A stretch of DNA of 64,000 nucleotides from assembly GCA_951812925.1 (NCBI GenBank), contig OX638371.1, positions 82,965,697 to 83,029,696 on the forward strand. Reading direction: 5' to 3'. This DNA is from Calliopum simillimum. Taxonomy: Eukaryota > Arthropoda > Insecta > Diptera > Lauxaniidae. The translations under genes and the position numbers were made by a program. The first letter of the stretch is position 1, and every line of letters begins with the position of its first letter. Positions 1 through 64,000 of this stretch are shown here, one piece after another. The notes below the pieces were generated by a model. The model saw only the letters and a list, made by a program, of their open reading frames with translations, was not told the origin of the DNA and ran no database searches.

Positions 1-1521
1 GCAGCACCGCGTATTTCGTTTTAAAAATCTTTCGAGGAATTTAAAATGATGTAAATTACAAAAAAACTTACATAATACGAATTATTGCATATACTGAAAT
101 GTTCAAAAAACAAAAGAAATTTGTATTTTTTCAAATTCAGTAATTTTTTTTTTTTTTTAATTTGACATGAAAATACAAAAAAACTCTCTCAGTTGATTTT
201 TTTCTCTCTATTTTTGCAAAGAGTTACCATATTGGATTGTTTTCTGCTCAACATAGTCGCATCTTCGTAGAACATGCTCTAAGCTGACTATGGTAGTTGC
301 AGAACTAAAGTATACTCTATCTTTTTAGTATTTTGCTAACAGAAGCCGGCTTTTATGAGGGACTATGATTATGCGCCATACAATTTTATCAATTCATTAA
401 TATTCGAGGTGATATCACCTCTTAAAAAATGTATATTTCTATTATATCAGTTTCAGAGCTTTTTTTCAAATGAATATGCATGGTTGCTTAAAATTTCATT
501 AAAATATTTAAATACGTTTTTGAGAAAAAGCTTAGGAACTGATATAGAAACATGCATTTTTAAGAGCTGATATTTCCGAAACTATAATTTGAATGAAACT
601 AGATTTTATACAGATTTAAAGGACATTGAAAGATGAAACTGTTATTTAAAATATAACTGTGAAAGTAACCGTTATCGAGTTATTTAAAAAAAACTGATTT
701 TTGTGACCTTTGACCATAAATTTGGGCATGCTCCGCCACATTAATTTGTAGTCATTTTTGACAGGAGTCTTCTCTTATGATGTAGTTTTGATTGATCTTT
801 GTTTGAAAGAGTAAGTTTTTAGATGCCGTTAACTCCTTTATTTGTCGACTTCTTCAGCTACAGTTGCAAGCACTAGTGAAAAAGGGGTTATCTCAAGAAC
901 CTTAAACCGGGTTGAATAACCGAATCTCATATCAAAAGTTCGTACTTATTTTTAACCCCAACCATACGTTTTTTCGTGCGGAAAGTTAATCTTTTCCAAA
1001 AACGGCCCATTTTTGCCACTCTAATAGTCACACTGTTAATTTATTTAATTTTTATTATTTTTTTTTTTTTTTTTAAGGCAGAACTTGGGAAATTATAAAT
1101 TTGATTTCATAATCGAATTTTCTCTAAACTTTACAAAAAATTTAATAACTATAACTACACCGTTTTTTTTAAATATTTCTGTGCAAAGTTGGCAAAACTA
1201 AGTATTGAGCAATTTTTCTGAAAATGAGTTATGTAGTGCAGGGTATTGCTCACGGTGAGGTCTACAAGCTACCAAATCTAGATTTGCTCTATGGCTTGTT
1301 GTTCTTTAGAAAAACAACTTGAAAAACCAGATAGTTTAATTTTTTCATATCATCTAAAAATTTAAATTTGCTCTCCTGAAAAAAATACGAAAACATGCGA
1401 TACCTAGTTTTGCCATCTTTGTGCTGATTTAATGTAATAATTTTAAATTACGAAGATCACACATTTGCAAAATATTGAGATCTCCAATATTAAATATGCT
1501 GATATTGAACTGAAAACTTAC
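1..1521. other. Intron / flank of the micro-exon gene
   Basis: AT-rich sequence with no convincing exon. Bases from about 890 to 1521 match about 7130-7720 in the next cassette, so the cassette duplication includes this intron. The stretch around 655-720 resembles the arms of the foldback family at 39009-39898. Confidence 0.6.
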
Positions 1522-1569
1522 ATCTTCACTATCCCACTGCATTCGTAGTTGTCTCACATATTCCATTAG
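1522..1569 (-). CDS. Micro-exon w37 (48 nt), A type, cassette 4
   Basis: Peptide LMEYVRQLRMQWDSED, acceptor TATTTCTAG, donor GTAAGT. Last exon seen. About 2 kb separates an A exon from the next E exon between cassettes 3 and 4, so a fifth cassette, if present, would lie beyond the left edge. Confidence 0.82.
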
Positions 1570-2194
1570 CTAGAAATATATACACAGATTTTGATTATTA
1601 TTTTATTTTTTTTTTGCAGAAAATGTAAGTATTCTGATTATTAAATAGTTTTCATGAGTGCAACGTCCTAAAAATGGTATATAAATATTGGATATTGAGA
1701 TATTTGTAATTAAGTAGAACAATCTTTGCAACGAAGAGGTATTGCCGCAAAGGCCATAAACTTAGTACGTGCACAATATGAAGGCTTTAAATGCAGTGTG
1801 TTACACAACGGGTTGTTGTCACCGACATTCACCACTAATTCAGGCGTACGGCATAATGTGATTTTCGGAATCAGCAGCCGATTTTACATATAATATGAAT
1901 TCAATTATGATTTTAGCTGTAAACTAATATAGTCGAAGTTTTTCTAAACTGTACGTAAATTTTTTTAACTATAACTACGGTTAAGAAGTAAAACTCACTA
2001 ATTGCTTACCAATCCCTATGCGCTTAGTGAGTTTATCATCTTAGCCGACGATTTAATGTAATAATTTTAAATTACAAAGGTCAGACGTTAGCAAAATATT
2101 CAGATCTCCAACTTTGTGAGTACTTTTCTTTAATACTTCAACCAGATGTTACAAAATTCTAGCTAAATATATTGATATTGCATTGAAAACTTAC

Positions 2195-2242
2195 ATCTTG
2201 AGGATTTGATGCCTGTCCTATACATTGCTGACCATCATTTGG
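2195..2242 (-). CDS. Micro-exon w36 (48 nt), B type, cassette 4
   Basis: Peptide PNDGQQCIGQASNPQD, acceptor ATCTTTATAG, donor GTAAGT. The most divergent B exon: it gains a Cys and loses the RID core. Confidence 0.8.
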
Positions 2243-2584
2243 CTATAAAGATATAAACAGATATTATATGAGTCGTAAAATTGGTCCATAGCAGGTGTTT
2301 CAAAAAAAGATTATCAGGAAAATTGTCAATTCCGATTTCCGATTTGGTGAAACAAATGGTTCATTATCAAAAACTCTTGTGGTTAATTACCTAATTAATG
2401 CTAAAAAAATTATAAATGGTATTCACAGACTATACATAATTAATCATTTATTTAAAAACATTTTCTTCAAGTCAAAATTAAAACGGCTGGAGGTGTAAAA
2501 TTTATAAAATTCCTCAAATCGCGTTGGGTTTTACTTAAATAATATAGAATATAATTGAATCAAATATAGCAAAAATTAACTTAC

Positions 2585-2602
2585 CATTGCGCCTGGCGAA
2601 AC
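2585..2602 (-). CDS. Micro-exon w35 (18 nt), C type, cassette 4
   Basis: Peptide VSPGAM, acceptor AACCAG, donor GTAAGT. An alternative upstream acceptor (TTTTTAG) would add NQ and keep the frame. Confidence 0.72.
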
Positions 2603-4451
2603 CTGGTTCTAAAAAGAATAAATTAAAATCCATTTCATATCAAATCAAAACATATGTATATTCTTATATAAGCAGTAGATTGATTCTAAAAAAGAAACAA
2701 TTTTTTAGGATTTCATGATATTCCCTAAAAATCTGAAAGGTGATGTCCAAAAAGTTAGTTGAGAAATTTTTCATATTTTTTGCAGGTTATTTAGAGGTTG
2801 CATGCCCACAAAGGTTGTATTCTAAATCACAGCTTAATATGGATTTTACTATCAGGTCTATTCTTAACTCCCATTTCGATCGAAATCGGAATCGAATTTA
2901 CGAGATCTGCAATTCGATATTGAACATAACATCGGATTTACGTTTCAGTAAATCGGATTGAAACCAGTAACCAATCTCATGTCTCATATTTTTAGTCTTT
3001 TTTCAATGTGAATATGATAGAAAAATTTAGAACAAAGTTCACTGAAGTACATAAAATCACGAATAAATTTTTTTTTGTGCCTTATTAATTGTATTTTTAT
3101 AACATTTCTTGTGCATTATTCTTGAGTTTTAAGAATTTTTTTCTTTTGTGATCCCAAACAAAATTTCCCATTCAAAGTTTTTCTAACATATTTAAACCCA
3201 TTGTAGTGCAGTTTTTGAAAAAGTGGTCAAAAAATACTTAAACAGAATGAGGGCTTAAGATCTTTTATGAAAATGATCCTTGTGTAATTTTTTTAAGCCC
3301 TTTGGACTCCAAAATTTATTCAAGGTGTAGTTTTAGAAATTCAAACTATTTCGAAACTACCTTACTTTTAAAGATTTTAGCTAAGAAAACAATATGTGGT
3401 TGAAGTTAAGTTTGAGATATTTTTTATATAAGAAATTCGACCATTTTTGAGATCGTAAGAAAATAAAAACCGTACTAAACCGTGTTATTCCAGGACTGAA
3501 AGCGCCCTCTAAATGGTTTTAAAAAAAATCAAAAAGAATTTCAGAAGAATTTTTGATGCCATTGCTATTTAATATGAGAAGTACCACGCCTTCTTGTCCG
3601 TCTTCACATAGTTTTTGCTCAGAGGTTGCGCTTACTATTCTTAATATCATTATCGTGAAAAATACTTCAAAAGTAGCATTTTGAAATTAATTTTTGTTTG
3701 GGTGGTAGGCGTGTCCTTGGACCGATTTCGCTCATTTTTAACAAGTCGTGCTAACTTTGACGACGAAGGCAGCGTTTCAAATTTCATCGAATTATCGTGC
3801 TCCCAAAAAGTATTAAAATGATTTCAATGGGCAGACATCCAGAGACAGACAAACAGACGAACATGACTATAACGACTCAGAAGGTAACGATGATCAAGAT
3901 TATATGGGACGTTTCACTGAGACTGTCACAGTTTTGAGAAATTTTTTTAATAAGTAAACTAATTTTTTTTCTGAATTTTGTTGGAGAAATTGGGTTGAGT
4001 GGTCATTGGGAGTAAGTTTATAGGTTTAGCAAAATTTAGCTTTATTGGTTAACGTTTTACCTTTATCCTTTGCCCGAACATTTTTAATTTTTTTTTTTTA
4101 AATTTTATAAAAAAATTTAATGCTTTCCTTTTTAATTTACGTCAGTCATTAGAAAGTAAACGAATGATATATTTTTAAACTAAAATAATATTTTACGGTT
4201 CTATACTATAAAAGTTATTATTTTAAAATTTATCTTTTTAATTAATTTGTTTTGTTCAGAACTAATATTTCGCCCTTTGAAAATTACAGAAAATCATATG
4301 GGCAATTTTAAATGCATACATACATACATAAAAAGTTGCTTTCTGCAAAAACTTTCTGATAGTTTTATACTTTATATTCAAGTTGCTTTTTCAAGTATGT
4401 ATTTGCAAAGTCTTAAATAATTATTTTTTTTTTTATTTTAATATTACTTAC
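2603..4451. other. Intron between w34 and w35
   Basis: No exon seen. Contains a degraded copy of the R repeat at about 3570-3912 (motifs GGTAGGCGTGTCC and ACGACTCAGAAGG) and poly(A/T) runs. Confidence 0.5.
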
Positions 4452-4499
4452 ATCGCATGGTGAATTATCATCCAGTTGAGATCCATCAGCTGTTGCATC
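4452..4499 (-). CDS. Micro-exon w34 (48 nt), D type, cassette 4
   Basis: Peptide DATADGSQLDDNSPCD, acceptor TTTGTCAAAAG, donor GTAAGT. Confidence 0.82.
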
Positions 4500-5592
4500 C
4501 TTTTGACAAAAACAATATAAAGCAAATTAATATACATAAAATTATTTTTATTCTTCAAAATTTCAAAACTTAATATAACATGAGGCAAAACAACCTGATT
4601 GAAAAATAAATTTTAAATTAAATCTCTTGTCTTTTAATTTTATAGAATTTTACAAGAATTGGTCAAGGAAGAAATCCCAATGTATTATAATTGCCAACGG
4701 ATATAATTTTTTCTATTTTATTTTTCTATAGCTCGTACCAAAGTTATGGTAGACATTTTTTCTCTTCCACACTTTTTTCGTAGGTTCCCCAGCTTTTGAC
4801 TAAAAAATCGTTTTTCCGACCTCGTTATTGAAAAACGTAAAAAAATCGATTTTTGGAACTGGATAGGTATTGTCTATACCCAAAAAAAAAAAAAAAAAAA
4901 TTTTTAACGCTTTAATTTTTGTAAGAACATAATCTTTATTTCTAAAGCACTCTTGGGTATCCATTTTCTAATGAAAAAAAAGTTATGAGCAAAAAATATT
5001 TTTTTTTAGCCAAAATAGGCCATCAGTAGAATCAAAAGTGCGCCATTGGTTTAACTCAGAACGAAAAAAAAAAAAAAAAAAAAAAATGTAGTTGGTTTCG
5101 GGATGAATCTTAATTTCGACTCGGTCTACTGAACATACTTTTAACATCACTAAATACAAAATTCTTCATATCTCTGAAACTGTTTGACAGAGATGGGTGA
5201 GATAAGGTACATGCATTTGAAAAGTGCCTCGGTAACGGACGAACGAAGTTTCTCCCGGGACAACTTGTTCTAAATTTTTCAGTTAGATATAAGCGCAATG
5301 GCATAGCTAAGGGGTGCGAAGTGGGCTATAGCTTCGAGCGGTAAAATAAGGTAGTTCGTTATATCAATATCGAACTAGAATATCTAGATTACAACCTTGC
5401 GGACATTTTTTTAGAAACTGCCCGGGACGGCAAATATCGTCGCTGCGCAGCAATTAGATGGTGATGCTCTAGTTTTTAAGAAAATGCTGGTTTCTTACGC
5501 TGGTAATTCCACAAACGAATATTTCACTTTATTGGCTTTTGGAAGTTTTTGCTATTTCCTCATTATTTTTTTTTTTTTTTAATTTTACTTAC

Positions 5593-5667
5593 ACATTGCG
5601 CATATGAGTCATCTGCAGATTGATCGAACGCTGCAGATTCATCGCACGCTGCAGATTCATAGCACGC
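5593..5667 (-). CDS. Exon w33 (75 nt), E type, cassette 4
   Basis: Twenty-five codons in phase 0, acceptor TTCTTCAACAG, donor GTAAGT. Three units of the six-residue repeat (CYESAA, CDESAA, FDQSAD) are followed by the conserved end DSYAQC. The units are more divergent than in w28. Confidence 0.82.
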
Positions 5668-5884
5668 CTGTTGAAGAAAATATATAGAGCCATTTAATAC
5701 AATTTTATAAATGCGATATTTCAAAACTTAATAAAATAGCAAATTATTAAAACTCTATAAAAACAAAAACTCTAAAGAATACGAAAAACAAAACACGATA
5801 AATGGAAAATTTTAAAAATCATTTCTTTTTATTTTATTTGTACCAGTGCAAGCAAAAGCAAGAACCCAACAGAAAATTTCGATG

Positions 5885-6560
5885 CGCATCCCCAAGATGC
5901 AATAGCGATGCGCGTCCTTCTCGCATCTAAAGAGCTGATTTGTATGCGCATATTTTCCGCGCTATAGGTAGCGAGAGCGATGCGCATCCAAACAGCATCT
6001 CTGGATGCGAGAGCGATGCGCATCCAAAGAGCATTTCTGGTAGCGAGAACGAAGCGCTTTCCGTCACGTATTTACGCACAAAACAAAATAAGTCAATAAG
6101 TCAGCTTCGTAAGAGCGCAAGGATGGAGCAGTGGTCTAGCGACTGGCACTGCGATTGAGAGTCGTAGCAACCGTGAGGTCCTCGGTTCAACTCCGGCCCA
6201 GACCTAACACAAAAGTTTTCAACTTGCAATTTTTCAATTAGAATTAATTTAGTAAATTAAAAATAATTATAATCACATCAAAAAAAAAAAAAATAATAGT
6301 CTGATATGTCTTTGTGACAAAAGACGTAAAATTTCAATTAAAAATTAATTTTTTAAATATTTTTATTGTCATCCAAAAAGCATCCAAAGAGCATTTCTGA
6401 ATGCGAGAGCGATGAGCTTCCAAAGAGCATTTCTGGTAGCGAGAGCGAAGCGCTTCGTTCCAATGACATGCCAATGTTAATTTCAGCGCTTTTGGCAACG
6501 AAAGAGGTGCGCTTCACCGCTGCTTTAGAGCGCTTCATAGCGCTATTGATGCGCTCCATT
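5885..6560. repeat. Degenerate tandem repeat block
   Basis: Many imperfect copies of a roughly 34-bp unit containing GCATCCAAAGAGCATTTCTG and GCGAGAGCGA(A/T)GCGC, at 5885-6060 and 6370-6560. The halves are separated by the tRNA-like segment at 6115-6210, which appears to have been inserted. All frames stay open locally but no coding signal is evident. Confidence 0.7.
6115..6210 (+). repeat. tRNA-derived (SINE-like) segment
   Basis: Contains an A-box-like stretch (GGAGCAGTGGTCTAGC), a 6-bp stem with a 7-base TTGAGAG loop in the anticodon position, and a B box GGTTCAACTCC, followed downstream by an A-rich tail at 6280. The acceptor ends do not pair, so it is not an intact tRNA. Confidence 0.45.
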
Positions 6561-6609
6561 CCCCATTGGGAAGTGATGAATATGTGTACGGAATGCTATT
6601 AAGCACAGA

Positions 6610-6870
6610 AGCTCAAGTGCCGATGGGCACATGCTTTAGAAATCACTGCTCTAAATGAAATATTGAAAATACTAGTTCCTATATGTAACGTGTGGGGAAA
6701 ATTGACACCGATAATAACAAGCCAATGTAAAATTCAATAGTTTGAACTACATACATATATATGTACATAAAGTAGATTGAAGAGAGAGTAGTACTATACC
6801 CCTTTGGACCAGTGAATTCGCTAGGTCAGAACTAGTCGAAGGAGCTACAGGGTAAGTATTAAATGTATTG
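6610..6870. repeat. Conserved cassette segment, copy 1
   Basis: From ATGTGTACGGAATGCT to GAGCTACAGGGTA. Clearly homologous to 17150-17417. In this copy the shared reading frame (core LNEILKILVP) is closed by a TAG. Confidence 0.55.
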
Positions 6871-7720
6871 TACATTTTAATACTTTTAAGTTGTCTTTTG
6901 TCAAAAAGCAACACACAATTACGGTGTCAAGGAGCCAAAGATGTCTGAAATCGGTGCACGGAAAAGCACGACATACGAGAACACCAAACCCTTAGAAGTA
7001 CGGAAAAAAAGTTGATAATCACAAATAACTTAATAGTGCGCGGCGTGACTGAACCCGTTTTAAATCGAACGTTGTAGCACTGTAGTATTTATATCAAAAT
7101 GTAGGGATCAAATTTCTGGAGTTCTTTTTTTTTTGATTTAAAATAACCGGATCTCATAACAAAAAATTTCATACTTATTTTTAACCCAAAGCACACGTTT
7201 TTTCGTGCGAAAAGTTAATCTTTTCCAAAATCGGCCACTCTAATAGTCATACTGTTTATTTATTTTTTGTTAATTTTTTTTATTTTTTAAGGCAGAACTT
7301 AGGAAATTATAAATTTGATTTCATAATCGAAGTTTCTCTAAACTTTACAAAAAATTTAATAACTATAACTACACCGTTTTTTTTAAATTATTTCTGTGCT
7401 AAGATTGCAAAAGTAGATATCGAGCAATTTTTGTGAAATGTAGTGCAGGGTATTGTTCACGGTGAGATCTACAAGCTGCCAAATCTATATTTGCTCTAGG
7501 ACTTGCAATTCCTTAGAAAAACAACTGGAAAAACCGGAAATTTTGATTTTTTCATATTATCTTAAAATTTAAATTTTCTCTGCTGAAAGACTGAAAACAT
7601 GCGATACCTAGTTTTGCCATCTGTATACAGATTTATTAAATTACGAAAATCAGACGTTGGCAAAATATTGAGATCTCCAACTTAGTAAGTAAATATACTG
7701 ATATTGAACAGCAAACTTAC

Positions 7721-7768
7721 ATCTTCACTATCCCATTGCATTCGTAGTCCTTTCACATATTCCAACAG
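7721..7768 (-). CDS. Micro-exon w32 (48 nt), A type, cassette 3
   Basis: Peptide LLEYVKGLRMQWDSED, acceptor TATTTCTAG, donor GTAAGT. Six base differences from w37, four of them changing the amino acid. Confidence 0.82.
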
Positions 7769-8244
7769 CTAGAAATATATGCACAGATTTTGATTATTAT
7801 TATTATTTATTTTTTTTTTTTTTCAAAAAAAGTAAGTATTCTGGTTATTGAATAGTTTTCATGAGTGCAACGTCCTAAAAATGGTACATAACAGTTGTCT
7901 CAAAAATAAATTTATCAGGAATGTTCTCAATACCTATTTCGATCGGAATCGGAATTGAATCAATCTTAAGGTGCTCTATGTTTCGATTTTGAACACCACA
8001 TCGGAATTGCGTTTCAGTAAATTGGATTAAAACCAGAAGCTTATTTTATTTATTGCAATAAAATTTCGATTACATTTTGTTTTTTGAAACGCAGAGCACT
8101 TTAAGATTGATTCCATTCCGATTCTGATCGAAGTCAGAATTGAGAACATGCCTGATAGTCTATATATTTGTAAAGAAAATAAGATACTAATTAGGAAAAT
8201 CAATTAAATAAATTATATAAATAAATATATATATAAGTATATCA

Positions 8245-8848
8245 TTTCAAACTTTTCCTTATATAGGAGGTGCCACGCCCTTTTGTACGAGTTCGCTTAG
8301 TTATTTTTCAGAGCTTGCATTTATTGATTTGAGTATTTGAGTGCAATTTGGTTGGGTTACCTCAAAAAACGCTTTCAGATAACATTTTGAAAATTTTGCT
8401 AATATGGGAGGTGCCACGCATTTTAGTCCGAATTCACCTAGTTTTTGCTTAGAGCTTGCACTTATTATCTCTAGCATTTATGTGTATTTTGCTTCTGTTA
8501 TAATAAGTAATGCTCTTATTATTGTATTTTGAATATATTTTCTGTATGGGCGGTAGGCGTGTCAGCTGAACGATTTCGCTCATTTTCAATCCCCCGAAGT
8601 AACTTTTGCGACGGAGCCAGAGCAACAAATTTCATTGAATTATATTGCTCAGTTTTCCCAAAAAGTGTATTTTCACACACATCCAGCCAGCCAGCCAGCC
8701 ATCCAGCCAGTCAATGTGAACTGGTTATATCGACTCAGGAGGTGACGCTAATCAAGAATATATGTACTATTCCATACCTGCCACGCCTCCTTCTCTGCGT
8801 TACAAACGGAAGGACAAAGTGAATATACCCTGGGTGTAGGGTATAAAA
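8245..8848 (+). repeat. Interspersed repeat R, truncated copy
   Basis: Shares with the other copies: GGGAGGTGCCACGCC units, GGGCGGTAGGCGTGTC, a short CCAG run, TATCGACTCAGGAGGTGACG, and the end CCCTGGGTGTAGGGTATAAA. The 5' part is missing. Confidence 0.8.
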
Positions 8849-9207
8849 AAGAATGTGATTTTCGGAATCAGCAGCCAATTTTGCATATATGAATTATGGC
8901 ATTCAATGGTGATTTTGGCTGTAGACTAGTGTAGTCGAAGTTTTTCTAAACTGTACGAAAAATGTTTTAACTATAACTACGACTAAGAAGAAAAACTCAC
9001 TAAGTGCTTACCAATCCCTATGCACTTAGTGAGTTTTACATCTTAACCGACGATTTAATGCAATAACTTTAAATTACAAAGATCAGACGTTAGCTAAATA
9101 TTCAGATCTCCAACTTTGTGAGTACTTTTCTTCCATTCCTTAACCAAATATTACAAAATTATATATACTTAGTAACTAAATATAGTGATATTGCATTGGA
9201 AACTTAC

Positions 9208-9255
9208 ATCTTGAGCATTTGACACCTGATCTATACGTTGCTGAACATTATTTGG
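9208..9255 (-). CDS. Micro-exon w31 (48 nt), B type, cassette 3
   Basis: Peptide PNNVQQRIDQVSNAQD, acceptor ATCTTTATAG, donor GTAAGT. Confidence 0.82.
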
Positions 9256-9633
9256 CTATAAAGATATAAACAGATTTTGATTATTTTTGATGCAGAAAAG
9301 TTAAGTATTCTGGTTATTGAATAGTTTTCGTGAGTCGTTAAAATGGTCCATTGCAGGTGTTTCAAAAAAAGATTATCAGGAAAATTCTCAATTCCGATTT
9401 CCAATTTGGTGAAACAAATGGTTCATTATCAAAAACTCTTGTGGTTAATTACCTAATTAATGCTAAAAAAATTATAAATGGTATTCACAGACTATACATA
9501 ATTAATCATTTATTTAAAAACATTTTCTTCAACGGCTGGAGGTGTAGAATTTATAAAATTCCTCAAATCGCGTTGGGTCTTACTTAAATAATATAGAATA
9601 TAATTGAATCAAATATAGCAAAAATTAACTTAC

Positions 9634-9651
9634 CATTGCGCCTGGCGAAAC
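9634..9651 (-). CDS. Micro-exon w30 (18 nt), C type, cassette 3
   Basis: Peptide VSPGAM, donor GTAAGT, acceptor AACCAG. The upstream alternative TTTTTAG of the sister exon w35 reads TTTTTGG here, so only CCAG can serve. Confidence 0.75.
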
Positions 9652-10703
9652 CTGGTTCCAAAAAGAATAAATTAAAATCCATTTCATATCAAATCAAAAC
9701 ATATGTATATTCTTATATAAGCAGTAGATTGATTCTAAAAAAGAAACAATTTTTTTGGATTTCATTATATTCCCTAAAAATCTAAAAGGTGATGTCCAAA
9801 AAGTGAGTTGAGAAATTTTCAAATTTTTTGCAGGTTATTTAGAGGTTGCATGCCCACAAAGGTTGTATTCTAAATCACAGCTTAATATGGATTTTACTAT
9901 CAGGTCTATTCTCAACTCCCATTTCGATCGAAATCGAAATCGAATTTACGAGATCTGCAATTCGATATTGAACATAACATCGGATTTACGTTTCAGTAAA
10001 TCGGATTGAAACCAGTAGCCAATCTCATGTCTCATATTTTTAGTATTTTTTCAATGTGAATATGATAGAAAATTATAGAACTAAGTTCACTGAAAAAATT
10101 TTTTTTTGTGCCTTATTAATTGTATTTTTATAACATTTCTTGTGCGTTATTCTTGAGTTTTAAGCATTTTTTTTCTTTTGTGACCCTAATCGAAATTTTC
10201 CATTCAAAGTATTTCTAACATATTTAAACCTATTCTAGTGCAGTTTTTGAAAAAGTGGTCAAAAAATACTTAAACATACTGAGGGCTTAAGATGTTTTAT
10301 GAAAATGATGCTTGTGTAATTTGATTATGCCCTTTGGACTCCAAAATTAATCCAAGGTATAGTTTTGGAAATTCATGTGTGAAATTTCGAAATCACCTTA
10401 CTTTTTGGGATTTTAGCTAAGAAGACAATATATGATTGCTACTCCCTCTTATTTGAGGTCGCCAAAATTTTGCTCAGGGCTTTAATTGAGGGGTACCATG
10501 CTTTTTTGTTCGATTTCACATAAAATTTTTAGTCAATATATACGTATTAGCACATACATATCTATGCGTCATTCTGCATCCTTTTTGAAAAACAAGATCC
10601 TACTGAGCTAAAATTTTCTACAATATAATAAGATTTTACGGCTCCGCACTATAAAAGTTATTATTTTAAATTGTTTTTTAATCAATTTGTTATTAATTCC
10701 TCA

Positions 10704-11313
10704 CAATACGTAGGTTACCGGACATAGTCCCAACGGACATAATCCCCACTTCGTAAATGGGGAATATGTCCGAAAATTTTTCGGTCATAATTCCCATTTT
10801 GGTCATAAGGGTTATGTCCGCAAATTTTTCTGACATAATCGCAATAGGGGTTATGTCCGAAAAATTTAACTAAGATTTAACAAAATTTTTGCAATAATCC
10901 ATTTAAAAAATTTATATAGTGTTGGATGTTATAGACTGATCCGCGGCCGAAGGCCGCCGTGAAGCCGGTGTTGGATTTTTGGGAGTTTTAAATCCCGAGC
11001 TGCGGCCACCCAATTACCCCTACTCTTATGTAAAATTACTGTGGCTAGCAAACTAGGTGTTGGATATATTATAGACTGATTCGCGGCTGAAGGCCGCCGC
11101 GGAAACGGTATTGGAATTTTTGGGAGTTGTAAATCCTGAGCTGCGGCTGTTGTCAATAACAAAATATTGTTATGGGGACTATGTCCGTTTTTTCCTGGGG
11201 ATTATGTCCGAAACACTTGCGGACATAGTCCCCATTTCTATTGGCGGACATAATCCCCATTCACGAAATGGGGATTATGTCCGTGGGGACTATGTCACGG
11301 CACCCAATACGTA
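10704..11313. mobile_element. Non-autonomous TIR element (592 bp) with 9-bp target duplication
   Basis: The element 10713-11304 begins GGTTACCGGACATAGTCCC and its other end, read on the opposite strand, begins GGTGCCGTGACATAGTCCC. CAATACGTA flanks it on both sides (10704-10712 and 11305-11313). Further inverted copies of GGACATAATCCCCA lie inside each end, and two direct copies of a roughly 100-bp GC-rich block (CGCGGC(C/T)GAAGGCCGCCG) fill the middle. A 9-bp duplication with long subterminal repeats suggests a Mutator-like MITE, but 8 bp (hAT-like) cannot be excluded. Confidence 0.82.
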
Positions 11314-11596
11314 TACATGAATTCCAGAACTAATATTTCGCCGTTTGAAAATTACAGAAAACCAATATCTCAAAATTTAGCACATATGGGCAATCTTAAA
11401 TGCATACATCTATCTATATATATAAAAATGAAATGGTGTCCGTATGTAGCTTATGGACGCGGAAAATACACCGTCAATAATACGAATTTTTTTTAAAATT
11501 ATTTCTTAACGTCTGTAGAAGGTTCTTAGGGGGTGAGATGCTGCTGGGGGGACGGGGGTTGCGCCTTCAATACAAAAAAAAAATACAAAAAATGCT

Positions 11597-14076
11597 ATAT
11601 CTCTGCACTTATAAGAGGCATCGAGAGAACCCTAATCACAGCCGAAACAAAATTAGCTCTCTCTTCTGACCATTCTCCAATCTTATTTTGCCTTTTAGAA
11701 AAACCATTGTATATAGAGACCTTTAAGAAGCTAACCTCATATAAGACCAACTGGCTTAGGTACAGGAAATATATAAGTTCTCACATACACACGAGCTATT
11801 CGATAGAATGTGAGGAACATATAGATGATGCTGTTGCCATTTTTAATTCAATCCTCTGCTCAGCAGCGGAACACTCAACGCCTTATGAGGTTGTGAAAAA
11901 TACAAAAACCAGTTTTTCCACCAACAGTGAAATTGAGTTTCTCGTAGCTGAGAAGCGAAAGTTTATGCGCGAATGGCAGCTACATAGATCTCCCGCTTCT
12001 AAAGCAAACTTAAAAATTTCTACTTCTAAACTGAGGTCTGCGCTAAAAAATAAAGAAGATATAGAGCAGCAAAAATTTGTTTCGAAACTGGATCCTAATA
12101 AGAACGGCAAACAGTCCTTGTGGAAAGCTAGCAAAAGTATTAAAACTCCGATGGAGAGTGAGCTGCCGATAAGAGCCAACCTTGGGAACTGAGCTCGAAG
12201 TGATGAAGGAAAAGCTGATGCTTTTGCAAATCACTTAAGCACAGTTTTTCAACCCAATCCTCCTATTCAAGGCTTTCTTCCTCCTAATTTGCCATTAAAC
12301 AGCGATGTTATGCAATTGAACTTTCATATTAGCAGCGTAAAGGGTGTAGTTGAAGAGATGTGTCCCATAAAAGCTCCTGGGTGCGATTATATAACTCCCA
12401 AAATGATAAAAGAACTGCCAAATTCAGCTTTTGTCTTTTTAACCAGACTTTTTAATGCTATAATTCAGTATGGGTATTACCCATCAGAGTGGAAAATCTC
12501 ATTAATAACCATGATTCCAAAACCTGGAAAAGATCGTACATTGCCTTCTTCATATAGACCCATCAGCCTTTTACCATGCATATCCAAACTGTTTCGGTTT
12601 CCGAAAACACCACGGAACAATTGAACAGGTTAATAGAATCACAAATGAAATAAAGAAGGCTTTCGAACAAAGTGAATACTGTACAGCAGTTTTTCTCGAC
12701 GTAGCTCAAGCGTTTGATAAAGTATGGCATGAAGGCCTTATCAATAAAATTAAACACGTACTGCCTTTTAGCGTCCACAAAACATTTATTTCGTATCTGG
12801 AAAGCAGGCATTTTAGAATTAGACATAACAGTTTTATTTCATCACCTTTAAAAATTAATGCAGGTGTCCCTCAAGGAAGCGTGCTGGGTCCTTTTCTGTA
12901 CTTACTGTATACCTCTGATTTACCTATTATCGCTGGCACAACCATATCTACTTTCGCAGATGATACTGCAGTTTTAAGTTGTAGTCGTTGTCCCCTAGAA
13001 GCGGCACGAAAACTTCAACTTCATTTAAACTCTATCGAAAAGTGGTTGCTGCTATGGCGCATAAAAGTAAATGAACAAAAATGCAAGCAGGTTACTTTTA
13101 CCCTTAGGCGAGGTAATTGCCCTGCTATCACATTAAATAACACTTCAATCCCTCAATCTGAAAACGTCACATACCTAGGTATTCATTTAGACAGACGGCT
13201 TACGTGGCGAAAGCATATTGAAGCCGAAAAAACGCATGTTAAACTAAAAGCTTCCAGTCTACATTGGCTCATAAATAGACAGTCCCGTCTGAAACTTGAA
13301 TATAAAATCCTTTTATATAAGTCCATCATTAAGCCAATTTGGTTATATGGTATACAGTTATGGGGTAACGCCAGCTCCTCGAACATTGAACTAATACAAC
13401 GGACTCAGTCAAAAATTCTAAGAATCATGACTGGTGCTCCATGGTATATACGGAACCAAAACATACATCGGGACCTTTGCATCCCCTTGGTCAAAGACGA
13501 AATCAACAAATACAAGCAAAGTTACGTTGCAAGATTGCTGTATCATCTTAATCCATTGGCACGGAGGTTAAAAAATTTAGAAAATTTCTCCAGACTAAAA
13601 AGAAAGGATCGTCCTGCTATGAATATCGTTAGCAATTAGCTATGTTAAGCTGACTGAATTCTAAATTTTGTATGCAGCCGGTATCTGGCGCGTACTTTTC
13701 TCTATGCAGCCGGTATCTGGCGCATACTCTTTCTTATATTTCTTGTTCCTGCTACACATGCAGCCGGAACTACTGGCGCAAATTTGTATGGAGATCTTTT
13801 CATTCAAACATCCTGCTAGGCGGGCAGCATGTTTGTGAGAAGACTGAACGTACAACAACTGCGTTTTTCTGCGCGTTTACCCAACTCCTAGGAAGAACAA
13901 GTCCCTATTAACTCTGGAGACACATTGAACACTAAATTATATATAAGATTAATTATGTATAATAATGTTATTTAGGATTAAGATTTTTTAAACTTATTGT
14001 TAGTCTCCTAAGATGAGAAGATTCAATAAATGAATTCAAGTATTAAAAAAAAAAAAAAAATATCTCTGCACTTATA
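11597..14076 (+). mobile_element. Jockey-like non-LTR retrotransposon, 5' truncated
   Basis: Flanked by the 17-bp direct repeat ATATCTCTGCACTTATA (11597-11613 and 14060-14076). It ends in a poly(A) tract preceded by an AATAAA signal (ATTCAATAAATG). Inserted into the Helitron, so it is younger than the Helitron insertion. Confidence 0.88.
11614..13639 (+). pseudogene. Reverse transcriptase ORF2 fragment (Jockey clade)
   Basis: Starts inside the endonuclease domain (LSSDHSPI). The linker follows, then reverse transcriptase blocks: APGCDYITPKM, SSYRPISLLPC, AVFLDVAQAFDKVWH (catalytic Asp), GVPQGSVLGPFLYLLY and FADDTAVLS (catalytic DD), then YLGIHLDRRLTW and the thumb region. A stop at about 12190 and a deletion with frameshift near 12590, between the SYRPISLLPCISKL and FGFRKHHGTIEQ blocks, make it non-functional. 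The 3' UTR follows from 13640. The enzyme would have carried out target-primed reverse transcription. Confidence 0.88.
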
Positions 14077-14603
14077 CAAGCTATGATTATGAAAGTTGGT
14101 GAAGTTATGCATAATGTATCTACCATTCACAATGCAAAACTGGGGGGATATAAGGTGTGGGAAAATTGCATCCTCTTTACAAAAAATATACAAAATGTTA
14201 TATTTCTTCACATATGACAAATATCGTTATAAAACTTGGTACACACATGGTTTTATATTCCATCTACCATTCACCTTGAACAATTTGGGGGGGGGGGGGG
14301 TGAAAAATATATAAAATAATATTGTATTTCTGCACATATGGGAGCTATGATTATAAAAGTTGATACATGGATCTTAAAATCCTTGGCGATTGGAAGAGAG
14401 GGACGATGGAGTTGGATGGGACTTCATACATAAAGGGCATCGGTAACGGGCGAACGAAGTGGCAACCAGGCCAGCTAGTACATATATAAAAAGTTGCTTT
14501 CTGCAAAATCTTTCAGATCATTTTATACTTTATATTCAAGTAGTTTTTTCAAGTGTTTGCAAAGTCTTAAATAATTATTTTTTTTTATTTTAATATTACT
14601 TAC

Positions 14604-14651
14604 ATCGCAAGGTGAATTATCGTCCAGTTGAGATCCAGCAGTTGGTATATC
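14604..14651 (-). CDS. Micro-exon w29 (48 nt), D type, cassette 3
   Basis: Peptide DIPTAGSQLDDNSPCD, acceptor TTTTTCAAAAG, donor GTAAGT. Pairs with w34. Confidence 0.82.
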
Positions 14652-15653
14652 CTTTTGAAAAAGACAATATAAAGCAAATTAATACACATTAAATTTTAAC
14701 TATTCTGCAAAATTTCAAAACTTAAGATAACATGAGGCAAAACAACCTGATTTTTTTTTTATAGAATTTCACAAGAATTGGTCAAGGCAGAACGGATATA
14801 ATTTTTTCTCTTTTACTTTTCACTTTTATTTTTCTATAGCTAGTACCAAAGTTATGGTAGACATTTTTTCCTTTCCACACTTTTTTCGTAAGTTCCTTTG
14901 CTTTTGACTAAAAAATCGTTTTTCCGACCTCGTTATTGGAAAACGTAAAAAAATCGATTTTTGGAACTGGATATTGTCTATACCCAAAAAAAAAAAAATT
15001 TTGAACGCCAAAGTTTTTTGTAAGAACATAATCTTTATTTCTAAAGCACTCCATTTTCTAATGAAAAAAAAGTTATGAGCAAAAAAACGTTTTTTTAGTC
15101 AAAATAGGCCTTCAGTAGAACCAAAGTGCTCTTGGTTTTACTCACAATGAAAAAAAAAAAAAAAAATGAATTAAGCCGATATCATTTTTAAGAGTCCCTC
15201 TGACTTTTGAGTTTGTTTCGGGATGAATCTAAATTTCGACCCGGTCTACTGAACATACTTAAAACATCACCAAATACAAAATTCTTCATATCTATGAAAC
15301 TGGTTGACAGAGCTGGATGAGATTAGGTACATATATTTGAACAGTGCCTCGGTAATAGGCGAACAAAGTTTGTTCCGGGGCAACACATTGGCATACCTAA
15401 GGGGTGCGAAGTGGGATATAGTCCCGAGCGGTAAAATTAAGTAGTTCGAGAATCAATATCGTACTAGAATATTTAGATCACTAGATTGCGGAAATTTTTT
15501 TAGAAATTGCTCAGGACAGCAAATATCGTCGCTTCGCTCTAGTTTTTTTTAGAAAAATGCTGGAAATTTCAAATACGAATATTTCATTTTATTGGCTTTT
15601 TGAGGTTTTTGCTATTTCATTAACAATTTTTTTTTTCTTTTAGTTTTACTTAC

Positions 15654-15812
15654 ACATTGCGCATATGAGCCACCTGCAGATTGATCGAACGCTGCAGATT
15701 GATCGAACGCTGCAGATTGATCGAACGCTGCAGATTGATCGAACGCTGCAGATTGATCGAACGCTGCAGATTGATCGAACGCTGCAGATTGATCGCACGC
15801 CATATCGAATTC
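15654..15812 (-). CDS. Exon w28 (159 nt), E type with expanded hexapeptide, cassette 3
   Basis: The longest exon: 53 codons in phase 0, acceptor TTCTTCAACAG, donor GTAAGT. It begins EFDMACDQSA and ends GGSYAQC. Between these lie seven units of a six-residue repeat, one CDQSAA followed by six FDQSAA-type units. They are encoded by a nearly perfect 18-bp tandem repeat (plus strand unit GCTGCAGATTGATCGAAC) at about 15672-15798. The near identity of the repeats points to recent expansion; an 18-bp unit never disturbs the frame. Confidence 0.82.
15672..15798. repeat. 18-bp tandem repeat inside exon w28
   Basis: Seven units, nearly identical, coding (minus strand) for A-F-D-Q-S-A. The sister exon at 5593-5667 has three more divergent units and the one at 37128-37178 has one. 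Confidence 0.9.
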
Positions 15813-15929
15813 CTGTTGAAGAAAATATAGAGCCATTTAATACAATTTTATAAATGCAATATTTCAAAACTTACTAAAATAGCAAATTATTAAAATTGTA
15901 TAAAAAACAAAGACTTTAAAGAATACGAA

Positions 15930-16844
15930 CTAGTAATGGTGTAAAATTTGGCCTGGCCAAACATTTAATACCCTACACTGCAGTATTTTTAAAATTTTGC
16001 TCATATGGGAGGTGCTACGCTCTCTTGTCCGAGTTCACCCAGTTTTTGTCCAGAGTTTGGATTTATAGTTATTAGTGTCTGAGTGAAAAACGTTTTCAGT
16101 ATAGCGTTTTGAAGCTTTTGCTTATATAGGGAGTGCCACGCCCTATTGTCCGAGTTCGTCTAGTTTTAGCTTAAGGCGTGCATTTATAGTTTTTAGTATT
16201 TGAGTAAAGTTTGGTTGGACTATCTCAAAAAACTCTTTCACTATAGCATTTTGAAACTTTTGCTTATATGGGAGGTGCCACGCCCCCTTGTCAGATTTTA
16301 CCCAATTTTTGTTGAGAGCTTTCATTTATGATCCTTAGTATCTGAGTCGAATTTGGTTTGAATATCTCAAAAAATGCTTTCAGTATAGCGTTTTGAAGCA
16401 TTTGCTTATATGGGAAGTGCCACGCCCCCTTGTCAGATTTTACCCAATTTTTGTTGAGAGCTTTTATTTATGATCCTTAGTATCTGAGTCGAATTTGGTT
16501 TGAATATCTCAAAAAATGCTTCAGTATAGCGTTTTGAAGCTTTTGCTTATATGGGAGGTGCCACGCCCTTTTGTCCGAGTTCGCTCAGTTTTTTCTCAGA
16601 GCTTGCGCTTACAATTTCTAGTATTTATGTGTATTTTGGTTGCATTGTCGTGAAAAATACTCCTAAAATTGCATTTTGAATATATTTTTTGTATGGGCGG
16701 TAGGCGTGTCCGTTAACCGATTTTGCTCATTTTCAATCCCCCGAGCTATCTTTGATGACGGAGGCAGTGTACCAAATTTCATTGAATTATCTTGCTTAGT
16801 TTTCCTAAAAAGTGTATTTCCACACACATCACCCAGCCAGCCAC

Positions 16845-16880
<36 letters not shown>

Positions 16881-17018
16881 ACAGACGGACATGGCTATAT
16901 CGACTCAGGAGGTGACGCTGATCAAGAATATATGTACTTTTCTATACCTGCCACGCCTCCTTCTCTGCGTTACAAACGGAAGGACAAAGTGAATATACCC
17001 TGGGTGTAGGGTATAAAA
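15930..17018 (+). repeat. Interspersed repeat R, full-length copy
   Basis: Begins near CTAGTAATGGTGTAA and ends CCCTGGGTGTAGGGTATAAA. Cassette 4 at about 5778 (GAATACGAAAAACAAAACAC) lacks it, giving an empty site. It contains four to five tandem units of about 142 bp (15995-16570), then a (CCAG)n run at 16838-16880 and the conserved 3' part. No coding capacity seen; the class is unclear. Confidence 0.8.
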
Positions 17019-17149
17019 ACAAAACACTATAAATTCAAAATTAAAAAAATCACTGCCTTTTATTTTATTTGTACCAGTGCAAGCAAAAGCAAGGAGTGAT
17101 GCAGATCTGCACAACTACTGATACAGTTGAATGCTTATCAGTGAGTGAA

Positions 17150-17417
17150 CATGTGTACGGAATGCTTTTAAGCACAAAAGCTCAAGTGCCGTTGGGCACA
17201 TGCTTTGGACATCACTTCTCTAAATGAAATATTGAAAATACTAGTTCCTAGGTGTATCGTGTGTGGACAATTGACACCGGTAATAACAAGCCAATGTAAA
17301 ATTCACCAGTTCAAACTACATAGTTATGTACCTAAAGTAGATTGTAGGGAGAGTAGTACTATACCCCTTTGGATCAGTGAATTCACTAGGACGGAACTAT
17401 TCGAAGGCGGTACAGGG
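17150..17417 (+). repeat. Conserved cassette segment, copy 2, with 71-codon frame
   Basis: Homologue of 6610-6870. The frame at 17205-17420 stays open (LNEILKILVPRC, then CKIHQFKLH). Whether it is a coding relic or just intron is unclear; no family recognised. Confidence 0.4.
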
Positions 17418-17520
17418 TAGTAAGATGGGACAATTTATGTGGAAAGAAATTTTCCTGTTCTGGCTCAGTGAAAATCGTAAAATTTGGATAGTTTAGAGAA
17501 ACTTTGCCAAAGAAAGTATA

Positions 17521-18198
17521 TATCGATACCTTAGAGCGATATAGTCCTATCTCCACTTTTTGCGATTTTGACATTTTTGCAGTGTAGAAAACTGTGTGAT
17601 GTAAAAATACCATTAAAATACCAAAATATTCGATAATTAAGAAAAATCCTATCTCCAAGCTGTAATTTTTTCAAGACCGCTACTGTCCTATCTCTACTAA
17701 ATATTCAAATAAGTCACATTTTTAAAAAAAATTCTTCGTTTTTTCGCGTTTTCTTCGCGTTTCATGACTTTTTGCGACATTTTAGTGAACAACTTTGGTT
17801 ACACCCAAGGCTCCACTCTTGTTTGTTGGAACCAAAAATTAAAAAAAAAAAAAATAGTTTCTTCGTGTTTTCTACGCGCTTGATGACTTTTTACGACATT
17901 TTAGTGGAAAAAATTCTAAAAATGTACTAAATGTGTCGTTTATTTTAAGAATAGTGCAATTTTTTATAAGGGCAAAAGTAATGACATACCATAAATTGGC
18001 TTGGATTTCGTTAGAAATTATTAAAATTGGTTGAAAACATTAAATTATGTTAACGTATACTATAGGTAAAAATATTGCGTATATTGTTATATCAAAATAG
18101 CAGCCAATCCTAAAAAACCACTGTTTGAAATCTTCTATTTGCATTTCCCAACAATTGGAAAAATGGAGATAGGACTATAGCGCTCTAAGGTATCGATA
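17521..18198. mobile_element. Foldback element
   Basis: Inverted arms: TATCGATACCTTAGAGCGAT at 17521 is matched by ATCGCTCTAAGGTATCGATA-type sequence, read in reverse, at 18165-18198. ATAGTCCTATCTCCA lies in both. Interior AT-rich, no transposase. Confidence 0.6.
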
Positions 18199-18261
18199 TT
18201 TTCATTGCAGTTTACCCACCTAATAATACAAAGTAGATTTGCCCTCATAATATTTTTTCAT

Positions 18262-18480
18262 AAGACTAGGAAAATAAGGAATTTTCTGCTAAGTAGCTCC
18301 AAGTGAATTATTTATACATGAAAAATAATGTGTGAAAATTCGGTTGCGAAATTGCGTTCGCATAAAAAGTTATTCAAGGTCAAAGGTTGCAAAAATCACT
18401 TTTTTGCAAATATCTCACTAACGGTAACTTTTGCAGAAAAGTGTTGGCCCACAATTGCTTACCCTGTGCAATGCTTTTTT
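18262..18480. repeat. Partial copy of the 39-kb foldback family
   Basis: AGGAAAATAAG, GCATAAAAAGTTATT, and CAAATATCTC(A/G)CTAA match the arms of the element at 39009-39898. Confidence 0.55.
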
Positions 18481-19354
18481 GCAAAAAAACCGAATCGATT
18501 TTTATAATTTGTTTTTCAAATATTCTCAAAGGAACTCATTTTTTTGATTTTTAAATGATAAATTTTTTTTAGTGTGAAGTTGTTGGAAGAAAATGCAATG
18601 CCTTCATTAAAATTATCGTTTGAATTTGCGTTATTACTGTTAATGCTGCCTTTCTTTAGTGTTGGCAACTCAATATTTTTCAATATTTCGAATACTTTTG
18701 GACATTTCTCCGGTATATTGAATGTTTTTTGATACATCCACATAGATGCATCTGGACTTTAGCCGATTCCTTCAATGTTATCCAATACTTTTATTCTTTT
18801 ACCGATGTTTAGAATGTTTTTCGACATTTTTGGATTTTTACCGATATGTTAGATGTTTTTCGATACACTTGGACTTTTACCGATGTTTCAGATGTTTTTC
18901 AATATTTTTCGATACTTTTGGACTTTTACCGAATCCTTCAATGCATTTCAAAATTTTTCGATACGTTTGGACTTTTTTCGATATTTTGAATGTTTTTCGA
19001 TACTTTTAGACTTTTACTTATATTTTAGATGCTTTTCGAAACATTTGGACTTTAACTAATTTCTTCGATGTATTTCAAGACTTTTTTACCTTTAACGATA
19101 TGTTGGATATTTTTCGATATTGGATGTTTTTCGATATTGGATGTTAACCGATATCTTCGATGTATTTCAATACTTTTCAATACTTTCTGACTTTAACTCA
19201 TGCATATTTTAGATGTTTTTCGATACATGCAGACTTTAAACTTTTTCCGATATTTTTCGCCTTTTACCGATTTTTACAATGTATTTCAATATTTTTAGAT
19301 ACTTTCAGACTTTAACCGATTTCTCCGATGTATTTCGAACTGTAACCGATATTA

Positions 19355-20652
19355 TACAGGGTGGCTGATTCAAAGTGTTACCAATTCAAAAGACTATATT
19401 TTTAGTTTCCATGCATGGATTTTATTGATCAAACGCTATAATTGTTGGGAAATGTTTAAATTTTAAGAATCTACTTGAGATTTTTGATATGGCCACCTTT
19501 GGCCTTAACTATGGCCCGTAGACGGTCGAAGAACGAGTCGCATGCTGCACGAATTTGATTTTGTGGAAGTTTGCGCCATTCTCGTTCAAGGGCCACTTTT
19601 AGCGCATCAACGCTCTGGTATTTTTTAGTCAAGACCTTCTTGTCCAACATACCCAAGATTGAGAAATCCAGCGGATTCGCATCAGGCGAATTTGAGAGCC
19701 ATTGTTGAGCAGAAATGAAGCTAGGAACGTTTTTTTCTTACCATTCTTGATTCACACGAGCTTTGTGTGACGGTGCCGAGTCTTGTTGGAATGTCCATGG
19801 CTTGCGACCGAAATGCTTGCATGCCCACGGTAGTAAAGCACCCTCCAACACTGATTCACGATACACCTGGGCGTTTACTTTGACGCCAGCGGCCAAAAAA
19901 ACGAGTGTGTGAGCGCCCATCAGCAGTCACTGCAGCCCAAACCATCACATGCGGTGGTGCCTGCGTCCTGGTGGCCAAACGAACATTCAAATTTTCGTAG
20001 GACCTCTCTGTCAAGTAAACCCGATCATTTTGTTTGTTTACATATTGCTGGATACAGTAATTTTTCTCATCAGAGAAGACAATTTGTGACAGATTTCCGG
20101 CGGCGTGCAAGCGCAACAACTCCTTGGCTCTATCGAGCCTAACTTTTTTTTGAGCAGGAGTGAGATCATGCGCCTTTTGGAACTTGAGGGCCTTTAGTCC
20201 GAGCTTGTTTGACAATATGTGTTGCATTCGTTCACGCGATATTTTCAGCTCGGCAGCCATTTGTCTGCCACTGCGTCTCGGATTTCGCTCAATTCTGGCC
20301 TTCACCTTTCGAACTATTTCTGGTGATGTTGCAGTTATTTTCCGACCACCACCATGTCGTTTTGTAACGTGTTATGGTCCGATACATAAACATTTTATTC
20401 ACTTTTAAATGTTTCAGCTCACAAACAATTGCTGGTTGCGATTTTCCAGCCAAATAAAGAGCAATCACACTATTACGTTTGAATTCCATTTCGAAAATTT
20501 TTTACTTTCAATAAATTGACGCGCAAATGCTTTTGGTTACTTGTTGATGATAGAATGAACTAACATTATGCCAATTTTTTAACAGCTGTCATGTTCCATC
20601 TGTCAGATAAGTCTATCTGAAGTTGGTAACAGTTCGAATCAGCCACCCAGTA
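19355..20652 (-). mobile_element. DD37D (maT-type) mariner/Tc1 transposon
   Basis: Terminal inverted repeats CAGGGTGGCTGATTC (19357) and CTGGGTGGCTGATTC (opposite strand, 20650) are flanked by TA on both sides. Length 1,294 bp. Encodes a broken transposase on the minus strand. Confidence 0.88.
19471..20489 (-). pseudogene. Transposase, DD37D type, broken
   Basis: Reads from MEFKRNSVIALYLAG (helix-turn-helix region) through FSDEKNYCIQ (first Asp), WTFQQDSAPSH (second Asp) and SPDANPLDFS (third Asp) to KAKGGHIKNL. Counting from the second to the third Asp across an in-frame stop gives 37 intervening residues, which defines the group. Breaks: a frame change near 20295, another at a T-run near 19890, and a TAA after VNQEW at about 19739. 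It cannot make a complete enzyme. Confidence 0.87.
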
Positions 20653-21044
20653 GATGTTTTTCGATATTTTTCAACCTGTACCGATTTTTTCGGTGCATGT
20701 ATTTATATATTTTTTTAATACTCTTGTAATTTTACCGATATTTTTCGACTCTTTTGGACTTTCACCGATGTATTTCAATATTTTTCGATACAATTTTTTT
20801 TTGATATTTTCGAAGCGATATTTGTATGGAAACAAATTAAATAAATTTATTGGAGCATCTGTTTGTGGCACATTATCTTAAAGAAAAAGTTTTCCTATTA
20901 GCTTTTTTTAGAGATTTTTTGCTTGAAAAACGCAATGTTATGTAATGTAATAATTTTAAATTACGAAGATCAGACGTAAGCAAAATATTCAGATCTCCAA
21001 CTTTGTGAGTACTTTATTCAATAATTTAACCATTGAAAACTTAC

Positions 21045-21092
21045 ATCTTCACTATCCCATTGTATTCCTAGTTGTTTCGCATATTCCATTAG
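21045..21092 (-). CDS. Micro-exon w27 (48 nt), A type, cassette 2
   Basis: Peptide LMEYAKQLGIQWDSED, acceptor TATTTCTAG, donor GTAAGT. Confidence 0.82.
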
Positions 21093-21750
21093 CTAGAAAT
21101 ATATACAGAGAGTATTCTGGTTATTGAATAGTTTTCATAAGTGCAACGTCGTAATAATATAATGTACATAACAGACCCAATACTTACGTTTAAACACACT
21201 AAGTATATTCCAAATTAAAGGTAATTAAGTTAGCTTTAAATGATGTTCACAATACCCTTTGGTTGGTTTGTTAGCTTCGGCGAAATAAATTATTTTTCGA
21301 AAAAAAATAATGTTTTTTTTAGAAATAAATTTTTTTTCCGAAACTAACAAACCAACAAAAATCGATGTGAATATTATTTAAAGGTAATTAATTTAATTTG
21401 GAATATAGTATGCTTCAGCATAGGTATTGGTTCTAGAGATAAATATTTGTAATTAAGTAGAACTATCTTTTTTTGGTCCAAAAACCGAAAATCTCCGATA
21501 TCTCGAAAACGACTATAACTACGGTTAAGAAGTAAAACTCACTTAATGCTTATCAACTTCTATGAACTTAGTGAGTTTTTACTTCTTAACCTTCGACACA
21601 ATCTAAGAATTTTAAATTACATGGATCAGACGTTAGCAGAATATTCAGATCTCCAACTTTGTGAGTACTTTTCTTTAATACTTCAACCAGATGTTACAAA
21701 ATTCTATATACTTAGTAACTAAATATAGTGATATTGCATTGAAAACTTAC

Positions 21751-21798
21751 ATCTTCATAATTTGATATCTCATCTATACGTTGCTGAACTTCATTTGG
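21751..21798 (-). CDS. Micro-exon w26 (48 nt), B type, cassette 2
   Basis: Peptide PNEVQQRIDEISNYED, acceptor ATATTTATAG, donor GTAAGT. Confidence 0.82.
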
Positions 21799-22322
21799 CT
21801 ATAAATATATAAACAGATTTTGATTATTTTTATTGCAGAAAAGTTAAGTATTCTGGTAAAAATTGTACATAACAAGTGTTTCCAAAAAAAGTTTATTGAT
21901 TTTAACGATTTTTTGGGTTTCGGGATAAAATTTCGACTTTTAAATTTTCAGCTAAGTACTAGTAGTGAAATTGTATAGCAAATATTTCCGTAGAACATAC
22001 TATCTCAATATTCCCATGTTTTAGGTGTCATTTTTGTAAATTTTTAAGAAAAGGTTAAAAATGACCCACCCCTCTTTAATGTAGAGGGTTAAAATTTACC
22101 ATAAAAATATTTCTCTTAATATCCTGCATAAATTTGCTAAACACATGGTACACCTCAGGTGAAAGGGTCATATAGTTAAATTCTTCGATTGAACGCAGGA
22201 ATACGTTATTTTTGTTTTTTTTTTTTCATGTACAGTGGAATAAAAAATTTCAAAAATTGATTAAAAAGTCTGTCGTGCTGGAGAAAAACGACGAGACACG
22301 GGTATTTTTTTTTTTTAACGTA

Positions 22323-23803
22323 TAGGGTAAGCTGGGGTACATTTGACACCGGGGCACATTTGACTTTGTCATTTTCGGTGTGAACACGCCTTTCGAACCA
22401 AAAACCTGAAATGCAGAAACATAACTTATTAGAGTGGAAGCAACGTATTGAACTTTGGTAGTTCTCTTTCAACTTCTCCCGCGCTAATACGCTTTTTGAA
22501 CTTTTTTTGTAATTTTCGGCATCTTGTTCGTAAGGGTTTTGCAAATAAATTTGTATTGTTTTTTGAAAGTAAGTATGAAAATTTGGCAGCACTAACCTTT
22601 ACAATTAATAGAATAAAAGTGTTTTTAATCAAGGTCAAATAGTTTAAATTTTAAAATATTTTTAATTCTTCAAGAGATTTTGGGGCACATTTGACTTTTA
22701 CCGAAGGGGCACATTTGACGTTCGTGTTTGTGTATTTTAAAAGATTTTCTACTTTTATCTTTTAAAGATATGGTATGTCACTATAAAATGAAGAAGAACA
22801 GACACGATGGCGATGAAAAAAAGTTAAATACGCTATTTCTAATATCGGAAACCAAAGAGAAACCCCGACTTCCGAACAGAATCTATTTCATTTGATTTAA
22901 TAAAATTTGTTACAACACAAGATTTTTGAATAGATGCTTTCCAGGACCTCTACCACTTATTTTAATTTGAAAATCTGGATGGATTAATTCCCGAAGTAAA
23001 CATATTGACATCAAAGTTCATCATGCGAAGTTTTTAATAATTATCAAATTGATTTGAAATACGCCCCATCATGTGAAAGCGCTGCAGATATCTGGACGAT
23101 GGTATTACCCAAAATCCAGACCAAAGAAATTTCCACCAAACTGGGTCTTATCTTACATTTTATGTTGATGTTTTCATTAAGGGTATTGTTGGAAATTGTA
23201 CTTTATACTTATATATTGTCCTTGGGAAATTTGGCGAAAAATCCAAAAACACATTTTTTTATGTGGGAGAAATTGTAGAAGTAAGTACATAATTGGCTAT
23301 ACCTCATACAAGATCAGTTATTTGAGAAGAGTTTCACCATTAAGTTGGGTTTTTATAAAACCGGAAGTGGAAGATTTTTGCCTGACTCTGAGGAGTGCAA
23401 TTGAGTTTAAACTACCAACTCCAACAAATCCAGCCTCAACTTCACGTTCACGCACTAAATACGTATTTGACCTCGACTTCTCAGACTTATATATAAAATA
23501 AGTCTCCGTTAATTTGTATTTATATGAAAAAAAAAAAATATATGTATTTATGTTTTGTTTAATGTTTCTGTGTTATTTTTGTGAGTGTCAAATGTGCCCC
23601 TTGCAATGTCAAATGTGCCCATTTGACAAAATGACTTTTTTTGAAAAAATTTAAAAAAGTATTTTTAAAACTTTTTTTTTTCTTGGTTTTAATCTTAAAT
23701 AATCAATGTTTCAAAAACAGTAAAGAGTATTCAGATCGTGCAATAATTTTCATTGACAGAGGCCTTTGAAAATTTTGTGTCAAATGTGCCCCAGTCTCCC
23801 CTA
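22323..23803. mobile_element. TIR element with GGGGCACATTTGAC subterminal repeats (1.48 kb)
   Basis: The ends are TAGGGTAAGCTGGGG and, on the opposite strand, TAGGGGAGACTGGGG. The motif GGGGCACATTTGAC occurs near 22350, 22681 and 22706, and in reverse orientation near 23587, 23608 and 23780. The interior has no recognisable transposase, so it is probably non-autonomous. Confidence 0.7.
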
Positions 23804-23898
23804 CTTTAAAAATTTTTTGGACTTTCTCATGTTTTTTTTTTTTGTGTCGAACCGTGTTATGAAAGAGGCAAGTACAAAACGGCGGCAAAAGTAATAAT

Positions 23899-24035
23899 GA
23901 GGGGATTCCTGAAAACGTGTAAAAGCCTCGAAAACCTCGTAAACTCGTATATGTTGTCAAAATCAGTACGAAATTTGACAGTTTTACGAGTTTACGAGGA
24001 TTTCGAGGCTTTTACACGTTTTCACGAATCCCCTC
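23899..24035. mobile_element. Hairpin MITE, copy 1
   Basis: Almost entirely one inverted repeat: GAGGGGATTCCTGAAAACGT at the left and its reverse complement at the right, about 60 bp per arm. A sister copy lies at 52500-52634. Confidence 0.8.
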
Positions 24036-24585
24036 AATAATATTAATGGGCTGACAATATGTTAGAATTGAATCAAATTGATCTTTGTTTTTACAAAAAA
24101 CGTACGTGATGATGTGGACTTGATCGTATTAAGTTGAAAAAATTATATCGGTCAAATAACTAACCATTATAGCATATAATGTGTATGACATTACTTTTTC
24201 CTCACTTTCATAATACTTAAACGGTTCATTTATTTTAATAACATTTAAAGACAGAAAACGTTAAACGTGTAAGATTTCTTTGCGACCAAAAAAAATTAGT
24301 GTTTTTTCTTTTAGACAGTTTTAATATCTCATTTTTTTACTAAAATTTTTTCAATGTCTAATGTCAAATCGATCCTAAAAATTAGAATGGAATGACTTAT
24401 TGAAAACCTTCAAATTCCTATATAACTTAGTAAGTTTAGACAAAAATTATCTATATTTTGAAACATTTTCTTCAGTTCAAAATTAAAACGGCTAGAAGTG
24501 TTGAATTTATAAAATTACTTAAATTGCGTTGGGTTTAACTTAAATAATATATGTACAATATCAAACATAGAACAAATTAACTTAC

Positions 24586-24603
24586 CATTGCGCCTGGCGG
24601 ATC
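24586..24603 (-). CDS. Micro-exon w25 (18 nt), C type, cassette 2
   Basis: Peptide DPPGAM, acceptor TTTTTAAAACCAG, donor GTAAGT. The TTTTAG seen in some copies is absent here, which supports CCAG as the true acceptor. Confidence 0.72.
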
Positions 24604-25220
24604 CTGGTTTTAAAAAGAATAAATTAAAATCCATTTCATTTCAAACAATGAAAACATATGTATATTCTTATATAAGCAGTAGATTGAATAAAACAAAGAA
24701 ACAATTTTCTGAAATTAATTTCACGATAACCCCTAAAAATCCGAAAGGTGCTGTCCAAAAAGTGAGTTGAGAAATTTCTCAAATTTTTCGCATACTTAAA
24801 CCCATTCTAGCGCAGTTTGTGAAAAAGTGGAAAAATAACAAATATAGAAGACGAAGGCTTAAGATGTTCCAGAAAAATGATCATCGTGTTGTTATATTAT
24901 GAAATTCAGACTTCAAGATATATACAAAGCTGAAACTTCGAAATTACGTTACTTTTGAACAATTTTATAACCTTTTCAATTTTAACTCTTGGAAAAAGTT
25001 CATTTCCAAATATTTTCATAACCAATCTTCAAACGTTTGGAAAATGTTATTTTTTTTAGAATTTTTACAATTGTTTTGCAAGGTTAAAATCAACAATTAG
25101 AAAAATGCTTATTTCCAAAAGTTTTTATAATCGTTTTCCAGACTTTCGAAAAATTTTTTATTTTATTTTTTCAATGACTAATCGAGCTTAGTAAAACACA
25201 AAACATTTGAATATTAACTG

Positions 25221-25293
25221 GCATGTTAGGTCAGTTGATAAGATTGTCGACTCATAACTTGGAAGTCAAAGGTTCGATTCTCAGTAAACATGC
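25221..25293 (+). tRNA. tRNA-like sequence, probably a decayed pseudogene or SINE head
   Basis: Seventy-three nt with a perfect 7-bp acceptor stem (GCATGTT with AACATGC), an A box TAGGTCAGTTGA, a B box GGTTCGATTCTC and a following T run. A 7-base loop CTCATAA stands where a CAT (Met) anticodon loop would be, but the anticodon and T stems pair poorly. Confidence 0.4.
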
Positions 25294-25550
25294 ATTTTTT
25301 TTTTTTAATTAAATAAAAAAATGTGTGGAAAATGTTGTTTAATGAACTTAATAACCACTAACAAAATGTTAAGTGAAATATTAAAAAAACAATTTAAAAA
25401 TATTGAATAGAAAAATTTGGAAAATATAAGGTATATAAAACATTTACAATAAGCTTGCTCCAAATGATTTTCACAAGGGTCCAGTTTCAATTATTAAATA
25501 ATTGAAATTCAAAAAATTCCAAACATTTTGCAAGTTAATTTCCAAACGAA

Positions 25551-26475
25551 AAGTTCTTCCAAATTTTTATACAATAGTTTTTCTACCCATTGATATTTTT
25601 CACATAATTTCAAAGGTTCTCTTTAGGGTTTAAATCTAGTCTTTGAGCTGGCCAGTACAAAACATGGATTTTTTCAGTCCCTAACCAGTTTTTCTCTAGT
25701 TTAGCTCAATGCTTTGGATCATTACCCTGCATAAAGATCTAATTATCTGGCATGGAATCAAATAAAAATGGCTCCATCGTATTCTGGAGTAAGCTAAAGT
25801 ATCCGAATTGGTCTAATTTGCTATCAATTTTGACCAATCGTCCCACTCCATGCCAAGAAAATGCGCTGCATATCATGACACACCTTCCACCGTGCTTAAT
25901 GGTTTTGGTGGTGTCCTTTGAGTTGCACTCTTAGCACTTTGGGCGATGCATAAATGTTTTCCCATCAGGTCCAATGCGATTAATTTTAGTTTCATCGCTC
26001 GAAATGCAAGGAATTCAACCCAAAATACACTATCAAAAGCATTAAGTTCGGTGGAGGTATTGTTATGGTATGGGGCGCATTTTCTTGGCATGGAGTGGGA
26101 CCATAAGACAAAATTGATGGCAAATTGGACCGATTCGGATACGATGGAGCCATTTTCATTTGATTTTATGTCAGTTAATTGGATTTTTATGCAGGATAAT
26201 GACCCAAGGCATTCAGCTAAATTATTGAAAAGCTGGGTTGGGGCTGAAAAAATCCATGTTTTGGACTGGCCAGCTCAAGGACTAGATTCAAACCCTAAAG
26301 AGAACCTTTGGAATTATGTGAAAAATATTAATGGGTAGAAAAACTATAAAAATTTGGAAGAACTTTGGGTAAGAATTCAGAAGCTTGGTATTCTAGTTCA
26401 AAGAGCAGATGCCAAAAACTTGCGGAGGGTTTGCCTCGTAGATGTCGCGAAACAATCAAAAATCGTAAACACACT
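25551..26475. mobile_element. Head-to-head Tc1-like transposon fragments
   Basis: The C-terminal half of a Tc1 (DD34E) transposase is present twice in opposite directions: minus strand at about 25551-25905 and plus strand at about 26030-26475. Both contain CATTTTCTTGGCATGGAGTG and CTGGCCAGCTCAA. No terminal repeats seen, so this is an inverted duplication rather than a normal copy. Confidence 0.82.
26030..26475 (+). pseudogene. Tc1-family transposase C-terminal fragment
   Basis: Motifs: FMQDNDPRHSAKLLKSW (catalytic Asp) and WPAQGLDSNPKENLWNYVK (catalytic Glu). There are 34 residues between the Asp and the Glu, as expected for DD34E. A stop follows at 26336, but similarity to the family's C-terminus continues. 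The 5' half is missing. Confidence 0.82.
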
Positions 26476-26689
26476 ACAAAATACTAACGTTATAAGTAAT
26501 TACAAGTTGTTTTAAGCAGGTTATTCAATATGGTGGCTTTCCTTTTTCAGGTGTTTCTGCATCTTCAAACGCTTAAATGGCTTTAACAGAGCTAAATGAA
26601 GGAAAATATTTGAAGTTTGTGGTTTATTTAGGCCAATGAACTCCAAATTAATTTTTTATTTCAATAATCCAAACATATTCGTTCGACAC

Positions 26690-27925
26690 ACGTAGGCTGC
26701 TCGATATATTTCTGGCCTAGGCAGCACTAAGTGTTGCCAGGTGCAATCTGACATTTCTATTGGAAAGTTTGAAATTTTTTAGCATAAACGTACTCAAAAC
26801 GTTTTGACGTACGACCATCATTTGTGTTGTTTACAATGACTTGAAAAAATCAATTTTGCAAAAAAATGGAATTAACTCGTGAACATTTTCGTACGATCAT
26901 TTTTCACAACTTTCGACGTGGATTAACACGACAAGAGTGCATCGATAAAATTAAATCTTTGTATGGCGATGAAGCACCATCCTATAGCACTGTGAAAAAC
27001 TGGTTTAATGAATTCAATCGTGGCCGACGCTCGCTCAGAGACGAATTCCGTGAGGGTCGTCCAAAAACGGCCGTTGTCCCAGAGAGCATTGATGCCGTGC
27101 ATGAACTGATATGCAAGATCGTCATGTGACATACCGAGAGATAGAGGATTCTTGGGCATTAGCTCCATTCGATATTCCATGAACACCTGGCCGTAAAATA
27201 GGTTTGATCACGTTAGACCCCGCACAATTTGGCAAACGCTAAAAAAAAGGCTCGTGTCGATTGGTACAAAGAAATGTTGAAAAAATACCATCGCGGAGCT
27301 TCAAAAGACGTTTATAAGATCGTCACAGGTAACAAATCATTGATCTATGCGTATGAGCCCGAAACAAAACAGCAATCGACCGTGTGGGTCTTCGAAGACG
27401 AGCCAAATCCAACGAAAGTTGTTCGTAGAAGAAGCACTTCGAAGCAAATGGTCGCCTGTTTCTTCGGCAAAACTGGTCATGTGGCGACTGTTCCTCTTGA
27501 GCAACGTAGTACGGTTAATTCTGAGTGGTACACCACAATTTGTTTGCCTGAAGTCTTCGGAGAAATCCGAAAAACGAACAAGAGAAGACGAATCATTGTT
27601 TACCGCCAAAACGTCGAATTGATGGGTCATCCGCCGTACAGCCCTGACTTGGCACCCAATAACTTCTTTTTATTCCCGCACATCAAGAAAAAAATGCGTG
27701 GTCAATGATTTTTGTCGCCAGAAGATGCTGTTGAAGCGTTCAAAAACCATGTTTTGGAGGTGTCTCAATCGGAGTGGAAAAAGTGCTCCGACAATTGGTT
27801 TGAGCGCATGCAAAAGTGTATAAATCATGCTGGAGAATACTTTGAAAATCACTAAAACCATTTTTGATGATAAATATTCGCATTTTCAATCTTAGGCGAG
27901 AAATGTATCGAGCAGCCCACGTACT
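26690..27925 (+). mobile_element. Mariner element, decayed
   Basis: The ends are CGTAGGCTGCTCGATA and, on the opposite strand, CGTGGGCTGCTCGATA. TA follows the right end; the left flank is CA, probably a mutated TA. About 1.23 kb. Confidence 0.85.
26866..27855 (+). pseudogene. Mariner transposase, inactivated
   Basis: The N-terminal helix-turn-helix region (MELTREHFRTIIFHNF, TVKNWFNEF) is followed by a broken section at 27120-27230. The body then runs KKARVDWYKEML, VWVFEDEPNPTKV, PPYSPDLAPNNFFLF (third Asp) to the C-terminus near 27855 with one stop at 27707. The first catalytic site reads VTGNKSLIYA where the family has GDES, and the segment carrying the second Asp (HHDNA) is deleted between RRRIIV and QNVELMGH. 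Confidence 0.86.
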
Positions 27926-27944
27926 TTTAATAATTTTATATGAA

Positions 27945-28145
27945 ACAAGAATAAAAAAAATTGAATTTTTTCTTTTTTGTATTGTATTTTAAAGTAGTAC
28001 ATCAAAACTTCAACGCAATTTACGGCGGCTCGATTTTAGACCCATGGCTTCTTGGGCAAAGTTTTTTAGAATTTTTCATAAATTTTTTTGTTGCTATACT
28101 ATTTGCCAATGTTTTGCTTCCAGAACAAATCGACCCGGCCTAAGA
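27945..28145. mobile_element. Half copy of the CCGGCCTAA-family MITE
   Basis: Matches only the right arm of 33961-34343 (GTAGTACATCAAAACTTCAA to GACCCGGCCTAA). Adjacent to the mariner end. Confidence 0.7.
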
Positions 28146-28263
28146 AATACATAAATAAAAAATTGCTTTCTGAAAAATATTTCACATTATTTTATGTTTT
28201 ATTCAAGTAGCTTTTTCAAGTGTTTGCAAACTCTTAAATATTTTTTTTTTTAATATTACTTAC

Positions 28264-28317
28264 GCCGCATGTTGAATTACTTGTGTCGTAAATTTGAGAT
28301 CCATCAGTTGTTGTATC
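28264..28317 (-). CDS. Micro-exon w24 (54 nt), D type
   Basis: Peptide DTTTDGSQIYDTSNSTCG, acceptor CTTTATGAAAAG, donor GTAAGT. Differs from w21 by a last-codon change (GAC to GGC, Asp to Gly) and one silent change. Confidence 0.8.
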
Positions 28318-28455
28318 CTTTTCATAAAGACAATATAAAGCAAATTAATACACATAAAATTATTTTTATTCTGTAAAATTTCATAACTTAAGATAACGTG
28401 GGGCAAAACCATCTGACTGAAAAATAAATTTACAATTTAATCTTTTATTTTTTAA

Positions 28456-29289
28456 CCCATTAGTGCCCAGCGGTGCCATACGGCACCCAGTCATTGAGCC
28501 GCTCCTAACGAAGACTTGGTAAAAGTCATATATTTTGAAAATTTTTGCAAACAGTTTTATTTTAAAAAGACTGATGAGTATTTTGAAGTAAAAATCAACA
28601 AAATCCGTTGTAAAATAAGCGAGTTGTGATGATTTGTGAAACCAAAGTGCTATACGGCACCGCTGGGCACTGGCTAGCAATTTTATTCTGAGTGCCGTAT
28701 GGCATCGCTGGGCATTACCTAGCACAAAAGTTTTTGTCTCTCTATGTGCCGTACGGCACCGCTGGGCATTAGCCCACAATAAATTGTGTATGTAAGTGGG
28801 TGTTAACTCTCATCACAACACAATTTGTATAGTATAAAATCTACATGTTGGGTTTTTAAATTTGACTTTTAGGCAATAAGTTTTAATTAAAGAGCCATTT
28901 GAATGCTTTATTGCATTTTCTAACAAGACTTTCGACTCAAAAGGATTTAATCCTTGCAGTCGAACATACTATTACTTTTCTCCTTAATTATGCTATAATC
29001 TAAGTTTATAGCTTTCTTTTGACTAATAAGTGATAAACAACATATAATTTAATTGTTTGAAGTGCATATCAGGACATTTTTTACTAAAAACAGAAAATTT
29101 TTCCTGTTACATAAAAAAAAGCAAATGTATATAAATTCCCAGCGGTGCAGTACGGCACCCAGTCATTGAGCCGCTCCTAGCGAAGACTTGGTAAAATTTT
29201 TTTTTTATAAACATAGCTTAAGTCCAGGAGGCTAACTCCTGAAAATTTCAGCATCGTATCTACTGTGGTTCTCGTTGGGCATTAATGGG
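28456..29289. mobile_element. piggyBac-like non-autonomous element (834 bp)
   Basis: Starts CCCATTAGTGCCCAGCGG and ends GGGCATTAATGGG. TTAA lies to the left and TTTA to the right. The sister copy at 35520-35545 has the uninterrupted site TTTTTTAATTTAATAG, proving a TTAA duplication. Several internal inverted copies of GTGCCGTACGGCACCGCTGG form strong hairpins. No transposase. Confidence 0.82.
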
Positions 29290-29930
29290 TTTATTTAATA
29301 GAATTTCACAAGAATTGGGAAAGAATACCTAAACTACTTATGTTATGGTGCAGATATGTACTCGCATAGTGATGGGAAAAATTATTAAAACGACAGGCGC
29401 TTCACAATTTTTCGAAGGATGTTAAAACTTGTTTAAGCAAATAATAAAAACGTAGCCCCACTGTTAAAGATAGCTTGATAAAGGTACTTTATGGTGCATT
29501 TGATTTTCCGCACATTTTGGAAAAAATATATGCGGCGTACAAATGATCAAGGTTTTGTGTGGGAGAAATAATAGAAACGAAATTTAATTTTGCTTCTTAT
29601 TTTTAATGCAGACCTAATAGTTTTATTCGGTTACCACTTAGATACAGTTATGAATGTATTAAGAAAGAAAGTAACAATTGTTTTCTTATTGCATTCAGAA
29701 TGAGTAGTGGAGTGCAACGTAGAGATATTGGCCTCTGATCATGCTGGAACTACAGCATTAAAGCAAAACAATGCGTGAAATTGCGAAGTAGATGAAATGC
29801 TCCATAAATAAAGTGGAGTATTCTATTTATTTCGAAAGATGAAAAAGAATAAACCATTTATCTCATCGAAATATTAAAAAATTCTAAATACTTAGTATGT
29901 AAATATAGTTTTATTGCATTAAAAACTTAC

Positions 29931-29972
29931 ACAATCTGATAATAATCCTTGACGTCGCGCGAAACTCCTTAG
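29931..29972 (-). CDS. Micro-exon w23 (42 nt), A' type
   Basis: Peptide LRSFARRQGLLSDC, acceptor TATTTCTAG, donor GTAAGT. Identical copy of w20 from the sub-block duplication. Confidence 0.78.
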
Positions 29973-30469
29973 CTAGAAATATAAATACAGATTTGATTAT
30001 TTTTGTTGCAGAAAAAGCAAGCATCCTAGTTATTGAATAGTTTCCATGAGTACGATGTCGTTAAAATATTACATAAAAGGTGTCTGTCTCAAAAATAAGT
30101 TTATCGGAAATGTTCTCAATTCTTATTTCGATCAGAATCGGAATGGCATCAATCATAAGGTGCTCTGCGTTTTGATTTTGAACACCATATCGGGACTACG
30201 TTTCAGCAAGTCGGATTAAAACCAGTAGCTAATTTTATTTATTGTAATAAAATTCCGATTCTATTATATTTTCAAAATGTAGAGCACGATAAAATTGATT
30301 CCGATCGAAATCGGATTACCCTTTGACATAGGCACAAATTGTTTTCCAAAAGTCAATCAGAAAATGGCTTTGTGATCCGTATTTAAATAATGTATTTTGA
30401 AATAGAGCCGATGTTGCGATTTGATTGTTTGAAGGTTTCAAGTATGTTATCATTTAGATTAATACCATA

Positions 30470-31911
30470 GCACTATAGGTCAAAAGGACATTTTTTTGGT
30501 CAAAATTCATAACGTCCATATTATTATTGTGACCAACTTCAGATGAATTTTTTATGTTGACTTTAGACTAAAAGAACAATTCTGAAAAAAATCTGAACCC
30601 TTGTACTACCGGGTCAAAAATGGTACGTAATAAATTTTCTAAATTAATACCACATGCCAACAAGGTTTTGTTGCTAAAGCATTTCCGAAGTAAATTTATG
30701 CGTAAAATCCGAATCCGTGGTCAGAATATACCTACCACCTCAGGTTTTGGAAATATTTGAGGTCAAACACATGAAAAATTGTCTTTTTGGCTATGTTTGA
30801 GGTTAGATGCAAACTGCAAAAAATTTTTATTTTTTTTTTTTTTCCAAATGCATCTCGTAGTTCTATTTTGTTTCTTCAAAATGAGCTCTTTAAAACTGTC
30901 ATGCAATAATTATTTTAAAAGTTATGGCTGATTTAAGATGTCATCTTCAAATCCCATAAAACGGGTAAAATGACACGACTTTCGATTGCATGATATCATC
31001 TTGAATCTTTAATAACTTTTGAAGAAAGTATTACATGAAACATTTTAAGACCTCGTTTTGAAAGTAAAAAATGGTATTCAGTAATGAATTATGCAAAAAA
31101 AGGAAAAAAAATTTTGAATAGTCTACAACTAACCTCAAAAGTAAAAAAAAGTACTAATTTTTCGTATATTAACCACAAATATCTCTATTTTTCGAAAAAC
31201 CTAATGCAAAAATTATATGCACTTTACCCCAAGTTACTTGGACTAGTAGTATCTTCAGTATTTTCTTATAAGAAACTGAAAAACAGCTTCTTCGTTTTAT
31301 TTTTTGTCTGTCTTTTGCAACCAGATTTCGAATAAATCGGAATTACAGAAGAAAAATTAGCTGACAAAAAAATTCATTAAAAAAAAAAAACCGGGCAAAA
31401 TCGGGCATCTATATTTCTAAATAACATTAACAATAGCAGCGTCTTACTGGTTTCGGGTTTTTTAGGACTAACAAATTCCAACAAAATTTAAAAAGCTTAC
31501 ATGAAGTTCAAAATTTAAAAAAAATATTAGAAGTCAGTGGTTTAATTTGAGTTTTAGATTTTTCCACAAAAAACCAAAATATATTTTAATGTTTTGACCT
31601 AAATTGCGTTATACATAACATCATCAATTTTATTCATTTTTTTTTTAGAAAAAAACAAATTATATTGATAACTTTTTATTAATTGAAAAAAAAGGAGTTA
31701 AAATCACGACTTTTTTGCGTAATCGCATTAAAATGGAATTGCAACATCGCTGAGGAACGGAAAACTACTTTTTCCCCAAACAAAAAACACTTTTGTTTGT
31801 ATTGAAGTATTCTCCGTTACACTGCAACAACAAAAACTCAATAGCAATACTTGTAAAAACTGAATGAAATTGAATTTTGGCCAAAAAAGTGTGCCTTTTG
31901 ACCTATAGTGC
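30470..31911. mobile_element. TIR element of 1.44 kb
   Basis: The ends GCACTATAGGTCAAAAGG and its reverse complement CCTTTTGACCTATAGTGC are flanked by ATA on both sides. The empty site in the sister copy near 36690 reads ACCATAGGAGTAAA. No transposase recognised in the AT-rich interior. The target is ATA or TA, consistent with a mariner-like or other TA-using family. Confidence 0.8.
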
Positions 31912-32239
31912 ATAGGAGTAAATTTGCATCATTAACTCATTTTGGGTAGGGCATGCCAATACTGCGTTTTGATAATCTAGGTTTAACTAAAATTTTTTCA
32001 AAGTCTGATGTCAAATCGAACCCGAAAATAATAATGGAATGACCTAAATAGAAAAAATTTAAATTCCTACATAACATAGTAAGTTCAGATAAAAATTATC
32101 ACTAATTTTGAACCATTTTCTTCAAGTCAAAATTAAAACGGCTATAGGTGTAGAATTTATAAAATTCCTTAAATTGCGTTGCATTTCACTTAAATAATAT
32201 AAAATATCAATTATTCAAATATAGCAAAAATTAACTTAC

Positions 32240-32257
32240 GTTTGTGCTTGGCGGAGC
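32240..32257 (-). CDS. Micro-exon w22 (18 nt), C' type
   Basis: Peptide APPSTN, acceptor TTTTAGAACCAG, donor GTAAGT. Identical copy of w19. Confidence 0.75.
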
Positions 32258-32310
32258 CTGGTTCTAAAAGGAATAAATTAAAATCCATTTCATTTCAAAT
32301 AACCAGAACA

Positions 32311-33953
32311 TATGTGGCTCACAGCTTATTTCGTGCAGTAATTTTTTTTAACTTAAATACACTGTATCTTTAAAACTAATACAAATATTATCAAATTTTA
32401 AATGCAGGCTTAGACGTGAATGTCTACTGTTAATGATAAGTAAAAGAAAATCCACAAAATTTGATTCCGAGACGCTTAAGGCGGAAAAAACCGACCGAGC
32501 AGGAGAAATTCAAGTCACAGCTTATTTCGTGCAGATGCTTATTTTTCCTTTGGAGCCATCGTTTCGCGTTATTTAATGAGAATTTATTTTTCTATGTTCT
32601 CTGTGTGGTATTCTCAACCAGATGCAGCCAATTTTTAGTTTGATCATGTACATGTGAGGGTAAAAAAGTGCATTTTGCAGAACTGGGTCGTTCAGCTACG
32701 AAAATCGGTCATAACTCATTTAAAGAACGGCCAATCCATGCGATTAGCTTCTTAATATGTTAGTTTGAGTCTCATCCACAATGCAAAGCATAATTGAAAG
32801 CTTCGTTCATGCAAATCGGGTACAAAATTAGGGTAAAAATGCGTCAAACAACAATTTTAATCCCGCTGACGATTCATTTATGGTCCACAAAATCAATACT
32901 AACCCACATTATTGGCTCCAAAAACCATCTGGGATATACATCAAGAACTAAGTAACTCGTACAGTGCAAAAACTGGCGGCTGCGTGTCCCGAGACCACAG
33001 CTTCGAAGCCCAAGTAGTCCTTCATAAGCAAAAAAAATTCAAAAAAGTCTGCTTGGTTTTGCAATTCGGCTCAATATTATGTTTCCGCCATAAGTATGTC
33101 ATGTCATCAGGTTCAAATATGTTAAATTTAGACTCGTCCATGATTATGACGTTGCTTTAAAAGTCCTAATCTTTGTGGGCGTGCAAATACTGAGCTCGAT
33201 ATAAAAAATAATGTAGGCTATTCTGGCTTTTTTGTTTATGAAGGGCTACTTAGGCTTTAAAATTGTGTTCTCGGGACATGTAGCCGCCAGTTTTCACACT
33301 GTACGAGTTACTTAGTTCTTGATGTATATCCCAGACGATTTTTGGAGCCAAAATTGTAGGTTAGTATTGATTTTGTGGACCATAAATGAATCGTCAGCGG
33401 GATTAAAATTGTTGTTTGACGCATTTTTACCCTAATTTTGTACCCGATTTGCATGAACGAAGCTTTCAATTATGCTTTGCATTGTAGATGAGACTCAAAC
33501 TAACATATTAAGAAGCTAATCGCATGGATTGGCCGTCCTTAAAATGAGTTATCACCGATTTTCGTTGCTGAACGACCCATTTCTGCAAAATGCACTTTTT
33601 TACCCTCACATGTACATGATCAAACTAAAATTTGGCAGCATCTGGTTGAGAATATTACACAGAGAACATAGAAAAAGAAATTCTCATTAAATATCGCGAA
33701 ACGCTGGCTCCAAAGAGAAAATAAGCATCTGCACGAAATAAGCTGTGACTTGAATTTCTCTTGCTCGGTCGGTTTTTTCCGCCTTAAGCGTCTCGGAATC
33801 AAATTTTGTGGATTTTCTTTTACTTATTATTAACAGCAGACATTCACGTCTAAGCCTGCATTTAAAATTTGATAATATTTGTATTAGTTTTAAAGATACA
33901 GTGTTTTAAAGTTAAAAAAAATTACTGCACGAAATAAGCTGTGAGCCACTGTA
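32311..33953. mobile_element. Large Tc1-family foldback element
   Basis: Two arms of about 680 bp (32311-32995 and 33268-33953) are inverted copies, both ending in the GTGGCTCACAGCTTATTTC terminus with TA at each side. The central loop carries, on the minus strand, MDESKFNIFEPDD and YLWRK. These match the first-Asp region of Tc1-type transposases and identify the parent family. Confidence 0.78.
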
Positions 33954-33960
33954 AATAGAA

Positions 33961-34343
33961 TGTCAAATTTTTTTCCGGCAAAGAGTATAGCAACAAATAA
34001 ATCTACTAAAAATTCTAAAAAACTTTGCCCAAGAAACCATGGGTCTAAAATCAATATCGGGCCGCCGGAAATTGCGTTGAAGTTTTGATGTACTACTTTA
34101 AAATACAATACGAAAAAAGAAAAAATTCAAATACTTTTAATAAAAAAATTTGAATATTTTCTTTTTTGAAGGTGTTGTATTTTAAAGTAGTACATCAAAA
34201 CTTCAACGCAATTTACGGCGGCTCGATATTGATTTTAGACCCGTGGTTTCTTAGGCAAAGTTTTTTAGAATTTTTCATAGATTTTTTTGTTTCTATACTC
34301 TTTGCCAATGTTTTGCTTCCAGAACAAATTGACAAGGCCTAAT
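33961..34343. mobile_element. Palindromic MITE, CCGGCCTAA family, copy 1
   Basis: Arms contain AACTTTGCCCAAGAAACCAT and TGATGTACTACTTTAAAATA and their reverse complements. Lies immediately beside the 32-kb foldback. Confidence 0.72.
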
Positions 34344-34344
34344 A

Positions 34345-35262
34345 CATATGGGAATATATGAGACACTCCCGGGTATGAGACAGTCGATTTTTTCTATGAT
34401 GCAAAATTAGTATTGCCAATCTGACTACTGTCCTCTTACTATGACCAAGTTTTTAAGCCAACACCGAAGTGAAAAGATTTATTGCTTATTTAAGTTATAC
34501 ACCTCAGGTCGCAACTCGACTGTAAAAAGATTTTTATGATCTGTTTCAAAGTGTTATATTTTGGATTTAATCAACTGGAAATGGGAAGTGTCATGCGTTA
34601 GCGTTTAGTGTTTTATATCTACTTTGTGATACGATTTGGGTTTGTGTAAATATAAATGGATAAAACATTACATTATGAGACACCTTTAAAAATGCAATTT
34701 AAATTAGAAAATACGAAATAAAAACACCATAACTGTACATAAACACATGTATCATTACATACATGACGATATTTGACAGTTGCACATGATTTGGGTTCAA
34801 AAAAAAAGTGTCTCATACCCGGATCCGGGTATGATGTGTTTATGTACAGTTATGGTGTTTTTATTTCGTATTTTCTAATTTAAATTGCATTTTTAAAGGT
34901 GTCTCATACCTGGATACAAAATTTGTAACGATATGGACATTTTTTCTTTCGAACCAAAATCTAGTGCAACTATCAAATATCAAAATTTATGTAACGAAAA
35001 ATGAATAAAAGTTTGTGCTTATGGATTTTTTGTTTCATATTTTCTGATTTTCATTGCATTTTTCTAGGTGTCTCATACCCGGATACAAAATTTAAATTGC
35101 AAAAAAAAAGTACTTAGAAAATTGGCCACAACTTTTGATGAAGAGAGTTGTATGCATTTCTTATCTTTTGAACGATATATAAGACACCTGAAACAGTTTG
35201 ACCAGTAAAAAGTAATGGCTCAAAAACAAAACCCGTCTCATACCCGGATACATTCCCTTACA
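34345..35262. repeat. Repeat block with TCTCATACCCGGATA motifs
   Basis: GGTGTCTCATACCCGGATA or its complement recurs at about 34355, 34640, 34810, 34900, 35067 and 35240. The section 34670-34905 forms an inverted repeat around AAAACACCATAACTGTACAT. Probably a foldback or TIR element; precise ends not found. Confidence 0.6.
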
Positions 35263-35364
35263 TAAATAAAAAAATGCTTTCGGAAAAATATGTTTTATTC
35301 AAGTAGCTTTTTCAAGTGTTTGCAAAGTCTTATATTTATTTATTTTTTTTTTAATATTACTTAC

Positions 35365-35418
35365 GTCGCATGTTGAATTACTTGTATCGTAAATTTGAGA
35401 TCCATCAGTTGTTGTATC
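35365..35418 (-). CDS. Micro-exon w21 (54 nt), D type
   Basis: Peptide DTTTDGSQIYDTSNSTCD, acceptor TTTATCAAAAG, donor GTAAGT. Compared with the 48-nt D exons w29 and w34 it has two extra codons in the middle but keeps the TDGSQ core, the NS and the CD end. Confidence 0.82.
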
Positions 35419-36155
35419 CTTTTGATAAAGCAAGTTAATACACATAAAATTATTTTTATTCTGGAAAATTTCATAACTTAAGATAACATGGGGCAAAACA
35501 ACCTGACTGAAAAATAAATCTTTTATTTTTTAATTTAATAGTATTTCATAAGAATTGGGAAAGAATACCAAAACTACTTATTTTATGGTGCATAGTGATG
35601 GGAAAAATTATTGAGACGACAGGCGCTTCACAAATTTTCGAAGGATATTAAAATTTGTTTAAGCAAATAATAAAAACGTAGCCTCACTGTTAAAGATAGC
35701 TTGTTAAAGGTACTTTATGGTGCATTTGATTTTCCGCACATTTTGGAAAAAATATCTGCGGCGTACAAATGATCAAGGTTTTGTGTGCGAGAAATAATAG
35801 AAACGAAATTTAATTTTGCTTCTTATTTTTAATGCAGACCTAATAGTTTTATTCGGTTACCACTTAGATACAGTTATGAATGTATTTAGAAAGAAAGTAA
35901 CAATTCTTTTCTTATTGTATTCAGAATGAGTAGTGGAGTGTAAAGTAGAGATACTGGCCTCTGATCATGCGGGAACTACAGCATTAAAGCAAAACAATGC
36001 GTGAAATTGCGAAGTAGATGAAATGCTCCATAAATAAAGTGGAGTATTCTATTTATTTCGAAAGATGAAAAAGAATTAACCATTTATCTTATCGAATTAT
36101 TAAAAATTCTATATACTTAGTATGTAAATATAGTTTTATTGCATTAAAAACTTAC

Positions 36156-36197
36156 ACAATCTGATAATAATCCTTGACGTCGCGCGAAACTCCTTAG
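36156..36197 (-). CDS. Micro-exon w20 (42 nt), A' type
   Basis: Peptide LRSFARRQGLLSDC, acceptor TATTTCTAG, donor GTAAGT. Intron sequence on the acceptor side (AGCTAGAAATATA, then CAGATTTGATTATT) is that of the A-type exons, but the coding part is almost unrelated and 6 nt shorter. Identical to w23. Confidence 0.78.
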
Positions 36198-36993
36198 CTA
36201 GAAATATAAATACAGATTTGATTATTTTTGTTGCAGAAAAAGCAAGCATCCTAGTTATTGAATAGTTTCCATGAGTGCGATGTCGTTAAAATATTACATA
36301 ACAGGTGTCTGTCTCAAAAAGAAGTTTATCGGAAATGTTCTCAATTCTTATTTCGATCGGAATCGGAATGGCATCAATCATAAGGTGCTCTGCGTTTTGA
36401 TTTTGAACACCATATCGGAGCTACGTTTCAGCAAGTCGGATTAAAACCAGTAGCTAATTTTATTTATTGTAATAAAATTCCGATTCTATTATATTTTCAA
36501 AATGTAGAGCACGCTAAATTGATTCCGATCGAAATCGGATTTCCCTTTGACATAGACACAATTTTTTTTCCAAAAGTCCATCAAAAAATTGCTTTGTGGT
36601 CCGTATTTAAATAATGTATTTTGAAATAGAGCAGCTGTTGCGTTGTGAGTGCTTGAAGATTTCAAGTATGCAATCATTTAGATTAATACCATAGGAGTAA
36701 ATTTGCATCATTAACACATTTTGGGTCGGGCATGTCGATATTGCGTCTTGATAATCTAGGCTTAATAAAATTTTTTCAGAATCTGATGTCAAATGACCTA
36801 TATAGAAAAAATTTAAATTCCCACATAACATAGTAAGTTCAGATAAAAATTATCACTAATTTTGAAACATTTTCTTCAAGTCAAAATTAAAACGGCTAGA
36901 CGTGCAGAACTAATAATATTCCTTAAATTGCGTTGCATTTCACTTAAATAATATAAAATATCAATTGCTCAAATATAGACAAAATTAACTTAC

Positions 36994-37011
36994 GTTTGTG
37001 CTTGGCGGAGC
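36994..37011 (-). CDS. Micro-exon w19 (18 nt), C' type
   Basis: Peptide APPSTN, acceptor TTTTAGAACCAG, donor GTAAGT. Identical in sequence to w22, its copy in the sub-block duplication. Same intron context as the VSPGAM exons. Confidence 0.75.
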
Positions 37012-37127
37012 CTGGTTCTAAAAGGAATAAATTAAAATCCATTTCATTTCAAATAACCAAAACATATGTTAATACTTATAAAAGCAGTAGACTGATTAAA
37101 ATTTTTTTTTTTTCAAATATTACTTAC

Positions 37128-37178
37128 AGTTTGCGCATATGAGACATCTGTAGATTCATCGCACGTTGGATTAGAATC
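37128..37178 (-). CDS. Micro-exon w18 (51 nt), E type, cassette 2
   Basis: Peptide DSNPTCDESTDVSYAQT, acceptor GTCTTCAACAG, donor GTAAGT. Holds one unit (CDEST-) of the six-residue repeat that is expanded in w28 and w33. It ends SYAQT rather than SYAQC. Confidence 0.8.
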
Positions 37179-38218
37179 CTGTTGAAGACAATTTAGAGCC
37201 ATTTAATGCAATTTACAATTTAATAAATGCAATATTTCAAAATTTACTAGAATAGCAAATTATTAAAACTGTATAAAAAACAAAAATTTTTTAATCAAAA
37301 ACTCTAAAGAATACGAAAAACAAAACACGATAAATGCAAAATTTTAAAAATCACTTCCTTTTATTTTATTTGTGCCAGTGCAAGCAAAAGCTCTGGTAGT
37401 CTAAGAGCCCAAAACCACAAAACCCAATCTAATACTTATAGTCTAAGAGCCAGCGCTTAAAAATTACTGCGTTTCTAAAAGCTGGTTTTGTTACAGTTGA
37501 ATATAGTAATTGTGTACACATATAAACTGTCGGTCAGTCAATTGAATTGTAGAACAGGCGGCTGATATATGGTCTCAAACATGACATGATTTCGATGGTG
37601 ATCAAATGAATTGCTAAAGGCTGAAAATTGTGATGCAGATTGTATAATGCATATAAATAACAATTATTTCGGTCAGTCAGTTAAACGTTAGAACAAGGCT
37701 GGTGAACAGCCCAGTGGAAGGTAAAATGCTTTTTTTACTCAAGAAAAATTACGCTTAAATTTAAAAAAAAAAAAAAAATTCACACGTGGCATTTTATGCC
37801 ATGTACACTTTTTTCGTAAGAGTAAAAACAGCGTTTTGCCTTCCACGGGGCTGCTGACCAATTTTTATGAAAATTATAGTGCAGGGTATTGCTTTCGGTG
37901 AGATCTACAAGCTGCCAAATCTATATTTGCTCTAGGACTTGTAGTTCCCTAGAAAAACAACTTGAAAACCGGATATTTTGATTTTTTCATATCATTTAAA
38001 AATTTAAATTTTCTCTCTTGAAAAATTATGAAAATATGCGATACATAGTTTTGCCATCTTTATACAGATTTAGTGTAATTATTTAAAATTACCAAGATCA
38101 AACGTTAGCAAAATATTCAGATCTCCAACTTTGTGAGTACTTTTTTTCAATAATTTAACCAAATATTACAAAATTCTATATAAAAAGTAAATACACTCAT
38201 ATTGCATTGAAAACTTAC

Positions 38219-38266
38219 ATCTTCACTATCCCATAGCAATCGTAGTTGTTTCGCATATTCCATCAG
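38219..38266 (-). CDS. Micro-exon w17 (48 nt), A type, cassette 1
   Basis: Peptide LMEYAKQLRLLWDSED, acceptor TATTTCTAG, donor GTAAGT. Aligns with w27, w32 and w37. Confidence 0.82.
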
Positions 38267-38608
38267 CTAGAAATACATATACAGATTTTGATTATTTTTT
38301 TGCAGAAATAGTTTTCATGAGTGCAACGTCGTAAAAATGGTACATAACAGTTGTCTCAAAAAGAAATTTATCAGGAATGTTCTCAATTCCTATTTCCATC
38401 GGAGTCGGATGCCAATTCCTATGCACTCAGTGAGTTTTTACATCTTAACCTTCGACTTAACATAATATTTTTAGTTACAAAGATCAGACGTTGGCAAAAT
38501 ATTCAGATCTCCAACTTTGTGAGTATTTTTCTTCAATACTTTAACCAAATATTACAAAATTCTATATACTTAGTAACTAAATATAGTGATATTGCATTGA
38601 AAACTTAC

Positions 38609-38656
38609 ATCTTCATAATTTGATATTTTATCTATACGTTGCTGAACATCATTAGG
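38609..38656 (-). CDS. Micro-exon w16 (48 nt), B type, cassette 1
   Basis: Peptide PNDVQQRIDKISNYED, acceptor ATATTTATAG, donor GTAAGT. Aligns codon for codon with w26, w31 and w36. Confidence 0.82.
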
Positions 38657-38921
38657 CTATAAATATATAAAGAGACTTTGATTATTTTTGTTGCAGAAAA
38701 AGTAAGTATTCTGGTTATTGATTAGTTTTCGTGAATCGTGAAAATGGTATATAACAGGTGGGACACGCAATGGAATGACTTATATTAAAAAACTTCAAAT
38801 TCCTACATAACATGGTAAGTTCAGATAAAAATTATCTATATTTTGAAACATTTATAAAATTCTTTAAATTGCGTTTTAGTTAGATATTATGCAATATCAA
38901 AGAATGCAAAAATTAACTTAC

Positions 38922-38939
38922 CAATGCGCCTGACGGAAC
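38922..38939 (-). CDS. Micro-exon w15 (18 nt), C type, cassette 1
   Basis: Peptide VPSGAL, acceptor AAAACCAG, donor GTAAGT. The acceptor is placed at CCAG because all six C exons keep that AG, while an upstream TTTTAG is present in only three of the six. Confidence 0.7.
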
Positions 38940-39008
38940 CTGGTTTTAAAAAGATTAAATTAAAATCCATTTCATTTCAAACAATCAAAACATATGTAAA
39001 TACTTATA

Positions 39009-39898
39009 GCCCAGGAAAATAAGACGAAAAAAGAGCTTCTGTGCGAAAAAATTCCCAGTGGAAATTTTTCACCGGAATTGTCTTTATTTATGCATGATGC
39101 ACAAACTGTGAAAAGTCCATTACAAAGTCGTGTGCGCATAAAAAGTTATTAAGGCTCAAAGGTCACTAAAATCAGTTTTTTGCAAATATCTCGCTAATGC
39201 TGATTTTACAGAAAAATGTTGGTCTCCAATTTTGTAGCACAGGAAATTTCCTACAAAAGTACGTTAAAAGTATTTGCGTACAACTTCTAGTTTAGGAGAT
39301 CACCCAATTTAAAAAGTTGTTAACAGTTATGATATGAAATACTACCTACGAGTTCATATTAAAATATCTTACTTTTTAAATTGCAATAACTCTTCAATGA
39401 GAAGTTGTACAAAGAAAAATTAAAATGCCGTTTGAAAGATAATTTAATTTTCTATATACCGTAGAAAATTTTTTTTTCGAACGGCTCATGACCTTAAAAA
39501 TATTCTTGAATAACCGTTAAGGCTTCGAAATTACTGGTTTTTTACGGATATCTGCGAATTGGTAAGTACTACGATAAAAAGTAACCGGACCAAATTTGTA
39601 GAGAATTACAAGATCTACAAAAAATAAGCGATATGTGTACACATAGAAGTAACCGTTTACAAGATATTCCAAAAAAAACGGTTTTTTTGGCATTTTAACA
39701 TTTTTCTGTAAAATCAGCATTAGCGAGATATTTGCAAAAAACTGATTTTAGTGACCTTTGAGCCTTAATAACTTTTTATGCGCACACGACTTTGTAATGG
39801 ACTTTTCACAGTTTGTGTATCATGCATAAATAAAGGCAATTCCGGTGAAAAATTTCCACTGGGAATTTTTTCGCAGAAAATGTCTTATTTTCCTGGGC
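39009..39898. mobile_element. Foldback TIR element (890 bp)
   Basis: The ends are GCCCAGGAAAATAAGAC and its reverse complement, flanked by TA, with arms of about 225 bp. The interior has a second inverted pair. No transposase. Relatives: 18262-18480 and, weakly, 655-720. Confidence 0.82.
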
Positions 39899-41071
39899 TA
39901 TTATAAAAAAAAAATTAATTTTCCGAAATATCACGATAACCCCTTAAAATCTGAAATCAACTCGCTTCCAAAAAGTGAGTTATAGTTATAGTTTCGCATT
40001 TTTGGGTAATCTAAAATGCATACTTACATACCATAGAGATATTATCTTAATTTTGTTTTATTTTATGTGACTTTTTCGCTCTTTTTCGCAACTGTTTGCC
40101 CTACATATTGGCCTGCTGATCCTTCAAATTAGAGTTTTACAAGATTTTATTATACTCGTATGGGATAAATATGATCTCGGTTCCGATAAGAAGAGAAGTT
40201 AATGGTGAAGAACAACATTAAAGCCGCAAAGAATCAAAATATTCAGGATACATTTTATTTTGAAATACTCTCGACTTCGCCCAGGTTCACACAACTCGAA
40301 AACCAGTAATGCGAATTGCACGATATTTATCATCCAAAATCATGTTATCCGTCGAGGTTCCAGAACAAACTCTTATTCGAAATTCCTTAGGCTTCGCCCG
40401 GGATATTAAGAAAGTCCAGAAATCAAGAAAATAACTGATTGGCATGATTTTTTCCAGTCATGGATATTATATCCGACAAATCTGTAGGGCATATTTTATA
40501 CATACATATTTTATTTTATAATTTCTTCAGCCTCACAGGGGATATCAAAAAATGCATTATCTCTCTCTCTTTTATCGGGTTTGTTTACTTTGGTACTTGA
40601 TTGTAAAATTGTGAAGGCACCTGAGCATATAAATTCACCCAAACAAAATTCTTTATATCTCTGAAACTGTTCGACAGAAATGGATGAGATAAGGAACATA
40701 CATTTGTAAAGTGCTTCGGTAACGGGCGAAAGAAGTTTGTCCTGGGGCAACTTTTTCCAAGTATTTAAGTTACAAATAAGCACAATGGCATAGCTAAGGG
40801 GTGCGAAGTGGGCTATAGCCCCTAACGGTAAATTAGTTCTTAAAATCAATCAATCAGAGTTTGCCCAGAATAGAAATCATGCTCGCTGGATAAGCACCAA
40901 TTAGATGATGCCGTAGAATATTTATTTATTTCGTCTAGTAATACAACAACCCGAAAGGAACGAATTTAAGAAAATCTAATTTTTTTGTTTTCCGCTGTAA
41001 AGCCTGTTGTAATACAAAATTTTAAATAAAACTGTGGCTCTAAAAATTTTTTGATGTGCTTTTCCAATTAC

Positions 41072-41095
41072 CTCACAGCTTTCAGCAGGCGCCTC
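41072..41095 (-). CDS. Micro-exon w14 (24 nt)
   Basis: Peptide EAPAESCE, acceptor TTAATTTTCAG, donor GTAATT. Sits where cassettes 3 and 4 have the D-type exon but is not similar to it. Confidence 0.5.
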
Positions 41096-41262
41096 CTGAA
41101 AATTAAAAAAAAAAAAATAATTCAATATCATGATAATTATCTTTATCTGTAGTTTGCCGATTTCTAATGTAGGAAATATCAGATATGAGTAATTAATTTG
41201 AGTAGCTTTTTTAGGTTTTTTCTAATTCCTTAACAATTTTGTTTATATGACATTTTACTTAC

Positions 41263-41313
41263 GGAGTACCCATATGAGTCATCTTCATAGTCACCAAACG
41301 TTTCATTAGGATC
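41263..41313 (-). CDS. Micro-exon w13 (51 nt), E type, cassette 1
   Basis: Peptide DPNETFGDYEDDSYGYS, acceptor TTCTTCAAAAG, donor GTAAGT. The end DDSY(G)Y lines up with the DDSYAQC and GGSYAQC ends of w33 and w28, and the upstream intron (TTGAAGAAAATA..AGCCATTAA on the plus strand) is shared. It has no full copy of the hexapeptide seen in the other E exons. Confidence 0.75.
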
Positions 41314-41381
41314 CTTTTGAAGAAAATAAAAAGCCATTAATTACACATACAATTATATAAATGCAATATTTGAAAACTTAC

Positions 41382-41408
41382 GAAAATAGCTGAACTGCAA
41401 GCAAGCGG
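41382..41408 (-). CDS. Micro-exon w12 (27 nt)
   Basis: Peptide PLACSSAIF, acceptor AATATTTTTCAG, donor GTAAGT. Its donor-side flank is found at the same place in the other cassettes (15865, 5735 and 37245), where the coding part has decayed, so it seems to have been lost elsewhere. Confidence 0.65.
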
Positions 41409-41740
41409 CTGAAAAATATTTTTAAAAATGCCTTAATTTGATTTTTTTTCTTAATTTAATAAGTAGTATTTTACTAAGTTCAGCGAGTTCAATGTGTTTT
41501 CAAACTATATACATATCTAAATGGAGTTTTAATGGTTTTTTGGAACAGAAAATGATTCATACAATTTGTTGCCAATATTAATAGTTCCTACAAACAATTA
41601 AACTCGCTCTTGGTACTTCGTTTCGTCCCGCCAAAAAACGAAGCGCTATGCAAAGAGAAGAGTAACATCAATTAATTACAACAGAAAAGCGATGCATGGT
41701 GAAGGGTTCTCGACAAATCCATGCTAAAGGCGATACATAC

Positions 41741-42123
41741 AGGCCTGTTCCGTAATCCACGTGGTTTCAATTACTTTTCACTGAGGAGGCTTTTTGATGA
41801 AATTGGTGAGTCACACGAGAAAAGTATTAGAATCTTTTTTGTGGAGAACTACAGGTTCTACAAACAACATTGATTGGCACTAACGAAGAAATAACCGTTT
41901 AGAAACTATTAGTAAAAAACTGCTAAAAGTCGACAAATTCGGATTTATCGAATATTTCCGAAACAGTTACTTTTTCGTGAATGCAAATAAATATAATTTG
42001 TAGGACCTGTAATTCTCCACAAAAAATATTTTTTTATACTTCTTATTGTGTGACTCACCATTTCCATCAAAAAGCCTTTTAAGTGAAAAGTAATTGAAAC
42101 CACGTGGATTACGGAACAGGCCT
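41741..42123. mobile_element. Foldback TIR element (383 bp)
   Basis: AGGCCTGTTCCGTAATCCAC at the left and its reverse complement at the right, with arms of about 140 bp that include the GTGAGTCACAC and CTACAGGTTCTACAAA regions. Confidence 0.78.
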
Positions 42124-42685
42124 GATAGTATGCTGTAAAGTTCTTCTGATGATATGAATGTGGTGGGCATTGATACATAACGAAAATCAGCTAAACAATA
42201 ATTTTTTTTTTTTGTAATTTTGTTGTTTTTTTACATAAACACACTGAACAGTAAACTTAAGTCAACAATGTCATCAGGTCCATGCTTGTTGTAATTTTCT
42301 AGTTTTGAGAGAGTTCAATTTTAAAATTTTCGACTTGTCTTGTTTTGGTTTTTTCTTATGAATTTGTAATGTTGGCACTTTAGAGAACTCTGATTGGACA
42401 GGATTGTGCACAAAACCATGAAGAATATCACAGGAAACATCCCAAGAAAGATGATTTAGGAGTTTCCTTATTGTGGTATTGAGGTGACGATATCTAAATG
42501 GTTTTACTGCATGTCATATGTGCTTGATCAAAGCGCTCTGTTGGTTTATGTTTGGTAATGCACATACCGATTCGGTTTGCCATTTAAAAGAAAAATTTAA
42601 CTTAGTTTTAAATAAACTATTGTATTGTACTTTGAGTAGAATTCTGGGTAGTAATATAAGTTTCGTGTTATGATTTTAAGCTTAC

Positions 42686-42712
42686 CGCATAATCTTCATA
42701 CCCGGAACTGTC
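42686..42712 (-). CDS. Micro-exon w11 (27 nt)
   Basis: Peptide DSSGYEDYA, acceptor TTTTTTTTAG, donor GTAAGC. Starts with GAT/GAC (Asp) like many exons here. The composition matches the E-type exon w13 downstream (DYEDDSYGYS end), suggesting distant kinship. Confidence 0.65.
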
Positions 42713-42778
42713 CTAAAAAAAAAAAAAAAATAATTACATATAATTTTTTTTAACATCAATATTCAATACAAATATCTA

Positions 42779-43950
42779 AAGGGTGATCTAAGAAGACCTT
42801 CCTACTTTGTTTTCTAAATAAAATACATAAAAATCAATATATTGATGCAGATCTTTATTTGGAATGGTAGTTCTGATCCCACAACTCAATGTTTAAAAAT
42901 TATTTCGTTCAAATATATCCATGGTTCATGGACATGGTTCCGATTTAACATATCCCCAAAGAAAGTAATCTAATGGCACCAAATCACATGATCTTGGTGG
43001 CCAATTAACAGTAGCATTTCTTGAGATGATGTTTTCATCGAACGTTTTCCTCAATAAAGCGATGGCATATTGCGCCATTCTGTTGAAACCAGAGGTCGGC
43101 TACACTAATATCCTGAATTTTTGGCAACAAAAATTCATTGATTATTGCTCTGTAGTGAGCACCGTTGACCGTAACACGTGCTCCATCCGCATTTTTCAAG
43201 AAATACGGTCCGATGATGCCTCTTGCCCATAAACCACACCAAACAGCACATTTATCGGGATGCATTGGAAGCTCTTGGATTGCTTATGGTTGTTAATCGG
43301 CCCAAATACGGCAATTTTGCTTGTTAACATAGCCGTTTAACTAGAAATGAGCTTCGTCGCTAAACACAATTTTTAGATAAAATAATGGATCAATTTGAAG
43401 TTGTTGTAAGGCCCATAAACCGAAATTAAAACGTACACTAAGATCAACCGGTTTCAATTCTTGTACGAGCTGTATTTTATAGACCTTCACAATGATCCAT
43501 AAGAGATGCCCAAAGCCTGAGATCGGCGACGAATGGATTGTTCACGGTTTTCACGAACACTCTCTGCTATTGCAGCAGTATTCTCTAAATTACGAGCTCT
43601 ATGCACTCTGGTTGCATGGTGAATGTCAAATAGTGTAAAATTGGTTCAAAATTTGGTGATGGTGTTACGAAAAGTGCGCTCAGTTGGACGCCCATAATGA
43701 CCAAAAATGTTGAAGAATTCTATAACATAACGTACTTTGTTTTTAGCGGAGTCGGGGAATGCCTTTATTTTTTTTTTTTTGGTCAAGCCAACTGTGGAGA
43801 ACGCAATCAGCTATGATTCTGAATCGAACGGGATTTTGTCATACATGACTGACTGAAAACATCCTAATTTTACTACAGTTTTACAAAATATTAACATGAT
43901 GGTACACCGAATGTTGACTTTTTTCACACATTTTTGAATGAAAAAGGTAA
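42779..43950 (-). pseudogene. Mariner-like transposase remnant
   Basis: Minus strand. The best block is 43035-43265: AVWCGLWARGIIGPYFLKNA, TVNGAHYRAIINEFLLP and DLWFQQNGAICH. The second catalytic Asp (QQDG in the family) is Asn here. Upstream and downstream parts are present but broken by stops and frameshifts. No terminal repeats found. Confidence 0.75.
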
Positions 43951-44248
43951 TTTTGAGAGAGGCAAAATCAGTAATCGACGAAAAGTTACCTGGAAAAAGT
44001 CATTAAATAAGAAAACTAAAGAATCACAGACGATTGCAGTCAATCGCAATCGATTAAGATGATTTAATTTGTCTAAATGCTACCTCCGGTTATACATATA
44101 TCTGAAACTAAGAATATTTCAAACAATTTTTAGAAATATATTTAACTTTTGATCAAAAATTGCAATGCACAATAAAAACTGGCAAAAATTAAGGACAAGC
44201 TCAAAATAAATTTGCTAAAAATTTTTTGATATTAATCATTTTACTTAC

Positions 44249-44294
44249 CATAGTTTAGTAATTCGGTTTTGTTCTCGGGCTTTGTCCAATTATC
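44249..44294 (-). CDS. Possible micro-exon, off phase (46 nt)
   Basis: Acceptor ACAAATTTTAG and donor GTAAGT are both strong. The only open frame is phase 0 in (DNWTKPENKTELLNY), leaving one extra base at the donor. That cannot join to w11 without a stop, unless an undetected exon lies between. Not counted among the 37. Confidence 0.35.
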
Positions 44295-45516
44295 CTAAAA
44301 TTTGTATAAAAAACCAATGAATAACACTTTCTTCTTTGAGTATTATCTTTGAGAGGAGGGGTGTAGCCGTCCAGATGAGCGGCCATCGCTAGGTTTTGGT
44401 ATTGATAAACAGTATATTGTCGATTTTTCTAGAGTGAGCAATGAGTTTTCTAGGGTAGATACTGACAATTCTTTCCCTCCTTAGTTAGAATTAGAAAAGA
44501 GTTGGGATCCAGTCGCCAAATGTCACCGCAGCCAATAAGACCTATTGTGCTAGTCCCTCTTTAGTTATATACTTATGTAGCTAATTGTTTTGTTGTCTAG
44601 ACTTTTTATTAATGGCAAAATTCAGATAAAAGGATTCTGACAACCAAATTTTTATACTCTGGCCTTTCGAAAATTGACATACACTGCAAGGAGTCCGGTA
44701 TGCTTCTCAGATAGCGGATGTCGAAATCACTAATAAACTGACAAAGGAAATCTAAGCTGCTTCTAAAGCCGCTTTTAGTCAGCTGTTCGGTACGGTTGTC
44801 AGAAGCGGCTTTGACACCAATACAAACTTGCTGTTAAATACAAAAAAGGAGTAGTGCAATCTTAATAGTAGGAGACATTGTCAACAAAGCGTGGAAACAA
44901 TTGATTTCGTAATTTTTAAAAGGGGATATGTGACAAAAACTAAACTTGTGCCATATTTAAGAAAAACCCTCATAAGTTTGGTAAACCTTATTTTAATGCG
45001 CTTTTGTATAGAGCAACCAGTGCCATCGCTACAACGGCAAAAAACCAATGAAACAATTTTCGGCCGAGCGTCACATATCCTTTTAAAAATGACAGATGCA
45101 ATAGTTGAAATAAGGACTACATCAAAAGGGCATATGTTGAAGATAATTATAATGGAGCAGTTTTATGGAGAGAGATAACAGAATAAGCGAGAGAGAGTGA
45201 TAAAATTCTTAGATCCGTGTAAATGATCTCGTAATCAGAAATTTTTTTCGATTTCCAATTACTACGACTTTGCTAGAGAGCCTAGCACTTGTTCGGCCTA
45301 CTTCCACTTGGACATTGTGTCGCGTATTACCTTTTCAAAATCAAGGCTTTAAAATAATTTTTAAGCTAATAATGATTTTAAAACTTAAACATTGCAATAA
45401 AACGATAATTCGTCCAAAAACATTAGTTTACCGTGAAGTTTAAATTTGAAGATTAACTTATTAGAGTCACTGTGTTTTTTAAAGACTTTGGGGAAATAAA
45501 ATGAAAATTAACTTAC

Positions 45517-45560
45517 CAGTTATTCAGTTTCGTGATAGGCACTTGAGACTTGCTCCTGCT
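45517..45560 (-). CDS. Possible micro-exon, off phase (44 nt)
   Basis: Bounded by TACTTAAG and a full GTAAGT donor. Only the frame starting SRSKSQVPITKLNN is open, and it would end in phase 2. This conflicts with the neighbouring phase-0 exons, so it is either a decoy, an alternative exon or part of a short frame-shifted section. The 44 nt here plus the 46 nt of the next candidate sum to 90. Confidence 0.3.
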
Positions 45561-46687
45561 CTTAAGTACTTATACTAACACTCAGCAAATCATTTCATAA
45601 AAAGATTTAAAGTTATGCTGTAACTACACGATTCTGATCTAGATAATTTTCCAGAAAGATTTAGTTAACGGAAATTTAGCAAAATAAGCATATTTTTTAA
45701 ACCACTTATTAATTTAGTGTTTATATTATTATTATTTTTTTGGAAATGAATAAAAAGTGAAACAATTTTGAAAAGTTGAATTTATGAAAAAAATTTAAAT
45801 GGCATTTTTATAAATATTGAAGTAATGTTCGGAAAAGAATAAAATTAATTATAAAATTATGAAAATGTAAATAAATAAAGGGTGATTTAGAATAAAAAAA
45901 GTAAGTAGTATCAGTTCATATATGGACACTGTTATGCATTAACGAGTCAACCCTCAAACAAATTTTTTTCTGACTTATGAAATCAGTTCGATCCTAAATA
46001 AAAAGAAGTACGTATTTCCAAAAGATCAAACCAATATTTTGTTTGATATTTTCATATTATCTGTTCTACGATATCTACACAAAAATGAAAATATCTCAAA
46101 ACTAATCTCGAGTGGGTTGACATGTTATTGTGCATATAACATTGTCCATATTTATTAGCTCCGTTCTAGAACGAAGTTAGCTTTTGTTACCAAGAGTTGA
46201 CTAATGTCGTTTTTCATTGGGAAATCTTGATTTTGCGTTACTGGGGTGGATGACGGGTGCAAATGTATCGACATTTCTAGTGGCAAATAAGAGTGTAGTA
46301 ATGCACTGTCAAATTTGATTTATGATATTTCAAATTCAAAGAAAAATTCATAAAAATGACTTGAATTCTAGTTTTTACTTTAGATAAATCTACTTTAAGC
46401 CAATGAAAGGGTCAAAATTGCAGATGTCTACGCAAATTGATAAAAGTACGATGTATAAAATTCGTTTATTTTTAGAAGTTCTTTTGGTTCATACTAATAT
46501 TTTTCAAATCCATGCAGGGGTCCTCAACTTGTACTCGAATTTATTTAAGATTTATCTTCAGTTTCCCATGTCTGCATGCATTACTTTGCTTTAAGGTTAT
46601 CCTTAAAAAAATAAAATTTAGCCTTGCAGTTATAACTGCAAGTTTTAAGCAGCCTTATTAAAAAATCCAGCAAAAAGTATTAAATAC

Positions 46688-46708
46688 CTCTTTTACTGCG
46701 GGCCTTCT
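46688..46708 (-). CDS. Possible micro-exon (21 or 25 nt)
   Basis: Between GCACAGAGAG and donor GTATTT lies a segment that reads RRPAVKE in phase 0 if the third AG is the acceptor (21 nt). Using the first AG gives 25 nt and breaks the phase rule. Not counted among the 37. Confidence 0.2.
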
Positions 46709-47918
46709 CTCTCTGTGCAATTGATTTTCGTAATCTCAAGAAATTTTCCGTTGTTCAAAAACTTAAATTTTATTTCAAATTGTTTATTGCATCTGACTTT
46801 TTATTTATTAATATTGGTGCTGCCACTTCGGACTTGCCCAGCATGCTTGTAATAGTGTGAGTGCAATTGAAATCTGAGAAAAAATCTAGAGTTAAAAAAA
46901 ATTGATCTGAGGTCAAAAAATTTGTATCTAGATTTCCAGGTTTTGATCTAGATCAAAAAAATATTACTTTTTTGCTCAGTGGAATACGACATAAATATTG
47001 TTCCCGTATTCAAAATTTAGTTAAATGATAGCGAAAAGAACATGACTGATCATTTCCCTTACACAAAATTAAGCAATTTTGTCATATGGCCCATGTGACA
47101 AAAAAAAAAAAAACTGCACAGCAAAAAGCTTGGGTGTAAAATTCAAACCAGTTTGGAATGAATACAGATCCACAACAAACTTTGGTATAAAATCTATGCT
47201 TCACTTTGGTATACAAACCGTTTATACTTATACACATAAAGTATTAAAACAATATAAACTATTTTGGTTTAAATTTTATAGTTTCACTACATAAAAATCT
47301 TTTATACTTTTTTTGTATAAAATTTATATAGCAGATCATATGAAAGAATTTTATGCCATTCTATATAAAATTAATATTATGACCATATAAAACCAATCTA
47401 CTTACGCATAATGAATTCCATAATAAAGAAATATCATTCAACTTCTAATAATTACATATATTTATTTTAAGAGAAACACATTTCATAACTTAAAATATTT
47501 TCAATTACATATTTCCTTAAAGCATACTAGTATGGTTATGTACATTTTAATGTTTTTCTATTACATTGTCATTTTGTTATGAAAAAATTGCTTAAGTTAA
47601 TAAAATGTAAATTTTGTTAATGGAAACAATTTCTTACGAATAATGGAGGTTAAGATTCCAAGATGCTGCTAAACATACTAATGTGATAATAGACACGTCG
47701 ATGTGCCGTTAAACACTCTGAGGTGATTGGCCACTGATGGTGCTGACGACAATATTAGCATAAACATTAGAATCATACTTGAGGAGTTATTTTTCAAAAG
47801 GGCTTATTTCCAAAACGAAAGCAAAAGTAATGTCATAATATTAATTGCTTTGTATTTTGTTAAAAATTAATAAAATTTGTCTCTGTGTTCACGAGAAGTT
47901 TGCCTGATGATGTGAAAT

Positions 47919-48125
47919 CTATGGCTTTAAGACAACGAAATGATATCGCTCCAATAACTTAATATTATGCCATGAACTGTGTGACAATGCTTTTGGAAAT
48001 AAGCCCTTTTGAAAAATTACTCCCCACATAATGGGCCTAATCGTAAATAAATATTCTCGGGAATTAATTTTCTTACTCCCTAGCTTGCACTCGTAAAAAA
48101 CAATTTCTGAAAGGGGAAAACTCAC
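47919..48125 (-). other. Open frame with a duplicated peptide motif, copy A
   Basis: Minus-strand frame of 68 codons containing SFPLSEIVFYECKLGSKK. The same peptide signature occurs at 60160-60225. No family recognised; it could be a relic of a mobile element or an old exon. A GT donor follows LG (GTAAGA) and a CTTTCAG precedes EIV. Confidence 0.35.
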
Positions 48126-49070
48126 TGCAAAGTTAAGGCAATCGGCATTAGTTTGGGATAAAATTTTTTCACGTTATTGGTTAAATTTACTCGCCAACTT
48201 TTTGCTGGGGAATAATAATGAATAAATAAATAATTATAAATAACGTGATTAAAAACTTTAGTACAAGAATTTTATAGATTATTGTAATAGTTCCCATATG
48301 GCACTAAAAATTTTTATATCCATCGAAGCGTTTCCAACTTATACCGGCTCTACTAAAACTACTTACTTTACACTTGAAATTTTCTTTAGTGAATTTTTTG
48401 GAGCAAACTTTCTGTCAAAATGCAGAAAATGGAAAAATGTCAATTATATTGGCAAAATAGCATTGCCATATGTTTTTGTTTTGTGGAGTTTTCATTCATA
48501 AAATATTCACTTCTTCTAGTGCTCCCTCTCGAGAGGATGTATATTCTCGAGAATGGAAACTTCCTTCAGATTTACAATAAGTCCCAATAAAAAAATTGCA
48601 TTTTTATACATAATTTTTATATGGTTACGAAAATATATTTTTTTAATTTAAAAATCACACAAATTTTGCATTATCCGGTACCAGCGCCAATTCCAAAAAT
48701 AACAATTTAAATTTTAAGCTATTGTATATTATCTTCTTTTTCTTTTGTTTAGTTGTTGGTTTTAACTGAAAGGGAGAAAAAAAGTTATAATAAGTTCGAT
48801 TTATGCAATTAATATATTATGAGACTGTTTTTTTTTTTTTGTTTATTTTCAGCAAAATAAATTGTATCTTCAGATATCAGACGCGGTAAGTTCGAAACAT
48901 GTTTGCCAAAAAAAATTTAGGCTAACTTTTGACTTTGTTCTCAAGGAGCGTTCATTTTTAAAATTGGTTAAGTTAAACAATATTTTACTTACATTTGTAA
49001 CATGCAGTTTTTATCACACCTTCTAGATATTTCCTTTATTGTATTGCTAAAATTTCTTATATTTGCTTAC

Positions 49071-49088
49071 GAATCCATCATTATTTAA
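49071..49088 (-). CDS. Possible micro-exon (18 nt)
   Basis: Peptide would be LNNDGF in phase 0, with donor GTAAGC. The acceptor GGAAATAG lacks a pyrimidine tract and nothing repeats it elsewhere, so chance is likely. Not counted among the 37. Confidence 0.15.
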
Positions 49089-49167
49089 CTATTTCCACCT
49101 CTCCTCCCTGGATTATTATATTTACAGAAAGCCGAAGCCAATTGTTTTGCACGTGATGATACTCCGC

Positions 49168-49330
49168 AATTCCGTGGAGATGGAGTTGCCAAATTCCGTG
49201 GAGATGGAGTTGCAAAATTCCTTGGAGATGGAGTTGCCAAATTCCGTGGAGACGGATTTGCAAAATTCCGTGGAGATGGAGTTAAAAAATTCCGTGGAGA
49301 TGGAGTTAAAAAATTCCGTGGAGATGGAGT
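49168..49330. repeat. 24-bp minisatellite, seven copies
   Basis: Unit ATTCCGTGGAGATGGAGTTGCCAA with few changes. 24 bp without stops keeps several frames open. In the plus frame that follows a TTTACAG at 49125-49131 it reads FRGDGVAK repeats and ends in TAA; in another plus frame it reads NSVEMELP repeats. Confidence 0.85.
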
Positions 49331-50290
49331 GTTTCCCTAAGAAGAAAAGGATGTTAGAGACAAAAAGTAGAATCACTGTTTAAAGGTATCGCATTAATCG
49401 TACGCGGGATTAATCTTCTATGTATGTGAGAACGGAGCTAAACGGATGACCTGGCAACACTGACAAAATGAACGAAGCTTGAACGAAACAAACATGACGA
49501 ATAGATTTTGAATAATCGAACAAACGACAGTTGAACTGAGTAGTTGATTTTAGAAGTTGAAGAAGACGGTTGTCTGCGGACATGTAAGAAGTGAAATTAA
49601 AAGACAAAGAAAAGAACAGAATAGTTCAAAAAGATGTTAAAGAGAAACTTAAATGAAAAGAAGAACTAAAGTTTAATAAAACTGTAAAATAGAATAATTG
49701 AAACAAACTAAAAGAAATGTGTAAATAAAATGTAAATAGAAACTAAAAAGTGCAGTGTGTTGTGTTGCTTCATTTTAAAAGAAGAACGAAAGCCTACAAT
49801 TCTTACATGTATTATAAAATATAAAAAGAGATATCTTCCTAAGAGCACTAGTTAATGGACTACTCTTAAACTAGTCCGTTTGCCTGCAGGGCTATTATAG
49901 ATCAGAAAGAGCGGCTAGGATTAATTGAGACTAGGTATGTATTTCGGTTTCGGGATTTATATAAACAATGTACTTGAACAAATTTCGGTTTGGATTCAGC
50001 TTCAGTCCCATTGTATGCATTTTACATGCATTCTGAAATCATCGAGATTTTCCGAGAAATGAAGGAAATGATATTATTTGCAAGAAACCATTGAAAAGGT
50101 GATCAAAATTTATCTTAGTTAGTCTAGTTATGAGAAAATGGGTGCTTTTGCATTTAAAAACCGTCTACGACATAAGACAATGTTATTCCTTTGACAATAA
50201 AATAACCCATGTCACAGAAAAGAATAATTGCGCTTTTATAAATGCAAATTCTACTAAATATAACACGTGCTTAACTTGATTGTAACTTAC

Positions 50291-50329
50291 CAATCTTCGT
50301 TGACCGTGTGCCGGGTTTTGTCTGCAAGC
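50291..50329 (-). CDS. Micro-exon w10 (39 nt)
   Basis: Peptide ACRQNPAHGQRRL, acceptor TTCTTTAATAG, donor GTAAGT. Basic and single copy. Lies in an otherwise empty stretch. Confidence 0.65.
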
Positions 50330-51604
50330 CTATTAAAGAAAGACGAATTATATATTGTTTTCCAGTGCAGAAAATATTTGTTTGAAGTAAATAAGGACGT
50401 CCAAATCAAAACGCAATATGTGCCACAAATATGAGTTTTCAGTAGAAGGTTTAAATGGAAATCACAGCAAATCAGCCCCACAGCAATGCACCAAAAAAAT
50501 AAAAAATAAAATGACTCTTCGATGACTGTAGATTACATAAAGGATATTGTGTTTTGATTTGACAGAAAAATTTGGTTTGAAATTTTTACATATTTCAAGG
50601 TTAGCAAAATCGGATTATATTTTAAAAAGTTATTAAGGTTCCACTGAAGTAAGGACTGTACCGAAAAGTAACTGCACATTTTGAATAACATTTTTCTCGC
50701 AGAGTACAGTACGATTACTGTATTGAAAAAGGAATTTCCTACAGAAAGATGGCCAGACACTACAAATTCAGTGTCAATAAGTAGTATACAAATATTATAC
50801 GTACTATCAAGTGTGGCGGTACCTTTTCGCTCCAAAGTTTTGAAAAAAGTGGAAGAAAATAAAGTCCAGGTGACACAAAACGAGAAAAGAAAGTAGTGAC
50901 TTTAATAGAGAAAAATAAAAGTAACTTAGAACGAGATTTGGCAAAACAGTATTGGAACCAGTACCGATGATGCAACAAGTGAAGCATAGCCAAAACCTTA
51001 AAAAATTCAAAAATAAAAAGTACCTAAAATAAGTGAAACGGAAGTTCAAGTTTGTAAAACAAGGCTTCGAAGATCATATGACCATTTACAACGCATCAGC
51101 AATATTTTGGTTTGAATTTAACACAGCACGCTACGACTGGACCTCTCCTCTTGCGATAGGGTCTACGTCTCGGAGAGACCCTCCCTTTAGGCCAGGAATT
51201 GCATGACCAACGACAACAAAAGACCTTGAGTTGGAGTTGCTACAACAACAACAATAACTGGTCCACCATAAAGTTGCTAGAAGAGAATAACATAAATGTT
51301 GTTCCGAAAGAAGGATAAAGATGGTCGATTTACTGACTGCATCAACGAATTTTACAAAAACTGGCATAGGTCAAGCAGTGTCTTTCAAAAATTAAGTGTG
51401 CAGAATTAAATAAAAGGGAATCAAACATAAAATTTTCACTTGATTCAAGTTGAACCAGTTTATTGTACCTGTCTATTATTTTGTAAAAAAAAGAAAATCG
51501 AAATGAACTTACTCCGCCGAAACCTTAATAACTTTATGAGATCCGATTTTGGTAAAAGTGTGCAGTTGAATTCACTAATAAATTAAAATAACTATTAAGG
51601 GTCT

Positions 51605-52192
51605 AACCTTTGGCCTGGCCAAACATTAAATACCCTACAATGCATTATTTTGAAAATTTTGTTTATATGGGGGTGGTGCCACGCCCTCTTGTTCGAGTTC
51701 ACTCAATTTTTTCTCAGAGCTTGCATTTATAGTTCTTAGTGTCTGAGTGGAATTTGGTTGGATTATCTCCAAAAACGCTTTCAGTATAGTGTTTTGAAGC
51801 TTTTGCTTTTATGGGAGGTGCCACGCCCTCCTGTCGGAATTCGCCCAGTTTTTTTTTAGTGCTTGCGCTTGCAATTCGTAGTATTTATGTGTTGTTTGGT
51901 TGCATTGGCGTGAAAAATACTCCTAAAGATGCGTTTTAAAAATATTTTTTGTATTGTACGAGCTAACGGCGACAAAGGCAGTATACCAAATTTAATTGAA
52001 TTATCTTGCTCGGTTTTCCCAAAAAATGTATTTCCACAGCCAGCCATCCAGCCAGACAGACTGACATGGCTATATCGACTCAGGAGGTGAGGCTTATCTA
52101 GAATATATATACTTTTCTATATCTGACACGCCTCCTTCTGTGCGGTTCAAACGGAAGGACGAAGTGAATATTTCCTGGGTGTAGAGTATCAA
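51605..52192 (+). repeat. Interspersed repeat R, shorter copy
   Basis: Has the same start (GGCCTGGCCAAACATTAAATA) and end (CTGGGTGTAGAGTAT) as the 15930 copy but only about two of the 142-bp units. Confidence 0.8.
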
Positions 52193-52437
52193 AAAAAGTA
52201 CATTTGTATAAAATATTCTGAATGTTAAAATTAATTGACCAGTTTAATTGTCTCGTTCACTGACAAGTGAAACTTAATAAAATGGAAAACATTACCCAAT
52301 AATCAGATAAAAGTCTTAAAATCAATTAAAATTATAAAGGTGTAATTAATCAATTCATTTTAGAGCAAAACTTGCATCATATTTAATTTGTTTTGATTAA
52401 TATAAAATTAAACTTTATTTAGATTATGTTCAAGTAC

Positions 52438-52458
52438 CTCTATACAGTTTCTCCTTGC
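52438..52458 (-). CDS. Micro-exon w9 (21 nt)
   Basis: Peptide ARRNCIE, acceptor TTATTTTACAG, donor GTACTT (weak). One of the shortest exons; the call rests on the acceptor, the phase and the neighbouring exons. Confidence 0.5.
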
Positions 52459-52499
52459 CTGTAAAATAAAAATTATTATTTTTTTTTATTAATAATTAA

Positions 52500-52634
52500 G
52501 GCGATTCCTGAAAACGTGTAAAAGCCTTGAAAACCTCATAAACTCGTAAAACTGTCAAATTTCGTATTGATTTTGACAACTTTTACAAGTTTACGAGGTT
52601 TTCGAGGCTTTTACACGTTTTCAGGAATCCCCTC
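52500..52634. mobile_element. Hairpin MITE, copy 2
   Basis: Same hairpin as 23899-24035 with a few substitutions; the loop orientation is reversed relative to copy 1. Confidence 0.8.
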
Positions 52635-53202
52635 ATTATAATTTGTACTAACAAAAAAAAGAAGAAATATGAAATTTAAAGTGTAAATGAGTATTTTTGT
52701 TTCAAACCTAATAACTCGAATGCCAATTGGTACATCCTGAACAGGAAACTACACTTTCAATGTGAAACCACTGATTTATCAGAAGTTAATAAGAGATTCT
52801 TTATGGAAAATACAACTTTCTAGACGAAATTTTGATTTGAGCTTTTTGTATGGGGCGATGAACCAATCTAAAGGTTAACACCACTTAATTCCCCATGCCC
52901 GAATTAGGTAAAAAATACCTATTTCCCGTCAGACCAAATTTTCAACTAGCACAGTGTAATTAAACATAAAGTTTTTTTTACAAGTAGTTTTCCGGACATT
53001 ACAAACTGCTTAAAACCCATTTGTAGAAAACAATCTATCAAATGTTCTTAAGAAGTTTAAATTTTTGTACCAACACAGCATAAATTTTACTAGTGAACCA
53101 AATTCTTAGAAAATGGACGAGCGGCAAAAAAAAAGATTACAATTTTGGTCTTTTTTCTTTTCAAACTGTATTTAAATTGAATTTCGTGGGATATTTAATT
53201 AC

Positions 53203-53247
53203 CAGTGCCGCTTCTTGTTGTTGTTGTTGTGCACCCTGCTGTCTTAT
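53203..53247 (-). CDS. Micro-exon w8 (45 nt), polyglutamine
   Basis: Peptide IRQQGAQQQQQEAAL, acceptor AAATTTTACAG, donor GTAATT. Contains five consecutive CAA codons, a potential site of length variation in steps of three that would keep the frame. Confidence 0.6.
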
Positions 53248-54540
53248 CTGTAAAATTTAATTAAAATTAATTTAAAATATTTTAAAAATTAACAAAAAAT
53301 AAAATCTCAAAAGAAAAATTCCGTTTTCTAAATTGAAAACAAAATTCGCTTCTAAGATACGAATAAACAGAGAATTGCACCCATCTGTTTATTGGATGTC
53401 TTATATCAAAGTTAATATCTGTGGACTTTTGACAAAACAACCTAAGTTGAGATAAGACAATTCTCCAGGATTTTAGTCCCAAATATAAAATTGAAATACG
53501 CTTCTATTGGTATGATCGCCATGTCTCTTATGATTTCTTGTTCCAGAGATATAAGGGTGTCCCATAGTTCACGCAAGATTTGAACTTAGCGCCATTCGTG
53601 CGGTGAAGTGTTATGAACCAAAAGAAAAAAATAATTTGACAGCTGACACTTTAAGATTAGTAAATGTATGAAAAGAGGAGGTTCAATGTTGCATCAACGA
53701 AATTGAGTCACATTGAAATGTAATTAATCAATTTTTAGGCTCTCCTGAAAAGTTTCTAATTTCGAGTTAGGTTGTTTTGTCAAAAGTCCACAGATATGTT
53801 AAAAAATATGTCGCAAGTGAGTTGCCTAAAAAAATCATGTCAAAGGCGTGTCAAATTAAAGACGAACTTTGTTTTAAACATTGTACTCATTCGTTTAATA
53901 AGGAATTTATGTACCAATCGAAAGTATTAAGCCTATAGAATATCAAAACGTTAGGTTGCCTAATTTTTCCCAACATACCTATTGGGTTGCCAAGTGTAAA
54001 CAGTCAATACTAGCGATTCGCACTAATATGTTTAATAAATAAACTTTATATCAAAATAAAGGCATATGTAAGAACTCCATACTTTCCATTGGTATATCAT
54101 TACTTTCTTAAAAAAATAAGTGCAATGTGTAAAATCAAACTTCACTTTTAATTAATCATAACTTTGACAGAAATTTTTGAGGCATAATATATTTTTAATA
54201 TATTATCTTTGATATAAAACACTTTTTATCCATTAAACAGATGGGTGTAGATCGCTCCTTATTCGTATCTCCTATTGTAAGAACTTATTATGTATAAATA
54301 CCCGCGCTTGCGTTTGTGCCCTTCTTGCTCTGATCTAGAAAACAAATTTGTACGTTTATGAGTCAAAATAAATTTATACGGAGGAACGTTTTTAAGTCCG
54401 CGGAATCGATGGTAAAAGTGGAGATAAAATACAAATTTATATTTCCTTTTCAAATTTTGGTAAAAAAAAATACTTTTTTATTCCCTGGTTCATGTTAAAT
54501 GTTTTAGAAAAAATTTTTTTTTTTCTAAAGTCTTTATAGT

Positions 54541-55109
54541 CTAAGGTCCGGCAATAAAAAAACGTATCGATCGAGTTTAGCTAAAACCTAATTTTTACAT
54601 ATATCTAGGAATGGGGGAATATATTTTTGCCGGGTTGCCTTTCAAAATGCGGCCGCAAGTTTTATCAAATTGCGATAACTTATGAACCGTGAGTCTCACG
54701 GGGAAAAGTGTCAAAATCTTTTTTACGAAGAGTATTATGCTCTACATATATTTTTCATTAAATGTTAGAAAAAATTTACCGTTTAAGAATTATTTATTAA
54801 AAACCGATTTTTCTATGCAATAAACAATAAACGTAAAAACAATCGGTTTTTAATAAATATCTCCTAAACGGTAATTTTTTTTTACAAGTAATAAAAATTA
54901 CTTGTAGAGCATATGACTCTCCATGAAAAAGATCGGAGCACTTTTTCTCGTGCGACTCACGGTTCATAAGTTATCGCAATTTGATAATACTTGCGGCCAC
55001 ATTTTGATAGGCAAACCCGTTAAAAATATGTTCCCCCATTCATAAATATATGTAAAAACTAGATTTTAGCTAAAAACTCGATCGATACGTTTTTTTACTG
55101 CCGGATCTC
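54541..55109. mobile_element. Foldback TIR element (about 570 bp)
   Basis: Arms of about 250 bp: GGTCCGGCAATAAAAAAACG at the left, CGTTTTTTTACTGCCGGATC at the right, and CTTATGAACCGTGAGTCTCA with its complement near the centre. Confidence 0.78.
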
Positions 55110-55134
55110 GTACTATTACGAGTTGCTACAAAAA

Positions 55135-55590
55135 ATCGGCGTTAGGAAATAACTCCCAATAAAAAAAAAAACAAATAACGCCCAAATAATTTTTATATAA
55201 ATTTGGGTGACAATCGTTTTGGAAATAACACCCAAAAATTTGGGCTTTTTTCTTTTTTTGGGCATTATTTTCTTTTTTAAAAAAAAAAAAAACGAAATAA
55301 CGCCCAAAAAATATGAAATAACGCCCAAAAACAAAAACGAAATAACGTCTAAATTACTTTCATATAAATTTGGGCGAAAATCATTTTGGAAATAACGCTC
55401 CAAAATTTGGGCTTTATTTCGTTTTTTTTGGTCGTTATTTCGTTTAAGATAAAAAAAAACGAAATAACGCAAAAATAATTTTTGTACAAATAAATTTTGG
55501 GCGATTTCCAAAATGATTATCGCCCAAATTTATATGAAAATACTTTGGGCGTTATTTGTTTTTTTTTTTTTTTTGCGTTAGTTCCTAACG
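55135..55590. repeat. Inverted and direct GAAATAACGCCCAAA repeats
   Basis: At least eight copies of AAATAACGCCCAA or its complement, arranged as nested inverted repeats. Outer ends TTAGGAAATAACTCCCAA and TTAGTTCCTAACGCCC. Probably a foldback element. Confidence 0.65.
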
Positions 55591-55739
55591 CCCAAAAAAT
55601 CATTTTTCATGAAAGCCTTATTTACGTTCTATAGGTATAATGTTGATTAAAAATATCTTTTGCTTCGACTTTTTTCCGTTTTATATCCTTCTGCTATGCG
55701 AATACATTTTTCATTTAATTTTTTAGGTCATAAGTCTTT

Positions 55740-56440
55740 GATCTATCGTTGACCAAACAAGTCAATCGCAAATAAAATCTCAATTATGGGCCGGATCCAG
55801 TACCGTGCTATTATAAATTTCCTTTCCAAGCAAGGAAAATCAATTTCAACCATACTGCAGAATACATCCATTTGCGGAGACTATTGGCCAAATATTGCTA
55901 TGGCTTAGCAGACTTAGTTGAATAGCACCCACGGCCAGGACGGCCTATCGATGTGGTCACTCCGGAAATCGCTCATAAAGTCCAAAAATCCATAACGAAA
56001 GATATCCGACTAAAGAAGGCAAAACTTGCAGAAATGGTTGGAGTATCAGATACAGGCATCCTGTAAGTCGATTACAAAGACGACGGTGTCTCCATAACCG
56101 AAGAATACTACGCTTCAATTTTAGAGAGTTCCAAGTAGTCAGAGAAAACAGAAGCGGAAAATTGACCAAAGGTTTTCCCTGTCTGCACGTAAACTCGTCT
56201 GTTCACAATAGTTGCGAAATTTCGGCTCACCCATCTTTAAATACTAACCTGGCTTCCAGCAATTATTTCCTATTACCAAACTTGATTAAAGAACTTCGTG
56301 GGAAGAAAATTTCAAATGATGAAGAAATGAAGAATTCAGTTTCAGCGGTTTTTCAGACTTATGTAGATAAAACATTTTTTTCGAAGGTTTACACAAGTTA
56401 ATTGAAAGATCAGAAAAATGTATTAGTATAGGCATCAGAA
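55740..56440 (+). pseudogene. Mariner transposase remnant, heavily deleted
   Basis: An N-terminal piece (GRPIDVVTPEIAHKVQKSI, then LAEMVGVSDTGIL) and a C-terminal piece (NYFLLPNLIKELRGKKIS) are joined with the catalytic middle missing and many stops. Confidence 0.72.
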
Positions 56441-56574
56441 GAAAAGGAAACATTATTTTGTATTTTTGTTTCCACTCCTTACCTCACGGACTTAAGAACG
56501 TCCGCTCTTATGTTTATGTATGTTAATTCATTTTAAAATATTTATATGTGCGTTTTTTATTTTTTCATAAATAC

Positions 56575-56607
56575 CTGCGCGGCTTGTTGTTCCTTTTTTT
56601 CTTGAAT
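56575..56607 (-). CDS. Micro-exon w7 (33 nt)
   Basis: Peptide IQEKKEQQAAQ, acceptor ATTCAATAG, donor GTATTT (weak). Gln/Glu/Lys-rich, similar in composition to w8. Confidence 0.55.
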
Positions 56608-56639
56608 CTATTGAATATTTTAATTAGTAGACATATTGA

Positions 56640-56968
56640 CAGTGGCTCACAGCTTATTTCAAACAGCAACCTTATAAAATTTTAAATCGCTATAACTTTG
56701 AAAGAAAATGAAATATCAAAAAAATTCAAATCCTGATTTGATAGACTTGAGCATGTGTGTATTTTTTTAAAATGAAATGACGCACAACGATTAAGCACCG
56801 GGAGTTAGAGATGGGCACGTGCCTATTCTTTCAAACGCGACACAACACGAACAAGAAATACAAGTTTCAAACACGGCGCGACATATTTTCATATTTCATT
56901 TTGCTTAAAAGTTATACTCATTTAAAGTTTTATAAGGTTTCTGATTGAAATAAGCTGTGAGCCACTGT
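56640..56968. mobile_element. MITE related to the 32-kb foldback
   Basis: Ends ACAGTGGCTCACAGCTTATT and the reverse complement, with extended inverted homology (AAAGTTTTATAAGGTT near the right end). About 325 bp, non-coding. Confidence 0.78.
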
Positions 56969-57098
56969 GCATATATAATATGTAAAATATAACTAAAAAA
57001 ATGTTTTTAATTGGTGCACTGTTTACACTCCATACTTTTTCAAAAGTTAGGTACCCTAGTTTTCATTTTTTCTTTAAACTAATTTTGTGTATACATAC

Positions 57099-57131
57099 CA
57101 TTCTTGCTCGTTCTATTCCCCTCGGCAGAAA
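57099..57131 (-). CDS. Micro-exon w6 (33 nt)
   Basis: Peptide FLPRGIERARM, acceptor ATTTTTTACAG with a good pyrimidine tract, donor GTATGT. Single copy and basic. Supported by splice signals, length and frame only. Confidence 0.6.
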
Positions 57132-57739
57132 CTGTAAAAAATAATTGATCGATTTATTTAAAATATACAAAAAAAAATGCTTTGGCAATTTCCAAATTTA
57201 GGGCACTTAGAAGAAAAAATATCTTTCGGTCAACTTTATCTTTATTTTGGGAAAATTACAGAGCACAACACTGATTTGTCGGCATAGGGTTTGGGAATCC
57301 AATTTAAATAATCATTACCTACTGATTACGAAAATAATATCAGATCAACCGTACATTCTAGTTCTTTAGATATTCTTGTTTAAAAGTGCAAAAATAGAAC
57401 GCCGCCATACAAAAACGACTATCGATGCTTTTTTTGACGCATAGTTTTTAAAATTTTCGTCAAAAAACAACTTTTTTGGCCTTTGAACCACCAAAATGCG
57501 GGGTTTGACATCCCGTTTCAAGTTCGCAGCAATTTTTTCCTTTTTCCAGTGACATTTTAGAAAATTTTACTATACTTCTTAGTTGTTTGCTGTCGTTAGT
57601 TCTGTCCGTTAGTCCTGTTGTCCTTAGCAGAATTGGAAGCATAAGGGGTAAGGGAAATTTACCAAAGCATACATATGAGTACAAATATGCGCATATTACT
57701 AATAATTTTTAAGCCCCGGGTAAAAATTTAGCAACAGTT

Positions 57740-58126
57740 TTTATATAAGGCCAGGTCAATTTATTCGGGAGGCAAAAAATTGACAAAGAGATTTCAACAA
57801 AAAATTTTATGGAAAATTTTAAAAAACTTTGCCCAAGAAACCATGCGTCAAAAATCAATATCGAGCCACCGTAAATTGCGTTAAGGTTTGGATGGTGGCT
57901 TTAAAATACAAAACAAAAAATTAAAAATTAAAAAAAAATAATTTCTGTTTCATATCAAATTATTAAAATAGTTTTCTTTTTTTGTAGTCTAAAGTACTAC
58001 ATCCAAACTTCAACGTAATTTTCGGCAGCTCGATATTGATTTTTGACCCATGGTTTTTTAGAATTTTCCGTAGAATTTTTTGTTGCTATACTTCTAACCG
58101 CAAGAAAATTTGACCCGGCCTAATAT
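57740..58126. mobile_element. Palindromic MITE, CCGGCCTAA family, copy 2
   Basis: Left end AAGGCCAGGTCAATTT, right end AATTTGACCCGGCCTAA; arms as in 33961-34343. Confidence 0.75.
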
Positions 58127-58223
58127 ACATACTAACTGAAACTATTGAGTACTCGGCTATTCAGATTACAACAAATATGAGTCATAAAGCTTGACGAACG
58201 TAAAAAACTTATAGCCCACTTAC

Positions 58224-58265
58224 CGGTCCATAAGGTCCAAGTGGTGCTTCATCTTCACATTCTGC
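58224..58265 (-). CDS. Micro-exon w5 (42 nt)
   Basis: Peptide AECEDEAPLGPYGP, acceptor ACATTTTTAG, donor GTAAGT. Single copy in the window. Acidic first half, Gly/Pro-rich second half. Confidence 0.7.
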
Positions 58266-58319
58266 CTAAAAATGTTAAATAGTTTTTATAGAATTTCACA
58301 GATTGACTATGACACGGCA

Positions 58320-59301
58320 GTGGAATGGCGCGGTCGATTCAAACGAGCATGCTCAGTTGTAGTTTTTATAAATGAATTTTCTTTGGGGTTTTCTGAATAC
58401 CGTGGAAAAAAAGTTACAAAAATCCGTCGTGCCTTTTTTGAAAAATTTTATTTTGAAATTTGCACTAAAATTTCCATATAAAATGAAAAAAATCTTAAAA
58501 ATAAAGCCAACAAATAAAAACAGAAATAAAAAATATTGGATATATTTTTTGATGCTTAATCCAAACCGGGCACTAGAATTGCGCTTATTTATCAGGATAA
58601 TGAAATATCCTTATCTAAAAGTGAAAAAACACAATTTTTAGATATTTTTGAAGTTATACGTATACAAGAACTTAGGATAGTTTTTTGCTATGAATCGGGA
58701 TGCGGTGTTTGAAAGTATAAGTTTTGGACTTCAAAACCTATTTTGAATTATATCAAAATCTTTCTATATCTCTGAAATATCCTGAACTGAATAAACGAAA
58801 AACCTTGACTTTGCAGCTTTTCAACTTTTTAGGCTACGCTGTTATGAAAAAAAAGTTATCGATATAATTTAATGCGGGCTTTAAGGACAACAACTAGTAC
58901 TTTCAAGTACGATATCAAGATTTATGGCCAGAAACTATCCTTAGTTGTTATATAGTTTCAAAAATAGCTAAAAGTGGTGTTTTTTGCACTTTTAGGTTAG
59001 ACTATCTCAAAGTCCTGATAAATAAGCGCAATTCTGGAGCCGAGTTCGGAATTAGGAACAAAAAATCTATCTAAAATTAATATTCTGTTTTTATTTGTTG
59101 GTTTTATTTTTTTGATATTTCTCCTTTTCTATGGAAATTTTAGTGCAATTTTCAAAACAAGATTTTTCAAAAACGGCCCGACAGATTATATTCTTTTTTT
59201 CTTTTTTCTTTTCACAGTGTTCAGAAAACCCCAAAGAAAAACTACATACAGTACAAGAATTTTAACTGATACGCATGTTTAGATCGAATGCGCCATTCCA
59301 T
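58320..59301. mobile_element. Foldback TIR element (about 980 bp)
   Basis: The left end TGGAATGGCGCGGTCGATTC is matched by GATCGAATGCGCCATTCCA at the right, and TTTTCTTTGGGGTTTTCTGA is also inverted at 59222. The interior repeats are inverted too (GATAAATAAGCGCAATTCTG near 59010). Non-coding. Confidence 0.75.
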
Positions 59302-59622
59302 CGCCATGATTAACATAAACTCATTATCAGCATTATCATTGGTAAAATATTTGTATTTGTAAATAGGAGGAGCATATGGCCAAAATGAAATGTCTCCATT
59401 TGTAAAGACCCATTGCCATGACTTTCCCGATTCTTGGATTTCCTGGAGTATCAGTAGGTCAATCAAATTCTTTTGGCATATATAATTAATTGTAGAGTTG
59501 CGGTACAGCTGGAAACAGGATTTCCAAAAAGTTTTCCTCTCATTGCTTTTTTAGCTCCTTATCGGTTGTTTAGATGCACTCAGTAATGAAATGTCCCCCA
59601 TATGAATTTAAATATTACTTAC

Positions 59623-59661
59623 CTGAGGTTGCGTAAATGTTGCGTGCACTCTTGGAGAACA
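59623..59661 (-). CDS. Micro-exon w4 (39 nt), SPRVH type
   Basis: Peptide CSPRVHATFTQPQ, acceptor TTTACCATTAG, donor GTAAGT. Third of the SPRVH triplet. Confidence 0.8.
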
Positions 59662-60159
59662 CTAATGGTAAAGAAAGTATATTAAATTAAAAACAATTCA
59701 ATATCAATAAATCGGAGATCTAAAAGTTATATATCTGTGGAAGGTAGGAAAACTGCTTAAGTCGGCTTAAGCAAAATAGATTTGAGGATATTTTTAGTGC
59801 AATTGTATTTTCGTTTTTGACCGATTTGCTAGTGTTTTGGATCTTAATAGTGTCCAAAAAAGAGAGATTGATTTTATTCAGAATTATTGAGCTCAAACCT
59901 ATTTTGCTTAAGTCGCCTCAAACAGTTTATCCTTCCTGCCACTTATGCATATGTATATATGGGCATATCCGAAAATAATCTTCTGTTCTTTGTTTGTACT
60001 ACTGTACATATGTTTGTGACATAATTTTCTCTCGAAAACGTCTGTAGTGATTTTAATGGGGCTTTTATAGATATTAGCATGTAATGAAGAATGAGCTAGG
60101 CTTTTATTTTCAAGATACTCATGAAGGGGCGTGGCACTACCCTAAATTTTTTCGAGAAT

Positions 60160-60225
60160 TTTATCTCTTACTCCCTAGTTTGCATTCGCAAAAAAAATTT
60201 TCTGGAAGAGGAAAACTGGAAAATA
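60160..60225 (-). other. Duplicated peptide motif, copy B
   Basis: Minus strand reads SFPLPENFFCECKLGSKR and then a stop. Matches copy A at 48050-48125 residue by residue with conservative changes, while third positions differ. Confidence 0.35.
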
Positions 60226-60450
60226 AAGACTAGGGGCTTAAATGAAAAAAACATCAAAGTCAATTTATTTTTCATCAAGGAATTTGCTTGAATTTTTTCA
60301 CAATTCCCATTCCCTCATCGTGCCCCATATTCGATTCTTCTGAATTTTACTTGAGAATATTTAGAAAGGTGGCCCTACTACTTCTGAAATGTGTGCTCTC
60401 GCGTGTATTATTGGAAATCTTGTTTTTCCCGGAGTTTTTGTATTACTTAC

Positions 60451-60489
60451 CGGAGGTTCCGTATACGTTGCATGCACTCTTGGAGAACC
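60451..60489 (-). CDS. Micro-exon w3 (39 nt), SPRVH type
   Basis: Peptide GSPRVHATYTEPP, acceptor TTTACCATAAG, donor GTAAGT. Second of the SPRVH triplet. Compared with w2 and w4 the first residue changes C to G and the tail differs. All three remain in phase 0 despite one being 45 nt and two being 39 nt. Confidence 0.8.
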
Positions 60490-61083
60490 CTTATGGTAAA
60501 GGATAATACATGAAATAAAAAACAATTTATTACACAATTTATTAACGAATTTAAGACTTTTGATTTTATTTGATTCAGCCGACTTAAGCACATTTTTTAT
60601 TATTATTTCAATTGAGGAGTTGCGCGCAAGAACACCCTAAGCCGAGTAGGGAATTTTTGCACCCAATGATTTCTGGAAATTTTGGGCCCTCAACTATATC
60701 TGTACATAATTGCAATTTTCAATCTTTATCACAAAATGTGGTAGAGATATATATAAATGACGGTTTAGCGAATAGTACGGCGAAATGCCATTCTTCGACT
60801 TATGGCGCTCTTGCACGCAATGCCTCAATTGTTTGATAAAGCATATGGAAATCTTATGAGGGAACAAAGGAGTGAAGATACAAAATTTCAAATCTGAAAA
60901 AAAAGTTCAAGTCGATCGAGCAGATTTTTTTGCATGCTTACAAAAAAAAAGAAAGGATATACTCATATGTATATTACAAATTGTTTTTAAATTATCTATA
61001 AATTATTCGTTAAAATAAGAACAAAAGAGAAAAAAGCTCATAGATTTAAGCTAACATAATACTTCAATACAAATATTACTTAC

Positions 61084-61128
61084 TCGCGCCGGCGACTGCG
61101 TAAATGTTGGATGCACTCTTGGAGAACA
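61084..61128 (-). CDS. Micro-exon w2 (45 nt), SPRVH type
   Basis: Peptide CSPRVHPTFTQSPAR, acceptor TTTACCATTAG, donor GTAAGT. First of three consecutive exons sharing the core SPRVHxT(F/Y)T. Intron sequence around the acceptor (ACTAATGGTAAAG on the plus strand) is also shared, so the set arose by tandem exon duplication. Confidence 0.8.
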
Positions 61129-61499
61129 CTAATGGTAAAGGAAAATACATGAAATAAAAAACAATTTATTTCACTGTTTAACAAATTTTAGACTTTGATT
61201 TTATTGGAGTTCGGACTAGGTAATTATTGTTCCTTGCTATTGGCATAATTGGACTGCATTTACAAAATTTTTCCATCATGTCTCAGTTTTGAATTAAAAT
61301 GGAAAATCAAAACTAATGATATTAAGTACATAAGCGGTACTCAGATATTTTTTACCGTGTTATCAATGAATCATATTCATAGTGCCGCTCAGATGCTTTA
61401 ACTTAAATCAATTTCGAAGAAATGCCTAATTATATGCAACGATACTCCTAGATTAAGTTTTATGTCACTTTAATTAGCTACCTATTATTTAACAAAACC

Positions 61500-61600
61500 C
61501 CCCCAAAAAAAAAAAAAATTAAAAAATTTAAGAAAAAAATCACCCGGGCTTGGTTCGAACCCATGTTGTCCTTACTGCAGCCTTATAAAAATCATTATGA
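61500..61600 (-). repeat. Possible tRNA-derived SINE fragment
   Basis: The minus strand has GGTTCGAACC (B box, palindromic) in the context ACATGGGTTCGAACCAAGCCC, followed by a T run. No A box or cloverleaf found. Confidence 0.25.
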
Positions 61601-62037
61601 AAGTGCTTCTAAATTTCTATGGGGACAAGCACTTTTGAAGTGCTTGGATCAGAAGCGCTAGAAATTTTTCGTCTTGGGTTATTGCATACATACACTTTAA
61701 TATCAAAACCAATGCCTACTTTTAGCGGTAGTCACAGTGCTTCGTCATTCTGATTCTTGAAATTTCATCTTCGTTTTCATAGTATTCGGACCAGCTTAAA
61801 GAAATTGTTTTTTATTTTTAATGCGCGGCTACTTAAATAACTCTTCTGTAAGATCAATGATATTGTGTGATTATTCTAAAGGATTATATCTGAGAAAGAA
61901 GTATCATTCAAAATTCAGCTCATAAGTCAGCAATTTTGAGAATAATATGAAGTCAAAGTGTGAAATGGTGTCATAGAAGGAGAATATCACTTGCGAATTT
62001 TTAGTGAGTGTTTTGATGATAAAGCTGACATTGTTTT

Positions 62038-63243
62038 TATACCCTACACCCAGGGTATATTCACTTTGTCCTTCCGTTTGTAACGTAGAGAAGGAGGCGT
62101 GGCAGATATAGAAAAGTATATATATTCTGGATCAGCGTCACCTCCTGAGTCGATATAGCCATGTTCGTTAGGCATGTGCTTATTTTACGATTTTCTGATT
62201 TTTGTTGATGCCGCCCCCTGAAATCCATCTAATGGTCATAAAACAAACACCATGAAGTTTCACGGCGATTGGATAACGATAACCCGGCCCTCAAGAGAGG
62301 TCAAGGTCAAGTTGGAGTTTCAGGCAAAAAATAATTAAAAATTTTTTTTAACTAAATTAAATAAGTCAAAGCAAAATACCATTCTACTACATATGGTATT
62401 TTGCGGCAATTTTGCTAATGTCGATAAAAGAAAAATTCATAGAATTCGTATTAATTACCCGATATTAAACAATTATAGCTTGTTAGAAAGGTATTTCAAT
62501 TTGCTATAAGATAAAATTATGCTTTGACTAATTTAATTAAGATAAAAAAAATTTTTAATATTTTTTGCCTGATACTTCAACTTGACCTTGACCTCTCTTG
62601 ATGGCCGGGTTTTCGTTATCCGATCGCCGTGAAATTTCATAGTATTTGTTTTTATGACCATTAGAAGGATCTCATGGGGCGGCATCAACGAAAATCAGAA
62701 AATCGTAAAATAAGCTTATGCCTAATGTCCGTCTGTCTGGCTGGCTGGCTGTGTGTTGAAATACACTTTTGGGAAAACTGAGCAAGATAATTCAATGAAA
62801 TTTAGAACACTGGCTTTGGTGTCACAGGTAGCTCGTGGGATCGAAAATAAACAAAATCGGTGAACGGACACGCCTACCACCCATACAAAATATATATTCA
62901 ATTTTAGGAGTATTTTTCACGACAATGCAACCAAAATACACACTTAAATACTACCTACGCATTGTAAGTATAAACTCCAAAAAAAAAAACTGAGCAAATT
63001 TGGACAAGAGGGCGTGGCACCTCCCATATAAGCAAAAGCTTCAAAACGCTATACTGAAGGCGTTTTTTGAGATATTCAAACCCAATTTGACTCAGACACT
63101 AAGAATTATAAATGCAAGCTCTGTACAAAAACTGAGTGAACTCGGACAAGAGGGCGTGACACCTCCCATATAAGAAAATTTTTAAAATACGGCAGTGTAG
63201 AGTATTTACTTTTTGGCTAGTCCAAAAGTTACACCCTTACTAG
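62038..63243 (-). repeat. Interspersed repeat R, reverse orientation, interrupted
   Basis: Starts at the right (CTAGTAAGGGTGTAACTTTT on the minus strand) and ends at 62038 with the GTGTAGGGTATAA end. Split by the element at 62168-62725. Confidence 0.82.
62168..62725. mobile_element. Foldback TIR element nested in repeat R
   Basis: The ends TTAGGCATGTGCTTATTTTA and the complement of TAAAATAAGCTTATGCCTAA have arms of about 200 bp (both include GGCCGGGTT and GTCAAGGTCAAGTT, direct or reversed). TGTTCG on the left and TGTCCG on the right look like a short target duplication from the host's ATGTCCGTCTG. Confidence 0.8.
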
Positions 63244-63905
63244 TTGAATTTTACTGCGGGTATTTTGTCCAATCAATTCAAGGTATTGTATTTTTAATGA
63301 TATCAGATCCAAATCACATCCAAACAACTCATGTATTTATCGTAAATCAGCATTTTTCTTGAATGTCAGAAAAGATTCAATTATTTTTATCAATTTTCCG
63401 TCAATATGACGTATTCCAACGTGCTCCATTATATACAATTTTTAGGAAAAGTGTAATAATTTTGTCGGAAAATTGAAATAAATACTAATTTTGAGAATCC
63501 CATCTTTTCATTAAGAGCAGCACTCATAAATTAAGAAGATCCTAAAGTGTGTAGAATATTCCTCTATTACAATCCCTGCTTCATAATACACAATTATTGT
63601 AGAATAATTTTTCTTCATATTTTTGTTTTATTTTATTTAAGTTTCACCATAACCCAGCTGAAAGATTGGCTTTTCAGCTTACGATAGCTTGATTTTAGTT
63701 GCGAAGCATTTGAGCGGCTCTGTACTCGACTATATGTGTGTATTTATATAAAATTAAATACTGACTGTATGGCTCTTATTGACTTCGAAATAATTTAACC
63801 GATTTGAACTAGTTTTTTAAAAGTTTTTTGGTATGGTGTGATCTTATGAAGGAAAAGTAGCCTCCAAGTTCTGACCTTAAGGACTTTTTTTTTAATTTTA
63901 CTCAC

Positions 63906-63953
63906 ATCGCGCGTTGCACTCCCAGACCCTTGAGAACTATATGATGATTCATC
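63906..63953 (-). CDS. Micro-exon w1 (48 nt)
   Basis: Peptide DESSYSSQGSGSATRD. The acceptor is TATCAATAG and the donor is GTGAGT, the only GTGAGT among the exons. It resembles the later D-type exons in starting with GAT (Asp), carrying an SSQ core and ending in Asp. It is the most 5' exon in the window; the gene continues beyond the right edge. Confidence 0.7.
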
Positions 63954-64000
63954 CTATTGATAAAGACAGTTTAAGCAGATATATATATATTCTGCAAAAT

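Follow-up and report, generated by a model that had tools for sequence, protein, structure and literature searches.

A run of predicted frame-neutral micro-exons beside SUMO-protease exons in the fly Calliopum simillimum

The minus strand of a 64,000-nucleotide stretch of Calliopum simillimum DNA (the window) carries a long run of very short exon-like segments, which raises the question of whether so uniform a run is real and, if so, to what kind of gene it belongs. Coordinates are window positions; negative values and values above 64,000 lie in the fetched flanks, with which the region spans 304 kb.

Symmetric segments on the minus strand

Segments open in phase 0 and bordered by AG/GT were scored with splice-site matrices derived from this locus, and the best non-overlapping ones with a summed score of at least 14 were retained. 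On the minus strand of the window 38 segments had a length that is a multiple of three, compared with 7 and 8 with remainders of 1 and 2, and the same scoring of the plus strand gave 4, 1 and 4 segments in these length classes. A dubious 15-nt segment (35262-35276) was left out. The remaining 37 agree with the first-pass annotation, which had described 37 AG/GT-bordered, phase-0 segments of 18-159 nt. Control matrices were built from intron bases only, which carry no phase-0 codon-use bias, and were applied with any frame open and a score of at least 17. They yielded 112/8/9 segments on the minus strand of the 304-kb region and 11/8/13 on the plus strand; the minus-over-plus excess is confined to the symmetric class. 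When 111 symmetric minus-strand segments of 30-120 nt were chosen blind to frame, 88, 56 and 28 were open in phases 0, 1 and 2, and the 18 plus-strand equivalents gave 6, 6 and 4. Judging from the control counts, about 4 to 8 of the window segments are expected to be false. The symmetric excess supports the micro-exon architecture and frame neutrality proposed earlier, with splicing predicted, and at the level of sequence the run is confirmed as real. Symmetry has an exception outside the window, in two doublets (108382-108568 and 107616-107788) of a 19-nt and an 89- or 77-nt exon, each a multiple of three only when both exons are joined. Two putative ATG first exons (108382-108462 and 107616-107681) were rejected as parts of the second exons of these doublets.

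For 30 of the 37 window exons a same-strand DNA copy spanning the full exon and both borders was found within 304 kb, and the exon at 15654 is a 31st, matching 5593 border to border with internal gaps. In the direction of transcription, the predicted exons begin with DESSYSSQGSGSATRD of a type-2 cassette (63906-63953; copies at 77291 and 100264), CSPRVHPTFTQSPAR (61084-61128; copies at 74134, 89265 and 96338), GSPRVHATYTEPP (60451-60489; identical peptide at 73398, 88489 and 95510) and CSPRVHATFTQPQ (59623-59661; exon family F00, with a DNA copy). Six exons had no copy within 304 kb and are less sure: AECEDEAPLGPYGP (58224-58265), ACRQNPAHGQRRL (50291-50329) and the possible exons IRQQGAQQQQQEAAL (53203-53247), ARRNCIE (52438-52458; weak donor), KVCSKKFTKENFKCK (48367-48411) and KLNDISLLWNSLC (47406-47444), the last three of which were omitted from the product model. 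Beyond them lie DSSGYEDYA of an older type-2 cassette (42686-42712; aligning with 80105), PLACSSAIF (41382-41408; aligning with 79149, 65714 and 102400), DPNETFGDYEDDSYGYS (41263-41313; aligning with 79009, 65574 and 102260) and EAPAESCE (41072-41095; DNA copy at about -26.4 kb, 83%).

The rest of the window is occupied by recurring families. Family F06 is represented by VPSGAL of a type-1 cassette (38922-38939), DPPGAM (24586-24603), VSPGAM (9634-9651) and NQVSPGAM (2585-2608; alternative acceptor 2602), family F07 by PNDVQQRIDKISNYED (38609-38656), PNEVQQRIDEISNYED (21751-21798), PNNVQQRIDQVSNAQD (9208-9255) and PNDGQQCIGQASNPQD (2195-2242), and family F08 by LMEYAKQLRLLWDSED (38219-38266), LMEYAKQLGIQWDSED (21045-21092), LLEYVKGLRMQWDSED (7721-7768) and LMEYVRQLRMQWDSED (1522-1569). 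To F15 belong DSNPTCDESTDVSYAQT (37128-37178) and ACYESAACDESAAFDQSADDSYAQC (5593-5667), with which the 159-nt exon (15654-15812), bearing an in-frame 18-nt AAFDQS expansion, aligns. APPSTN of F02 occurs at 36994-37011 (alternative acceptor 37017 adds NQ) and 32240-32257 (alternative acceptor 32263), LRSFARRQGLLSDC of F03 at 36156-36197 and again at 29931-29972, and F01 comprises DTTTDGSQIYDTSNSTCD (35365-35418), DTTTDGSQIYDTSNSTCG (28264-28317), DIPTAGSQLDDNSPCD (14604-14651) and DATADGSQLDDNSPCD (4452-4499).

Cassette duplication, constraint and composition

Across the 304 kb, 86 of the 159 exons scoring at least 14 belong to peptide families, collinear DNA duplications run through the region with copies keeping the same splice borders, and regions C, D and E have exon-plus-flank matches of 120-190 bp in common. 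The window gene has thus expanded as cassettes of several exons were duplicated in tandem. Exon borders fall between codons, and the frame therefore survives when an exon is copied, lost or skipped. Frame neutrality, from which the first-pass annotation took the locus to be designed for many isoforms, permits skipping, but cassette duplication yields the same symmetry without alternative splicing.

In 12 non-overlapping pairs from newer cassettes the exons had diverged by 2.7% and the introns by 10.3%, with a pN/pS of 0.32, and these cassettes look constrained. Older cassettes (14 non-overlapping pairs, after removal of one mis-specified pair) gave a pN/pS of 0.87, indistinguishable from neutrality (p=0.64), and a lower divergence in exons than in introns (0.123 versus 0.169; Fisher p=0.007), with exons above introns in one of the 12 pairs with intron alignments. 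A pool of 34 overlapping older pairs (pN/pS 1.7; exons 0.236, introns 0.140) had pointed to diversifying selection, which was rejected on the non-overlapping pairs. Support for a role of intron flanks in exon recognition is mixed: in whole-family alignments near introns were mostly less diverged than exons, whereas in the closest pairs exon divergence was below that of the introns at a distance of 25-150 bp in 11 of 12 pairs of each set, newer and older.

The encoded peptides are poor in lysine. With repeated peptides entered once and segments without a coding look excluded (two in region C, one in E, five in the left block and one upstream of the Ulp exon), 7 of 918 residues were lysine, compared with 55 (40-71) expected from base-shuffled exons; in region E none of 174 was, against 11.5 expected. 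Arginine was likewise low (35 versus 87.5 expected from base-shuffled exons), and some of the shortfall in lysine accompanies the overall acidity. The blocks are not alike in exon composition.

Gene limits and SUMO-protease neighbours

The run of micro-exons crosses both window edges and extends throughout the 304 kb, in which stop-bearing terminal exons occur at five sites. Those at -38933, -20189, 122877 and 190655 consist of an acceptor, an open frame and a stop; the fifth, at 171426, is a protease exon whose acceptor score was too low for the terminal-exon list. The five point either to several genes or to a single unit that has more than one end. The earlier proposal of a single 62-kb gene is therefore not upheld, given the exons in the flanks, the five terminal exons and a same-strand cluster containing SUMO-protease exons. 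In the stretches scanned, including those between successive terminal exons, we found no convincing candidate for a first exon or signal peptide, and the gene limits were therefore inferred. Polyadenylation-like hexamers follow all five stops examined, although DNA as AT-rich as this contains many of them. The 5' stretches of regions C and E match over 147 bp, but the match proved to be a dispersed repeat.

Eight of 85 candidate exons were dropped from the product model, leaving 77 curated internal exons, which span about 129 kb. The modelled product, from which the 5' end is missing, has 1248 residues, most of its coding sequence being carried by symmetric micro-exons, and ends in a 134-residue C-terminal exon; the coding fraction is 2.6%. 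With a mean hydropathy of -0.87 and 3.8% Cys, it is hydrophilic with scattered Cys, as the first-pass annotation had said, and its assignment to no known family holds for the 856 of 1248 joined residues scanned against Pfam, which matched no family above the cut-off. The product is thus an acidic, lysine-poor chain of repeated short peptides, predicted to be disordered. The 134-residue tail is duplicated together with its flank over 840 bp, and the tails of the window gene and region E, the only two copies in a genome search, are 75% identical with a dN/dS of 1.21 (a point estimate). A protein database returned nine candidates for the tail, none with E≤1, which is no evidence of novelty in a collection seemingly poor in insect proteins; the region E tail had no Pfam match, and kinship between the tails of regions A and D was rejected (BLASTP E 0.11). 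Rfam placed 0 families in the window at the gathering threshold. Pieces of transposons are present in the window.

The exon at 171426 matches PF02902 (E 9e-24), with Ulp2 and SENP7 as its best solved relatives, and is one of eight Ulp2/SENP6-7-type protease exons on the minus strand of contig C4 between 82.43 and 83.41 Mb, within about 1 Mb; the other seven were assigned by homology. These cluster mates carry the C48 catalytic domain, recognised in exon 171426 by PF02902, within one exon. The three protease sequences inspected appear to retain the His, Asp, Gln and Cys of the Ulp2/SENP catalytic set. Three pairs of protease paralogues gave dN/dS of 0.48-0.56. The Ulp exon drew 151 candidates from the same protein database, none with E≤0.001. 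As SUMO proteases are widespread in eukaryotes, this database seems to contain few insect proteins, and the result is again no evidence of novelty. Phase-0 micro-exons lie upstream of four of the six protease exons read, and none was found just upstream of the other two; the protease genes at 171 kb and at 58.69 Mb of C4 have one micro-exon with its flanks in common (79% over 142 bp). Unlike its neighbours, the window gene contains no protease exon that we could find: PF02902 was absent from the region E tail and from 856 non-tail residues of the 1248 in the joined exons, so that in the parts scanned it lacks the catalytic domain characteristic of Ulp2/SENP SUMO proteases. Matches between the exons of regions C, D and E and the micro-exons of the protease genes were short or dispersed-repeat-like only, and the basis for a SUMO link is therefore proximity, a common architecture and the depletion of lysine.

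Candidate explanations and known systems

We favour, with moderate confidence, the explanation that the window sits within a single micro-exon gene of very large size, one of several clustered on the same strand of the chromosome-scale contig C4. The gene would have been enlarged by tandem duplication of multi-exon cassettes, and its 18-50 nt exons would be recognised with help from intron sequence beside the splice sites. Its product would be the acidic, probably disordered and lysine-poor repeat-peptide chain with the 134-residue C-terminal exon, and several cluster mates of the Ulp2/SENP6-7 type would likewise be preceded by phase-0 micro-exons. The product would most likely act inside the cell, as a multivalent scaffold or regulator whose length varies, and the SUMO/ubiquitin pathway is a possible setting. 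In a bolder version, which we regard as speculative and quite unlikely, a SUMO-protease locus of this fly lineage became a factory of frame-neutral cassettes of about 1 Mb; some members would have replaced their protease exon with a different terminal exon, and their proteins, acidic, multivalent and almost free of lysine, would now serve SUMO/ubiquitin control as decoys or scaffolds, perhaps as part of a genetic conflict.

The genes lola and mod(mdg4) have many alternative terminal exons, and the whole cluster could likewise be one giant transcription unit of about 1 Mb in which cassettes of micro-exons are shared. The single strand, the differing terminal exons, some protease and some not, and the failure to find a convincing first exon between one terminal exon and the next all speak for such a unit. 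The hexamers after the five stops, frequent as they are in AT-rich DNA, the 840-bp duplication of tail and flank, which looks like a gene duplication, and the block-to-block difference in exon composition speak against it, and we consider it unlikely. The neutral-looking pN/pS of 0.87 in the 14 older pairs, the coding fraction of 2.6% and the transposon pieces would also fit a decaying array, most of whose exons are relics of duplicated cassettes no longer spliced into protein. Against decay speak the open frames and splice borders retained in many copies, the pN/pS of 0.32 in newer cassettes with exons far below intron divergence, the lower divergence of exons than introns in older pairs too (Fisher p=0.007) and the lysine depletion across exon families, and we consider decay very improbable.

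A secreted effector whose product is varied by exon skipping would be suggested by the known genes of similar build. Most of the coding region of schistosome micro-exon genes (MEGs) consists of symmetric exons of very small size; those of S. mansoni measure 3-81 bp and are separated by long introns (PMC4350168, PMC10526429). The MEG products all have a signal peptide and are apparently restricted to platyhelminths (PMC4350168). In aphids almost all internal exons of bicycle genes are in phase 2. Megacycle, about 100 kb long with >100 exons and about 2000 aa, grew by internal tandem duplication and has an N-terminal secretion signal, and no orthologue of it was found in the non-aphid species examined (PMC9168663). 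The predicted gene resembles both groups in architecture: as in MEGs, very small symmetric exons make up most of its coding sequence, as in bicycle and megacycle genes it has many micro-exons of a single phase, and like megacycle it grew by tandem duplication. The earlier likening to these genes thus stands as one of architecture. Symmetric micro-exons as the bulk of the modelled coding sequence, scattered Cys and the internal repeats and >100 micro-exons of megacycle genes (PMC9168663) favour a secreted effector. Unlike the MEGs, however, the gene is from an insect, has cassette arrays of dozens of exons and neighbours SUMO proteases, an intracellular enzyme class; the stretches scanned held no signal-peptide exon, though the 5' end is missing from the model; and the newer cassettes are conserved, not diversified. 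A GST cluster and the best solved relatives of one GST likewise indicate a higher fly, outside the platyhelminth lineage. Phase 0 is favoured here (88/56/28 of 111), whereas bicycle internal exons are in phase 2 (PMC9168663), which contradicts kinship with them. An effector role is accordingly improbable.

Symmetric micro-exon genes of schistosomes and aphids have been interpreted as secreted effectors, and among titles and abstract openings, with most subscription papers outside the scope, no such fly cluster was described. If the favoured explanation is true, a phase-0 fly cluster mixed with SUMO proteases would suggest that the architecture can originate independently, via cassette duplication, and without being bound to secretion. 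Because annotation easily misses micro-exons, according to the abstracts of plant micro-exon papers, other assemblies may contain overlooked genes of this kind. The locus also provides a natural copy series for studying how 18-50 nt exons are recognised. Collagen, elastin and the PEVK region of titin are repetitive chains too, encoded by small symmetric exons that duplication has multiplied. The present array is alike in this respect but, by eye, shows no Gly-X-Y, elastin-like or PEVK runs, and here several different exon families alternate within a cassette.

Symmetric micro-exons on the minus strand

Direct reading of the minus strand showed small blocks bordered by ...AG and GTAAGT with stop-free translation. 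Locus-trained splice matrices gave 38 non-overlapping phase-0 segments of multiple-of-three length on the minus strand of the window; the two other length classes gave 7 and 8 there, and the three classes gave 4, 1 and 4 on the plus strand. One of the 38 was discarded, leaving 37 window exons, which equals the number of AG/GT-bordered segments in the first-pass annotation. A DNA copy covers both exon and borders for 30 of the 37, and one further exon aligns with gaps. Because the locus-trained matrices contain a few exon bases, the test was repeated with intron-only matrices over 304 kb, which gave 112, 8 and 9 segments by length class on the minus strand and 11, 8 and 13 on the plus strand; only the symmetric class is in excess relative to the plus strand. 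The frame choice of the symmetric segments is non-random, with 88, 56 and 28 of 111 open in phases 0, 1 and 2 on the minus strand, versus 6, 6 and 4 of 18 on the plus strand. An exception to the symmetry, a doublet of 19 + 89 nt or 19 + 77 nt, was found twice outside the window.

The resemblance to schistosome micro-exon genes (MEGs) and aphid genes proposed earlier holds for the exon logic, which in the window gene is like that of MEGs and megacycle genes; membership was not established in either. The window also carries transposon pieces at 12515-13636 (+), 27217-27705 (+), 25922-26335 (+) and 19859-20371 (-), comprising reverse transcriptase (PF00078) and Transposase_1, with weak DDE_3 and HTH_32 matches below the cut-offs.

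Extent of the cluster and its SUMO-protease neighbours

The predicted structure of the locus stands, whereas its extent as a single gene of about 62 kb does not: micro-exons, sparser at both ends, persist leftwards as far as the fetched DNA goes (~-99 kb) and rightwards to ~+201 kb (window numbering, in which negative values and values above 64000 fall in the flanks), with several terminal exons. The gene structure is real and strange, wider than first described and part of a fly micro-exon gene cluster. Terminal exons, defined by an acceptor, an open frame and a stop, were located at -38933..-38529 and -20189..-19785 (both 134 aa long and 75% identical to each other; a search of the 690-Mb assembly found no further copy), at 122877..123455 (192 aa, one copy in the genome search), at 190655..190954 (99 aa) and, with a weak acceptor, at 171426..172169, which encodes a SUMO-protease catalytic domain. 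From these positions, the window gene would start at some point below 122.9 kb and extend to -20.2 kb. The curated model places 77 internal exons from 109.3 to -19.1 kb, with a median exon of 42 nt, a median intron of 1053 nt and 2.6% coding sequence; no convincing first exon was found in the stretches scanned.

The protease (Ulp) catalytic exon gave 39 matches at E<=10 in its own genome. Eight strong matches lie on the minus strand of contig OX638371.1 at 82.43-83.41 Mb, surrounding the window, one strong match lies at 58.69 Mb of the same contig, and weaker ones are found on several contigs. Upstream DNA was read for six protease exons (the 171-kb one, one each in the fetched stretches L025 and L026, and three within ~7 kb of L030, OX638371.1:83214601-83224600). 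Small phase-0 exons precede four of the six, a long Pro/Ser-rich repeat frame in L030 precedes one, and no small phase-0 exon was found upstream of one. Since phase-0 micro-exons precede four of six protease exons, and the 171-kb and 58.69-Mb genes have the micro-exon adjacent to the protease exon, flanks included, in conserved form, the micro-exon structure is common to both kinds of gene in the cluster. Descent of the window family from protease genes is plausible as a hypothesis. Comparison of three protease paralogues gave dN/dS values of 0.48-0.56. Elsewhere in the assembly, contig C3 carries a GST cluster; one of its GSTs has 3vwx (GST 6B, house fly) and 4png (Drosophila) as best solved relatives, which suggests a higher fly. 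Stretches L027 and L029 on two other contigs (C246 and C143) have a bacterial look, judged by long overlapping frames, and the assembly seems to include contaminant or symbiont DNA.

Cassette duplication and divergence of exons and flanks

The exons group into peptide families laid out as two cassette types. The type-1 cassettes (~39 kb to -13 kb) together contain VSPGAM/APPSTN-type (nine copies), PND.QQ-type (four), LMEY/LRSF/LNNF-type (nine), SYAQ-type (four, including the expanded exon at 15654) and DTT.DGSQ-type (six) exons. Type-2 cassettes (104 to 59 kb) contain DSCEYDDFS, PGVNSSPIC, PPQAVHG..., TLYDDGAQYE, PTEENTEEF... and DESSYSS... exons in three copies each, after which come varying numbers of CSPRVH/GSPRVH/VHATFT exons. 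The first part of this cassette type recurs in diverged form at 42.7-41.1 kb. DNA alignment showed that the duplications include introns. In the right flank (L012-L013), head-to-tail 2.8-kb copies with a VHATFTEPR exon (82037-84877 and 84872-87712) are 99.97% identical, reflecting either a very recent duplication or an assembly artefact. In-frame expansion of 18-nt tandem repeats (AAFDQS) within exons, at 15674-15800 (7.1 copies) and 5613-5667 (3.1 copies), is a second route to a longer product. A 24-nt unit repeated 6.8 times at 49168-49330 is open on both strands (NSVEMEL plus, TPSPRNF minus). Micro-exon blocks C, D and E of the cluster share exons with flanks (for example, C/D 160 bp at 81% and E/D 152 bp at 87%) and were therefore treated as one gene family.

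Between copies in the newer cassettes (12 non-overlapping pairs), pN/pS was 0.32 (pN versus pS alone, p=0.08), and exons had 12 changes in ~450 sites versus 267/2592 in introns (Fisher, 8e-9). For 14 older non-overlapping pairs, pN/pS was 0.87 (p=0.64), and exon divergence was again lower, at 0.123 versus 0.169 for introns 25-150 bp away (p=0.007). When four exon families were each aligned as a whole, exons were 0.24-0.38 diverged, introns 0.09-0.29 at 11-100 bp and 0.27-0.43 at 100-200 bp. The upstream flank was less diverged than the exon in all four families and the downstream flank in two, being slightly above exon divergence in F01 and F02/06. Thus, the near-intron is better kept than the exon in distant copies, whereas this is not so in close copies. 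The pattern could reflect constraint on splicing signals in the introns next to drifting exons, although the family-wide and close-pair comparisons disagree. TTTGCA, one among many words tested, is commoner in downstream flanks (16/84 versus 3.7 expected).

Product composition and lysine scarcity

The joined product model is 1248 residues long; 212 of these are acidic and 71 are basic, and in a charge-hydropathy plot the model lies on the disordered side of the boundary. Its description as hydrophilic and of no known family was borne out by a hydropathy of -0.87 and by the Pfam search, in which the 856 of 1248 residues covered, like 464 residues of region C including its tail, gave no family reaching its cut-off. 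Of the 918 residues encoded by 61 unique exons, 7 are lysine, versus 55 expected from base-shuffled exons (minimum of 300 shuffles, 40); part of this deficit is acidity, because arginine is low too. Region E has 0/174 versus 11.5 (4-20) expected and region C 11/514 versus 27 (16-40), whereas lysine is not depleted in the left block (24/305 versus 31, 20-45) or in the small number of exons that precede the 171-kb protease (3/47 versus 3.3). Lysine deserts are reported as prevalent among disordered proteins of the ubiquitin-proteasome system (PMC10169902), a parallel that may serve only as a lead. The absence of lysine depletion in the micro-exons of the protease genes themselves speaks against a simple common rule.
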